DNA of 44,678 nucleotides from Bacilli bacterium (GTDB lineage: Bacteria > Bacillota_I > Bacilli_A > RFN20 > CAG-826): the NCBI GenBank assembly GCA_017454295.1, contig JAFTDF010000035.1, forward strand, positions 1 to 44,678. Direction: 5' to 3'. This document shows positions 1-44,678 of the stretch, piece by piece; the first letter of the stretch is position 1, and every line of letters begins with the position of its first letter. Position numbers and translations under genes: made by a program. The notes under the pieces are model-generated. The model searched no databases, was not told the origin of the DNA, and saw only the letters and a program-made list of their open reading frames with translations.

Positions 1-76
1 CGGGTGTTAGTAACACTCTTTGCGGATTTAGGGTATCTGGTACCCCTACTAGAAGGTGCCCGATTTGATACCCGCG

Positions 77-117
77 GGTACATGAAAGGTACATGGCGGT
101 GTACCCGTTCGTGTACC
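77..117. repeat. GTAC-centred repeat cluster just past the AlbA_2 stop
   Basis: GTAC cores lie at 78, 89, 101 and 113 (steps of 11, 12 and 12 bp): two GGTACAT copies followed by two GTGTACC copies. A matching GGTACAT pair with the same 11-bp step lies at 1649 and 1660, on the other side of the gene. Function unknown. Confidence 0.75.
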
Positions 118-134
118 TTCACCGCGCCAGTGCA

Positions 135-1496
135 TCATTTTAGGATCTCCCAATATCCAAAACGTTTGCCACCGATTCTCAAAATGAACTTCTTTTCTGA
201 TAAGGAGTTGAGGGCCCTTTGAATCGTGCGCGTAGTCTTACCCATCGTTGCGGAGATTTCCTCCTTTGTCGCCTTGGGGCGGTTAAGAAGCAACTGGTAA
301 ACCATTTTCTCCGTCTCATTTAAGTCAGACTTCAATAGTTCCAAAGTGACATCTTTAGTGACATCCAAAGTGACGTTATCGGCTTTTGGGGAAGGCCTTA
401 AGAACGTAAAAGAGAAACCATAGGCGGTCTTGCGGTATTCCCAGCGTACCCCGGCGGCTTTACACAGTGCATCCATTCTGCGGAAACCCGAGCCTGACTT
501 CTCCACGTCCTTGCAACGGTAGAGCACGTCCAGGATGAGAGGGTTTCTCTTCACGGAAGAAAGACGCTTGGTGATAAAGTCCTCCGGCGTGAGTTCTGCC
601 GGGAAGGAGCCGGGATTATAGATATCGACCATTCCAGGATGGATGCTTATCTCAATCTCGGGATGGGATTCATAATAGGCGTGCGCGAAAGCATTAACGA
701 CCATCTCACGGATGGCTTTGATAGGAATCTCCGGCGTCTCGACCCTCTTGCGTTCGATCTCCGCGCGCCAGTTGATGTGGTTGGAGATGTATGTGACAGC
801 CTCGTTGACAAGAGTGTAGACGTTGCCTTTCATAAGGTTAAGATCGGTGAAGGTAATCTTCTCATTTGTCGCGTAGCAGGCGAGCTTCAGCCCAACCTTC
901 GCCTCCTTGCCGAAAAGCGAGTAGGCAGCATTAGTGACGATGCCGTCCCGATAGACCTCTAACGCGGCGAGTAGTGACACCTGGTCATAGTCTCCGACGT
1001 CTAGCCTTCCGCACGCAACGGCCTCGGCATAGTATTTTCTGAGAGCCCCGTCGTCGATGTCGTCCAAAGTGGCTCCGGAGTCCAGCTCCTCCCATTTAGA
1101 GGAATAATCTACCGCTCTAGCGAGCCTGAGCAGCTCGTCGCGCGTCATCTTCCTATTCGTCGTCCCAACCCGGACGAGAAAGTTGCCAAAAGCGCTGTAA
1201 GGTCTCTGAGCCCCGGAAAAGGTGACCTTAATAACGTCGATTCCATCAAAAGTCTTCACTTCGACGGTTGGTGTGATTCTGGGTTCAATATCGCGGGTGA
1301 TAGCCTCTGCCACGTTCTTCTTCGTGGAATCGGTGATCGGACCGCCCTTTTTCGGCTCGCCGTTGTCTCGAACACCGAAATACAGTACCCCAAATGGATG
1401 CTTATTGAGTATCGCAGCTATGGCCTCAATCGCGGAGTGCATTTCGCTTGTCGATTCCTTGAATTCGATAGTCTCAGATTCGGTTCCTATGGTCAT
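135..1496 (-). CDS. AlbA_2 / HATPase_c_4 ATP-binding protein with C-terminal winged helix
   Basis: About 453 residues. An AlbA_2 (Schlafen-type) domain fills roughly residues 5-125, with TIEFKES near the start and FGVRDNG further on. A divergent histidine-kinase-like ATPase domain lies around 255-355 (NAFAHA, then YNPGSFP). A winged-helix/HTH closes the protein (about 395-450, starting LNETEK). The family is usually annotated as ATP-binding or transcriptional regulator; its biochemical role is not settled, and DNA binding is inferred. I chose ATG 1496 over upstream in-frame ATGs at 1511 and 1529 because GGAAG sits 8 nt before it and the AlbA_2 fold begins there. Residues 374-385 are encoded by three 12-bp units (341-376) that match a perfect array upstream of the gene, suggesting autoregulation or repeat exchange. 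Frame stays open past the stop for at least 40 codons. Confidence 0.8.
   Translation of the reverse strand: MTIGTESETIEFKESTSEMHSAIEAIAAILNKHPFGVLYFGVRDNGEPKKGGPITDSTKKNVAEAITRDIEPRITPTVEVKTFDGIDVIKVTFSGAQRPYSAFGNFLVRVGTTNRKMTRDELLRLARAVDYSSKWEELDSGATLDDIDDGALRKYYAEAVACGRLDVGDYDQVSLLAALEVYRDGIVTNAAYSLFGKEAKVGLKLACYATNEKITFTDLNLMKGNVYTLVNEAVTYISNHINWRAEIERKRVETPEIPIKAIREMVVNAFAHAYYESHPEIEISIHPGMVDIYNPGSFPAELTPEDFITKRLSSVKRNPLILDVLYRCKDVEKSGSGFRRMDALCKAAGVRWEYRKTAYGFSFTFLRPSPKADNVTLDVTKDVTLELLKSDLNETEKMVYQLLLNRPKATKEEISATMGKTTRTIQRALNSLSEKKFILRIGGKRFGYWEILK
341..376 (-). repeat. Intragenic 12-bp repeat, three imperfect units
   Basis: The plus strand reads CCAAAGTGACAT, CTTTAGTGACAT, CCAAAGTGACGT. 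On the coding strand this gives the peptide NVTLDVTKDVTL between the ATPase and HTH domains. The unit is the reverse complement of the array at 1542-1577. Confidence 0.9.
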
Positions 1497-1541
1497 ACGG
1501 TTTTCTTCCATCGGAAGTAAGCATACCATAAGGACATCTAA

Positions 1542-1577
1542 ATGTCACTTTGGATGTCACTTTGGATGTCACTTTGG
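1542..1577. repeat. Perfect 3 x 12-bp tandem array upstream of the AlbA_2 gene
   Basis: Three exact copies of ATGTCACTTTGG, 46 to 81 bp upstream of the ATG at 1496. The position suits an operator. The same unit occurs inside the gene in the opposite orientation. Confidence 0.9.
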
Positions 1578-1648
1578 AAATGGGTTGCACAGCCAGTATT
1601 CCGGATTTGATGGTTGAACGGACAAAGCCAGCAAAAAAGGCGGGAACA

Positions 1649-1666
1649 GGTACATAAGTGGTACAT
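1649..1666. repeat. GGTACAT direct pair, 11-bp step
   Basis: GGTACAT occurs at 1649-1655 and 1660-1666, about 155 bp upstream of the AlbA_2 gene. The pair repeats the spacing of the copies at 77 and 88. Confidence 0.7.
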
Positions 1667-1730
1667 GAGTTGTCTGGCAAAATGCATGACAGGAAATGCC
1701 GATAACTACAAAAATGTCGATTTCATCGAA

Positions 1731-1755
1731 AGAAAAGCCTCGGGTTAACCAAGGC
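1731..1755 (-). terminator. Terminator of the Asp-Phe-Met tRNA operon
   Basis: GCCTCGG (1737-1743) pairs with CCAAGGC (1749-1755), with one wobble. On the minus strand the stem is followed by TTTTCTTTC. It lies directly downstream of tRNA-Met. Confidence 0.7.
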
Positions 1756-1768
1756 AATCAAATCAAGC

Positions 1769-1846
1769 TGGTGGCTGAGGGGGGACTCGAACCCTCGACA
1801 TACCGGGTATGAGCCGGTTGCTCTAACCAACTGGGCTACTCAGCCA
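1769..1846 (-). tRNA. tRNA-Met (CAT), elongator type
   Basis: Cloverleaf with anticodon loop CTCATAC, acceptor TGGCTGA/TCAGCCA and encoded CCA. The anticodon stem is ACCGG/CCGGT and lacks the three G:C pairs of initiator tRNA. A lysidine-modified Ile2 tRNA also has CAT and cannot be fully excluded. Confidence 0.9.
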
Positions 1847-1851
1847 AATAA

Positions 1852-1929
1852 TGGTGGCCCAGGCCGGGATCGAACCGGCGACACATGGATTTTCAGTCCA
1901 TTGCTGCTACCATCTGAGCTACCGGGCCA
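1852..1929 (-). tRNA. tRNA-Phe (GAA)
   Basis: Anticodon loop CTGAAAA on stem ATGGA/TCCAT. The acceptor TGGCCCG pairs with TGGGCCA, and CCA is encoded. Middle gene of a three-tRNA operon. Confidence 0.93.
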
Positions 1930-1937
1930 TACGTCAA

Positions 1938-2014
1938 TGGCGGACCATACGAGATTCGAACTCGTGATCTCTTCCGTGACAGGGAAGCATGTTAGGCCGC
2001 TACACCAATGGTCC
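1938..2014 (-). tRNA. tRNA-Asp (GTC)
   Basis: Anticodon loop CTGTCAC on stem CTTCC/GGAAG. The acceptor is GGACCAT/ATGGTCC with discriminator G and encoded CCA. First gene of the tRNA operon. Confidence 0.93.
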
Positions 2015-2037
2015 ATGCCGTCCTTGACGCGAGAGAT

Positions 2038-2066
2038 ATTATCTAGGAAAGAGAGTTGCTTTGCAA
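2038..2066 (-). promoter_or_regulatory. Promoter of the tRNA Asp-Phe-Met operon
   Basis: On the minus strand TTGCAA (2066-2061), 17 nt, GATAAT (2043-2038). The -10 lies 23 nt before the mature tRNA-Asp end. Confidence 0.65.
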
Positions 2067-2119
2067 GTAAAACCGAAAGATTGGAAGGAGTGGCCGCTAT
2101 CAATAGAGGATAAGAGTCT

Positions 2120-2905
2120 TTAATCGGATTCTTGCTTGATGATTAATCGGTTCTTAAACGACTCGATTTCTTCCGTTCCTAGGCCTAAGCCCTTCTCACA
2201 AAAGGCTTCTAAAGAGCCATATTCCTCATCGATGACCGAGAAGAGAACTTTGATGTATCTACGCTTGGCAAGGAAGGTCCGCCCCACTTTCCGAGCAAAG
2301 CGAGGCTGAAACCGTAAATACTTGATCCAAAGGTAATAACGGAAGGCTTTGCCATTACTCATCTTATTAGTGACGAGGTATTCTTTGACCACCTCTTTAC
2401 GCGATACCCCAAGGATTAAAAGCAGGATGGCCGCGATTAAGCCAGTACGGTCTTTGCCTTCGCTGCAATGAAAATAGAAACCGTATTCATTTTCATCGGC
2501 CGGTAAGATACGACGGATTACTTTACCAATGTTCTGCAACGATTCATCGTGCAGCATATCGTAATAGATGCGGTCCATCTTGGGCAAAACACGATAGATT
2601 CTGAAAATGTCTTTCTTCTCGTTATCCTTATGGGAGATGCCGTCTTTTTGCCTCTCGAAGATCGCAATGGCCTCATATTGGATCCCGGGGATGATTAGTT
2701 CCGGGGCTTCTTCGCGTTCGTCTTGGCTACGCAAGTCGATGATGGTCCGGATATGGCAATCCTCGACGAGGAAAGATTGCTGCTCAGGGGTGAGGCTACG
2801 CAACGTGCGACCCCGAATCAGCATGCCTTCCTTGATGGCAACATCGTGGTAGGTTCCACCGATGTCGCGGATGTTTGGATTTCCTTTGAGCTTGATGATA
2901 CGCAT
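2120..2905 (-). CDS. Tyrosine-protein phosphatase, Y_phosphatase3 family
   Basis: 261 residues. The catalytic P-loop HCSEGKDRTG (about residues 144-153) is the CX5R signature of the protein-tyrosine/dual-specificity phosphatase fold. The N-terminal NPNIRDIGG motif and the LRSQDER segment are typical of the bacterial Y_phosphatase3 group. These enzymes dephosphorylate phosphotyrosine or phospholipids; the substrate cannot be read here. There is no signal peptide, so it is cytoplasmic. The ATG has only a weak AGG nearby. TATCTA lies 7 nt before it and TAGAAT 12 nt before it, so the mRNA probably has little or no leader. It is divergent from the leucine-rich repeat gene and shares its promoter region. 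Confidence 0.85.
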   Translation of the reverse strand: MRIIKLKGNPNIRDIGGTYHDVAIKEGMLIRGRTLRSLTPEQQSFLVEDCHIRTIIDLRSQDEREEAPELIIPGIQYEAIAIFERQKDGISHKDNEKKDIFRIYRVLPKMDRIYYDMLHDESLQNIGKVIRRILPADENEYGFYFHCSEGKDRTGLIAAILLLILGVSRKEVVKEYLVTNKMSNGKAFRYYLWIKYLRFQPRFARKVGRTFLAKRRYIKVLFSVIDEEYGSLEAFCEKGLGLGTEEIESFKNRLIIKQESD

Positions 2906-2917
2906 AGGAGCCTAGAT

Positions 2918-2963
2918 ATTCTAACCGAAAACCCAAACCACTCATACGCGGATGCGTTAGAAT
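2918..2963. promoter_or_regulatory. Symmetric divergent promoter region
   Basis: ATTCTAAC (2918-2925) and GTTAGAAT (2956-2963) are perfect inverted copies. Each contains a TAGAAT -10-like hexamer pointing outward. On the plus strand TAGAAT ends 7 nt before ATG 2971. Confidence 0.55.
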
Positions 2964-2970
2964 TTCTCAT

Positions 2971-3444
2971 ATGGATCACAAAAACACCATCATCCCCAAT
3001 GGGACCACCAAAATCGAGGCTCATGCCTACGAGAACAAGCAAGACATCGAATCGGTTGCATTCCCCACTTCGCTCAAATACATCGGCGAGAATGCGTTTT
3101 ATAACTGTAGCAGCCTCAAGGTCATGGAATTGCCTAGTGGCATTGAATGGATCGAGCACCGCGCCTTCAAGGGATGCCCCGCGGTCATCTTCGTGCCCAA
3201 ATCCATCCGCCATATCGGCGCGGAAGCGTTCGCCAAGAACGCCGTCGTATTCTTTGAATCCGGCGAAAATGATTTCGATGGTTATTACAACGATCAGGTC
3301 GTCTACGATTACCCCGATTCCTACTACCGGGGCCCTTCCATGGGCGTAGACCATATCATCACCCGTTATTACCAAACGGGGTGCAAACGCTTCTACAATG
3401 CAACCCATGCCGAGTTCTTGGCCTATATCAAGGAGCACAGCTAA
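2971..3444 (+). CDS. Short BspA-type leucine-rich repeat protein (LRR_5)
   Basis: 157 residues without a signal peptide or membrane segment. About three LRR_5 repeats of 22-23 residues are visible, with the spacing seen in ESVAFPTSLKYIGENAFYNC and the following VMELPSGIEWIEHRAFKGC. This fold is common in surface or host-interaction proteins of gut Firmicutes, but without an export signal this copy may be cytoplasmic. No Shine-Dalgarno is visible; TAGAAT ends 7 nt upstream of the ATG, so leaderless translation is likely. Its end contains the AAGGAG that serves the next gene, so the two form one unit. Confidence 0.75.
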   Translation: MDHKNTIIPNGTTKIEAHAYENKQDIESVAFPTSLKYIGENAFYNCSSLKVMELPSGIEWIEHRAFKGCPAVIFVPKSIRHIGAEAFAKNAVVFFESGENDFDGYYNDQVVYDYPDSYYRGPSMGVDHIITRYYQTGCKRFYNATHAEFLAYIKEHS

Positions 3445-3445
3445 G

Positions 3446-4294
3446 ATGAAAAAGTTGCTCTATTTACTCTCTTTATTTCCCCTATGTGCATCCACAGGAT
3501 GCGCGGCCCAAATCCATATGCCGGTATACCCGGATGCCGAGAAATATCTAATCGGCAATCAGGCCTATGAGGGGGAGCTCCACACCATCGATATCGATTG
3601 GCGGTGCGATACCCTCACCCTAAAAGAAGACGCCTCCGTCAATGGAGCCATCATCACAGAAGAACCAACTGATCTCATCGATGACCAAAAGGTCCATTCC
3701 TATTTTAACGAAGGCAAACTCAACGTGAGATTCTGCGCTTCCGGATATTATGGTGTCTTCGCGAAGACCAAGAATTTGACAGTCACATTCAATCCCGCCA
3801 ATATCAAAAACCTAAGCATCGGATTAACCTCCGGTCATGTAGAAGCCGAACACCTCCAAGCGAGCGAGAGCATCGATGTGCTGATGACTTCTGGTGAAAC
3901 CAAGTTCGGTACCCTAAAAGCCCCTAATATGGATATTTCCCTTACCAGCGGTTCTTTTAACGCTTCTACGATCAAAGCCACCGCGGTGAAAACCACCTTA
4001 ACCAGCGGCCGTTTTGCCGTGCCCTCTCTTAGCTCGAAAACCTTCCAATGCCATGCCACCTCCGGCACGATGGATATTGGACTCGCCTCCTTGGAAAAAG
4101 GTGACATCAACCTCACCAGCGGTTCCCTTACTCTAAAGATTCCCGAAGCAGGCGCCAAAGCAACCATTGATAAAACCTCGGGTAGTATCCGCGTGAACCG
4201 AGAACACACCCAGAACCAAAACGTCTATATTATCGGTAACGGAACCACCGAACTTAACCTGAATATGACGTCGGGTTCGATTACGCTGAATTAG
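3446..4294 (+). CDS. DUF4097-type beta-solenoid lipoprotein
   Basis: 282 residues from ATG 3446. AAGGAG (3430-3435) lies 10 nt upstream, inside the previous gene, so the longer in-frame opening from 3398 is rejected. The N-terminus is a signal peptide (MKKLLYLLSLFPLC) ending in a lipobox-like STGC, so a lipid-anchored surface protein is likely. The rest is a run of about seven LTSG-centred repeats of about 20 residues (LTSGHVEAE, MTSGETKFG, LTSGSFNAS, LTSGRFAVP, LTSGSLTLK), the pattern of the DUF4097 right-handed beta-helix. Function of the family is unclear. Partner of the LRR gene. Confidence 0.8.
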   Translation: MKKLLYLLSLFPLCASTGCAAQIHMPVYPDAEKYLIGNQAYEGELHTIDIDWRCDTLTLKEDASVNGAIITEEPTDLIDDQKVHSYFNEGKLNVRFCASGYYGVFAKTKNLTVTFNPANIKNLSIGLTSGHVEAEHLQASESIDVLMTSGETKFGTLKAPNMDISLTSGSFNASTIKATAVKTTLTSGRFAVPSLSSKTFQCHATSGTMDIGLASLEKGDINLTSGSLTLKIPEAGAKATIDKTSGSIRVNREHTQNQNVYIIGNGTTELNLNMTSGSITLN

Positions 4295-4305
4295 TAGAAA
4301 CGGGT

Positions 4306-4800
4306 TTACTTGGCTCGGCCTTGCCGAAAAGAAGGGTTTTTCGTTCTCTCTTTTTCAAACCAGTCTTTTCTTTCTTCAAAAGACATCATGGAAGGGCCCG
4401 GTTTTTCGCTTGGGGCTGCTTCGAAGCCATTGTCCTCCCAGCCACAGATGGGACATATATCGTAGGATAAAGTGTCACCGAACTCATATTCCCCGCAGAC
4501 GGGGCAGCGATGAGGCTCCGGATCGCCTGCTTGCTCCACATAATATTCCCATTTGGGATTCTCGGCGATCTTCGCGGCATACCATTCCCGGTATTGGCTT
4601 AATGAAAGCTGATTCGAACGACCCTCTAGATTAGGATTGGCAAATTGCTCTTCATCATAAAACCAGCCGCATTCCCGGCACTGAACATCATTTGGCCTAA
4701 GACCAAGTTGCTCCGTGTAAACGTCGGATAGTTCGGAGAAATGGAACTTCCCGCAAACGGGACAATCCATGGGTTTAATCTGTTTTACATTAGGATCCAT
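4306..4800 (-). CDS. CPCC-type cysteine-rich protein, two zinc-ribbon-like modules
   Basis: 164 residues. Module 1 (about 13-50) starts CPVCGKF and continues with CRECGWFYDEE. Module 2 (about 98-130) starts CPVCGEYEFG and ends CPICGWEDNGF. Paired CxxC knuckles followed by GW are the signature of the Cys_rich_CPCC family, presumably binding zinc. AAAGGA sits about 8 nt before the ATG. It converges with the DUF4097 gene with 11 bp between stops. No enzymatic motif is visible and the function is unknown. Confidence 0.75.
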   Translation of the reverse strand: MDPNVKQIKPMDCPVCGKFHFSELSDVYTEQLGLRPNDVQCRECGWFYDEEQFANPNLEGRSNQLSLSQYREWYAAKIAENPKWEYYVEQAGDPEPHRCPVCGEYEFGDTLSYDICPICGWEDNGFEAAPSEKPGPSMMSFEERKDWFEKERTKNPSFRQGRAK

Positions 4801-5058
4801 TTTACGATTCCTTTCCTTGGGCTAAACCAGAATTTGCCGTCACTATGATGATAAGATGCAACATAGCCATCATCAAGCGATGGAGACTTTGCAACATATA
4901 CTCCCACAACCATGGGGGTTCGATCACATTACACTAACTTGTCGAATCGCCATAAACAAAATGGGCCGGCCCCATTGCTTTTGTATTTCGTTTATGCAAA
5001 ATGAATGTGGTTCCCCTTGTGGATCCTGTCCCACCACCTCAGAACACCAATTCATAAA

Positions 5059-5086
5059 TTTTCCAAAATCGTTGAAATTTGGAAAA
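5059..5086. promoter_or_regulatory. Operator of the AbiE-like locus, copy 1
   Basis: Perfect inverted repeat TTTTCCAAA (5059-5067) / TTTGGAAAA (5078-5086). It overlaps the promoter TTGAAA (5072-5077), 16 nt, TATGCT (5094-5099). The architecture is conserved at 6813-6853, which supports autorepression by the antitoxin. Confidence 0.75.
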
Positions 5087-5106
5087 ATTAGGATATGCTA
5101 GATTTC

Positions 5107-5790
5107 ATGGATCCCATGATCGTGCATCGTAAATCAAGCGAACTATATGCCAACGACAATGTCTTTGAATATGCCTGCGCAAAGGGTAAAGTTTCGTCTT
5201 TGGGATATGGCTTCCTCGCCGAACCCGCCCTCCCCAAGTTCAAACTTGATGGGGACGAAACGACGGAACGAATCAAAGCCTTCCTCGAAAGGTATTTGGT
5301 CCCACCCAAGCATATTGTCTTCTCCACCGCTTCGCTAAATATCGTCATCAACCATTTAATTTCCCATCCCTGCTATATCGTGGAAGTGGAAAAGGATTAT
5401 CTGCTTCCCGTTTTCGATGAATTGAAGACGACATTGCCCAATACCGTATTGCTCAATCCGACGGAAAAGACCTTCCGCACCTACTGGAAAAACGGAACGA
5501 TTATCCTGCGGCCCTTGGCGACGAAGGCGCCCATCGCCAGTGACGGATCCTATCGAATCGAAAAGCTCATCGTCGATTTGATTCTTTCTTGGCAAATCCG
5601 GGCTTTCTATTCCAGAGCGGATATCGAGCAAGCGCTCGATCTACTGTGTAATCATTATGAAGTGAACTTCCATACCCTCTTCGCTTATGCGAAGCGGAAA
5701 GGAAAGGCCAAACAAGTGTTCAAGGCTATCCAGGATCTCCTCAAGGAACCCTACCAAGAGGTCATCCATGCTATTAAAGAAAAACTATGA
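5107..5790 (+). CDS. AbiEi-like antitoxin, copy 1
   Basis: 227 residues. A paralogue of the gene at 6860, aligning without gaps over its whole length (shared blocks include SSLGYGFLA, FSTASLNIVIN and FHTLFAYAKRKGKAK). It precedes an AbiEii-type nucleotidyltransferase with a 23-bp overlap, the standard order of type IV AbiE systems, where this protein neutralises the toxin and represses the promoter. I prefer ATG 5107 over 5095. The paralogue begins at the equivalent MD, and the -10 TATGCT would overlap the upstream ATG. The -10 ends 7 nt before 5107, so the mRNA is probably leaderless. I do not see a clear HTH by eye. Confidence 0.65.
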   Translation: MDPMIVHRKSSELYANDNVFEYACAKGKVSSLGYGFLAEPALPKFKLDGDETTERIKAFLERYLVPPKHIVFSTASLNIVINHLISHPCYIVEVEKDYLLPVFDELKTTLPNTVLLNPTEKTFRTYWKNGTIILRPLATKAPIASDGSYRIEKLIVDLILSWQIRAFYSRADIEQALDLLCNHYEVNFHTLFAYAKRKGKAKQVFKAIQDLLKEPYQEVIHAIKEKL

Positions 5791-6808
5791 TAGAGAACAC
5801 CTATCCGCAGTCGCCAAGCAATATCCTAACCTTGGCATAAACCAACTCGAGACCACCGTCTTCGCGTTTGGCTTGCTCCAAGCCCTCGTCGACAGCGGGC
5901 TCCCGTTTTGTTTCAAAGGCGGAACCAGCCTATTGCTGCTACTAGAGCATCCCAAGCGTTTATCCACAGATATCGATATCGTTGTTCCAAAAAAGATAGA
6001 TTTCGATACCTATTTCCATCGCATCAAAGACCGATATCCGTTTTTGCAAGGTGAGGAACGCGGGAAAAGAAGCAACGCTTTTCGCCATTTTTATTTCCAT
6101 CCCAAAAGTAGCCTTACCAGCAAAGACTGTGTCGTGAACCTGGACGTCGCTTTTGAAGATGATCCATTTTTAGAAACGATCGAAAAGGAAATTGCCGCAC
6201 CGTTTTTGCTTACCGGAGGGGAGAAAAGCTACGTTAAGATTCCAACTCCGGCGTGCATCCTTGGCGACAAATTGGCCGCGTTTGCCCCTCATACCTTGGG
6301 TGTTTACCCTTTTGCCACATCGCTCGGAAATTCCTGTGATAATCGCCTTCAGGTCATGAAACAATTGTTCGATGTTGCTCAACTATTCGATCTTGCGCCG
6401 TCTTTCGATATGGTTCGTTCGTCTTATGGTCATAGTGTCGATTTCGAAAACCGATTTCGGGGGACGTCCTTCACTATGAAAGATGTGTTGTTAGACTCTT
6501 TGGATGCCGCGCTTTGCGTTGCCTCGCAAGGAAGGCGGGATCCAAATCAAGAATATCGGCAAGTATTCGCCCCGGCTTTGCAACCATTAAACGCGCATCT
6601 CTTCTATGGCGCATACAATCAAAATGCGGCGGCGGAAGACGCTTGCAAAGTCGTCTTATTGTGTGCCGGTCTTCTTAAAGGCGTCGATATTTTTCATGAG
6701 CACACGATCTTACCCAACAAGAGCAACCTGGCGGACTTCAAATACCTGCATTCGGAAAAGGCGTTCCAAAGGATTCGGCAGGCATTGGGACTGTTGGACA
6801 GTAAGTGA
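5768..6808 (+). CDS. AbiEii-type nucleotidyltransferase toxin
   Basis: 346 residues from ATG 5768, which has AAGAGG 6 nt upstream and overlaps the antitoxin end. The N-terminal half has the nucleotidyltransferase signature FKGGTSL (about 48-54), then STDIDIV (about 68-74), the GG(S/T) plus DxD pattern of the AbiEii/MNT superfamily. A conserved KIPTPACILGDKLAAF segment follows near 157-172. AbiEii toxins are GTP-binding nucleotidyltransferases that arrest growth in phage-infected cells; some transfer nucleotides to tRNA. The open frame from 5687 runs back inside the antitoxin gene and is not used. The locus is followed within 5 bp by a second copy of the operator. Confidence 0.8.
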   Translation: MLLKKNYDREHLSAVAKQYPNLGINQLETTVFAFGLLQALVDSGLPFCFKGGTSLLLLLEHPKRLSTDIDIVVPKKIDFDTYFHRIKDRYPFLQGEERGKRSNAFRHFYFHPKSSLTSKDCVVNLDVAFEDDPFLETIEKEIAAPFLLTGGEKSYVKIPTPACILGDKLAAFAPHTLGVYPFATSLGNSCDNRLQVMKQLFDVAQLFDLAPSFDMVRSSYGHSVDFENRFRGTSFTMKDVLLDSLDAALCVASQGRRDPNQEYRQVFAPALQPLNAHLFYGAYNQNAAAEDACKVVLLCAGLLKGVDIFHEHTILPNKSNLADFKYLHSEKAFQRIRQALGLLDSK

Positions 6809-6813
6809 ATAAT

Positions 6814-6853
6814 TTTCCAAAATTCTTGAAAATTGGAAAAATATTCGTATCTT
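6814..6853 (+). promoter_or_regulatory. Operator and promoter of the duplicated antitoxin
   Basis: Inverted repeat TTTTCCAA / TTGGAAAA around TTGAAA (6826-6831), 16 nt, TATCTT (6848-6853). It mirrors the element at 5059-5099. The -10 ends 6 nt before ATG 6860. Confidence 0.7.
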
Positions 6854-6859
6854 GATGGT

Positions 6860-7543
6860 ATGGATTCCATCATCGTCCATCGAAACGTTACAAAGGAATA
6901 CGCCGAGTTCAACGCTTTTGAACGGGCGGTCCTAAGCCGAAAGATATCCTCTCTTGGCTATGGCTTTCTCGCGATTCCCGCGTTGCCCCGTCTCAAACTG
7001 GAAGAGGAAGAGGCGATCACTCAAATCAAAGCGGTTGCCAATGCATTTGCGTTTCCGCCCAAATTCGTTGTCTTTTCCACCGCATCCCTGAACATCGTGA
7101 TTAATCAGCTAATCGCCTATCCCTCTTATGTTGTCGAGGTCGAGAAAGGGTACGAAACCGCTCTGGCCGACGAATTACGGAAGATCTGGCCAAAGAAGGT
7201 CTTCCTCAACCCCACAGAGTCGGAATTAAAGAAAAACTGGGATCACGGGATGGTCTGCGTTTATCCGCTTCTTTCTAAAGCCCCCGTCTCCGAGGACGGA
7301 TCCTATCGGGTTGAAAAGCTCATCGTGGATTTGATTCTATCCTGGCGAATCCAGGTATTCTATTCCGGCATCGACATCGATCAGGCTCTATATTTCCTAA
7401 CCCATGACTACGAAGTGAATTTCCATACGCTTTTCGCATATGCAAAGCGGAAGGGAAAGGCCAAAGAAGTATACCGAGTGCTGCAGGAGGTCCTCAAGGA
7501 ACCTTATCAAGAGGTTCTCCATGCTATTAAAGAAAAACTATGA
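6860..7543 (+). CDS. AbiEi-like antitoxin, copy 2 (partner toxin lost)
   Basis: 227 residues, the same length as copy 1 and clearly homologous end to end, but diverged through most of its length. Start chosen at ATG 6860 to match copy 1. The longer frame would begin at TTG 6833 inside the operator. The gene keeps its own operator and promoter, and a leaderless start is predicted. The toxin that should overlap its end survives only as 17 codons (7521-7574). It may act as an extra or anti-addiction antitoxin, or be decaying. Confidence 0.65.
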   Translation: MDSIIVHRNVTKEYAEFNAFERAVLSRKISSLGYGFLAIPALPRLKLEEEEAITQIKAVANAFAFPPKFVVFSTASLNIVINQLIAYPSYVVEVEKGYETALADELRKIWPKKVFLNPTESELKKNWDHGMVCVYPLLSKAPVSEDGSYRVEKLIVDLILSWRIQVFYSGIDIDQALYFLTHDYEVNFHTLFAYAKRKGKAKEVYRVLQEVLKEPYQEVLHAIKEKL

Positions 7544-7574
7544 TAGAGAACACCTATCCGCAATAAGGCGTTAA
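7521..7574 (+). pseudogene. Truncated AbiEii toxin remnant
   Basis: Reads MLLKKNYDREHLSA and then diverges to a stop after three more residues. Bases 7518-7562 are identical to 5765-5809, the junction of antitoxin and toxin in copy 1. Identity stops abruptly after that, which marks a recombination or deletion boundary. Confidence 0.8.
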
Positions 7575-7594
7575 ATGAAATCTAGCTATGGTCT

Positions 7595-8455
7595 TTATTT
7601 AGTGGAAGATCCACTCTTTCTTGCTAAGGCAAAGAACGATGAACCAATGCCTAATGGCAACAAGAACAACAACGTTTCAATCCCATATCCATAGGCGGCA
7701 GCCCAGGATTCTTTCACCGCAAAGTATTGATGGCTATACATCCAAAGATGGAGATAGTTGGCTTTATAACTAAACGGGATCAGTAACACCACCGCAGCTG
7801 CAAAGGATAGCAAAAACACCATCGGGATTTGCCACCACTGAAAGCCGAATCGGCGATTGAGAGCCGCTGATAAGGGAACGGCAAAGAACAACACACCACT
7901 AATTAGATAAGAATAAGGCTCATGGATTAAGAAGATGCCTAATAAGGCATAGGTCAGGCAGATTGCCATGATCGCCACGACAATAGTCATTTGAATCTTG
8001 GGATGATTCTTTAGTAAACCAATCAAAAGGCCTAATGGGCCAGTGGCCGCAGCGACGAGCAAATAGATGAGGTCATATCGTAACGTGACCGATAGAAGTT
8101 CGATCACGGGTTTGCCATATTCAGTAGATAGTCTCCCAAAATCGCCTTGAGAGAATAGACGGCTTAGACCCGAATAGAAGCGTTCATCTACGGATAAAAG
8201 CCGATAATAAGCGATGCTCCCGTTCTCCGTTACAAAGGTCACATCATAGTTTTGCTTTAAAGGGTCCACCGCTTGCATACGCCCAAGCAATTCTTGGAAG
8301 AGAACAAACTGACGAAGTCCTTCATTTCCCAATGGGTAAGACAGAGTCTGGGGTTCCAAAGCGTGATAAATAATCGAAAAAACGGCGAAAGATAAAGCAA
8401 CGCTCAATATAACAGCACCGCTTAGAAGCAGGCTAAACAGCAAATAACGTTTCAT
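7595..8455 (-). CDS. Orphan six-helix membrane protein, N-terminal half OppB-like
   Basis: 286 residues with about six hydrophobic helices (roughly 5-33, 118-142, 148-175, 180-202, 210-235, 256-280). An outside loop follows the first helix. The start MKRYLLFSLLLSGAV and the later DFGRLSTEYGKPV, just before helix 2, resemble the N-terminal part of OppB/DppB peptide-transporter permeases. I cannot see the EAA loop expected in the second half, and no other Opp gene is nearby. It may be a divergent or degenerate permease domain with another role. No Shine-Dalgarno. The promoter TTGCCA-N16-TATGAT ends 7 nt before the ATG. Confidence 0.5.
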   Translation of the reverse strand: MKRYLLFSLLLSGAVILSVALSFAVFSIIYHALEPQTLSYPLGNEGLRQFVLFQELLGRMQAVDPLKQNYDVTFVTENGSIAYYRLLSVDERFYSGLSRLFSQGDFGRLSTEYGKPVIELLSVTLRYDLIYLLVAAATGPLGLLIGLLKNHPKIQMTIVVAIMAICLTYALLGIFLIHEPYSYLISGVLFFAVPLSAALNRRFGFQWWQIPMVFLLSFAAAVVLLIPFSYKANYLHLWMYSHQYFAVKESWAAAYGYGIETLLFLLPLGIGSSFFALARKSGSSTK

Positions 8456-8462
8456 CTATTTC

Positions 8463-8490
8463 ATCATAGATAAAGCCCAATGTTTGGCAA
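8463..8490 (-). promoter_or_regulatory. Promoter of the OppB-like gene, leaderless geometry
   Basis: On the minus strand TTGCCA (8490-8485), 16 nt, TATGAT (8468-8463), then 7 nt to the ATG at 8455. Confidence 0.65.
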
Positions 8491-8528
8491 ATTCTTTTTC
8501 TATACGTACATAAACGTTTAAAACAAGA

Positions 8529-8549
8529 TTGTTATAGGTTTGTTATAAT
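8529..8549 (+). promoter_or_regulatory. Extended -10 promoter of the MazG-DUF2075 operon
   Basis: TGTTATAAT (8541-8549) is an extended -10. TTGTTATA occurs at 8529 and 8540, an 11-bp direct step, and a 10-bp palindrome TAAACGTTTA lies just upstream. The leader carries CCGGAGG before ATG 8580. Confidence 0.55.
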
Positions 8550-8579
8550 TTGCCCATCATCAATCCGGAGGAATGAAAC

Positions 8580-8900
8580 ATGAAGCCGGCAACGATTGAA
8601 CGCATCCGCAACTTTACCACAGACCGGGATTGGGACCAGTTTCATAGTCCCGCCAACTTAGCCAAAAGCATCGCTATTGAGGCATCTGAGCTGTTGGAAT
8701 GCTTTCAATGGGACGAGCAAAACTACGACCTCGATGCCGTGAAAGAAGAATTGGCCGACGTGATCGTCTATTGCCAGGATATGCTCGATAAACTCGGGCT
8801 GGATGTTGATGAAATCGTCAATGCTAAGATGACAAAAAACGAAGCGAAGTATCCCGTGGCCAAAGCCAAAGGCAAAGCGGATAAGTACAACAAGTTATGA
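8580..8900 (+). CDS. MazG-like nucleotide pyrophosphohydrolase
   Basis: 106 residues, the usual size of single-domain MazG-like proteins. The metal-binding helices are visible: EASELLE (E34, E37) and EELADVI (E57, D60), together with a conserved FQW. Members hydrolyse nucleoside triphosphates to monophosphate and pyrophosphate; the natural substrate here is unknown. GGAGG lies about 8 nt before the ATG. Its stop overlaps the ATG of the next gene (ATGA), so the two are translationally coupled. That suggests this enzyme is part of the same module as the DUF2075 protein rather than housekeeping. Confidence 0.85.
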   Translation: MKPATIERIRNFTTDRDWDQFHSPANLAKSIAIEASELLECFQWDEQNYDLDAVKEELADVIVYCQDMLDKLGLDVDEIVNAKMTKNEAKYPVAKAKGKADKYNKL

Positions 8901-10744
8901 TTGTTTATCACGAAACATTGAAGACGTTCCGCGAAAACGTCACGCTCAACCAAATGGCCTCTCTTTTGGCCGAGTCGCTCAAAGAAAAAGGCCTCAGCGG
9001 CGGTTCCCCAAGCGAGATTAACTCTTGGAATAATTCTCTTCATTTTATGAAGGACGTTTTGGATGATCCCTCTTTCTCTCCCGAATGCGAAGTCGCGGTT
9101 GAATACAACATCCCTCAAACTTCAAGACGCGTGGACTTCATGCTTCTTGGCAACAACGGACAAGACGACCATGTCGTTGTGGTTGAATTAAAGCAATGGG
9201 CCAAAGTTAGCAAAGTAGATGACAACTGCCCGCACTCAATCCTCTCCGATTTGAAATCCCATGAGCCGGCTCCCCACCCATCTTACCAAGCTTTTTCTTA
9301 CAAATGTTTACTTCTGAACTACTGCGATGGCGTTGCCATCGAAGAGCAAACGATTAAGCCATGTGCCTATCTCCATAACCTTTCGGAACAATATAGGACA
9401 ACCATCGAGGACCCCATTTATCAGGAATGGATTGAAGAAGCTCCTCTTTTCTTGCAAAAAGACGTACTGAAAATGCGGAACTTCATCCGCCAATACATTT
9501 CGTTAAAGGCAAAAGATGGTTCCCTTTTATACCATGTCGAACGGGGGCACCTCAAACCCACTAAATCTTTGCAGGATTCCTTGGATTCCATGTTATGCGG
9601 AAACGAAGAATTCCAAATGATTGATGAGCAGGCGGTCGCCTACGACAAAATCATGAAGGCCATCCGCGACTCCCAAAACGACACGAAAAAACACGTCATC
9701 ATCATTACGGGAGGGCCGGGGACCGGGAAGTCTGTCCTTGCCGTCAACGTGTTGGCCCGCTGCATCATCGACCTCGGGCTTAACGCTTCCTATATCACCA
9801 AAAACATGGCCCCACGTAAGTGCTATGCAAATCTCCTGGCAAAAGGGAACGCGAAGAAAATGGTCAATCTCGGAAAAGCGTTTCTTTCGCCACACGCGCT
9901 GCCGTCTTGCTCGGTCAACGGCATCGATGTCGGCATCTATGATGAAGCTCATCGCATGCAGAAAAAACCTTATCAATACCGCGGGGACGATATGCTAGCG
10001 GATGCGATTCGAGCCGCGAAAGTATCCGTCTTTTTCGTGGATGACGACCAGCGAATAACAATCAATGATATTTATCGCGTCGATACCATTGTCGACTATG
10101 CAAAACGGCAAAACGCCGTTGTCCATCGTCCTTTAGAATTGGTTTCCCAGTTCCGATGCGATGGAAGCGACGGCTATATTGCCTTTGTCGATAATCTTTT
10201 GGGGATTCGTGCCACTGCCAATCAAAAGTTAGGCTTCAATGAGATGGACGTGCGTGTATTTGATGACCCCACAGAGATGAGGGAAGAACTACGAAAGCGG
10301 AACGAGGAAAACGGAAAATCCCGCATGATTGCCGGATATTGTTATGATTGGGACGTGCGTTATAAAAGGGATGAATTCGACATAAAAATCGGAAATTTCA
10401 AAGCGAAATGGAATCTAGAGAATGACGAGTTTTGGGCCGTTAACCCCAAGTCGTTCGAAGAAGTCGGATGCATCCACACCTGCCAAGGAATGGAATTTGA
10501 TTACGTCGGCGTGCTTATTGGCAAAGATCTCTATTTCGACGGAGATAAAGTCCAAACGAATCGCAACGCGATTTCAAAAGATGACCGCACCAGCGGCATC
10601 CGTTTAAAAACAACATCCAACGAAGATGCAGACCGTTTGATTCGGCGCACCTACAAAGTTTTGCTAACCCGTGGTCTCAAGGGCTGTTATATCTATTGTG
10701 AAGATAAAGCCTTACGCGACTACATTAAAAAGATGATCGCCTAG
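8897..10744 (+). CDS. DUF2075 helicase-like ATPase with PD-(D/E)XK-like N-terminus
   Basis: 615 residues. The N-terminal region has RRVDFMLLG (D80) and VVVVELKQW (E97, K99), a D...ExK pattern typical of restriction-endonuclease folds. From about residue 265 a superfamily 1-like DUF2075 domain follows: Walker A TGGPGTGKS (about 273-281), DEAH (about 348-351), then FVDDDQR and a late CQGMEFDYVGV motif. DUF2075 is also called Schlafen group 3-like helicase. Start ATG 8897 overlaps the MazG stop. Nuclease plus helicase plus nucleotide hydrolase is reminiscent of phage defence, but that role is inferred. It converges with addA, 7 bp apart. Confidence 0.8.
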   Translation: MIVYHETLKTFRENVTLNQMASLLAESLKEKGLSGGSPSEINSWNNSLHFMKDVLDDPSFSPECEVAVEYNIPQTSRRVDFMLLGNNGQDDHVVVVELKQWAKVSKVDDNCPHSILSDLKSHEPAPHPSYQAFSYKCLLLNYCDGVAIEEQTIKPCAYLHNLSEQYRTTIEDPIYQEWIEEAPLFLQKDVLKMRNFIRQYISLKAKDGSLLYHVERGHLKPTKSLQDSLDSMLCGNEEFQMIDEQAVAYDKIMKAIRDSQNDTKKHVIIITGGPGTGKSVLAVNVLARCIIDLGLNASYITKNMAPRKCYANLLAKGNAKKMVNLGKAFLSPHALPSCSVNGIDVGIYDEAHRMQKKPYQYRGDDMLADAIRAAKVSVFFVDDDQRITINDIYRVDTIVDYAKRQNAVVHRPLELVSQFRCDGSDGYIAFVDNLLGIRATANQKLGFNEMDVRVFDDPTEMREELRKRNEENGKSRMIAGYCYDWDVRYKRDEFDIKIGNFKAKWNLENDEFWAVNPKSFEEVGCIHTCQGMEFDYVGVLIGKDLYFDGDKVQTNRNAISKDDRTSGIRLKTTSNEDADRLIRRTYKVLLTRGLKGCYIYCEDKALRDYIKKMIA

Positions 10745-10751
10745 GCCAGTT

Positions 10752-13700
10752 TCATTCCGCCTCAACCGTTTTCACTTCCTGGTCGACTAGAGAAACAAGA
10801 ACCAAACGGATTTGGTCTTTGCTTACGTCAAAGATGCGTTCGATATTACGTTGATAGGCGTGAAGCTGTTCTTCATAAGCCTCATCATCAATGTTCTTCG
10901 TCTTCCAATCGATGATGGTATAGATACCGTCTTTGATGACGAGCAAATCGATGAATCCAGTCGTTTTCAAATCGGCATCATAATAGCCATATTCCGGCAA
11001 GAACTTGCCACCTTCTAATTCTTGGAATAAAGGAAGATTTATTACGTGCTCAACTAGCTGCCGATCCTTTGCGTTAGGGATAAAGGAGAGATCGCGGCTT
11101 TGCCAATCCACCAGTTCCATCAAACGATGCAAACGGACGCCTCGGCCTAGGAAAGATTTAACCGGGGTATCCTCATCGCTAGGCACATTCTTTTTACTAG
11201 CCCTTTTCCGCTCCCTGATGGGGAAAGCAATCTCATCGTCATTGATTTGATTTCCCTGCAAATCACGGATATGTAGATGGAAAACGCCCGTCTTTTCTTG
11301 CTTATTCCAAGTATGGGGAATCACGGTATCCGGGTAGGAAGTGGAAGCATAGGAGATGCGCCCCACATAGTCATATCCATCGAATACATAGGCATAAAGA
11401 TCTAAGACCGCTTGAGCCATGACGGAAGGAATATCGCTATCATCCTTTGGCTTCTTGAGACCGAAGAAGGTGACGTCTTCTTCAAATAAGGCTTTGCCAA
11501 AGCGGCGCACCGCCGTAATGATCTCTGCCTCGCTAGGCGCGGCAAAGGTGGTTGTCTGTTTCTTTTGGGGACGCGACTTACCTAAAAGGGCAAAGGTCAC
11601 CTGTTCTTCATCGGAAGAGACTTGGCCTTCCGGGATAAACGCGGCCACTAAATCATCCTTATTTTGGATGGAGCGTTGGGGGAAGGCGTAAGCCCCATAG
11701 AGACGACAAAGGAAATCAAAGTCGTCTTTTTTGGCGAGGGCCTGCTTATGGTAATCGGTATAGAGGTCTACCTTCATCTTGGTGATTAGCTGATCGAGTT
11801 CTTTGGTTTCATTGCTCTTGAAATAGGCTTTGCCAAGCGTTTGGTAAATCTCAAAGGCATCCTTGCCCAGTTCTTCTTCCGACAAAGGCAACGCGCCATT
11901 TTGGGTGAAATTGACGTTGCGAAGATAAGTGTCGTAATCAGTTTGTTGGAGGATTCCGGCAGCGAGCTTCTCTTTGATGAGTTCCGGATGGAACGCGAAA
12001 TAATGGGGCACGGAACCGAGCATCTCATATAAAGACCCTTTCCGTTTCGGGTCATCCCCGACAATATAGATGGCGTTCTCCGCTCGGGTTAACGCAACAT
12101 AAAGCACGCGCACGTGCTCATCCATTTCGGGATCGCTATCTTTTTGATGGGACAGGTAAAGACGATAAGACAAGGAATAGACGCTGCCCCGGTCTTGGCC
12201 TTCGCTTAAGCAATAATTGGGCAAAAGCATCCCATAGCGAGTGGAGAAGGCATAATCGGGTTTATTGAAGGAACTGCCTATGGACAATAGGTTCTGACTC
12301 GAAGGGAGGAAGATGATCTTCCTCTCCAAACCCTTGGAAGCGTGAATGGTCATCAAATCCACGGAGTTCTCGACTTCGGTGTCGTTATCCACTTTCAAAT
12401 CGAGTTCATATTTCCGGATCGAGGCGAATAAGGCCACGAACTCTTTTAAACCCTCCCCCGCTTTTTCTTCGGAAAGGACCATCTGATGGAGGGATTCGAT
12501 CTTAGCGATATTGCCTTCGATATCCCCAAGGAGATAGAGACGGTCCATGACATGGAACGAAGAAAGCAGATCCAAGAAGATGGTGTTGAGTGAGCTATGC
12601 TCATGTTCGCGGCAGAATCCATCCAAAGCCACCATGATGGGGTCACTTAATATCGCGTGTAATTCCTCTTCCCCTTCTTTGGGAACGTAAGAAATCAAAT
12701 CGTAGATCTTCTCATCGGAATAGCCATAGGCGTAGCTTCTTGCCACCGAAGCGAAAAGATGTTTCACATCGACGGGGATTCCCTCTAGTTTCCAGGCGAC
12801 CAAGGATAATAACGACTGCAATAAGATGATGGCGTCGATTTCCCGTAGATTGGTGGTGACGGAGATGTTTAGGGGGATGCCGGCTTGGTTGAAGGCGCTT
12901 TGGAACCATGGGAATTTGGTCTTATTTCTGGTTAAGATCGCGAAGTCTTTATAGGCGCAAGGACGGATGCCGCCAATGGAACGGTCATAGACGGGATAGC
13001 CTTCTTCCACCATCTTGGAAATCGTATCGATGATGGTGCGGATTTCATAATCCAAGCGTTCCCCTTTTTGGATGGGGCGAGGCGAGAGAATCCGGTAGAT
13101 GCCAAAATGGTCATAAGGTTTGCCATAGATATCCACTTCGTCATCATAAGTGAGTTGTTCCTTCGGATCGGCATAATCAATGGAACCATTCTCCAAAGTC
13201 ATGTAGCGTTGGAAGATATAGTTGATTTGCCTTAATAACGCCTTCCCGGAACGGTAATTCCGGTTCATGTGGATGACTTGTCCCGCCTCACTATCCTCGT
13301 AAGAACGTTGCCGTGCCCGGAACAGTTCCACGTTGCTATTACGGAAGGCATAGATCGATTGTTTGGCATCGCCTACGCAGAATAGATGGGCCGCCTCCCC
13401 CGCTTCATCGGGGCAAAGCAAACTATTGATGAAGAGCTCTTGGAAGTCGTTGGTGTCTTGGTATTCATCCACCATGATGTATTTGAAACGGGACCGGATT
13501 TCTCTAGCGATGTCTTCATACTTTGGATCGCTTAGCAACGTTAAGGCAAAGGAAGAGATATCGGCAAAGGTAAAGGCGTTGATGGACTTCTTATAGTCCA
13601 ATAAGGCGCTTTCCAATTGGATGACGATATCGAGGAACAAGTGGATATCCTCTTTAAATGAGCGAATTAAGCCAAAGGCTTCCGTTTCGGAAGCGGCAAA

Positions 13701-14717
13701 GGACTTGGCTTCGATTAGTTTGGCGTCCAGCGTAAAGAAGAGGTAATGGAGCGGACCCCACACCGCTTTGACCTTGGCTTCGGAATCGGGGTCGGCGAGG
13801 TTTTTCTTCGACACCGATTTGCCGATATCGGCATGGACAATTTCAAACGCTTGAACCGCTTGGATAAAGTCCATGCCTTCCAGGTCGAGCAAGGCCAAGG
13901 CGGCTTCATACATACTTTGGCAATAAACCTTGTCATCAAATAAGAATGTACGGATATCTTTTTGGAATAGGCGTGCATCGCCAAAGGCGGTCTTTAACGA
14001 TTCGGGAGAACGACTCTCCCCGAAGACTTCCTCGTAATGGCGTTCGATGAAATAAGACTCATAAAGCGTTTCTTTGATGATTTGCTTTTGGGATTCGATG
14101 AATTCATCGAAGAAACCACGACACGCTTCATCGGAGAGATAACGTTCATCATATTCCTTTAAGAACGCCTCCTTTTGGGAGGGTAGCATCTTCTCTAACT
14201 GGCGGTCCAAATCCAGGATGATGGTTTTAATCCGCTTCTCATCCCGGGTGGCAAACTTGGGGAAGGTGGCCAATAGGCGCTCCCGTAAAGCGGGATCTTC
14301 GTAATAGGTGGCCATCACTTGATCGAATAACTCCGCCTTTTTCGCTTCCATGACGGATTCGTTAGCGATGCTGATTTGATGGGATAATCCGAGGGCCCCC
14401 GCATAGGTGGAGACCAAATACTGCGAAAAGGAATCAAACGTCTGGATATGGGCGGAAGGCATTTCTTCCGCTAACGGGGAATTAGCTTCCTGAAACCGCG
14501 CAATAATCCGCTCTTTCATCTCATGGGCGGCATTATTGGTGAAGGTCAAAACCAATAGCTCACTTGGTTTTATTTCCCCGGATTCGATTAAACGGTAGAC
14601 CCGTTCGGACAAGGTTTTCGTCTTTCCCGATCCCGCTCCGGCGGAAATCAAAAGGTTCACCTTGCTGGAGGCATCGATCGCCATTTGCTGTTCGCGGTTA
14701 AACTTCGGCTTACTCAT
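10752..14717 (-). CDS. addA: AddA, helicase-nuclease subunit of AddAB
   Basis: 1321 residues from ATG 14717. Walker A AGAGSGKT (26-33) and the UvrD-type motifs TFTNNAAHEMKERI, VDEYQDTN, GDAKQSIYAF and VRVLYVALTRAEN are all present. The C-terminal RecB-like nuclease shows GFIDLLV and IIDWKTK (about 1270). With AddB it processes double-strand DNA ends to Chi-recombinogenic tails for RecA. GGAGG precedes the ATG inside the end of addB, and the genes overlap by 8 bp. The in-frame ATG seven codons further upstream lacks a Shine-Dalgarno. Slightly longer than typical Bacillus AddA. Confidence 0.95.
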   Translation of the reverse strand: MSKPKFNREQQMAIDASSKVNLLISAGAGSGKTKTLSERVYRLIESGEIKPSELLVLTFTNNAAHEMKERIIARFQEANSPLAEEMPSAHIQTFDSFSQYLVSTYAGALGLSHQISIANESVMEAKKAELFDQVMATYYEDPALRERLLATFPKFATRDEKRIKTIILDLDRQLEKMLPSQKEAFLKEYDERYLSDEACRGFFDEFIESQKQIIKETLYESYFIERHYEEVFGESRSPESLKTAFGDARLFQKDIRTFLFDDKVYCQSMYEAALALLDLEGMDFIQAVQAFEIVHADIGKSVSKKNLADPDSEAKVKAVWGPLHYLFFTLDAKLIEAKSFAASETEAFGLIRSFKEDIHLFLDIVIQLESALLDYKKSINAFTFADISSFALTLLSDPKYEDIAREIRSRFKYIMVDEYQDTNDFQELFINSLLCPDEAGEAAHLFCVGDAKQSIYAFRNSNVELFRARQRSYEDSEAGQVIHMNRNYRSGKALLRQINYIFQRYMTLENGSIDYADPKEQLTYDDEVDIYGKPYDHFGIYRILSPRPIQKGERLDYEIRTIIDTISKMVEEGYPVYDRSIGGIRPCAYKDFAILTRNKTKFPWFQSAFNQAGIPLNISVTTNLREIDAIILLQSLLSLVAWKLEGIPVDVKHLFASVARSYAYGYSDEKIYDLISYVPKEGEEELHAILSDPIMVALDGFCREHEHSSLNTIFLDLLSSFHVMDRLYLLGDIEGNIAKIESLHQMVLSEEKAGEGLKEFVALFASIRKYELDLKVDNDTEVENSVDLMTIHASKGLERKIIFLPSSQNLLSIGSSFNKPDYAFSTRYGMLLPNYCLSEGQDRGSVYSLSYRLYLSHQKDSDPEMDEHVRVLYVALTRAENAIYIVGDDPKRKGSLYEMLGSVPHYFAFHPELIKEKLAAGILQQTDYDTYLRNVNFTQNGALPLSEEELGKDAFEIYQTLGKAYFKSNETKELDQLITKMKVDLYTDYHKQALAKKDDFDFLCRLYGAYAFPQRSIQNKDDLVAAFIPEGQVSSDEEQVTFALLGKSRPQKKQTTTFAAPSEAEIITAVRRFGKALFEEDVTFFGLKKPKDDSDIPSVMAQAVLDLYAYVFDGYDYVGRISYASTSYPDTVIPHTWNKQEKTGVFHLHIRDLQGNQINDDEIAFPIRERKRASKKNVPSDEDTPVKSFLGRGVRLHRLMELVDWQSRDLSFIPNAKDRQLVEHVINLPLFQELEGGKFLPEYGYYDADLKTTGFIDLLVIKDGIYTIIDWKTKNIDDEAYEEQLHAYQRNIERIFDVSKDQIRLVLVSLVDQEVKTVEAE

Positions 14718-17172
14718 CGGCGCCCTCCTCTTCGTCATCTCTTAATAATTGCTTTCCATAGAAATGTTCTTCAATCTCTTGACGATAGGATTTCTTATCC
14801 CGTCCGGAGTGGTAGCAAATATCCGCATAGGGACAGTTAGAGCAGGGAAAGAAGCCAAAATCTCCCGCTTGGAGATCGCTGGTGGTTGGGGCGATGGGGA
14901 AATCATTGCGCAAGATGGCTTCGATCATGGTCACGAGCCCTTGCTTGGCGTCCTCGATTAAGGCGCTTAGGTTATAGCCTTCGGGCAAAGAATTGGGAAC
15001 CAAGTTCTCCCCCACTCCATCTACTTGGACAAAGTCCACGTCACGTTTGACGTAATTACCGCCACCGGCTCTGATGGACCCGTCTTTCTTAAAGGCGGTC
15101 TCATCAAGGGAATGCCAATAGGAAGAAGAAACCCTCGTCAATCCTTTCGATGCGGTATAACCAAGGAGATTCTCCCGTTTTAGGGCGCCGCTTTTATCGG
15201 CAAAGACTTTGGAAGGGGAATCGGCAAAACTATGGATGATCATAAAACCGCCGAACATCCCATTTTCGGTGAGATACCGGCTTGAGGGGGAATGTTCTAT
15301 CGCATAGTAATAAAGGGGGAGTTGGGAGGATTGACCTAGAAAGGTCAGTTCGGCCTCGAAGGTTTCCTTACCCGACTTATAGTCGATGATCGTATAGTAC
15401 TTATCCCCACCAAATTCGGTAACAAGCACTTTGTCGATTTTGGCGTTAGCGAAGGTATAGAGGTTTCCATTGCTCCCTTGGAGGGTGAAGGTGATCTTTT
15501 GTTCCGGGGTTTCTTTGACGAAATGCATGGCCCCTTTGGCCTTAGCAATCGAGGCGACGAATTCACGCAACCAAATCTTTGAAATCTCCAGCCACACCTC
15601 TTCTTTTGGGCCGAAGATCGCGTTGCTACGTTCCATGGACTTCCGGTATTCCTCCACCCCTAGAGCAAAGGCGGATTCGAAATCAAAGCCCGGGGATAAG
15701 ACGTTTTCCAATACTTTGTGGATTAACGTGCCAAGCCACATCACATGGGTTCCCAAATTCTCCGAGGGAAGGACTTTGCTTAGATAGTATTTATAGGGGC
15801 AACGGCGATAGGACTCCAAGTCGGTGATGGACCAATTCTTTTTAGGGGAGAAAATGGGGCGACCCACGCCTTGGAAAGAGTGGTCATATCCGCGATAGTC
15901 CTGATAGGCGAAGGGATAGAATTGGCGGTCGAATTGGCCCGCGAGATATAAGCGTCCCGCATCCGAAGTAAAAACGCCGTCTTCATTCCATTCCGTTTTA
16001 TGTATGGCACGCTTATCCCAGCCAAGTTCTTCGATTAACTGGGAATCATAGATCTTATCGGTTAAGTGCTGACGGACCCGCGACAATAAAGCGATATCGT
16101 TATAACGAAGGTAATTGAGTTTTTTCCGGCGGTCTAGTTTGGTGGCGACATAGCTAGGGTTGGCCTCGATTGCGACGAGTTCTTCATCGGTGAATACGTT
16201 TTTGTCGTCATAGACCTTATAGAAGCTGCCATATTGGAAATTGGTGACGTAGATTCGCGCATCGGGATCGAGGACGAATCGGTTCTCAACGGTGATACCC
16301 CGGTCATCGATTTCCTCTTTGATGCCGGAGGCGTTTGCGATTTCTAGCAAGGAGGCATAAGCAAACTCAAAAGGCAAGGAAGCCAAGCCATAATAAGAAA
16401 TGATGTTCCGTAATTCTTCCAAAGACGGATCTCCTAGTTCTTCCTCGGAAAAGGCAAAACTTTTTTCTCGATAAATGTCCGTGGTTTTCTTTTTCACTTC
16501 CGGAATGCTTAAGAAGGGGCGAAGGAAGGTGGCATAAGAAGGGATCTTAAAAAGGGAGGAAGCCAGTTTTACATAGTAAAGGTCGGACTCATCGTTAATA
16601 AGAACCGTGGTTTTCTCTTTTGCGGATTCATCTTCTAGCAAAGATTTCCGAATCGCGGAATAAATGTAGAAATACTGCAAGAACTTATTGGGAAAAGAAG
16701 AGATGGCCGGCGGCTCATCGTCAGGTCGTTTCTTCTTGGCGCCGAGGTCTTCCAAAGTAATGTCGGTAGAGGGAATCCCCTTTCGCCGCAAAAAGGCATG
16801 CAGCTCCTGGTCTTCTTCCATCTCTAGCAAAAGAAGAGGGGAACGGCTGATCTCTAAAGCGCCGAGGTCATCCTGGCGGAAATAACCTTTCGCCTCTAAG
16901 TCTTGATAAAGGGAGAGAAGCTTGGGGTGCTTTTCCACCGCGGCAAGACGAAGCAAACGCACATATTTCTTCGCCGAGCCATAATCGATGCCAAGGCTAA
17001 GCAAATAGGGAATCGGGTCTTTGGCGAAGGAAAACGAAAGCCGGTCGAGAAGTTCGTCTTTGGTGAGGATCTTCCACGAAGCATCGGGGAAAGCGGATTT
17101 GCATTTGAAAACCAAGGGGGTGAGTTCGAAATCGCAAATAAGGATGCACTTTTCCTGAAGACACTCGAGCAT
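14710..17172 (-). CDS. addB: AddB, nuclease subunit of AddAB (compact form)
   Basis: 820 residues, much shorter than the roughly 1160 of Bacillus AddB. The N-terminal Walker A-bearing helicase-like part is reduced; I see no GxxGxGKT. The C-terminal nuclease is intact: LGTLIHKVLE, AKIDKVL, then IIDYKSG. Four cysteines expected for the iron-sulfur staple are present, RRCPYKYYL (about C459) and the C-x2-C-x5-C in PCSNCPYADIC (about 776-784). It is in an operon with addA and overlaps it. AGGA lies 5 nt before the ATG. A TATAAT at 17207-17202 gives a roughly 25-nt leader. Confidence 0.9.
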   Translation of the reverse strand: MLECLQEKCILICDFELTPLVFKCKSAFPDASWKILTKDELLDRLSFSFAKDPIPYLLSLGIDYGSAKKYVRLLRLAAVEKHPKLLSLYQDLEAKGYFRQDDLGALEISRSPLLLLEMEEDQELHAFLRRKGIPSTDITLEDLGAKKKRPDDEPPAISSFPNKFLQYFYIYSAIRKSLLEDESAKEKTTVLINDESDLYYVKLASSLFKIPSYATFLRPFLSIPEVKKKTTDIYREKSFAFSEEELGDPSLEELRNIISYYGLASLPFEFAYASLLEIANASGIKEEIDDRGITVENRFVLDPDARIYVTNFQYGSFYKVYDDKNVFTDEELVAIEANPSYVATKLDRRKKLNYLRYNDIALLSRVRQHLTDKIYDSQLIEELGWDKRAIHKTEWNEDGVFTSDAGRLYLAGQFDRQFYPFAYQDYRGYDHSFQGVGRPIFSPKKNWSITDLESYRRCPYKYYLSKVLPSENLGTHVMWLGTLIHKVLENVLSPGFDFESAFALGVEEYRKSMERSNAIFGPKEEVWLEISKIWLREFVASIAKAKGAMHFVKETPEQKITFTLQGSNGNLYTFANAKIDKVLVTEFGGDKYYTIIDYKSGKETFEAELTFLGQSSQLPLYYYAIEHSPSSRYLTENGMFGGFMIIHSFADSPSKVFADKSGALKRENLLGYTASKGLTRVSSSYWHSLDETAFKKDGSIRAGGGNYVKRDVDFVQVDGVGENLVPNSLPEGYNLSALIEDAKQGLVTMIEAILRNDFPIAPTTSDLQAGDFGFFPCSNCPYADICYHSGRDKKSYRQEIEEHFYGKQLLRDDEEEGADE

Positions 17173-17201
17173 AATTCCTAACCCAAAATAAGGCTCGTTA
17201 A

Positions 17202-17207
17202 ATTATA
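17202..17207 (-). promoter_or_regulatory. -10 element of the addBA operon
   Basis: TATAAT on the minus strand, 29 nt before the addB ATG. No convincing -35 is seen at 17 nt. Confidence 0.45.
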
Positions 17208-17268
17208 CGTCCGAAGCCCCGCTTTTCGTAGAGGCATCACAGATGATTTCGCTTTGGAAAAGCCAATC

Positions 17269-17487
17269 TTATCGCCTATAGACTCTTTCTTCCCTCGCCT
17301 GATCCGGATCAATTCCTTTGGCAATTCCGCAAAGCGAATCAAATAGGGCGAGCTTTGCTGGAATTGAGGGGTGGAGTTCGCAGATTTCCCTCCCGTTTTT
17401 GGTGATGGCGAGGGTCTTGCCGTCTTGGACGGCTTGCAAATAGAAACCCAAGTGTTTCCGAAATTCCGTGGCAGTAATCGTAATCAT
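17269..17487 (-). CDS. Phd/YefM-family antitoxin, apparently without a toxin
   Basis: 72 residues. The N-terminal fold ITATEFRKHLGFYLQAVQDG, then LAITKNGREICEL, is the Phd/YefM DNA-binding module. The C-terminal DPDQAREERVYRR resembles the toxin-binding tail of PIN- or RelE-linked antitoxins. GAAAGG lies about 9 nt before the ATG. The expected toxin is missing: only 96 bp separate this stop from addB, and no toxin-like frame is visible downstream or upstream. A 21-codon open frame follows the stop in the same frame but matches nothing I know. It is either an orphan or the survivor of a lost pair. Confidence 0.75.
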   Translation of the reverse strand: MITITATEFRKHLGFYLQAVQDGKTLAITKNGREICELHPSIPAKLALFDSLCGIAKGIDPDQAREERVYRR

Positions 17488-17766
17488 TATCGTTTTCCTT
17501 TCTTATGGCCTTCCACATCATAACGCCGATTCGGAAAAGGGGAACCGATGTGACAGTTGTTGTCCTATTTTCGGGACATCACCCATCGTTTGGAAAGTAA
17601 CGGATTTATAGAAGCATTATTATAAAAAACGACAAACGCAACCTTTTCTCAGGCTTGTTTTCCAGTTCCTTACATACTCCCCTATATATTTTCTTATTCA
17701 GCGGAACGCTAATTGCAAACCCGGTCATAATCTCTTCTAGGACATGGAAGAGGGTTCCGACCTTCG
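17488..17766. other. Gap between antitoxin and GGDEF-EAL gene
   Basis: Apart from the antitoxin Shine-Dalgarno I see no gene. A 74-codon minus-strand frame (17606-17830) has no recognisable features, no Shine-Dalgarno and overlaps the next promoter, so I do not call it. Confidence 0.5.
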
Positions 17767-17795
17767 TTGCTTTCGCCCATGCCCCCGTGTATGAT
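17767..17795 (+). promoter_or_regulatory. Promoter of the GGDEF-EAL gene
   Basis: TTGCTT (17767-17772), 17 nt, TATGAT (17790-17795). A leader of about 30 nt to ATG 17834 has no recognisable Shine-Dalgarno. Confidence 0.6.
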
Positions 17796-17833
17796 GTATA
17801 AAACAAGACGATTTTTACGACGGCCCTCATCTT

Positions 17834-20368
17834 ATGGACTCATCCCTATATAGCTTCTTCTTCGAGAATGGCAAACAAAGCCAACTTTTTAAAACGCTGG
17901 AGCAATCTTCCTATGACGAGATGGGGGAAATTGATCTCCGGAACAATTCTTATCACCACCTCTACCACACGGTAAATAAGTATTACATCGCCAATATCAA
18001 CGCTAGCTACGAAGACCTTTTCGCTTTCGTCGCCGATCACGTCGTCCATCCCGCCGACCGGGAAGCCTACGTGGAATTAATGGACCCGAAGACGATGGCG
18101 GAGAAGATGGAAAAATCGCCCACCCCGAATTTCCGTTATGCCCAATTCCGGATGAAAACCCAAACCGGGGATTACCGTTATGTGGAACAAATCTTGGTCG
18201 GGGGCCGTGAATTCGGCTGCGCCCATGGCAACTACCGCTTCTACGTTTTCGATATCCACAATAAGAAAGAACGGGAACTCACTGCAAAGAGTCCCTTCTC
18301 CCAACGCCATCCCGAAGTCGGTCTCCTCATGGAAAAGGCCTTCTTCAAAAAAGGGCAGCAAGTCCTCGATAAAGACAAGAAGACCCATTATGCCCTTATC
18401 GCCTTCGATATTGAGCACTTCACCCTCTATAACAGCTGGTATGGCGCCGAAAAGGCCAAACATCTTCTTTTGAAGATCGCCGATTTGCTTAAGCCAAGGG
18501 AAAAGGATCCCAAATTCATTCCCGGCTATTTCGGCTTCGACCATTTCGCGATCCTTTGTCCCCACCACCATGAGGACATCGTCGCCCTGTATCGGGAAAT
18601 CCGCAACGCCATCTACGAAGAATCCTCCTCCCATGGTTTCAAGCCCGGCTTCGGCGTGGTTCTTTTAGACGACCGTATCCCCCTCGTCGATGCCTATGAA
18701 CACGCTTTGCTTGCCGCTAGCTTTGCCAAGCACGAACAACGTAATTCCAACGTCAGCATCGCCTACTACCGGCCCGATATGCGCATGCAAACCGAAGAAG
18801 AATCCGATTTGCTCACCGCCTTTAAGCAAGCTCGCCAAAACGGCGAAATCACCTTCTATATCCAACCCCAAGTCCGTTTCTCTTCCTCGGCCATCGTCGG
18901 TGGGGAGGCCTTAGCCCGTTGGGTCAAACCCGATGGCACCCTCATCTCCCCGGCCGAATTCGTCCCCGTTCTGGAAAGCAGCGGCTTCGTCGTCGACCTT
19001 GACCTCTTTATCTGGGAGAAGGTCTGCGCCTATCAAAAGAGCTTAATCGACCAAGGCATCCAACCCGTGCCAATTTCCGTCAATGTCTCGCGCGTCGATA
19101 TCCTAACCATCGATGTGGCGGCCTATCTAGAAGACCTCGTCAACCGTTATGGGCTCACCACCAAACTCATCAAAGTCGAGATCACCGAATCCGCCTACGC
19201 TTCTTCCACCGAATTAATCCGCGAAACCGTATCCAGGCTCCGCGCCGCCGGATTCACCGTTTTGATGGATGATTTTGGCTCCGGCTATTCTTCGTTGAAT
19301 ATGCTTAGTTCCATTAACGTCGACGTCATCAAGCTCGACGCCCTCTTCCTCAAGACGGAAGACGAGAACAAGCAAAAGGGCATCCACTTGCTCGAATCGG
19401 TCGTCTTCATGGCCATGTCCTTAGGACTTCCCTTCGTCGTCGAAGGTGTCGAAACCAAGGCCCAACGCGACTTCTTGGAAAAGTTAGGTTGCCGTTACGC
19501 CCAAGGCTTCTATTACTTCAAAGCCATCCCCCAGCAGGAATTCACCGAACTCATCAAAGACGAGAAACGCGTGGATCGCCGCGGCTTTGTTGCTAAAAGC
19601 AACGAGCAATTCCGTATCCGTGAATTCCTTGACCACAACATCTATAGCGATTCCATGCTCAACCAAATCCTTGGGGCCGTGGCCATCTACTTATGGCATG
19701 GCGAGGATTTGGATATCATCCGCTTCAACGAGCAATTCTACGAAACCGTCGGGGTCCCCGACTTCCATGAACGCATTACCTCCATCCAACGCTGGATGCC
19801 ACCCGAGGATATCCCCGTCTACAAAGCCACCCTCCAAAAAGCCATTGAGGAACGGGAAAACGGGGCCGAAGCTTTGCTTCACTTCGCCAATTCCGACGGC
19901 ACCATGACCTCCTATATCATCCATTTCTTCTATTTGGGAGATCAGGATGAAGGCAAGCGCTTCTATGGCTCGGCCCATAACATCACCAAGCGGGCGGAGC
20001 TCCAGCAGCAGATGCAACTCATCACCCGTTTTTCCTCCGACTCGATCATCTTTCTCAAACGTGTTAATGACACCTGGGTCTATTCGGTCATCGCCCATGG
20101 GCAGGAAGACCGTATCGGCATGGGGGCGAAAGAATTCGAGGAAGCCCTCAATACCCGTTCCTTCCATAAACGGCTACACAAGAGTTCGGAAATCCGTTCT
20201 AGGCGCAACCTCGAAGCCTTCTTAAAAGACCATAAGACCAAGATCTACGACCTCAAATACGTCAACCCCAGCCACCAAACCATCGAAGTAAGCGTTCGCC
20301 TCGACCCGGTTGATGATCCGGCCAGTAACGTTGATGCGATTCTCACCTTCCGCGAAAAAAGATCGTAA
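17834..20368 (+). CDS. Soluble c-di-GMP phosphodiesterase: degenerate GGDEF, EAL, C-terminal PAS-like
   Basis: 844 residues with no membrane helix. An N-terminal sensor region of PAS type covers about 1-150. A GGDEF fold follows (about 160-320), but the signature is FGFDHF, so cyclase activity is unlikely. The EAL domain (about 330-575) keeps its catalytic set: GGEALARW, SVNVSR, VEITES, DDFGSGYSS, IKLD, EGVET and QGFYYF. Two PAS-like regions complete the protein (about 612-840, for example AVAIYLWHGEDLDIIRFNE). It should hydrolyse c-di-GMP to pGpG, perhaps activated by GTP at the inactive GGDEF. It converges with a second EAL protein at 22564-20426. Confidence 0.9.
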   Translation: MDSSLYSFFFENGKQSQLFKTLEQSSYDEMGEIDLRNNSYHHLYHTVNKYYIANINASYEDLFAFVADHVVHPADREAYVELMDPKTMAEKMEKSPTPNFRYAQFRMKTQTGDYRYVEQILVGGREFGCAHGNYRFYVFDIHNKKERELTAKSPFSQRHPEVGLLMEKAFFKKGQQVLDKDKKTHYALIAFDIEHFTLYNSWYGAEKAKHLLLKIADLLKPREKDPKFIPGYFGFDHFAILCPHHHEDIVALYREIRNAIYEESSSHGFKPGFGVVLLDDRIPLVDAYEHALLAASFAKHEQRNSNVSIAYYRPDMRMQTEEESDLLTAFKQARQNGEITFYIQPQVRFSSSAIVGGEALARWVKPDGTLISPAEFVPVLESSGFVVDLDLFIWEKVCAYQKSLIDQGIQPVPISVNVSRVDILTIDVAAYLEDLVNRYGLTTKLIKVEITESAYASSTELIRETVSRLRAAGFTVLMDDFGSGYSSLNMLSSINVDVIKLDALFLKTEDENKQKGIHLLESVVFMAMSLGLPFVVEGVETKAQRDFLEKLGCRYAQGFYYFKAIPQQEFTELIKDEKRVDRRGFVAKSNEQFRIREFLDHNIYSDSMLNQILGAVAIYLWHGEDLDIIRFNEQFYETVGVPDFHERITSIQRWMPPEDIPVYKATLQKAIEERENGAEALLHFANSDGTMTSYIIHFFYLGDQDEGKRFYGSAHNITKRAELQQQMQLITRFSSDSIIFLKRVNDTWVYSVIAHGQEDRIGMGAKEFEEALNTRSFHKRLHKSSEIRSRRNLEAFLKDHKTKIYDLKYVNPSHQTIEVSVRLDPVDDPASNVDAILTFREKRS

Positions 20369-20371
20369 AAG

Positions 20372-20426
20372 AAAAAATCGTCTTCCTTGCTGATGGGTAC
20401 CTTTCAGTCGGGAGACGATTTCTTTT
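20372..20426. terminator. Shared bidirectional terminator between the two EAL genes
   Basis: AAATCGTCT pairs with AGACGATTT around a loop of about 28 nt that can fold further. It is flanked by an A-run and a T-run, so it serves both strands. Confidence 0.75.
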
Positions 20427-22564
20427 TATAGCAGTTTATCCGAAACGAAGAATTCCCCCGAATCGATTTTCTTACGCAGATCCTCTTTGGAGATCGGCTT
20501 GGAGAAGTAATAGCCTTGGAAGCGTTCGCAGCCGGCTTCTTTCAAGAACTTCACGGCCTCTTGGGTTTCCACCCCTTCGGTGAGGGTGCGCATGCCTAGA
20601 CGAGAGGCAAGTTCCACCACGGTCTTAAGTAAGATCTTAGCCTTGGGATTGGTTTCAAATCCCTTCAAGAAGGCCATATCGATCTTCATGACATCGAATT
20701 GGAAATCCTTCAAAACGTTGAGCGAAGAATAGCCGGATCCAAAGTCATCGAGCCACAAAGCATAGCCCATTTCCTTCAATAAGGTGGCGTTTCTGCGGAG
20801 CAATCCATCCTCTTCGGTTAAGGCCGATTCGGTGATCTCCACATGGACATATTCCTTGGGAATATTGTATTTTTGCAGGGTTTTCTCTAGCAATTCGGGC
20901 ACATTCATCGACTCAAAATCCAAACGGGAGAAGTTGATGGAGACCGGCACCACGGATAAGCCCGCGTCGAAGGCATCCCGCATATCGCGGCAGACCCCTT
21001 CTAGGATCGCGGCGTCGAGTTTATAGATGAGTTTGGTGCGTTCCAAGACGGGGACGAAATTGCCCGGGTTTAAGAACCCATAAGCAGGATCGACCCAGCG
21101 GGCCAAGGCTTCGGTGCCGCAGAGTTTGCCATCTTTGGCCCAAACCACCGGTTGGTAATAGGGGCGGACCCAGCCTTCTTCGCAAGCCTGGTCGATCCGG
21201 TGGACGACATGGCGCATCAGCCGATACGCTTCGTCCATGACGGAATCGTAAATCACATATTCGCGTAGCGCATCGAGGGTAACGACGGAGCAGGCGTAAC
21301 GCGCCTTATCGACGCAGCGGCGGATATCGTCACCTTCTTTGAGCGGATACCCACCCATCTTGACGATCGGGGGCATCTCCTGATCTAACGCGGCGATCTT
21401 CTTTTGCACGTCTTCGAAATGACCTTCTTGGTAGTTCGGTTCATAAACCAAGAAATGGTCATCGGAGACACGGGCAACGTGTTCTTCGCCATATTCTTCC
21501 ACGAGAATCTTCCCGATGCGGACGAGACATTCGCTGCCCTTATCGAAGCCACGGAAATCGTTATAGGATTTAAAGTCGGCCACGTTGAGGAAGCAAAGCA
21601 TATTGTTCTTCTCTAGCGCCTTCCCCGAAAGGGAACGAATCAAATAGGACTCGTTATGAAGTTTGGTCATTTCGTCGTAGTCGGCGATGAATTGGAGTTC
21701 TTCCTCCCGGATGGCCTCACCATAACGTTGATGGTAAATGGCGATGCAGACCACCGTTAAGGCCACCACGAAGGTGATGTAGTTGACGAGGTCCCCATCT
21801 TTGAAGGCGACTTCGGGAACGACGACTTGGGCGTCGCGGATGAGGAAATAGAAGACGTGGAATAAGACTAGATTCAAGATGATGGAAATATAAGGCCGCC
21901 AAATCACTAACGAAGAGCCAAACAGGACCATCGTGAGGAAGCAAAGGATTTCCTTATGGTTCTTAGAGGTGTAATCGCTGTAGGAGACTTTGACGCCAAA
22001 GGAGAAACACATGGCCGCGAAGCACACCAAGATGAGAATCAAGATAATCGGCAGATGGATCTTTTTAAAATGGGCCAAGAAGGTATCGACGATGATGAGC
22101 GCAGCAAGAATCAATGCCCACACATAAATGGAGATCAATAAGACGTTGCTTAAGATATGGGAAGTCGTATCCCAAGCCTTATAGGGTTCATGGAAGACAA
22201 AGAAGCCATAGCCAAAGGTAATGGTCGAAACGACGAGGTTAAGCCACAAGGCCACCTTTGGTGGGATCTTCTTATAGATGTAGGTCAAGGAATAGACAAA
22301 AACCGAGCAGCCCACGAAGAAGAAGAGCCAGAAATTCGAAGTATAGGAGAAAACGGCTTCGAAGCCCGGTTGTAACGAGCCATTGCTCCAGCCGGGAATC
22401 AAATACTTGTCGAATTGGCGGCAAACCAGCCAAATCTCCAAGACGATGATGACCGCGGCCATGAAAATGGAGTTACGGACGTTGGCCTCCGCTAAGTAGC
22501 GGCGGACATATTTGGAATGTTTTCGGATGCCGAAGAGACCGGCAATACTTTTGAGGACTTGCAT
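20426..22564 (-). CDS. Membrane c-di-GMP phosphodiesterase: degenerate GGDEF plus EAL
   Basis: 712 residues. The N-terminal part (about 25-270) contains seven to eight hydrophobic helices, a membrane sensor region. The GGDEF fold (about 290-420) reads VSDDHF instead of GGDEF, so it is probably not a cyclase. The EAL domain (about 450-700) is complete: GTEALARW, SINFSR, VEITES, DDFGSGYSS, MKID, EGVET and QGYYFSKP. It likely degrades c-di-GMP in response to a membrane signal. No Shine-Dalgarno is seen. TAAAAT ends 9 nt before the ATG, so any leader is very short. Confidence 0.9.
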   Translation of the reverse strand: MQVLKSIAGLFGIRKHSKYVRRYLAEANVRNSIFMAAVIIVLEIWLVCRQFDKYLIPGWSNGSLQPGFEAVFSYTSNFWLFFFVGCSVFVYSLTYIYKKIPPKVALWLNLVVSTITFGYGFFVFHEPYKAWDTTSHILSNVLLISIYVWALILAALIIVDTFLAHFKKIHLPIILILILVCFAAMCFSFGVKVSYSDYTSKNHKEILCFLTMVLFGSSLVIWRPYISIILNLVLFHVFYFLIRDAQVVVPEVAFKDGDLVNYITFVVALTVVCIAIYHQRYGEAIREEELQFIADYDEMTKLHNESYLIRSLSGKALEKNNMLCFLNVADFKSYNDFRGFDKGSECLVRIGKILVEEYGEEHVARVSDDHFLVYEPNYQEGHFEDVQKKIAALDQEMPPIVKMGGYPLKEGDDIRRCVDKARYACSVVTLDALREYVIYDSVMDEAYRLMRHVVHRIDQACEEGWVRPYYQPVVWAKDGKLCGTEALARWVDPAYGFLNPGNFVPVLERTKLIYKLDAAILEGVCRDMRDAFDAGLSVVPVSINFSRLDFESMNVPELLEKTLQKYNIPKEYVHVEITESALTEEDGLLRRNATLLKEMGYALWLDDFGSGYSSLNVLKDFQFDVMKIDMAFLKGFETNPKAKILLKTVVELASRLGMRTLTEGVETQEAVKFLKEAGCERFQGYYFSKPISKEDLRKKIDSGEFFVSDKLL

Positions 22565-22638
22565 ATTGCTCTTATTTTACGCGATATGGGTCTAAGAAAA
22601 AGAGGAAAACATTCCTCATTTTCTCCCTGGCCGCCGCA

Positions 22639-23685
22639 TTACCGGAATTCTTGCAATTGGAGTAAGTATTCCCGGAAGCGAGGCAAGGCAAAATCGAGCT
22701 TTCCCCAACCGGAGCTGACGAGAATCCCTTTCTTGATGAGGCGGTCACGATACTGGGACATGCTGCCGCGGGTGATGTGGAGTCGTTCCATAATCAAGGC
22801 GACGCCTGCATTAGGGTCTTCCGCTAGATAGTCGAGGATCTCTTGTTCCGCTTTCGGCAAATCGAAGTAAGTCTTCTCATACGCATAGGTTTTGAGGTAT
22901 TCGTCGAATAATCGGATCACCGCATCGTCGAGGCAGATTTTTCCTTGCTCGAACATAATATAACCCAGGGCTTGGTAGGCGAAGGCGTAACCTTTGGTTA
23001 ATTTGGCCATCTCTACCGCATCCTTTCGACTTGCTCCAAGGATTGTCTCGAAAGAGCAGGCGATGTCGTGGAGATCTAAGGCGCCTACATGGATTTGGGG
23101 TGTGCGATATAGAAAGGTCAATCCTTTCTCGTTTTGCAAGGTCCTCACATTTTCGTATAACCCGGTCATCAGCAAATAGAGGGGATAGCCTTTGCGAATC
23201 AAAATCTGGTATTGCTGAGAAAAAGCACGCATGTTCGGATTGTTGTAGACATCGTCAACGCAGAGCAAAACTTTCTTCCCTTGGGAGGAAAGAACATCCA
23301 AAATCTTTTCGATGAGCGTCACGACATTGCTCACCGGCGTTTCTCCCGAAATCGAAAACCCAATTCCGTGGAATGAGAAGCTTAATTCTTTCTTCAAAAA
23401 GCGGAACTTCGATTTGGATTGCTCATACAAATTACTCGCCAGATATTCGAGCATATCCATTTCTGGATTCATTTCAACCACGATCCAGCCATCAAGTTTG
23501 GAGAATTCCCGGGCGATTCGCGTTAACAAAACGGTCTTACCAACGCCCCTTGCGCCGGAAATCAAATTCGCCATGGTGGAAGGATTTTTCCCAATAAGTC
23601 TGCTTTTGATTGCTTCGAACGTATTGAAGTTGTTGATTAGTGATTTCGGTTCAATTCCAAAGGTTAGGGTGAAAGGGTTATCCAT
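22639..23685 (-). CDS. ORC/Cdc6-like ATPase with C-terminal winged helix
   Basis: 348 residues from ATG 23685. AGGAG lies 5 nt upstream, so in-frame ATGs at 23700 and 23703 are not preferred. Walker A SGARGVGKT (about 43-51), Walker B VLLCVDDVY (about 145-153), and a sensor-like LLMTGLYE follow. Residues about 275-345 form a winged helix (starting ITRGSMSQYRDRLIKKG). The family is annotated as ATP-binding protein, is expanded in gut Firmicutes, and has no established function. Upstream lies an array of at least six near-10-bp-spaced repeats, a plausible binding site for its own winged helix. Confidence 0.8.
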   Translation of the reverse strand: MDNPFTLTFGIEPKSLINNFNTFEAIKSRLIGKNPSTMANLISGARGVGKTVLLTRIAREFSKLDGWIVVEMNPEMDMLEYLASNLYEQSKSKFRFLKKELSFSFHGIGFSISGETPVSNVVTLIEKILDVLSSQGKKVLLCVDDVYNNPNMRAFSQQYQILIRKGYPLYLLMTGLYENVRTLQNEKGLTFLYRTPQIHVGALDLHDIACSFETILGASRKDAVEMAKLTKGYAFAYQALGYIMFEQGKICLDDAVIRLFDEYLKTYAYEKTYFDLPKAEQEILDYLAEDPNAGVALIMERLHITRGSMSQYRDRLIKKGILVSSGWGKLDFALPRFREYLLQLQEFR

Positions 23686-23714
23686 AAATGCTCCTGTCAT
23701 CATTTTTGATTCCA

Positions 23715-23780
23715 GTCATAATTTATCATAATTGTCATAATTTGTCATAATTTTTTGTTCCTGTCATAATTTGCCATAAT
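23715..23780. repeat. GTCATAATTT array upstream of the ORC-like ATPase
   Basis: Repeat starts at 23715, 23725, 23734, 23744, 23763 and 23773 (steps 10, 9, 10, 19, 10). The first base or two vary between copies, while CATAATT is nearly constant. It covers 30-95 bp upstream of the ATG at 23685, where promoter and operator should be. Confidence 0.85.
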
Positions 23781-23790
23781 TTTGGGATGA

Positions 23791-23820
23791 AGAAAACCGG
23801 ACCCACACAAGCGGATCCGG
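23791..23820 (-). terminator. Terminator of tRNA-Ala
   Basis: On the minus strand CCGGATCC pairs with GGGTCCGG (one wobble) and is followed by TTTTCTT. Confidence 0.7.
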
Positions 23821-23832
23821 ATACGTTCGATA

Positions 23833-23908
23833 TGGTGGAACTTATCGGGTTCGAACCGACGACCCCCTGCTTGCAAAGCAGGTGCTCTCCCAGCTGAGCT
23901 AAAGTCCC
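23833..23908 (-). tRNA. tRNA-Ala (TGC)
   Basis: Anticodon loop TTTGCAA on stem CCTGC/GCAGG. The acceptor GGGACTT pairs with AAGTTCC (one G-T), with discriminator A and encoded CCA. Confidence 0.93.
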
Positions 23909-24030
23909 ATCTGCCTATAAAGGCAAGGGTTATTATAGTGACCCCGCCTTCCTTCTTCAAGGCGCAAACAAGGTCCGTTGAAAGGCCACCCTAACGAGAA
24001 TAAACTTATATCGATTAAGGAGTTTCCCCT

Positions 24031-24963
24031 ATGCAACAAGGTTTCAAAGAAATCATCATCAAAGACAACTTTTACCAGTCCTCATCCTACGTGCCCATGC
24101 CGCTTTGTCTCATCGGTACCCTCAACGAAGATGGAACCCTTACCAGCTTCGGCTCTTATTCGCTGGTATTCCCTTATTACATCGCTGGTAAGCAATACTA
24201 TGCGATGATCTTAGAATGTCGGAATACCTCCAACACCGCCAAAGGACTACTTCGTCACAAGAAATGCACGATCAACTTCATTCCCTATTCGAAGAAGAAC
24301 TTCAAGCAATGCGTCGATAACGGTTTCCCTGGCGATACCCCCGAAGAAAAGATGAAAGACTTCATCATGACCCCCGTGGATGGGGCTTCCAAAGCCGCCG
24401 ATCCCAAAGGCAATTACCCCAAATGCCTCGACGAAGCCCTGCAAGTGTTCGAATGCACGTGGATGGATGAATTAGATGGGGCCTCTAACGATAAAGTCCA
24501 AGACGAATACGATGGTCCCTACCACGACTTCAACGGCATCACCTCCAAATACGGTGCCCACTTCATCCTCCGCATCGACCATATCCTTTTGAAGGAAAAG
24601 TATTACGATGCCCTCATCAATGGCTCGACCCGCGCCAACTTCTGCCCCTTACCCACCAACTGGGGGTACCGCGATTCGAAAGACTTCTGGTGCTCGCCCT
24701 TCCAAAAGCCGCGCGCCGAAGGAATCCCCAACCGCCAGATCGATCTTTCTTCCCTCCGTTATGCGGCGACGCGGCTCAACACCGACGTCCAATTCACCGA
24801 CGATGCCCTCAAGACCATCGTCAAAGTCCCGCGGCCCTTCTTAAAACTCGTCTTGCAAGGCTGCGTCAAATGGGCCAACGAAAACGGGGTGAAAGTCATC
24901 ACCGAAAAGGAAATGAAGATCATCTCCGACAAACGCGCCGCAGAAAAGAAAAAGAAAAAATAA
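24031..24963 (+). CDS. Flavin reductase-like FMN-binding split-barrel protein
   Basis: 310 residues. The N-terminal 110 residues (starting VPMPLCLIGTLNEDGT, later TLTSFGSYS and MILECRNTSNTAKGLLRHK) resemble the flavin reductase-like or pyridoxamine-oxidase-like FMN-binding barrel. The rest is less familiar, ending in a basic KKKKK tail. Such proteins bind FMN and reduce small substrates; I cannot name the substrate. A strong AAGGAG lies 8 nt before the ATG. It shares a bidirectional terminator with the convergent flavodoxin-like gene, another flavin enzyme, though they are separate transcripts. Confidence 0.6.
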   Translation: MQQGFKEIIIKDNFYQSSSYVPMPLCLIGTLNEDGTLTSFGSYSLVFPYYIAGKQYYAMILECRNTSNTAKGLLRHKKCTINFIPYSKKNFKQCVDNGFPGDTPEEKMKDFIMTPVDGASKAADPKGNYPKCLDEALQVFECTWMDELDGASNDKVQDEYDGPYHDFNGITSKYGAHFILRIDHILLKEKYYDALINGSTRANFCPLPTNWGYRDSKDFWCSPFQKPRAEGIPNRQIDLSSLRYAATRLNTDVQFTDDALKTIVKVPRPFLKLVLQGCVKWANENGVKVITEKEMKIISDKRAAEKKKKK

Positions 24964-24988
24964 CCCGCAAAACGCGGATTATTCTCCC

Positions 24989-25015
24989 AAAAACCTCGCA
25001 GTTGCGGGGTTTTTA
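24989..25015. terminator. Bidirectional terminator
   Basis: AAACCTCGCA (24991-25000) pairs with TGCGGGGTTT (one G-T) and is flanked by A- and T-runs. It lies between convergent genes; its T-run overlaps the last codon of the flavodoxin-like gene. Confidence 0.8.
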
Positions 25016-25639
25016 CTTTCCGTCCATGAAGTTGGTCGAGACCCGTTTTTCTTCTTGGGGAAGGCCGATTTGTTCCTTACCAAGCGCGATGGATTTGATT
25101 AAGAAGGCGGCGTTACGGGCTAAGACTCGCATGGTTTGTAGGCCCTCTAAATCCTTTTCCACGTCTTCGGCGGTGAAACCATGGACGTTATTCCAATAGA
25201 TGGAAGAGGCGATGGGCATTTGGGCGATTGTGAAGTATTTGTTCAAGCGGTCGAAGGTGGCCGTATCCCCGGCGCGGCGGCTGGAGACAACCGCGGCCCC
25301 CACTTTCATGCGTTTATCTAACCATGGAGTGCCGTGGAAGAGACGGTCTAGGAATGCGGTTACCGTAGCATTGGGACCGGCATAATAAACCGGGGAACCG
25401 ACGATCAGCCCATCGGCGGCTTCGAATTTGGGCATCACTTCGTTGACGATGTCATCGATCGCGCATTGCTTATGGCTACGGCAATAGCCGCAGGCGATGC
25501 AACCCCGCACCGCTTTTGAACCAACTTGGATGGTTTCGGTTTCGATGCCTTCTTCTTCCAGGGTTTTCGCAACTTCTTCCAAAGCCCGGGCGGTGCAGCC
25601 ATGGACATGGGGGGAACCATTGATCAATAGAACTTTCAT
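25013..25639 (-). CDS. Flavodoxin-fold NAD(P)H-dependent FMN reductase with Cys cluster
   Basis: 208 residues. It starts MKVLLINGSPHVHGCT, the phosphate-binding GSP loop of NADPH-dependent FMN reductases and iron-sulfur flavoproteins. A compact cysteine motif C-x2-C-x2-C-x5-C (about residues 47-59, CIACGYC) may hold an iron-sulfur cluster. VGSPVYYAGPNATV is the conserved flavin-binding segment. AGGAG lies 7 nt before the ATG. A 9-bp palindrome about 80-110 bp upstream may bind a redox or MarR/HxlR-type regulator. Confidence 0.8.
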   Translation of the reverse strand: MKVLLINGSPHVHGCTARALEEVAKTLEEEGIETETIQVGSKAVRGCIACGYCRSHKQCAIDDIVNEVMPKFEAADGLIVGSPVYYAGPNATVTAFLDRLFHGTPWLDKRMKVGAAVVSSRRAGDTATFDRLNKYFTIAQMPIASSIYWNNVHGFTAEDVEKDLEGLQTMRVLARNAAFLIKSIALGKEQIGLPQEEKRVSTNFMDGK

Positions 25640-25716
25640 AAGAAATCTCCTTGTAACAACTTTTTAGATTATGAATGAACGGTCCAAAAAAGAAAAACGA
25701 AATGCCCTTAGATTTT

Positions 25717-25747
25717 AATTGCATATTATTTGGAAAAGTATGCAATT
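25717..25747. promoter_or_regulatory. Palindromic operator upstream of the flavodoxin-like gene
   Basis: AATTGCATA (25717-25725) and TATGCAATT (25739-25747) form a perfect inverted repeat with a 13-nt spacer. No cognate regulator gene is adjacent. Confidence 0.6.
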
Positions 25748-25760
25748 GGATTTTCGAGAA

Positions 25761-25782
25761 TAAAAAACGCTGCATAGCAGCG
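25761..25782 (-). terminator. Terminator of tRNA-Arg
   Basis: On the minus strand CGCTGC, loop TAT, GCAGCG, then TTTTTTATT. Confidence 0.8.
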
Positions 25783-25798
25783 ACTAGGTTTCCAAAGG

Positions 25799-25875
25799 TG
25801 GCGCGCCGGACAAGATTCGAACTCGTGACCCTCAGATTCGAAGTCTGATGCTCTATCCAGCTGAGCTACCGGCGC
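25799..25875 (-). tRNA. tRNA-Arg (TCG)
   Basis: Anticodon loop CTTCGAA on stem CAGA/TCTG. The acceptor is GCGCCGG/CCGGCGC, with discriminator G and encoded CCA. Confidence 0.92.
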
Positions 25876-25901
25876 GCAGGGTTATTTTCCTCCTTGCTAC
25901 C

Positions 25902-25927
25902 GAAAAGCGCCACAACGAATGTGGCGC
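25902..25927 (-). terminator. Terminator of the feo operon
   Basis: GCGCCACA (25907-25914) pairs with TGTGGCGC (25920-25927). On the minus strand a TTTTC tract follows. Confidence 0.8.
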
Positions 25928-25947
25928 AAGACGGGTTTAAGGAGGTT

Positions 25948-26148
25948 CTACTCTGCTTTTTCGCAGCAGCAGCATTTTTTCTCATTTGCCTTATGATAGG
26001 CCTTCACCAGTTTTTTGCCGGTGATGGCATGGCCACAAGAGCAAGTGGCGATCGGTTTATGTTTCACCTTTTTATAGATATAGATGCCAATCATCGCCGC
26101 CAAATAGGCGACCAAGAGGGCGATGGCGAGGATTTCCGTCCAATGCAT
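25948..26148 (-). CDS. FeoB-associated Cys-rich membrane protein
   Basis: 66 residues. One transmembrane helix (about 5-24, starting TEILAIALLVAYLAAMIG) is followed by a cytoplasmic tail with ATCSCGHAIT and KKCCCCEKAE. This matches the small FeoB-associated cysteine-rich proteins that accompany FeoB in Firmicutes and may deliver or sense iron. Third gene of the feo operon, 11 bp after feoB. Confidence 0.85.
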   Translation of the reverse strand: MHWTEILAIALLVAYLAAMIGIYIYKKVKHKPIATCSCGHAITGKKLVKAYHKANEKKCCCCEKAE

Positions 26149-26159
26149 ACACGTCCTTT

Positions 26160-28412
26160 CTAGGCAGCAGCCTGTTCTTGTTTGGTTTTATGACGGTCGT
26201 AGAGAATCAAGGCGACTACACCCACGGCGATTAAGGGCAAGGTGATGGACAGGGTCCACACATACTCCAAGGTAAGGAAGGTGAGGATCCCAAGGACATA
26301 GGAGGTGCCAAACCAGAAGGCAATGGTCAGCCAGAAGCTCTTCTTAGAAGAGGTTTCCGCTTTTAAGGTGGCAACCGAGGCGAAGCAAGGGATGGTCAAG
26401 AGGTTAAACACCCCGAAGGCAACGACGGCACCCGTGGAGATACCGGTAAGTTTGACGATCCCCGCGAAATCGGCAACCCCGAGCACACCGCCCAAGGTTT
26501 CGATCGTGGCGGTGACGTTTTCCTTGGCGACGAGGCCTTGGATGGTGGCCACCGATAAGGCCCAGCCCGAAGGTCCGGCCTGCACCCCGAAACCAAGCGG
26601 GGTGAAGATCGGCTGAATGAGGCAGCCAATCATCTCTAAGATGGATCCGGATGTGCCTTCGCCGATGAATTCCCAGCGCGGGGTAAACGAGGCGAGGAAC
26701 CAGATGATAATGGTCGAAACCAAGATGATCGTGAACGCTTTTTGGATGAAATGTTTGCCTTTATCCCAAATATGGATGAGCAAGGCGCGGATTTGGGGAC
26801 GATGATAGGATGGGAGCTCCATGATAAACGGCGGCACCTTTTCGCGCTGCGTGGTTTTCGACATCACCACGACGGCGACGATGGCCACGACGATACCAAG
26901 CAAATACATCAAGAAGGTGAAGACGCCGGCATCGAAATTAATCGCGGCGGCCACCGCAGCGGCGATGATGGCGAGGAACTCGGCCTTGGCGCCGCAGGTG
27001 AAGAAGGGAATTACGCGTAAAGTCTTGGTACGTTCCTTATCGGAAGAGAGGGTACGTGTATTGATCATCGCGGGAACGGCGCAGCCAAATCCCATGATCA
27101 TCGGAATGAAGGCCCGGCCCGAAACGCCAAGTTTGCGGAACAAGCGATCCAACATGAAGGCGACGCGGGCCATATAGCCAGAATCCTCGAGGATCGAGAA
27201 GAAGGCGTAGAGGATCATGATTTGGGGGACGAAGCCCAAGACCGCGGCAACGCCATTAAGGATGCCATCGTAGAACATCGAGATGACCCATTCGGGGGAA
27301 TTCCAGTTCAGAAGCAACTGCTTAAACCCGAGACAGATACATCCGACGATGCCCGTTTCATTATCCCCGGCTAAAACGTGGAAGAATTCGCCGATGGAAT
27401 TGATGCCATCTGCGCTATAGAAGAGTCCGGCGAAGGGGCGATATTCCTCCCCGCCGATATTCATGACGATAAATCCAGGGTAACCCTCACCGAACGGAAC
27501 CCCCATCGCGCCGAGATAGAACAAATCGGCGGAGAAGGTAAAGTGGAAGATGAGGAACAAAATGGCGGCGAAGATGATCGGGCCGAAGACGCGATGCGTC
27601 AAGACACGGTCCACCTTATCCGAGCGGGAGAAGGCGGCTTGGGCCTCGCTCTCATCGATGGCTTTCTCGCATAAAGGGGTGATGAATTGGTAACGTTCCG
27701 TAGAAATGGCTTTGGAATAATCCTTGCCCCTCTTATCCAAGTTTTGGATTTCTTGGAAGGCGTCATGGTTTTCCTTGGCTTCGAGTTCATCTCCCTCAAG
27801 GGCCTTCACGGCATGAAATAAAGCGGAGCCAATCTCCCGTGATTCGTAGATTTTGCGGGCTTTTTCAATCAGCTCGTCTTTTTCGAGGAATGACACGCCT
27901 TTGCGGGGTTTTTGCGCGGTTTCGGCGGTGATTTGCATCAAATTCTCAAGCCCTTTCCGATGCAAGGCCGAGACTAAGACCACGGGAACGCCAAGGGCTT
28001 CCGAGAGGGCTTTGGTATCGATGCGAAGACCACTGTGCTCGACGGCATCTGCCATATTGATGGCCACGACCACGGGCACGTCCATCTCCAAGATCTGGGT
28101 GGTCATATAGAGATTGCGTTCCAAATTCGTCCCGTCGACGACGTTGACGACGACGTCGGGATGTTCATTCAGGATATGGTTCCGAGAAACGATTTCTTCG
28201 GGTGTGAAGGGAGACAGGGAGTAAATCCCGGGCAAATCGACGATCTCGATGCCTTCCTCTTTCTTATGTTTTCCCTTGAAATAATAGGTACCCGAGCGTT
28301 TCTCCACCGTGACACCGGGCCAGTTACCGACGTAGGCGGTTGCCCCCGTCAAGGAATTATAAAGGGTCGTCTTCCCACAGTTGGGGTTGCCGGCCAATGC
28401 GACTTTCACCAT
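26160..28412 (-). CDS. feoB: FeoB ferrous iron transporter
   Basis: 750 residues from ATG 28412, with GGTGG upstream. The in-frame extension to 28487 lies inside feoA and is rejected. The N-terminal G domain has G1 GNPNCGKTT (about 7-15), G3 DLPGIYSL and the NMAD G4 motif. Two Gate regions and the FeoB core follow with multiple transmembrane helices from about residue 285, including GFGCAVPA and CGAK. It imports ferrous iron across the inner membrane, driven or gated by GTP or ATP. Between feoA and the Cys-rich gene, on one transcript. Confidence 0.95.
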   Translation of the reverse strand: MVKVALAGNPNCGKTTLYNSLTGATAYVGNWPGVTVEKRSGTYYFKGKHKKEEGIEIVDLPGIYSLSPFTPEEIVSRNHILNEHPDVVVNVVDGTNLERNLYMTTQILEMDVPVVVAINMADAVEHSGLRIDTKALSEALGVPVVLVSALHRKGLENLMQITAETAQKPRKGVSFLEKDELIEKARKIYESREIGSALFHAVKALEGDELEAKENHDAFQEIQNLDKRGKDYSKAISTERYQFITPLCEKAIDESEAQAAFSRSDKVDRVLTHRVFGPIIFAAILFLIFHFTFSADLFYLGAMGVPFGEGYPGFIVMNIGGEEYRPFAGLFYSADGINSIGEFFHVLAGDNETGIVGCICLGFKQLLLNWNSPEWVISMFYDGILNGVAAVLGFVPQIMILYAFFSILEDSGYMARVAFMLDRLFRKLGVSGRAFIPMIMGFGCAVPAMINTRTLSSDKERTKTLRVIPFFTCGAKAEFLAIIAAAVAAAINFDAGVFTFLMYLLGIVVAIVAVVVMSKTTQREKVPPFIMELPSYHRPQIRALLIHIWDKGKHFIQKAFTIILVSTIIIWFLASFTPRWEFIGEGTSGSILEMIGCLIQPIFTPLGFGVQAGPSGWALSVATIQGLVAKENVTATIETLGGVLGVADFAGIVKLTGISTGAVVAFGVFNLLTIPCFASVATLKAETSSKKSFWLTIAFWFGTSYVLGILTFLTLEYVWTLSITLPLIAVGVVALILYDRHKTKQEQAAA

Positions 28413-28431
28413 TTCTTTTCCACCTCTATGT

Positions 28432-28647
28432 TTAGGCAACCACTTCGATGCCCTTCGACACCGCGGCATCCAAAGCCAAGCGGCCACGTTTTACTTTCAA
28501 TACCGTGCTGCCGGCACGGACTTGGACAATTTCCACCGACTCCCCTTCGACGATGCCTAAAGAAGCCAAATGTTTGGCAATCCGTTCATCCGTTTGAACG
28601 CGGACGATCCGTAAGGGAGTCTGTTTCGGAGCAAGTGATAATGACAT
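28432..28647 (-). CDS. feoA: FeoA, SH3-like accessory protein of FeoB
   Basis: 71 residues with the FeoA SH3-like fold: RIAKHLASLGIVEGESVEI, then GSTVLKVKRGRLALD. FeoA is required for or modulates FeoB transport. First gene of the operon, 19 bp before feoB. AGGA lies about 8 nt before the ATG. Confidence 0.9.
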   Translation of the reverse strand: MSLSLAPKQTPLRIVRVQTDERIAKHLASLGIVEGESVEIVQVRAGSTVLKVKRGRLALDAAVSKGIEVVA

Positions 28648-28656
28648 AAGTTAATC

Positions 28657-28705
28657 CTACTTAAATTTCCAGCCATAATGATACCTAAGTAGAAACCAAA
28701 AGCAA
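28657..28705 (-). promoter_or_regulatory. Promoter and operator of the feo operon
   Basis: On the minus strand TTGCTT (28705-28700), 16 nt, TATCAT (28683-28678). Inverted arms CTACTTA (28657-28663) and TAAGTAG (28686-28692) flank the -10 and start site. The site could bind an iron-dependent DtxR-like repressor; that identity is inferred. Confidence 0.6.
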
Positions 28706-28746
28706 GAAGAAGTTAAGAAGATTTAACATTTTATTGAAAACTTTGT

Positions 28747-28775
28747 TTGCCCTGCTTTCTCTTCCCCTCTATGCT
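28747..28775 (+). promoter_or_regulatory. Promoter with leaderless geometry
   Basis: TTGCCC (28747-28752), 17 nt, TATGCT (28770-28775), then 6 nt to ATG 28782. Confidence 0.5.
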
Positions 28776-28781
28776 TATAGC

Positions 28782-29186
28782 ATGGAACCCATGCAACTTT
28801 ATTTCGACAAAGCCGATGCGCAACGGGCGAACGCTTTCGTCTTAGCGGCGGAAACCATGGTGAAAATCGCCATCCATCCCCAAACGGTCGATCCCGATGC
28901 CCTTACCGCGATTATCTTAAGTAACGACACCACCTTAGAAGGCCTGTTTCAAGCGGCCCCTTGGTTAAAAGAACAATTCGAATATTGCTCCTATCCCCAT
29001 TTAAAACTCATGCCCATCTTCGTCTACGCCTCTTCCAAAGAAGACCCAGAAGTTGCTTTTGAAGGCCCCGTGGGCGAACTCTATGAAGAATTGATGTCGG
29101 GCGAATTCAAACCGTTTGGCTTTGATCTGGATGCAAAAAATCCGCTGGAGGAATTCCCGCGGATTCTCGAAGAATATTCGGAATAA
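28782..29186 (+). CDS. Unrecognised 134-residue acidic cytoplasmic protein
   Basis: Start set at ATG 28782. The frame can be extended to a TTG at 28734, but that adds a pseudo-signal sequence (TLFALLSLPLYAYS) that overlaps the promoter. No membrane helix, strongly acidic, with alternating helices (ADAQRANAFVLAAETMVKIA) and a C-terminal acidic tail (EEFPRILEEYSE). I do not recognise the family. It has no Shine-Dalgarno; the -10 TATGCT ends 6 nt upstream. It converges with the TetR gene. Confidence 0.55.
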   Translation: MEPMQLYFDKADAQRANAFVLAAETMVKIAIHPQTVDPDALTAIILSNDTTLEGLFQAAPWLKEQFEYCSYPHLKLMPIFVYASSKEDPEVAFEGPVGELYEELMSGEFKPFGFDLDAKNPLEEFPRILEEYSE

Positions 29187-29759
29187 TCAGTCCTCTAAGA
29201 TCCCGAAGAGAACGGATTTGGCGATTTGATCGATCGAATCGCCATAGCTGATGCCAAGCCGTTGCAAGGTATCGCCGCGATAAAGGCTCACCATCGCCGA
29301 AGAGAGCAAGGAAACCATCAATTCCCCATTCACATCCCGACGCACGACGCCTTCGTTTTTGCCTTGCTCCACCAAAGCCAAGAAATATTGCCAGTTGGAT
29401 TCATAGGCGGCAAGGAACTTGGCGTAGAACTCGGGATCGGAGGCTTCGAATTGGAAAATCTTGGAGATGTCGATCTTCGTTTCCCATTCGGTGCGGATGG
29501 TCAAAATCTGAATCAGTTTTTCCTTCGTGGAGAGATTAGGGTCCTCAAAGACGCGATGCTGCTCGTCGATGACGTTCTGCGCCGCTTCGTTGAGGATGTA
29601 GTCATAAATCCCCGTCTTCGACGGGAAATACTTGTAGATTGTCTTTTTGGAAATGTGGATGGGTTTGCAAACCGAATCCAAAGTGACACGTGGCCCGATT
29701 TCGTTGAATTGGGCGACGAATTCATTCACTATGGCCAGCCTAATATCACGTTCGCCCAT
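29187..29759 (-). CDS. TetR-family transcriptional regulator
   Basis: 190 residues from ATG 29759. AAGGAG lies 9 nt upstream, which decides against the first ATG at 29777 (that Shine-Dalgarno is inside its codons). The N-terminal HTH is typical: VTLDSVCKPIHISKKTIYKYF, broken by the family tyrosine-phenylalanine motif, then SKTGIYDYIL. The C-terminal ligand domain is diverse; the effector is unknown. Its own promoter carries a palindrome overlapping the -35, indicating autorepression. Confidence 0.85.
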   Translation of the reverse strand: MGERDIRLAIVNEFVAQFNEIGPRVTLDSVCKPIHISKKTIYKYFPSKTGIYDYILNEAAQNVIDEQHRVFEDPNLSTKEKLIQILTIRTEWETKIDISKIFQFEASDPEFYAKFLAAYESNWQYFLALVEQGKNEGVVRRDVNGELMVSLLSSAMVSLYRGDTLQRLGISYGDSIDQIAKSVLFGILED

Positions 29760-29797
29760 AGTTAAGGTCTCCTTCATTTTGAGACCACCCCATCCAA

Positions 29798-29836
29798 ACT
29801 ATAATGGGCGCGTAAGAAAATGACAAGATAGTCATT
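29798..29836 (-). promoter_or_regulatory. tetR promoter with overlapping palindromic operator
   Basis: TTGTCA (29826-29821), 17 nt, TATAGT (29803-29798) on the minus strand. AATGAC (29819-29824) / GTCATT (29831-29836) is a perfect inverted repeat over the -35. Confidence 0.7.
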
Positions 29837-29910
29837 AGTTTCCTCTAATAATACACAGTACCTTCTTTTTTCTCACAGGGATAGAAAAAACCGATGTCAT
29901 TCCAGAAAAG

Positions 29911-29945
29911 GAAAACGGGACCGTTTTTACGATCCCGTCTTTTTC
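29911..29945. terminator. Bidirectional terminator downstream of tRNA-Cys
   Basis: ACGGGACCG (29915-29923) pairs with CGATCCCGT (29930-29938), with one wobble. A- and T-runs lie outside the stem. Confidence 0.7.
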
Positions 29946-29948
29946 TAA

Positions 29949-30022
29949 TGGAGCATCCGCTCGGATTTGAACCGGGGGTGAGTGAGTTGCAGTCACTTGC
30001 CTTACCACTTGGCTACGGATGC
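29949..30022 (-). tRNA. tRNA-Cys (GCA)
   Basis: Anticodon loop CTGCAAC on stem AGTGA/TCACT. The acceptor is GCATCCG/CGGATGC, with discriminator T as expected for Cys, and encoded CCA. Confidence 0.93.
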
Positions 30023-30031
30023 AGCGAGGGG

Positions 30032-30060
30032 ATTATATCCCCATTCGCAAGGCGTGGGAA
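30032..30060 (-). promoter_or_regulatory. Promoter of tRNA-Cys
   Basis: TATAAT (30037-30032) on the minus strand, with TTCCCA 17 nt upstream. It sits between potD and the tRNA. Confidence 0.5.
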
Positions 30061-30067
30061 GAAGCAA

Positions 30068-32140
30068 TTATCGCTTCGCGGCTTCTTTCCGTCTCTTGAT
30101 TTTGTATTGGTGGTAATGCCGTTTCACCAGCAAGGAGGAGATAATCCCCGCGGCGGCGGCCCCTAAGATGATGGCGAAGATGATGACGCCCGCCAAGGGC
30201 AGGTTATTGGACTTCACATCGGTCCACATCGCCAGCACGTACTTATTATTCGCCCCATAATCCTTCATGACGGCGAGCTTCGGAATGAGGTTCTGCGTCG
30301 GGTATTGGGCATAGAACTGACGACCCGCCAAGATGGTCTCTCCCGCTTCGTTTTCGATTTCCTCGAATTCGTCGGTATAGAAGAGATAAGGGTTGGTGTC
30401 GGGGGTATCGCCTAGGGTTTCCGGGGCGGTGATGGTGTCTTCGAACATATAGGTGAGGTCGGAGACGAGCCAACCGATGGAATTTTCCTCATAGGCGGCT
30501 TCGTATTCGGCGGAGCCATCTTCGAATTCTTCGAGCAATTCCGCACGCACGGTCTCGTTATAAAGGTTCTGATACTCTTCCCAGGACATGGCTTCTCCAT
30601 CGACCACGGCTTGGTCGAAGGTCGAGCCCGTCATATCGAAATAACCATAATCATCCGCGATCGCTTCATAAGAGCCATCGGCGAGTTCGCGGTAATAGGT
30701 TTTGCCGTCTTGATAACGGTAACCGGTCTCCTCGTCATAGGAGAAGGTGGGATCATAGATCCGATCCGCTTTATTCGCGGGATCGCCCTCTTCGGCGACG
30801 GTGAAGAGCTTCTCATCGAGTTTTTCTTCCTCGGCATATTCTTCGTAAACGAAGGTGTTATCTTCCCACCAATCGGCTTCGTGATAGACCCACATCGCAT
30901 AGGAACGGGGATCAAACCATTCCCGGATCAAACCGTGGACCGTGTCCCCGGCGATGAAGGAGGTGTAACCGATGGTCTCCATGTTAGCCGCGGCCACTTG
31001 GGGATCGGAAAGGAAGTTGAGGAAGTCCTGCGCGGCCGCTTTATGTTCGGCGTCGCTGGTTTTGGGGATGGCCCAAGAGTCAAACCAGATGTTGCCTCCG
31101 GTTTTGGGGATGGAGTAATAGATGGTTTGGTTGGATTCATTATCGCCCCGGTCCATGGAATAGACGGCGTCGCCGCTCCAGGCGAGGTTCATGCCGACGA
31201 GGCCTTTGACCATATCGTCTTTGCCGGAGTCGACTTCGAAGCCGAAGACGTTCTCCTTCAAGGCCAATAAGTCGGCTTTGACGGCTTGGGCGGTTTTTTC
31301 ATCGCAACGATTGAAGATTTCGTTGAGCGTGGGCGCATATTCGCTTGCGGCCTTCTCATAGGCGCCTTCCAGCAAATCGTAGGATGGCGACTCCATATCG
31401 AAGCAACCCGACTTCTCCATGTTGGCGACGATTTCATCGTGATATTGACGCATGATCCCCACGGAATAGGTGTCACGCATCGAATCTTTGACCGACATCT
31501 CGGATTTGTATTTCGGATTCCAAAGGGATTCCCAACTCACCATGTCGAACTTGATTTCGTCTTCATCGAGATTCTTATCCGCGGCGATCTTGGCGGGGTT
31601 ATAGAGGACCCCTAACGTCCCCCACATATAGCCCACCGAATAATCGGCCATGATTTCTTCTTTCTCGCTGCCATCGGCTTGCGGCACCATGGCGGTGATC
31701 TCTTCCATCATGGAGAGGTGATAACGGGCGCAGTAATCGTTGTAATTGGGCACCGCTTCTCGATCGATTTTCTGGAGCATCCCCATCATCATCATCTTTT
31801 GGATGGCGTAGTCGGAGGCGCAGATGAGATCGTAGGTGGACTTGCCCGTCTTCAATGAAGAGAGCATCGTCTCGTTGGTGTCGTAGGTGTCATAGATGAC
31901 TTTGACGGGCTTGCCGAGCTTTTCGGATTCATATTGCTCAAAACCAGTTAAGACATCGTCATAGCTCACGGTGACTTCCTCGCCCTGGGCATTCTCATAG
32001 GTGAATTCGAAGGCGTCCTCGCCGATATAGTCCTCGCAGTTGAGGGCTTTGATGACCAGGGCTTCTTCCGAAGCGCCGCACCCGGCAAGGCTAAGGCTAG
32101 CGAGGGTCAGCGATAAACCAAAGATGAACTTGTTTTTCAT
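30068..32140 (-). CDS. potD: PotD-like polyamine-binding lipoprotein, extended with C-terminal membrane anchor
   Basis: 690 residues, about twice the usual 350. The N-terminal signal peptide ends in a lipobox (SLAGC), so the protein is lipid-anchored outside. The first ~400 residues are the spermidine/putrescine solute-binding fold (starting VIKALNCEDYIGE, later WGTLGVLYNP and DSWAIPKTSD). Then comes an acidic insertion (about 420-640, rich in Glu, Asp and Tyr). A transmembrane helix follows (about 650-672, starting NLPLAGVIIFAIILGAA) with a basic tail KIKRRKEAAKR. Such double anchoring is unusual. Last gene of potABCD, 3 bp after potC. Confidence 0.85.
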   Translation of the reverse strand: MKNKFIFGLSLTLASLSLAGCGASEEALVIKALNCEDYIGEDAFEFTYENAQGEEVTVSYDDVLTGFEQYESEKLGKPVKVIYDTYDTNETMLSSLKTGKSTYDLICASDYAIQKMMMMGMLQKIDREAVPNYNDYCARYHLSMMEEITAMVPQADGSEKEEIMADYSVGYMWGTLGVLYNPAKIAADKNLDEDEIKFDMVSWESLWNPKYKSEMSVKDSMRDTYSVGIMRQYHDEIVANMEKSGCFDMESPSYDLLEGAYEKAASEYAPTLNEIFNRCDEKTAQAVKADLLALKENVFGFEVDSGKDDMVKGLVGMNLAWSGDAVYSMDRGDNESNQTIYYSIPKTGGNIWFDSWAIPKTSDAEHKAAAQDFLNFLSDPQVAAANMETIGYTSFIAGDTVHGLIREWFDPRSYAMWVYHEADWWEDNTFVYEEYAEEEKLDEKLFTVAEEGDPANKADRIYDPTFSYDEETGYRYQDGKTYYRELADGSYEAIADDYGYFDMTGSTFDQAVVDGEAMSWEEYQNLYNETVRAELLEEFEDGSAEYEAAYEENSIGWLVSDLTYMFEDTITAPETLGDTPDTNPYLFYTDEFEEIENEAGETILAGRQFYAQYPTQNLIPKLAVMKDYGANNKYVLAMWTDVKSNNLPLAGVIIFAIILGAAAAGIISSLLVKRHYHQYKIKRRKEAAKR

Positions 32141-32143
32141 TGC

Positions 32144-33031
32144 TTAGTACCTCCCAACGCGTTTCTTGCCTTGTTTGGCTTTGACGTTGCGGTAGACGGT
32201 CACCAAGATCGCCCCCACAAGGACCACCAAGAAAATGATGGTGGTAAGGGCCCGCATTTCGGGCGGAATCGGTCCCTTCTTGATCTTGGCTTGGACCAAG
32301 GTGGAAAGGGTCTCGATGTTCTTTTCCCCGCTTAATAAGCCCGCGCCACGGGTGAAGGCGGTGACGATGAAGTCGTCCAAAGACAGGGTGATGGAAAGTA
32401 AGAACCCGGAGGCGATGCCCGGCATGATTTCGGGGATCGTGGTTTTGAAGAGGGCTTGGTTGGGGGTGCAACCCAAATCCAAGGCGGCTTCATAAAGGGC
32501 GGGATCCATCTGCTGGAGCTTGGGTTTGACCGAAAGGTAAACAAAGGGCACCTGCAAGATGATGTGGCCCACCAAAAGGGTCCAGAAGCTAAAGACATTG
32601 GCCCCACCGAAGAGGTAGGTTTGCAAGAAGACGAACATGACCGTCAAGGACAAAGCGATGACGATTTCGGCGTTTACGACCGGGATTTGCGTGACTTTTT
32701 CAATCACGGAACGGGCCCGCTTCTTGGAATAGAAGGCCCCGATGGCGCCACACGTGCCAAGGATGGTGGACAAGGTGGCGGAGATCACGGCGATGAGCAA
32801 GGTATTGCCCAAAGCGACGAGGATTTCCTGGGACTGGAAGAGGCGAGAATAAAGATTCCACGAGAAGCCCGTCCAAGTACCGATATTGGTGGCTTCGGTG
32901 AAGGAGAAGGCGATGAGGACGAGGATCGGCAGGTACATTAATAGGAGCACCAGCCAAATCGCACATTGGCCGAAGGTCTTGTAGGCCACGGCCCGGCGCT
33001 TAATACGGCGCGCGGCGGCAGTCGTTACCAT
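32144..33031 (-). CDS. potC: PotC, polyamine ABC transporter permease
   Basis: 295 residues from ATG 33031, with GGAAGG upstream inside potB. The in-frame TTG extension to 33139 is rejected. Six transmembrane helices; the EAA loop is visible as EAALDLGCTPNQALFKTTIP (about 196-215). It forms the membrane channel with PotB. Overlaps potB by 7 bp. Confidence 0.9.
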   Translation of the reverse strand: MVTTAAARRIKRRAVAYKTFGQCAIWLVLLLMYLPILVLIAFSFTEATNIGTWTGFSWNLYSRLFQSQEILVALGNTLLIAVISATLSTILGTCGAIGAFYSKKRARSVIEKVTQIPVVNAEIVIALSLTVMFVFLQTYLFGGANVFSFWTLLVGHIILQVPFVYLSVKPKLQQMDPALYEAALDLGCTPNQALFKTTIPEIMPGIASGFLLSITLSLDDFIVTAFTRGAGLLSGEKNIETLSTLVQAKIKKGPIPPEMRALTTIIFLVVLVGAILVTVYRNVKAKQGKKRVGRY

Positions 33032-33885
33032 AAACCCACCTTCCTTTCTTCCTTCTCTTTCCCAAAGCGGGAGGTTAAGGCCATCGTCACGAAGATCAGG
33101 ACGAGCATGATGAAGGCCATGAACGAGCCATCGTTCCAAAGCGAGTTGTAGAAGCTATTGGCGATGCTATTGCCGAAAAGGGTCAATTTCCCTTCGGAAA
33201 GGGTATCCGAGATGACGTAGGAAGACATCGTCGGCATGAAGACCATCTCCGCGGCCGAGATGATGCCCGGCACGGATTGGGGGAGGATGGCCTTGGTGAA
33301 GGTCTGCACGGGGTTGCAGCCAAGATCGCGGCTGGCCTCGATTTGGGCCTTGTCGAGTTTGATCATCGTCGTGTAGAGGGGCAAGATGGTGAAGGGCAGG
33401 TAGTTATAGACCATACCGATCATCGTGGAGAGATAAGGATATTCCCCACCTTTTAAGCCCCACATATTGAGCAAGTCACGGGTCGCGCCGGTACGGAGGA
33501 CGAAGTTGATCCACATCGGCATGATGAAGAGGATGACCATGACGTAGTTCTTGTTCACCTTCTTATCCGCGAGCAAATAGGCGATGGGATATCCGATGAG
33601 CAAGCAGATGATGGTGTTGAGCACCCCAATGAACAAAGACACGACCAAGACATTCACCTTCGTCGGGGAGGAGAAGAAATTGACGAAGGAATCGAAGCTG
33701 AAATAGAGGTTGCCGGCATCATCGGTCCCGGTGAAGGCGTAGACCAAGATGATGAGGATCGGCACCAAGACGAAGAGGAGTAAGAAGATGAAATAGGGAA
33801 TGGAGAGGTATTTCCGTTTGAAGGAGACGATCCGCTTCAGATTCCCGAAGAAGTGCTGGGACTTCCGCGACTTAGGCGACTTCAT
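33025..33885 (-). CDS. potB: PotB, polyamine ABC transporter permease
   Basis: 286 residues, about six transmembrane helices. The EAA loop reads EASRDLGCNPVQTFTKAILP, matching binding-protein-dependent permeases. It partners PotC and is energised by PotA. Its ATG lies 14 bp inside the end of potA, so translation is coupled. Confidence 0.9.
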   Translation of the reverse strand: MKSPKSRKSQHFFGNLKRIVSFKRKYLSIPYFIFLLLFVLVPILIILVYAFTGTDDAGNLYFSFDSFVNFFSSPTKVNVLVVSLFIGVLNTIICLLIGYPIAYLLADKKVNKNYVMVILFIMPMWINFVLRTGATRDLLNMWGLKGGEYPYLSTMIGMVYNYLPFTILPLYTTMIKLDKAQIEASRDLGCNPVQTFTKAILPQSVPGIISAAEMVFMPTMSSYVISDTLSEGKLTLFGNSIANSFYNSLWNDGSFMAFIMLVLIFVTMALTSRFGKEKEERKVGLW

Positions 33886-35395
33886 AGTTCTCTAAATCCT
33901 TCTTCAAGCGGATGGCGATATCCGTAGGTTCGACGTGGATGGCAACGAGGTCGTTTTCGTTCCAGGAGTATTGGGAGTTGACGACGAAGTCTTCGTCATC
34001 GTCGGTGCGGATGATGTATTGGTAATGGTCGCCGATCCAAACGGAGTTGATGATGGTGCCTTTGGTTTCGCCCGAATCGAGGTCGTCGGAGAGGACGATC
34101 TTGTCCAAACCGATGGTGGCGACGACGTCGGCGTCTTTGAAGTCATATTTCTTATTGGCCTTGGCGTCGATGACATAGCCTTGTTCGTCCAAAGAAGAAC
34201 CCGGCACGAGCTTGGTCACGTCGACGGGGAAGGGATCTTCGCCGATGACGACTTGGTTGGCGTTGTTGATCCAAGCATCCACGTATTCGTTTTCGGTGAG
34301 TTCCTTGTGCATGATCTGGATGTTTTCTTTCTCCACGGAGAGGGACACCTTGGAGCCGACTTGATGGTCTTTGGTATCGCGGCAAAGGACTTCGTTCTTG
34401 CCGACGTGGACGATGTATTCGTAATGCACGCCCTTGAAGATTTTCGAGGAAATCTCGCCATCGACATTGCCTTTCCCAGGCGCGCCGATGATGACGTCTT
34501 CGGGACGGACGACGATATCGACCTTCTCGTTGAGGGGGAAATCATCGATGGCATCCCAAACGGCGTTGATGAAGCGGACTTTGAGCTTGCCCACCATGGT
34601 GCCGTTATAGATATTGGATTCGCCGATGAAGTCCGCGACGAAGGCGTTGACCGGTTCGTTGTAGATATCCTCGGGGGTGCCCACTTGCTGGATGAGGCCC
34701 CGCTTCATGACGATGATGCGGTCGGACATGGTAAGCGCTTCTTCCTGATCGTGGGTGACGTAGAAGAAGGTGATGCCGAGTTTCTTATGCATATCCTTTA
34801 ATTCAAGTTGCATATCCTTGCGCATCTTATGGTCAAGGGCGGACAAAGGTTCATCCAAAAGGAGGACCTTGGGCTCATTGACGATGGCGCGGGCGATGGC
34901 AACGCGTTGTTGCTGACCGCCGGAGAGAGTGGAGACGTCGCGGTCTTCCATTTCGTCGAGGTCGACGATTTGCAAAGCGCGGCTGACTTTAGCGTCGATG
35001 GTTTTGGCGTCTAAATGCTTATATTTGATGACCTTCTCCCCTTTGCGGTTGGTGACTTCCACGGGGATCTTCTTCAGCTTCAAGCCGAAGGCGACGTTAT
35101 CGTAGACGTCGAGATGGGGGAATAAGGCATAATGCTGGAACACCGTGTTGACGGGGCGCTTATAAGGCGGAAGCATGGAGATGTCTTCCCCGTTTAAGGT
35201 GATTTCGCCCGAAGTCGGTAGTTCAAAACCGGCGATCATGCGCAGGGTCGTGGTCTTGCCGCAACCCGAAGGACCAAGGATCGTAATGAACTCCCCTTCC
35301 TTGACGTCGAGGTTGAAATCGTCGACGACGGTGACCCCGTCTTCAAACGACTTGCAGACGTGGGATAGACGGATGATGGTTTTCTTTTCTTCCAT
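33872..35395 (-). CDS. potA: PotA, polyamine ABC transporter ATPase (long form)
   Basis: 507 residues; most PotA proteins are about 370. The ATPase is complete: Walker A GPSGCGKTT (about 38-46), signature LSGGQQQRVA, Walker B VLLLDEPLSALD and the H-loop VTHDQ. It has an insertion (EVTNRKGEKVIKYKHLDAK) before the signature. The C-terminal part is longer than a normal TOBE domain and may hold two, with acidic beta-rich repeats. It powers import of spermidine or putrescine. AGGAGGG lies about 8 nt before the ATG. First gene of potABCD. Confidence 0.9.
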   Translation of the reverse strand: MEEKKTIIRLSHVCKSFEDGVTVVDDFNLDVKEGEFITILGPSGCGKTTTLRMIAGFELPTSGEITLNGEDISMLPPYKRPVNTVFQHYALFPHLDVYDNVAFGLKLKKIPVEVTNRKGEKVIKYKHLDAKTIDAKVSRALQIVDLDEMEDRDVSTLSGGQQQRVAIARAIVNEPKVLLLDEPLSALDHKMRKDMQLELKDMHKKLGITFFYVTHDQEEALTMSDRIIVMKRGLIQQVGTPEDIYNEPVNAFVADFIGESNIYNGTMVGKLKVRFINAVWDAIDDFPLNEKVDIVVRPEDVIIGAPGKGNVDGEISSKIFKGVHYEYIVHVGKNEVLCRDTKDHQVGSKVSLSVEKENIQIMHKELTENEYVDAWINNANQVVIGEDPFPVDVTKLVPGSSLDEQGYVIDAKANKKYDFKDADVVATIGLDKIVLSDDLDSGETKGTIINSVWIGDHYQYIIRTDDDEDFVVNSQYSWNENDLVAIHVEPTDIAIRLKKDLENYEVA

Positions 35396-35659
35396 AAATA
35401 ATCCCTCCTAGAAAAGAAAGATGAAATACAGATGGAACTTCGCCTACAGAGGAGTTCGAAATTCACGGGGCAAATAATGGGGTCAAAATGCCCAAAAATC
35501 AATAACTTTTTTTCGAGTTTTTTTCGCCCCAAAAACCCCGGGGGGCAAAATGTTGGCTTTTCTTCGGCCTTATCGAAAGAAAACGGGGAGAAAAAAAGTT
35601 CGGGAAAAGTGGGTTTGCCCCTATGGTTTTTTCTTTGGTTTCCGCCTACAATTTTACCC

Positions 35660-36751
35660 ATGAAAAAACCGCGCTTGTTTTTGGGGGTCGTTTGCCTGCT
35701 TTCCACGCTTGCTTCCTGCGGGGGCAATTCGCCCACTTTCCAGCCGGTTTTATTAGACCTCGGCACCATGATCGGCACCCAGAAAGAAGACGAGGTCGAT
35801 CCAAACAGCCAATTAAAGAAAATCAGCTATCCCGAACTCGCTTCCCTCATCGCCGAAAAGGGGAATTTCCTATTCCTATTAAAAGGGAGCGATGACCTCT
35901 GCGAGTGTTGGCATACCCTCCATGACGATTGTTTGGCCCCCTATGTCAAAGCCAAACACCTGTTGATCTATACGATGGATTTATCCGTCTTTGAAAAAGA
36001 GACGGAGCGTTATGGGATCCCCCGTTACGCCAACCACGATACCTTGACCCTCTTCCAAGATGGCAAACTCGCCGCCTCCATCAATAACGCCGAAAACGAA
36101 GCTTGGGGTAAAGATCCGAAAGTCTTTAACGATTGGATGGTGCGCCATGTCGCCACCCCCAAGGTCTTTACCGTGAACCAAGCCCAGCTTGATGGCCTCT
36201 ACGAAGGAACCGCTCCGAATGGGGAGAAGGTCTCCCGTCCCGCCCTTTATTATTTCCGTGCTTCCTGCCCGGATTGTTCCTATTTATCGCGGGTTGACCT
36301 CAAGGACTATTTCTCCAAACGAGAAACCGCGAGCCAGCCCTTATACGCCTTCGACGCGGATGCGTGGAAGATGGATCCCGAATCCTACCAAGCGAAAAAA
36401 GACGCCTATGGCTTATCCCAAACGGAAGAGAACCCTTTGGGTTATGGCACCGGTGCCTTCCCCACCATCTTATCAATTATCCCCAACGCGGGAGAGAAGA
36501 TTTCTTCCATCGACCAGATGGGGGTCTTCTATAACGAGAAGATCGAAAATGACGTCATCGCTTTCTCTTATTTCACCGCCGAACGCGGATCCCATCCCGA
36601 AGCCGGGTTCAATGGTGCTTTAAGCTATGCTTCTAACGTCTCTCCTAACATCTTAGAAGGACGGGCCGCCCCTGCTGGATCTTCTATTCACGAACGTCTC
36701 TCTTCCCTTACCCACCCCCTCGTCAGCGCCTTGCTCGACGAGATTATTTGA
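35660..36751 (+). CDS. Thioredoxin-fold-like lipoprotein with a CPDC motif
   Basis: 363 residues from ATG 35660. The upstream in-frame region to 35432 is just open sequence and is not used. The signal peptide MKKPRLFLGVVCLLSTLASC ends in a lipobox (ASCGG). Two thioredoxin-like halves are suggested. The first has CECWHTLHDDC without a CxxC; the second reads YYFRASCPDCSYL (about 205-217), a CxxC at the expected place. It may work in extracytoplasmic disulfide or electron transfer. No Shine-Dalgarno; TACAAT ends 7 nt before the ATG. Divergent from potA. Confidence 0.65.
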   Translation: MKKPRLFLGVVCLLSTLASCGGNSPTFQPVLLDLGTMIGTQKEDEVDPNSQLKKISYPELASLIAEKGNFLFLLKGSDDLCECWHTLHDDCLAPYVKAKHLLIYTMDLSVFEKETERYGIPRYANHDTLTLFQDGKLAASINNAENEAWGKDPKVFNDWMVRHVATPKVFTVNQAQLDGLYEGTAPNGEKVSRPALYYFRASCPDCSYLSRVDLKDYFSKRETASQPLYAFDADAWKMDPESYQAKKDAYGLSQTEENPLGYGTGAFPTILSIIPNAGEKISSIDQMGVFYNEKIENDVIAFSYFTAERGSHPEAGFNGALSYASNVSPNILEGRAAPAGSSIHERLSSLTHPLVSALLDEII

Positions 36752-36803
36752 TGTGTTTTAAACGGTATTTCAATCGTGTTTGTGCAATGAATGGCACTTT
36801 ATT

Positions 36804-36891
36804 GTAGTTTCATGTAGTAAAAAATCCATGTATGTAGTAAGGATTGATGTTTTGTAGCAGAAACACTAAAATTGTAGCAAAGCGTAGCAAA
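36804..36891. repeat. TGTAGYAA array on a strict 10-bp grid
   Basis: GTAG begins at 36804, 36814, 36834, 36854, 36874 and 36884 (steps 10, 20, 20, 20, 10). Consensus TGTAGYAA. It occupies 21-108 bp upstream of the AAA-ATPase gene and includes its promoter region. Confidence 0.9.
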
Positions 36892-36911
36892 CGTGAATCG
36901 GAGGATTCTTT

Positions 36912-38567
36912 ATGAGAGAAAAAATCGATATTGGGACGTCCAATTTCCGAGTGGTTTCACAAAGTGACTACTATGTAGACAAAACCAAAATGCTCGTTCC
37001 TCTCGTCCAAAGGTCTCAGTCTGGGTCATCGTTAATCATTAATCGCCCGCGAAGATTTGGGAAATCGCTGGCCATATCTATGATAGAAACGTTTTTTTCC
37101 GACAGCATCGAACATGCGGAACAATATTTCCAAGGGCTTTATATTGCAAGTACCAATAGTATGGATGCCATCTCAAGTTTTCCCGTCATCCGCCTCTCAT
37201 TCAACGATGTCGTAGACACAGGTGATTTTGATGTCAAAACTTATCTGAAACGTCTCATAGCAAACGTATACGAAAGCTTTAAACCCTGCGTTTTCCCCAC
37301 GCTTACGGAACAAGAACGGAAAGATTATGAAAGCATCATATCCCTCGGCGCCGATGATATTGCCTCTCATCGCGCCTTGAAGGAGTTAACCCGCTACCTG
37401 GCCCGCGCAAAAGGGAAAAAGCCCATTGTTTTAATCGATGAATATGATTCCATATTAGAAAAACGCGGACCCGCCGACCCCGGAATCGTATTTTTCAAAG
37501 CCATGCTCACTGCGTTGCTAAAGGATAACGATAATCTGGGCATGGGGATATTGACCGGCGTATTTTCGCTTGCGAAAGGATCGTTAGGGTCAGGGCTGAA
37601 CAACATACCCATCGACAACGGATTAGCCGAAATCCTCGATGAGAATTATTTCGGATTCAATGAAGCCGAGGTTCTTTCCTTGCTCCATAAATATGGTTTC
37701 CCAAACGAATCATTGAAGGCATTGAAAGAGTATTACGGAGGATACCGTTTCTACCGTGGCTATTATTTCAATCCTTGGTCGATCGTTAATTATCTCAATA
37801 GCGGAATTATCACCGGCTATTGGATCGATTCCGCTAGGCAAAGCGCGTTTGATTCACTACTGGATTTCGCGGTGAATGGCAGCAAACCTTTAATTGACCA
37901 TCTCATTGAAGGGAAGCCAATCATTGGCAAGTTCGATTTTACGATTTCTTATGAGGATGTCTCGAAAACGATCGAAAACACCTTGCTCTATTTGACCATG
38001 GCTGGTTATCTGACGATTTGCCAAATCGGTTTTAACGATTTTTCCATTTCCATCCCAAATAAAGAAACCTTGTCTATGTTCCGGCGCCTCTATCTGGTCC
38101 ATTACCGAGATCGTGTCGGTTTAGGAAAGGCATATGACATCCGAAACGCGTTTTTAGGCGGTGACAGTGAGCGACTGGCTCAGCTCCTTCACGATTTCAT
38201 CCTTTCTGCAATGTCGTATTACGACTTTAACGATGAGAAAAACTACCAAATCATGATTGGGACCATTGCCGGTATGCTATTTGATGAATCTATTGTGAAA
38301 TTCGAAGTCATCGCCGGAAAAGGCCGCTGCGACTTGATGATCTCTCCTTTGGTAAAAAACCAATTCGGCGCAGTCATAGAAGTGAAGTATTACGGCAGCC
38401 GTCAATCCGCAACCAGACTGCACGAGGGCGCATCCACCGCCTTAAGGCAAATCAAGGAAAACGATTATCTTGAAGAATTGAGAATTCGAGGTGCATCCCC
38501 TCTTTACGCTTACGGAATCGCTTTCTGCAAAAACAACGTGGATATTGTCTGCGAGCAAATCAAATAG
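36912..38567 (+). CDS. AAA-ATPase-like plus PD-(D/E)XK nuclease protein
   Basis: 551 residues. Walker A NRPRRFGKS (about 44-52) and Walker B PIVLIDEYD (about 169-177) mark the AAA-ATPase-like domain PF09820. The C-terminus has a PD-(D/E)XK pattern: GRCDLMI (about 473-479) and AVIEVKYYG (about 487-495), matching the PDDEXK_9 nuclease. The combination is common and expanded in gut Firmicutes and Bacteroidetes, with unknown function. GGAGG lies 9 nt before the ATG. The upstream array is described separately. Confidence 0.85.
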   Translation: MREKIDIGTSNFRVVSQSDYYVDKTKMLVPLVQRSQSGSSLIINRPRRFGKSLAISMIETFFSDSIEHAEQYFQGLYIASTNSMDAISSFPVIRLSFNDVVDTGDFDVKTYLKRLIANVYESFKPCVFPTLTEQERKDYESIISLGADDIASHRALKELTRYLARAKGKKPIVLIDEYDSILEKRGPADPGIVFFKAMLTALLKDNDNLGMGILTGVFSLAKGSLGSGLNNIPIDNGLAEILDENYFGFNEAEVLSLLHKYGFPNESLKALKEYYGGYRFYRGYYFNPWSIVNYLNSGIITGYWIDSARQSAFDSLLDFAVNGSKPLIDHLIEGKPIIGKFDFTISYEDVSKTIENTLLYLTMAGYLTICQIGFNDFSISIPNKETLSMFRRLYLVHYRDRVGLGKAYDIRNAFLGGDSERLAQLLHDFILSAMSYYDFNDEKNYQIMIGTIAGMLFDESIVKFEVIAGKGRCDLMISPLVKNQFGAVIEVKYYGSRQSATRLHEGASTALRQIKENDYLEELRIRGASPLYAYGIAFCKNNVDIVCEQIK

Positions 38568-38658
38568 GCACGTATAGGCACGCATCAAATTAATGGAAAT
38601 TTGTCTTACAAGGTCTCATAATTGTTACAGCTTTAGCAAATAGAAGGAGTCATCAAAC

Positions 38659-39540
38659 ATGCTTGTTAATGCAACTAGGATGTTGAAGGAAGCCCACGAA
38701 GGCCATTACGCCGTCGGTCATTTCAACATCAATAACCTCGAATGGACCAAGGCCATCTTACTCGAAGCCGAAGCCCAGAAATCCCCCGTCATCCTCGGCG
38801 TTTCCGAAGGCGCCGCCAAATACATGGGCGGGTTCAAAGTCGTCGCCGCGATGGTCAAAGCCCTCGATGAAGGCCTCGGCATCACCGTCCCCGTCGCCCT
38901 CCATCTCGACCATGGTAGCTATAATGGCGTCAAGAGCTGCATCGAAGCCGGATTCACCTCCGTTATGTTCGATGGTTCCGCCCTTCCGTTCGAAGAAAAT
39001 ATCGCCAAAACCAAAGAACTCGTCCAACTCGCCCATGACAAAGGCCTCTCCATCGAAGCCGAAGTCGGGGCCATCGGTGGCACCGAAGACGGTATCACCG
39101 CCGACGGTGAAGTCGCCGATCCCGAAGAATGCAAGAAGATCGTTGCCTTAGGCGTCGACTTCCTCGCCGCGGGCATCGGCAACATCCACGGTATCTATCC
39201 CAAAGATTGGACCGGACTCAAGATCGATGCCCTCCAGGCCATCCAAAAAGCCACCGGCGGCATCCCCCTCGTCCTTCATGGCGGCACTGGCATCCCCGAT
39301 GATCAGATCAAAGCGGCCATCCAAGGCGGTATGTCGAAAATCAACGTCAACACCGATTGCCAACTCGTCTTCGCCGAAGCCACCATCAAATACTGCGCGG
39401 CCGGCAAAGCCGATCCCACCGCGGACAACAAAGAAAAAGGCTACGATCCCCGTAAGCTCCTCAAGCCCGGCTTCGAAGCCATTCGTGCCAAGGTCAAAGA
39501 AAAGATGGAACTCTTCGGTTCCGTCGGCAAAGCGGCCTAA
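38659..39540 (+). CDS. fba: Class II fructose-bisphosphate aldolase
   Basis: 293 residues. GHFNINNLEW at the N-terminus, ALHLDHG (zinc-binding His, about 76-82), AEVGAIGG and LHGGTGIP near 215 are the class II aldolase signatures. It cleaves fructose-1,6-bisphosphate to glyceraldehyde-3-phosphate and dihydroxyacetone phosphate in glycolysis, with zinc. AAGGAG lies 11 nt before the ATG. Codons strongly favour C-ending forms (ATC, GCC, CTC), typical of a highly expressed gene. It ends in a strong terminator. Confidence 0.95.
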   Translation: MLVNATRMLKEAHEGHYAVGHFNINNLEWTKAILLEAEAQKSPVILGVSEGAAKYMGGFKVVAAMVKALDEGLGITVPVALHLDHGSYNGVKSCIEAGFTSVMFDGSALPFEENIAKTKELVQLAHDKGLSIEAEVGAIGGTEDGITADGEVADPEECKKIVALGVDFLAAGIGNIHGIYPKDWTGLKIDALQAIQKATGGIPLVLHGGTGIPDDQIKAAIQGGMSKINVNTDCQLVFAEATIKYCAAGKADPTADNKEKGYDPRKLLKPGFEAIRAKVKEKMELFGSVGKAA

Positions 39541-39557
39541 GCCCAATTCTTCTAACG

Positions 39558-39585
39558 AGCCCCTCTTAGGAGGGGCTTTGTTTTG
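39558..39585 (+). terminator. Terminator of fba
   Basis: AGCCCCTC (39558-39565), loop TTAG, GAGGGGCT (39570-39577), then TTGTTTTG. Confidence 0.9.
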
Positions 39586-39653
39586 CTTCTTAGAATGTAA
39601 GCCCTTACATCTCGTTATGGATTTTTGTTCCCAGCAAGACTAAACTTACCTTG

Positions 39654-39851
39654 ATGGAACAGGTTCAAACCACCACCTCTTCGAAAAAAGGCAAAGCCGT
39701 TGCCCTGATTTTGTTCTTGCTCGCCGCCCTTTTGGTCGCGGGTGTGGGCACCACGTTCGCCTTGTATTCGAAATCGGAAACCGTCACCGTCACCGAGAAT
39801 GGCGAATCCCATGCCTTGGTGATCGGCGCCGAAGGGGCCAGAAGAGGCTAA
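39654..39851 (+). CDS. Small exported or membrane protein with SipW-like N-terminus
   Basis: 65 residues from ATG 39654. A basic start (SSKKGK) precedes a hydrophobic helix (AVALILFLLAALLVAGVG) and TTFALYSKSETVTVT, which resembles the cleavage and start region of TasA/camelysin-type proteins processed by SipW. The rest is too short for a TasA fold, so this may be a fragment or a small peptide. No Shine-Dalgarno; TAAACT (39641-39646) ends 7 nt before the ATG. Confidence 0.5.
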   Translation: MEQVQTTTSSKKGKAVALILFLLAALLVAGVGTTFALYSKSETVTVTENGESHALVIGAEGARRG

Positions 39852-39923
39852 GTCTTTCCCTTTCCCGAAGCGAGGCCTTAGGCCTTTTTCTTTTGCAAAA
39901 GCGAAAAAACGCGAAACTTCTCC

Positions 39924-39952
39924 TTGAAGGCGGCTCATAATTGCCCTATATT
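39924..39952 (+). promoter_or_regulatory. Promoter of tRNA-Ile
   Basis: TTGAAG (39924-39929), 17 nt, TATATT (39947-39952). Confidence 0.6.
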
Positions 39953-39974
39953 ATATGGGCGCTAAGCGCAAATT

Positions 39975-40051
39975 GGGCCTTTAGCTCAGCTGGTTAGAGC
40001 GCACGCTTGATAAGCGTGAGGTCGTTAGTTCAATCCTAATAAGGCCCACCA
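39975..40051 (+). tRNA. tRNA-Ile (GAT)
   Basis: Anticodon loop TTGATAA on stem CACGC/GCGTG. The acceptor is GGGCCTT/AAGGCCC, with discriminator A and encoded CCA. Confidence 0.95.
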
Positions 40052-40062
40052 ATTCGAAAGCA

Positions 40063-40089
40063 AAACGGACCATCCTCGGTCCGTTTTTT
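40063..40089 (+). terminator. Terminator of tRNA-Ile
   Basis: ACGGACC (40065-40071) pairs with GGTCCGT (40078-40084), followed by a T-run. Confidence 0.85.
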
Positions 40090-40103
40090 CGTAAAAATTC
40101 TCC

Positions 40104-40132
40104 TTGCCTATGCTAAGCATAATCTATATATT
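40104..40132 (+). promoter_or_regulatory. Promoter of tRNA-His
   Basis: TTGCCT (40104-40109), 17 nt, TATATT (40127-40132). Confidence 0.6.
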
Positions 40133-40143
40133 TATGTAGCCGT

Positions 40144-40220
40144 GGCGCAATTGGTGAAACGGTGAACACATTCGGCTGTGAACCGAACATGAACGGGTTC
40201 GACTCCCGTATTGCGCCCCA
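40144..40220 (+). tRNA. tRNA-His (GTG)
   Basis: Anticodon loop CTGTGAA on stem TTCGG/CCGAA. The extra 5' G (G-1, 40144) faces C73, the histidine identity pair. The acceptor is GCGCAAT/ATTGCGC and CCA is encoded. Confidence 0.92.
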
Positions 40221-40229
40221 TCTAGAAAC

Positions 40230-40265
40230 GTCAGGATTGATACGAGAGTGTCAGTCCTTTTTCTT
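40230..40265 (+). terminator. Terminator of tRNA-His
   Basis: AGGATTGA (40233-40240) pairs with TCAGTCCT (40251-40258), with one wobble, then TTTTTCTTT. Confidence 0.7.
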
Positions 40266-40513
40266 TATTTAATAAAGAATAAAGGCGTATTTTGAGATAT
40301 TAGTTATGCTTAGAGATCTAAATCTTGTCAAAAATCAAAAATGTCTATGCTACAAAGCAGTTCAAATAGGTACTAAGCAGTCCAGATTATACAAAACGGA
40401 CTTTTAGGCATGCTCGTTAGTAACAAATATGCTGGGGCAAAAATAGAAGAACGGTAACGCTACTTTGGTATAATAAAAATAGATAAATTGTAACTTAACA
40501 AGAGTGAATAGAT

Positions 40514-40975
40514 ATGGATAAAGAAGCTATTACTGCAATATTTGCTAAATATATCCGGAAACTGCGGATCACACCTGCTTGGGATATCAAACTAGAATTT
40601 GTTGAGGATCCCGCATGGCCCAAGACAGGTGATTTCAAGATCGATTGTGATGACAGAAAGGCGATCCTGCTTTTGAATATTGCAAATCCGACTCAGGAGA
40701 ATCTTGAAGAGGTAATTGTTCATGAACTTATGCATATCAAAATGTATCCATTGGATCAGGTAACAGAATCACTCATAATGAACTGTTTTGAGGATGGGTC
40801 GGCAGCAAGTGGTTTTGCCTATCAACAGTTCTTCACTGCTCTTGAACAGACAGTTGAAGAGCTGGCAAAATGCTTTTTGCTGGAATTTGGGGAAAATAAG
40901 GAGTTCTCATACGGAAGATGCAATAAAGGCAAATCGTTCAATGACCTTTATGATAAGTTAAACAATATTGAGTAA
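40514..40975 (+). CDS. Small zincin-like metallopeptidase domain protein (HExxH)
   Basis: 153 residues. HELMH (about 70-74) inside a helix (starting VIVHELMHIKMYP) is the HExxH zinc motif. No signal peptide. It resembles small phage- or element-borne metallopeptidase-like proteins, but I cannot name the family. A weak AAGAG lies upstream of the ATG. Base composition is AT-rich compared with neighbouring genes, indicating acquisition. It ends at a clear terminator. Confidence 0.6.
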   Translation: MDKEAITAIFAKYIRKLRITPAWDIKLEFVEDPAWPKTGDFKIDCDDRKAILLLNIANPTQENLEEVIVHELMHIKMYPLDQVTESLIMNCFEDGSAASGFAYQQFFTALEQTVEELAKCFLLEFGENKEFSYGRCNKGKSFNDLYDKLNNIE

Positions 40976-41007
40976 TACAAATTCCAATTTGCCGAACTGA
41001 AGATTTT

Positions 41008-41035
41008 GGAGAAGCGAATATCTTCTCCATTTTTA
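41008..41035 (+). terminator. Terminator of the zincin gene
   Basis: GGAGAAG (41008-41014) pairs with CTTCTCC (41022-41028), then ATTTTTATT. Confidence 0.85.
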
Positions 41036-41049
41036 TTGCAACGGAAAGG

Positions 41050-41159
41050 AGGAAATCTTATACAAGAAGAAGTTGAACGGAGAACGAAAACTTTATCACT
41101 GAAAACACATAAAAAAGTAGCAGGCAATCCAAATCGATTTAGTAGGAACACGACTTAAA
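41050..41159 (+). pseudogene. Possible serine-recombinase relic
   Basis: An open frame of about 33 residues (including LIQEEVERRTKTLSLK) resembles the 'QEE-RR' linker before the zinc-ribbon of large serine recombinases. It has no start codon and stops at 41157-41159. Very short, so the match is tentative. Confidence 0.2.
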
Positions 41160-41174
41160 ATCGCAAAAACTGCT

Positions 41175-41244
41175 AGTTTCAACGAAAAGTCGAAGCTTCA
41201 ATAAAAAATGGCAGTTTCAATTTGCATTAAAAACATAGTTTCAA
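41175..41244. repeat. AGTTTCAA repeats, orphan array
   Basis: AGTTTCAA at 41175, 41213 and 41237, and AGCTTCAA at 41194 (steps 19, 19, 24). No NTPase gene follows directly. Confidence 0.65.
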
Positions 41245-41261
41245 GTCAAAGAACTAAATGC

Positions 41262-41293
41262 GACATTCTGATGGTATCGGGATGTCTTTTTTA
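41262..41293 (+). terminator. Unassigned terminator
   Basis: GACAT (41262-41266) with one extra wobble pairs with ATGTC (41282-41286), then TTTTTTA. No intact gene lies before it. Confidence 0.6.
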
Positions 41294-41500
41294 TCCTTAA
41301 TGGATAAAACGTAATGACGATAAAAATTTGAGGCATATTTTTTCATGTAAAAACTCATCAAAAATACCTTTTAAAATTTCGCGCTGCGTAACCAGCAATG
41401 CAACTACGAATCCGCTAATGGTTAGGGATTTTATTCCTATAAGTATTTTTGTGGTTCAGTACCACTGAAATTTATAGAATTAAATAAAGAGGCATTTGAT

Positions 41501-42535
41501 ATGTTTAATGATGCAAGACTAGAAAAATTAGAAAATCTTTATGATAAATATGATTCAGCCACAACCAAAAGTGAAAAAAGGCGTTTTCTAAATGAAATTC
41601 TTGAGATAAATCCAACTGATATTGATTCTATGCATCGTTTAGTGGATTTGCTTCCAGAAAAGCAACAACTTGACGCACTTTTAAAATTAAAAGAAGATGC
41701 TTGGCAAATTATCAAAGATAATTTTAATGATATCGAAGACCTATATTATGACCACGACACTAGACCATATATGTTTATTTTGATGGACTTATTAGAAAGA
41801 TATGAAAGAAATAAAAAAGTCGAAGAGGCTTATCAAATAATTAAGGAAATGATGGAATTGAATCAGGGTGATAATTTAGGAGAAAGATTCCATCTAGTGG
41901 CTTATTATATTGGGCAAAATAAAATAAATGAATTAAGAGACTTTGTTAAAAATTGCCCAGAGAATTCTAGTGTCGGCTTAAGGTTTGCTATTTTATATTT
42001 AGATAATCTTGCTAAAAAAGATAAAGGATTCAAATCGCTATTTGATGAATTTCCTTATTTATACGCCTTAATAGGCAAGGAATTGTATTTTAAAAAATAT
42101 CAATTTCAAACAATAAAACGTTTGATTAATTATTATCGTCCGAATGGATTTTTTGAATGTTTTCTTTTCTATGAGATGCTTATCACATATTGTAATACTC
42201 TAACGATGTCTTTGCTGCAGCATAAATGTGCTTACTATAAAGATATGCCAATAATATCAATTACCGAATCTTTACCAAGAAATACAAAATCATATCTATT
42301 CGCTCTTGTTAATACATACGATGAATCGTATGAAACTTTTTTGAAGAAATTAAAAGATTTTGATATAGAAGAAAAAGAGTTTTTAAAAGATTATGAGAAA
42401 TTAGAAAAAATGCAAATTCTAGAAAAAAGAAAAGATAAGATAGGTTTTAGCGAAGCATCTTATGCATTATTAATTTTCTATGTTAAAAAAGAAGAACAGA
42501 CTCTAGATTATATAAAAGAAGTGATTGGCATTTAA
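41501..42535 (+). CDS. Helical, TPR-like protein of unknown function
   Basis: 344 residues, strongly AT-rich codon use (AAA, GAA, TTA, AAT). Predominantly helical with repeated motifs of about 34 residues: EKRRFLNEILEINPTDIDSM, DLLERYERNKKVEEAYQIIK, and later IGQNKINELRDFVKNCPEN, reminiscent of tetratricopeptide repeats. No signal peptide, no membrane helix, no catalytic motif. AAGAGG lies about 9 nt before the ATG. Its composition marks it as recently acquired along with the zincin. I do not recognise the family. Confidence 0.7.
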   Translation: MFNDARLEKLENLYDKYDSATTKSEKRRFLNEILEINPTDIDSMHRLVDLLPEKQQLDALLKLKEDAWQIIKDNFNDIEDLYYDHDTRPYMFILMDLLERYERNKKVEEAYQIIKEMMELNQGDNLGERFHLVAYYIGQNKINELRDFVKNCPENSSVGLRFAILYLDNLAKKDKGFKSLFDEFPYLYALIGKELYFKKYQFQTIKRLINYYRPNGFFECFLFYEMLITYCNTLTMSLLQHKCAYYKDMPIISITESLPRNTKSYLFALVNTYDESYETFLKKLKDFDIEEKEFLKDYEKLEKMQILEKRKDKIGFSEASYALLIFYVKKEEQTLDYIKEVIGI

Positions 42536-42631
42536 CATGAAAGTATATCGCAGAGCTATCAGCCCCATTTTTAGTAAATGAAATAAGAAGCTCTTTCTAG
42601 CGATGACAAAAGGTGGGAGCAACCAAATTGT

Positions 42632-42811
42632 TCGTATTACATGGAAAGCGAATCCACATTAAATCGGGAATATGGCGCTTTCGACAAAATTAGAGACAAT
42701 TCGCCAAAATTCGTCATCTCCTTAGATAAAAAAGACACCTCTAGAAACGGCATCACTCATATTAATGTTATCGACTTTTTAATGAATAAGGTCGATTTAA
42801 TGCTTTTGTAA
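42632..42811 (+). pseudogene. C-terminal relic of a DUF4143-type AAA ATPase
   Basis: The frame reads SYYMESESTLNREYGAF, DKIRDNSPKFVISLDK and NGITHINVIDFL, up to a TAA at 42809-42811. This is the typical C-terminal pattern of AAA+/DUF4143 proteins. The frame opens only about 17 codons upstream and the ATPase domain is missing. Confidence 0.75.
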
Positions 42812-42928
42812 TTTTCGTTTGAATTTTAACAAAAACGCAAAAATTCAAATGAAACATTTGCGTTGGATCTATCACTTTATATGTGCACGATGCATTGGAT
42901 CTATCGCCCGAGGGCATACTAAAACAAC

Positions 42929-42965
42929 GCGACCAATGGTATCCCCAAAGGTCGTTTTTTGTTTA
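42929..42965 (+). terminator. Possible terminator
   Basis: CGACC and GGTCG pair, followed by TTTTTTG. No obvious gene ends here. Confidence 0.4.
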
Positions 42966-43024
42966 CTTTTAAGCCCTTTTTCGTGTTTTTTAAGAGATTC
43001 TCCTTCATAGCCTGGGGGAAATCT

Positions 43025-43053
43025 GGGGTCTGGGCATGTCCAGGCCCCTTTTT
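43025..43053 (+). terminator. Strong plus-strand terminator, orphan
   Basis: GGGGTCTGG (43025-43033), loop GCATGT, CCAGGCCCC (43040-43048), then TTTTT. No plus-strand gene precedes it within 400 bp except relics. Confidence 0.7.
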
Positions 43054-43075
43054 GCATAGGGCGTTTGAATAATCA

Positions 43076-43101
43076 AATAGGGCCGGCGAACCGGCCCTAT
43101 T
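43076..43101 (-). terminator. Terminator of the YjbR-like membrane protein gene
   Basis: AATAGGGCCGG (43076-43086), loop CGAA, CCGGCCCTATT (43091-43101), a perfect 11-bp stem just after the stop at 43108. Confidence 0.85.
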
Positions 43102-43107
43102 ATTGTC

Positions 43108-44678
43108 TTATCTGTTGATCTCAACGAGGTCGTCTAGGAGTTTCTTGACGTCGTCGTCGCTGTAGGTGTCGTCGAGGACGACGCTCGCCCAAGGCTCCTT
43201 GGATTTGGGGAAGGCGCTGTCGCGGACCGCGGGGTGCTCCGAGCGGAGCGCCTCCACGTAATCGGCGTTGGCCTTGATGAGAAGCATCATCGCCCCGCCG
43301 GTCTGGTAGACGTAGGCGAAGCACCGCTTCTTCCCGTCCTCCCTCACGACGTAATGGGTGTCCGCCAAAGGTAGACCGGTGACCGTAGCGTTGCCTCTGG
43401 TGTTGAGCTCGACTCCATCCCCATATTTGGAGAGGTATTCGCAGATGGCCTTCTTGTCGAAGGTGTGCCTTCCCTTGGAGGATTTGGCGAGGGCGAGGCT
43501 CTCCGACAGAGAGAGCGCATCGTCTTTGCCCAGCGCATGGGCGAGGCATTTGTCGAGGATGCGGCTGACCTCCTCCTCGGAATAGGTGTCGTCCAAGGGC
43601 AGACTGTACCAAGCGTCCTTGGACTTCGGGAATGCGCTTGGATGGACGTTTTGGTGGCGTTCCATGAGCTCCTCGGCGAGCCTTTCGTCCGCGTTGATGA
43701 GGAGCATTGGGGAGCCTTCGGTCTCGTAGACGTAGACGAAGCACTTCCTCTTTGCACCGTCGACGGCGAAGTGGGTGTCCGCCAGCGGGAGCCCGGTCGA
43801 GGTCCGATTCTCACGGCGGTTGATTTCGACGCTGCCTTCATGCCTCTTTTCGAGGTAGCAGGCGCAGAATTCCTTGCCCAGGGCCGATCCGTGCCCTTTG
43901 TTCTCGCGGGCGAGGGCCATGGCCTGCCGGAGGCTGAGGCGTTTTTGCTCTTCGGCGGCTTTGCGGGCCTCCTCGGCCTTCCTTGCTTCTTCCGCGGCTT
44001 TCTGGGCCTCCGCCTCTTCGCGTGCCTTCTCCTCCGCTGCTTTGCGGGCCTCCTCGGCCTCTGTCTCCTGCCCGGCCTTCTCTTCGAAAGCGGGCTTCGC
44101 GACGGGCTCGACCGCCCTCCTGCCCTTCCGGACTTTCAGGAAGAGGACGACGTCGGCGGCCAGAATAAGCGCCAAGGCGACGGCCAAAGCGATCATCGCG
44201 GCGATCGCGCCGTTCGAGGCGGCGGACAATGCCACGAGGAAGGGGACGAACAGGGCGGAGCACTTGGCCACGGCCTGCCCGCCGTTTCCTTTTCCGCCTT
44301 CGCGCAGCTTCAGGATCAGATAGACGAGGAATCCAAGGGCCCCGAGGGTCAGCACGGAGAGGATGACGATTCCCGCGACCATGCCGCCGGGGACGCCGCT
44401 GATGGCTTCCTGATAGGCGGCTTCGGCGGAGGTGAGTTTATTGAGCTTATCCTCGCCGACAAGGGCCTTTTGTTCCGCGGTGAGAGCATCGTATGCGGCC
44501 CTTGCGGCCTCGATCTTGGCCTTGCTTTGATCGTCTCCATTGACTTCGCCGATCGAATCGATCAGGTCTCTTACTTCCGCGGCGGCGAGGTTATTCTCGG
44601 CGGCGACGAGCTTTTGATAGGCCTCCGGCGAGATTCTCTCTTTTTGCGCTTCGCTTAAAGCCTCATAGGCTTCGCGAG
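43108..44678 (-). CDS. Partial surface/membrane protein: outside repeat, three TM helices, two cytosolic YjbR-like domains
   Basis: The frame is open from the right window edge (first full codon at 44676), so the 5' end is missing; ATG 44382 is internal. 522 residues are visible. Residues about 1-95 are a surface repeat (starting ARAAYDALTAEQKALVGED) known from Firmicute cell-surface proteins. TM helices follow at about 99-123 and about 141-182 (two helices). A Glu/Ala/Lys-rich coiled coil (EEARKAAEE repeats, about 200-245) leads to two homologous domains of about 130 residues. Both show GLPLADTHY/F, a FAYVY-like strand, LLI and FPKSK..W..(V/L).LDDTYS. This pattern fits the MmcQ/YjbR fold. 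Positive residues place the tail inside. Base composition is GC-rich compared with neighbours. Confidence 0.75.
   Translation of the reverse strand, partial: REAYEALSEAQKERISPEAYQKLVAAENNLAAAEVRDLIDSIGEVNGDDQSKAKIEAARAAYDALTAEQKALVGEDKLNKLTSAEAAYQEAISGVPGGMVAGIVILSVLTLGALGFLVYLILKLREGGKGNGGQAVAKCSALFVPFLVALSAASNGAIAAMIALAVALALILAADVVLFLKVRKGRRAVEPVAKPAFEEKAGQETEAEEARKAAEEKAREEAEAQKAAEEARKAEEARKAAEEQKRLSLRQAMALARENKGHGSALGKEFCACYLEKRHEGSVEINRRENRTSTGLPLADTHFAVDGAKRKCFVYVYETEGSPMLLINADERLAEELMERHQNVHPSAFPKSKDAWYSLPLDDTYSEEEVSRILDKCLAHALGKDDALSLSESLALAKSSKGRHTFDKKAICEYLSKYGDGVELNTRGNATVTGLPLADTHYVVREDGKKRCFAYVYQTGGAMMLLIKANADYVEALRSEHPAVRDSAFPKSKEPWASVVLDDTYSDDDVKKLLDDLVEINR

What the first reader, a model, noticed from the sequence alone, without database searches (positions are those of the whole stretch)
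1542..36891. Three unrelated NTPase genes, each with a private short-repeat array
The AlbA_2/HATPase gene (135-1496), the ORC-like ATPase (22639-23685) and the AAA-ATPase/PDDEXK gene (36912-38567) all carry an array directly upstream. Unit sequences differ completely (ATGTCACTTTGG, GTCATAATTT, TGTAGYAA) and spacing is near-helical or 12 bp. Two of the three proteins end in a winged helix. An orphan array (41175-41244) sits near a DUF4143 ATPase relic. I infer self-specific operators: one protein, one private DNA code. These families are expanded in gut genomes and have no accepted function.
Basis: partly seen in the sequence, partly recalled or inferred. Interest (0 to 1): 0.75.

Follow-up and report, generated by a model that had tools for sequence, protein, structure and literature searches.

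The report
Private self-addresses of bacterial ATPase genes
Three unrelated ATP-binding genes in this bacterial genome each carry their own short repeated DNA code just in front of the gene, which the gene's own protein is predicted to recognise and likely uses to switch itself off; in one of them the same code is also written inside the gene itself.

Summary
ORC/STAND-like gene: 57 of 67 homologues (<90% identical) carry an 8-mer three or more times upstream, against 7 of 181 neighbouring control genes. Copies sit mostly 10 bp apart; units differ between paralogues and co-vary with the helix-turn-helix of the C-terminal winged helix on a tree of the ATPase domain alone (5 of the top 6 of 2817 pairs). 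The two-unit patterns of this array and of the AlbA_2 array, with up to 3 mismatches, occur only at their own genes in the 90%-complete genome. The AlbA_2 gene (a Schlafen by domain order) repeats its array, 33/36 identical, inside its own reading frame. In a subfamily the linker DNA copies the gene's own promoter (0 of 20,000 permutations), but none of 6 tetrapeptide linkers in a fresh sample did. In 41 of 124 relatives upstream and 3' flanks share sequence. PDDEXK_9 gene: arrays in 12 of 20 relatives. The orphan array is weak. Best mechanism: autorepression, predicted; binding is untested.

The parts
135..1496 (-). AlbA_2 (Schlafen) + HATPase_c_4 + C-terminal winged-helix gene; ORF open to 1529, start at 1496 preferred by comparison with relatives
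1544..1579 (+). upstream array, three 12-bp units (GTCACTTTGGAT), inverted with respect to the gene
339..374 (-). copy of the same array inside the coding sequence, residues 375-386 (VTLDVTKDVTLE), 33 of 36 bases identical
1520..1548 (-). promoter-like site GTGACA-17-TATGCT, 9 of 12; its first hexamer lies in the array (consensus match only)
22639..23685 (-). ORC/STAND-like ATPase with C-terminal winged helix; ORF open to 23703
23715..23782 (-). upstream array, unit AAATTATGAC, copies 10 and 19 bp apart
36912..38567 (+). AAA-ATPase_like + PDDEXK_9 gene
36803..36890 (+). degenerate upstream array TGTAGYAA; six GTAG motifs all spaced by multiples of 10 bp
41175..41244 (+). orphan repeat AGTTTCAA x3, weak (p=0.006), unphased, not assigned to a gene

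Best explanation
Each of the three genes carries its own short DNA array just upstream, and its own protein is predicted to bind that array, likely as a cooperative autorepressor. SHOWN by calls: the arrays; their enrichment in all three families; different units in paralogues; absence of the two tested two-unit patterns from the rest of the held genome; for the ORC-like family, covariation of the unit with the helix-turn-helix of the C-terminal winged helix. INFERRED: that the protein binds the array, that binding represses, and that nucleotide state or an invader signal lifts repression. In the AlbA_2 (Schlafen) family a second array of the same unit often lies at the far end of the gene, in linker-coding DNA or in the 3' flank; bridging of the two into a repression loop is a further, weaker inference.
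For: Enrichment. Phasing at 10 bp: ORC-like 138 of the spacings at 10 and 70 at 19 bp; PDDEXK_9 20 of 29 spacings in the 12 array genes are multiples of 10, controls 0 of 15. Self-only two-unit patterns. Within one genome 0 of 14 pairs of ORC-like paralogues share their top 8-mer, all pairs 48 of 1596 (0 is also what chance allows). Covariation: APC-corrected top 3 of 2616 pairs are residues 311, 310, 307 with unit columns 5, 4, 3; 8 of the top 20 lie in residues 303-318, p=2e-6; on a tree of the ATPase domain residue 308 changes on 10 of 11 branches where column 5 changes, p=1.4e-6, best of 2817. AlbA_2 linker DNA matches the own promoter: self 265, permuted 186.4 +- 8.4, 0 of 20,000. Array position over promoter-like sites. 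Known parallel: ParA of F binds repeats in its own promoter (PMC8465637, passages).
Against: No binding or expression data. 10 of 67 ORC-like, 90 of 130 AlbA_2 and 8 of 20 PDDEXK_9 genes fail the 8-mer test. Over all pairs, ORC-like unit similarity follows the ATPase domain (r=0.30) at least as well as the winged helix (r=0.25); in 28 disjoint nearest pairs the best of 2094 is residue 188, outside the winged helix (311/column 5 only p=0.036). For AlbA_2 the winged helix is not separable from the rest. In the fresh AlbA_2 sample 0 of 6 tetrapeptide linkers matched the own promoter by more than 7 bases and linker sharing was reached by 102 of 5000 permutations. Promoter-like sites are weak consensus matches. 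PDDEXK_9 plasmid relatives: no array in the 3 read at their annotated start.
Confidence: 0.7

Rival explanations
1. The arrays are the ends, or cis-acting recognition sites, of single-gene mobile units: array-gene-array moves as one piece, and the protein or a helper acts on the arrays.
For: AlbA_2 upstream and 3' flanks share sequence in 41 of 124 genes, replicated 12 of 45, some as direct repeats of about 60-130 bp. L009/L032 are homologous only from -135 to 147 bases past the stop; L162/L165 (99% identical proteins) from -150 to +129, each behind a different tRNA. AlbA_2 genes follow a tRNA on the same strand in 16 of 124 cases, controls 10 of 187.
Against: No recombinase or transposase domain. 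ORC-like genes have no 3' copy (1 of 30). Other close pairs share far longer flanks. The units are not spread through the genome. No clean empty site was found; the one relative examined ends at the site. Not exclusive with autorepression.
Confidence: 0.2
2. Iteron- or centromere-like function: the ATPase assembles on its array to start replication or to hold DNA, with autoregulation as a side effect.
Against: The window is a chromosomal contig by its 8 tRNAs and housekeeping genes; several paralogues with different units per genome; closest folds are 2qen, 2fna and STAND proteins.
Confidence: 0.06
3. The arrays are read by some other regulator, and the gene's own winged helix acts elsewhere.
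For: Not tested directly; the AAA/PDDEXK_9 protein has no winged helix and still has an array.
Against: Unit and own winged helix co-vary in the ORC-like family; a private code per gene would need one extra regulator each.
Confidence: 0.06
4. For the AlbA_2 linker only: repeats are kept for the peptide, and the promoter resemblance is confined to one subfamily.
For: Six tetrapeptide linkers in the fresh sample, and 14 of 27 in the first set, have no match of 10 or more bases in their own upstream DNA.
Against: In matching genes the same DNA unit is read in different frames (SPNK, NDPI), on the opposite strand (window), or out of codon phase with a 10-bp unit (L431); L107 has the array at and after the stop codon instead.
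Confidence: 0.3
5. Neutral tandem duplication.
For: 7 of 181 control genes pass the same test.
Against: 57 of 67 against 7 of 181, p=1.5e-37; 10-bp phasing; covariation.
Confidence: 0.03

Closest known systems
ParA of type Ia plasmid partition (PMC8465637, passages read)
   Same: An ATPase with a winged helix binds several short repeats in its own promoter cooperatively and represses it.
   Different: ParA has an N-terminal wHTH, acts with ParB and a centromere and has a different ATPase fold (recalled); here the winged helix is C-terminal, the gene stands alone, and each paralogue has its own unit.
Archaeal ATPases Paby2304 (2qen) and SSO1545 (2fna)
   Different: 15% identity; no upstream arrays were looked for in archaea here.
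IniR of mycobacteria (PMC5760070, passages read)
   Same: An ATPase domain likened to SSO1545, joined to a C-terminal DNA-binding domain.
   Different: 818 residues with a MalT-like domain, and needed for induction of another operon; the protein here has 354 residues and its two-unit pattern is found only at its own promoter.
Bacterial Schlafen RNase-HATPase-wHTH proteins (PMC12839542, passages read)
   Same: Same domain order as the window AlbA_2 gene.
   Different: The passages seen do not mention arrays; 'direct repeats' and 'autoregul' do not occur in that text.
RAYT transposases with REP sequences (PMC2817692, listing and start of abstract; rest recalled)
   Same: A single gene associated with its own class of repeats.
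   Different: REPs are palindromic and usually over 100 copies per genome; here the tested patterns are at one gene only and no transposase domain was found.

Membership tests
Bacterial Schlafen (AlbA_2 + HATPase_c_4 + wHTH) | Domain order SLFN_AlbA_2, HATPase_c_4, C-terminal winged helix | tested here: met
   fold of the C-terminus winged helix
Bacterial Schlafen (AlbA_2 + HATPase_c_4 + wHTH) | RNase activity and anti-phage function | not testable with these tools
   only read about, PMC12839542 passages
STAND/ORC-Cdc6 clade ATPases | AAA+/STAND ATPase followed by a winged helix | tested here: met
STAND NTPases with effector | Fused effector or sensor domain | tested here: not met
   354 residues, ATPase plus winged helix only in Pfam
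AAA-ATPase_like / PDDEXK_9 family | PF09820 followed by PF08011 | tested here: met
   111.4 and 53 bits, over both cut-offs
ParA type Ia autorepressors | ParA ATPase fold | tested here: inconclusive
   no ParA among the 50 rows shown, which excludes nothing
ParA type Ia autorepressors | ATPase binds repeats in its own promoter | not testable with these tools
   arrays and covariation only
Iteron plasmid initiator | Gene lies on a plasmid as its initiator | tested here: not met
   window contig holds 8 tRNA genes and an aldolase gene
RAYT/REP | Tyrosine transposase domain and many dispersed copies of the repeat | tested here: not met

The most novel reading that the evidence does not exclude
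Expanded NTPase families of these bacteria are self-addressed genes: each ATPase and its DNA address evolve as lock and key inside one transferable unit, the address is read only by its own gene's product, and in Schlafen genes a second copy of the address is written into the protein-coding linker or the 3' flank, so that the protein closes its own gene into a silent loop and the whole lock-and-key unit moves between sites intact.
Probability: 0.3. Interest if true: 0.9.

Novelty: new variant of a known kind. Interest (0 to 1): 0.74.

Why it matters
It gives a DNA partner to three protein families that are common in these genomes and poorly understood, and offers a natural residue-to-base code across many paralogues that can be tested directly. 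If right, it explains how one cell can hold several related, possibly suicidal ATPases without cross-talk, supplies orthogonal repressor-operator pairs, and shows a regulatory DNA address kept inside a reading frame.

Tried and rejected
Arrays inside ORC-like genes or in their 3' flank: not beyond chance (1 of 417 coding windows; C-terminal coding DNA 4 of 67 and 3' flank 1 of 30). Covariation of AlbA_2 units with the winged helix: partial correlation 0.17, but 0.14 for the rest of the protein. DUF4143 as a fourth family: 4 of 26 (p=0.035), three of the four with spacings of 23 or 46 bp, suggestive only. Empty site beside L044: the relative's contig ends there; the comparison showed a segment of about 0.9 kb present in G148 and absent in G274. 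PADLOC and NCBIfam gave partial hits, the NCBIfam ones below cut-off. A count of PDDEXK_9 spacings (23 of 32) took in only three of seven two-copy genes; it is replaced by the recount (20 of 29; with all two-copy genes 23 of 36). Plasmid relatives: ORC-like, 5 of 18 records looked at: 3 pass the 8-mer test, one (L336) has a 7-mer three times, one (L335) is weak; PDDEXK_9, 4 of 53 records: none, and L340 was read from inside its annotated gene so does not count; AlbA_2, 2 of 87: none. Paper searches found no description of the arrays (open-licence PMC only, listings capped, no preprints). The single GTCACTTTGGAT at 29676-29687 is taken as chance.

Rows dropped before counts. AlbA_2: 211 ORFs hit, 176 with start, HATPase and at least 80 bp upstream, 144 non-identical, 130 clusters at 90%. 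ORC-like: 99 ORFs, 94 near full length, 78 non-identical, 67 clusters with at least 100 bp upstream. PDDEXK_9: 24 of the 30 fetched loci were given to the script, 20 passed length and upstream limits; DUF4143: 26 counted of 30 fetched. Fresh AlbA_2 sample: 55 genes, 46 below 90% identity to the first set; 27 array genes, three with period 7 and the window gene forced in. One search went through the top 30 of 228 and of 131 pairs. One search showed 27 of 1758 proteins. Start codons were chosen by script and some are wrong (L014, L051). One of the seven 'control' arrays (beside L107) is the 3' array of an AlbA_2 gene, so the control rate is if anything too high.
Full report
What was checked. The three genes are as described: AlbA_2 + HATPase_c_4 + winged helix (135-1496, minus), an NB-ARC-like ATPase with a winged helix (22639-23685, minus) and AAA-ATPase_like + PDDEXK_9 (36912-38567, plus). 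Upstream arrays stand at 1544-1579, 23715-23782 and 36803-36890. Against Markov shuffles the first two are significant (p=0.0005; 0 of 2000); the third is not by the 8-mer test (p=0.28), but its six GTAG motifs are all spaced by multiples of 10 bp; the orphan array has p=0.006 without phasing, and no DUF4143 homology was found in the window. Of 28 window genes only the first two named pass the same test.

The AlbA_2 array recurs inside the gene on the opposite strand (339-374), 33 of 36 bases identical, encoding VTLDVTKDVTLE (residues 375-386) where the model has its least confident stretch (372-382), between ATPase and winged helix. In the held genome the two-unit pattern, with up to 3 mismatches, occurs only upstream of and inside this gene; the ORC-like two-unit pattern occurs only at its own promoter. 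The patterns of the third gene and of the paralogues were not searched genome-wide.

ORC-like family. It is patchy: 65 of 279 genomes of the order at E<=1e-40, up to 4 matches. Of 67 genes below 90% identity, 57 have an 8-mer at least three times in the 150 bases upstream; Markov null 1.9%; own coding windows 1 of 417; other genes in the flanks of 80 named loci 7 of 181 (Fisher 1.5e-37). Ten of 67 fail. Copies are mostly 10 bp (138 spacings) or 19 bp (70) apart. Units differ between paralogues: in this genome AAATTATG (window), AGTTATGA (L237), ATTTGTGT (L295); over ten genomes 0 of 14 pairs share their top 8-mer, against 48 of 1596 for all pairs, which chance also allows. Of 18 plasmid records with a relative (25-34% identity in those taken), five were examined: Pseudobutyrivibrio, Arthrobacter sp. 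Rue61a and Lactobacillus crispatus pass the test, a second Arthrobacter has a 7-mer three times, Bifidobacterium breve is weak. No phage record matched at 1e-5.

Covariation. Units of 57 genes were aligned without gaps and compared with protein columns. After APC correction the three best of 2616 pairs are residues 311, 310 and 307 with unit columns 5, 4 and 3; 8 of the top 20 fall in residues 303-318 (p=2e-6), and no 16-residue window clear of it holds more than 3. At residue 311: V with A 28 of 30, N with C 10 of 12, K with G 4 of 4, T with G 2 of 3, Q with G 2 of 2, Y with T 2 of 2, R with G 1 of 2, S and P with A once each. Mapped by parsimony on a tree of the ATPase domain only, the best of 2817 pairs is residue 308 with column 5 (10 of 11 unit changes, p=1.4e-6); 5 of the best 6 pairs are residues 302-311; 6 of the top 20 lie in 303-318, 0.9 expected. 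In the model these residues are the helix-turn-helix (helices 301-308 and 312-324). Against this: over all pairs the unit follows the ATPase domain at least as well as the winged helix (r 0.30 and 0.25), and among 28 disjoint nearest pairs other residues lead (188 first; 310/column 4 p=0.0014; 311/column 5 p=0.036; 2094 tests).

AlbA_2 (bacterial Schlafen) family. 146 of 245 genomes of the order have PF13749, up to 20 matches. Upstream arrays by the 8-mer test: 40 of 130 (p=5e-11), replicated in 13 of 46 genes from other orders of the class (p=5.5e-6). Linker repeats of period four residues: 25 of 144; periods 3, 5 and 6: none; 7: three. In a subfamily the linker DNA copies the gene's own promoter: ATAAATGACCCAATAAA (L097), AATAAATCGCCAAATAAA (L120), ATGACCAAATAAA (L112), ATGACGAAATAA (L103), often as an inverted pair in the promoter and a direct array in the linker. 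The summed match of 27 array genes to their own upstream DNA is 265 against 186.4 (sd 8.4) when upstream regions are dealt out anew, 0 of 20,000; 13 of 27 match over 10 or more bases, 14 do not. Shared 11-mers between own upstream and own coding DNA pile up at 80-90% of the gene (11 and 6 genes; cross pairs 1.9 and 2.5). DNA rather than peptide seems to be kept where the match exists: different frames, the opposite strand in the window, a 10-bp unit out of codon phase in L431. The fresh sample limits this: 6 of 46 genes had tetrapeptide linkers and none matched its own promoter over more than 7 bases; linker sharing was 8 of 46, reached by 102 of 5000 permutations. Linker-embedded copies are thus a feature of a subfamily plus scattered cases.

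Second arrays. In 41 of 124 AlbA_2 genes the upstream 200 and 3' 300 bases share 10-mers (cross pairs 5.7%, permutation maximum 19); in the fresh sample 12 of 45 (2 of 5000 permutations). Linker sharing is 18 of 129 (permutation maximum 16). A control stretch of coding sequence shows 10 of 129 (permutation maximum 14) and 4 of 46. Some flanks are near-perfect direct repeats of about 60-130 bp (L044, L051, L090, L050); in L010 and L145 the shared part looks like a terminator instead. Genes with linker sharing rarely have 3' sharing (2 of 18 against 39 of 106, p=0.025), as if the positions were alternatives. In L107 the array stands at and after the stop codon.

Third family. PDDEXK_9 is found in 18 of 245 genomes; 12 of 20 genes have upstream arrays (p=7e-10), and 20 of 29 spacings in them are multiples of 10, against 0 of 15 in the control arrays.

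Mobility and setting. Some close relatives are homologous only over array, gene and array (L009/L032) or over the gene with 100-200 bp on either side (L162/L165, ORC-like L243/L244); others share all the flank held. Genes of these families are neighbours in several contigs, for example L214 with L007 and L203 with L016 (coordinates); no test of enrichment was made. AlbA_2 genes follow a tRNA on the same strand in 16 of 124 cases, ORC-like in 2 of 66, controls in 10 of 187; both the AlbA_2 and the ORC-like gene of the window do.

How it most likely works. The arrays overlap promoter-like sites, which are weak consensus matches; the two tested patterns are unique to their genes; the ORC-like winged helix co-varies with its unit. 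The simplest reading is cooperative autorepression, as in ParA of the F plasmid (PMC8465637, passages), with a private code that avoids cross-talk among paralogues. For the Schlafen gene, whose relatives are described as RNases linked to anti-phage defence (PMC12839542, passages), strict self-silencing makes sense; bridging of promoter array and far array is a further inference. Binding, repression and trigger are untested.

Novelty. ATPases that bind repeats in their own promoter are known. A large set of paralogues with gene-private phased arrays, a readable residue-base covariation, and addresses embedded in coding DNA or repeated on both sides of the gene did not turn up in the searches made.

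Noticed in passing
L431 upstream and linker: A 10-bp unit (AAATGTCACC) stands three times upstream and twice inside the coding linker, where it is read in two different frames (MSPNVTK).
   Followed up: partly
L107:3270-3500: The operator-like unit ATGACCAAATAAA is repeated at the stop codon and in the 3' spacer of an AlbA_2 gene that lacks a linker array.
   Followed up: partly
L162 and L165: Nearly identical AlbA_2 genes (99%) sit directly behind different tRNA genes, each with the same terminator-like hairpin before and after the gene.
   Followed up: partly
L198 upstream: One upstream region holds two unit types, GTGAACGAA and GTGGTCGAA, perhaps a code in transition.
   Followed up: no
L044 flanks: About 130 bp on both sides of the gene agree in blocks, with hairpins (TTGCAACGAG/CTCGTTGCAA) and short diverged spacers between blocks.
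   Followed up: partly
G070:C18, G025:C4, G148:C42, G103:C7: ORC-like, PDDEXK_9 and AlbA_2 genes lie next to or near each other (coordinates).
   Followed up: no
L207 and L357, 3' flank: A PDDEXK_9-like gene without an upstream array has a 3' array of GTAGCA, close to the unit of the window gene.
   Followed up: no
L391, L394, L398, L400: Four DUF4143 genes have upstream repeats, three with spacings of 23 or 46 bp and one with 33 bp.
   Followed up: no
window 43945-44060: Tandem repeat of about 39 bp inside the ORF that ends in a YjbR domain.
   Followed up: no
L311 against L330: A segment of about 0.9 kb, with an ORF that looks like an AbrB-type antitoxin by eye, is present in G148 and absent in G274.
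   Followed up: no
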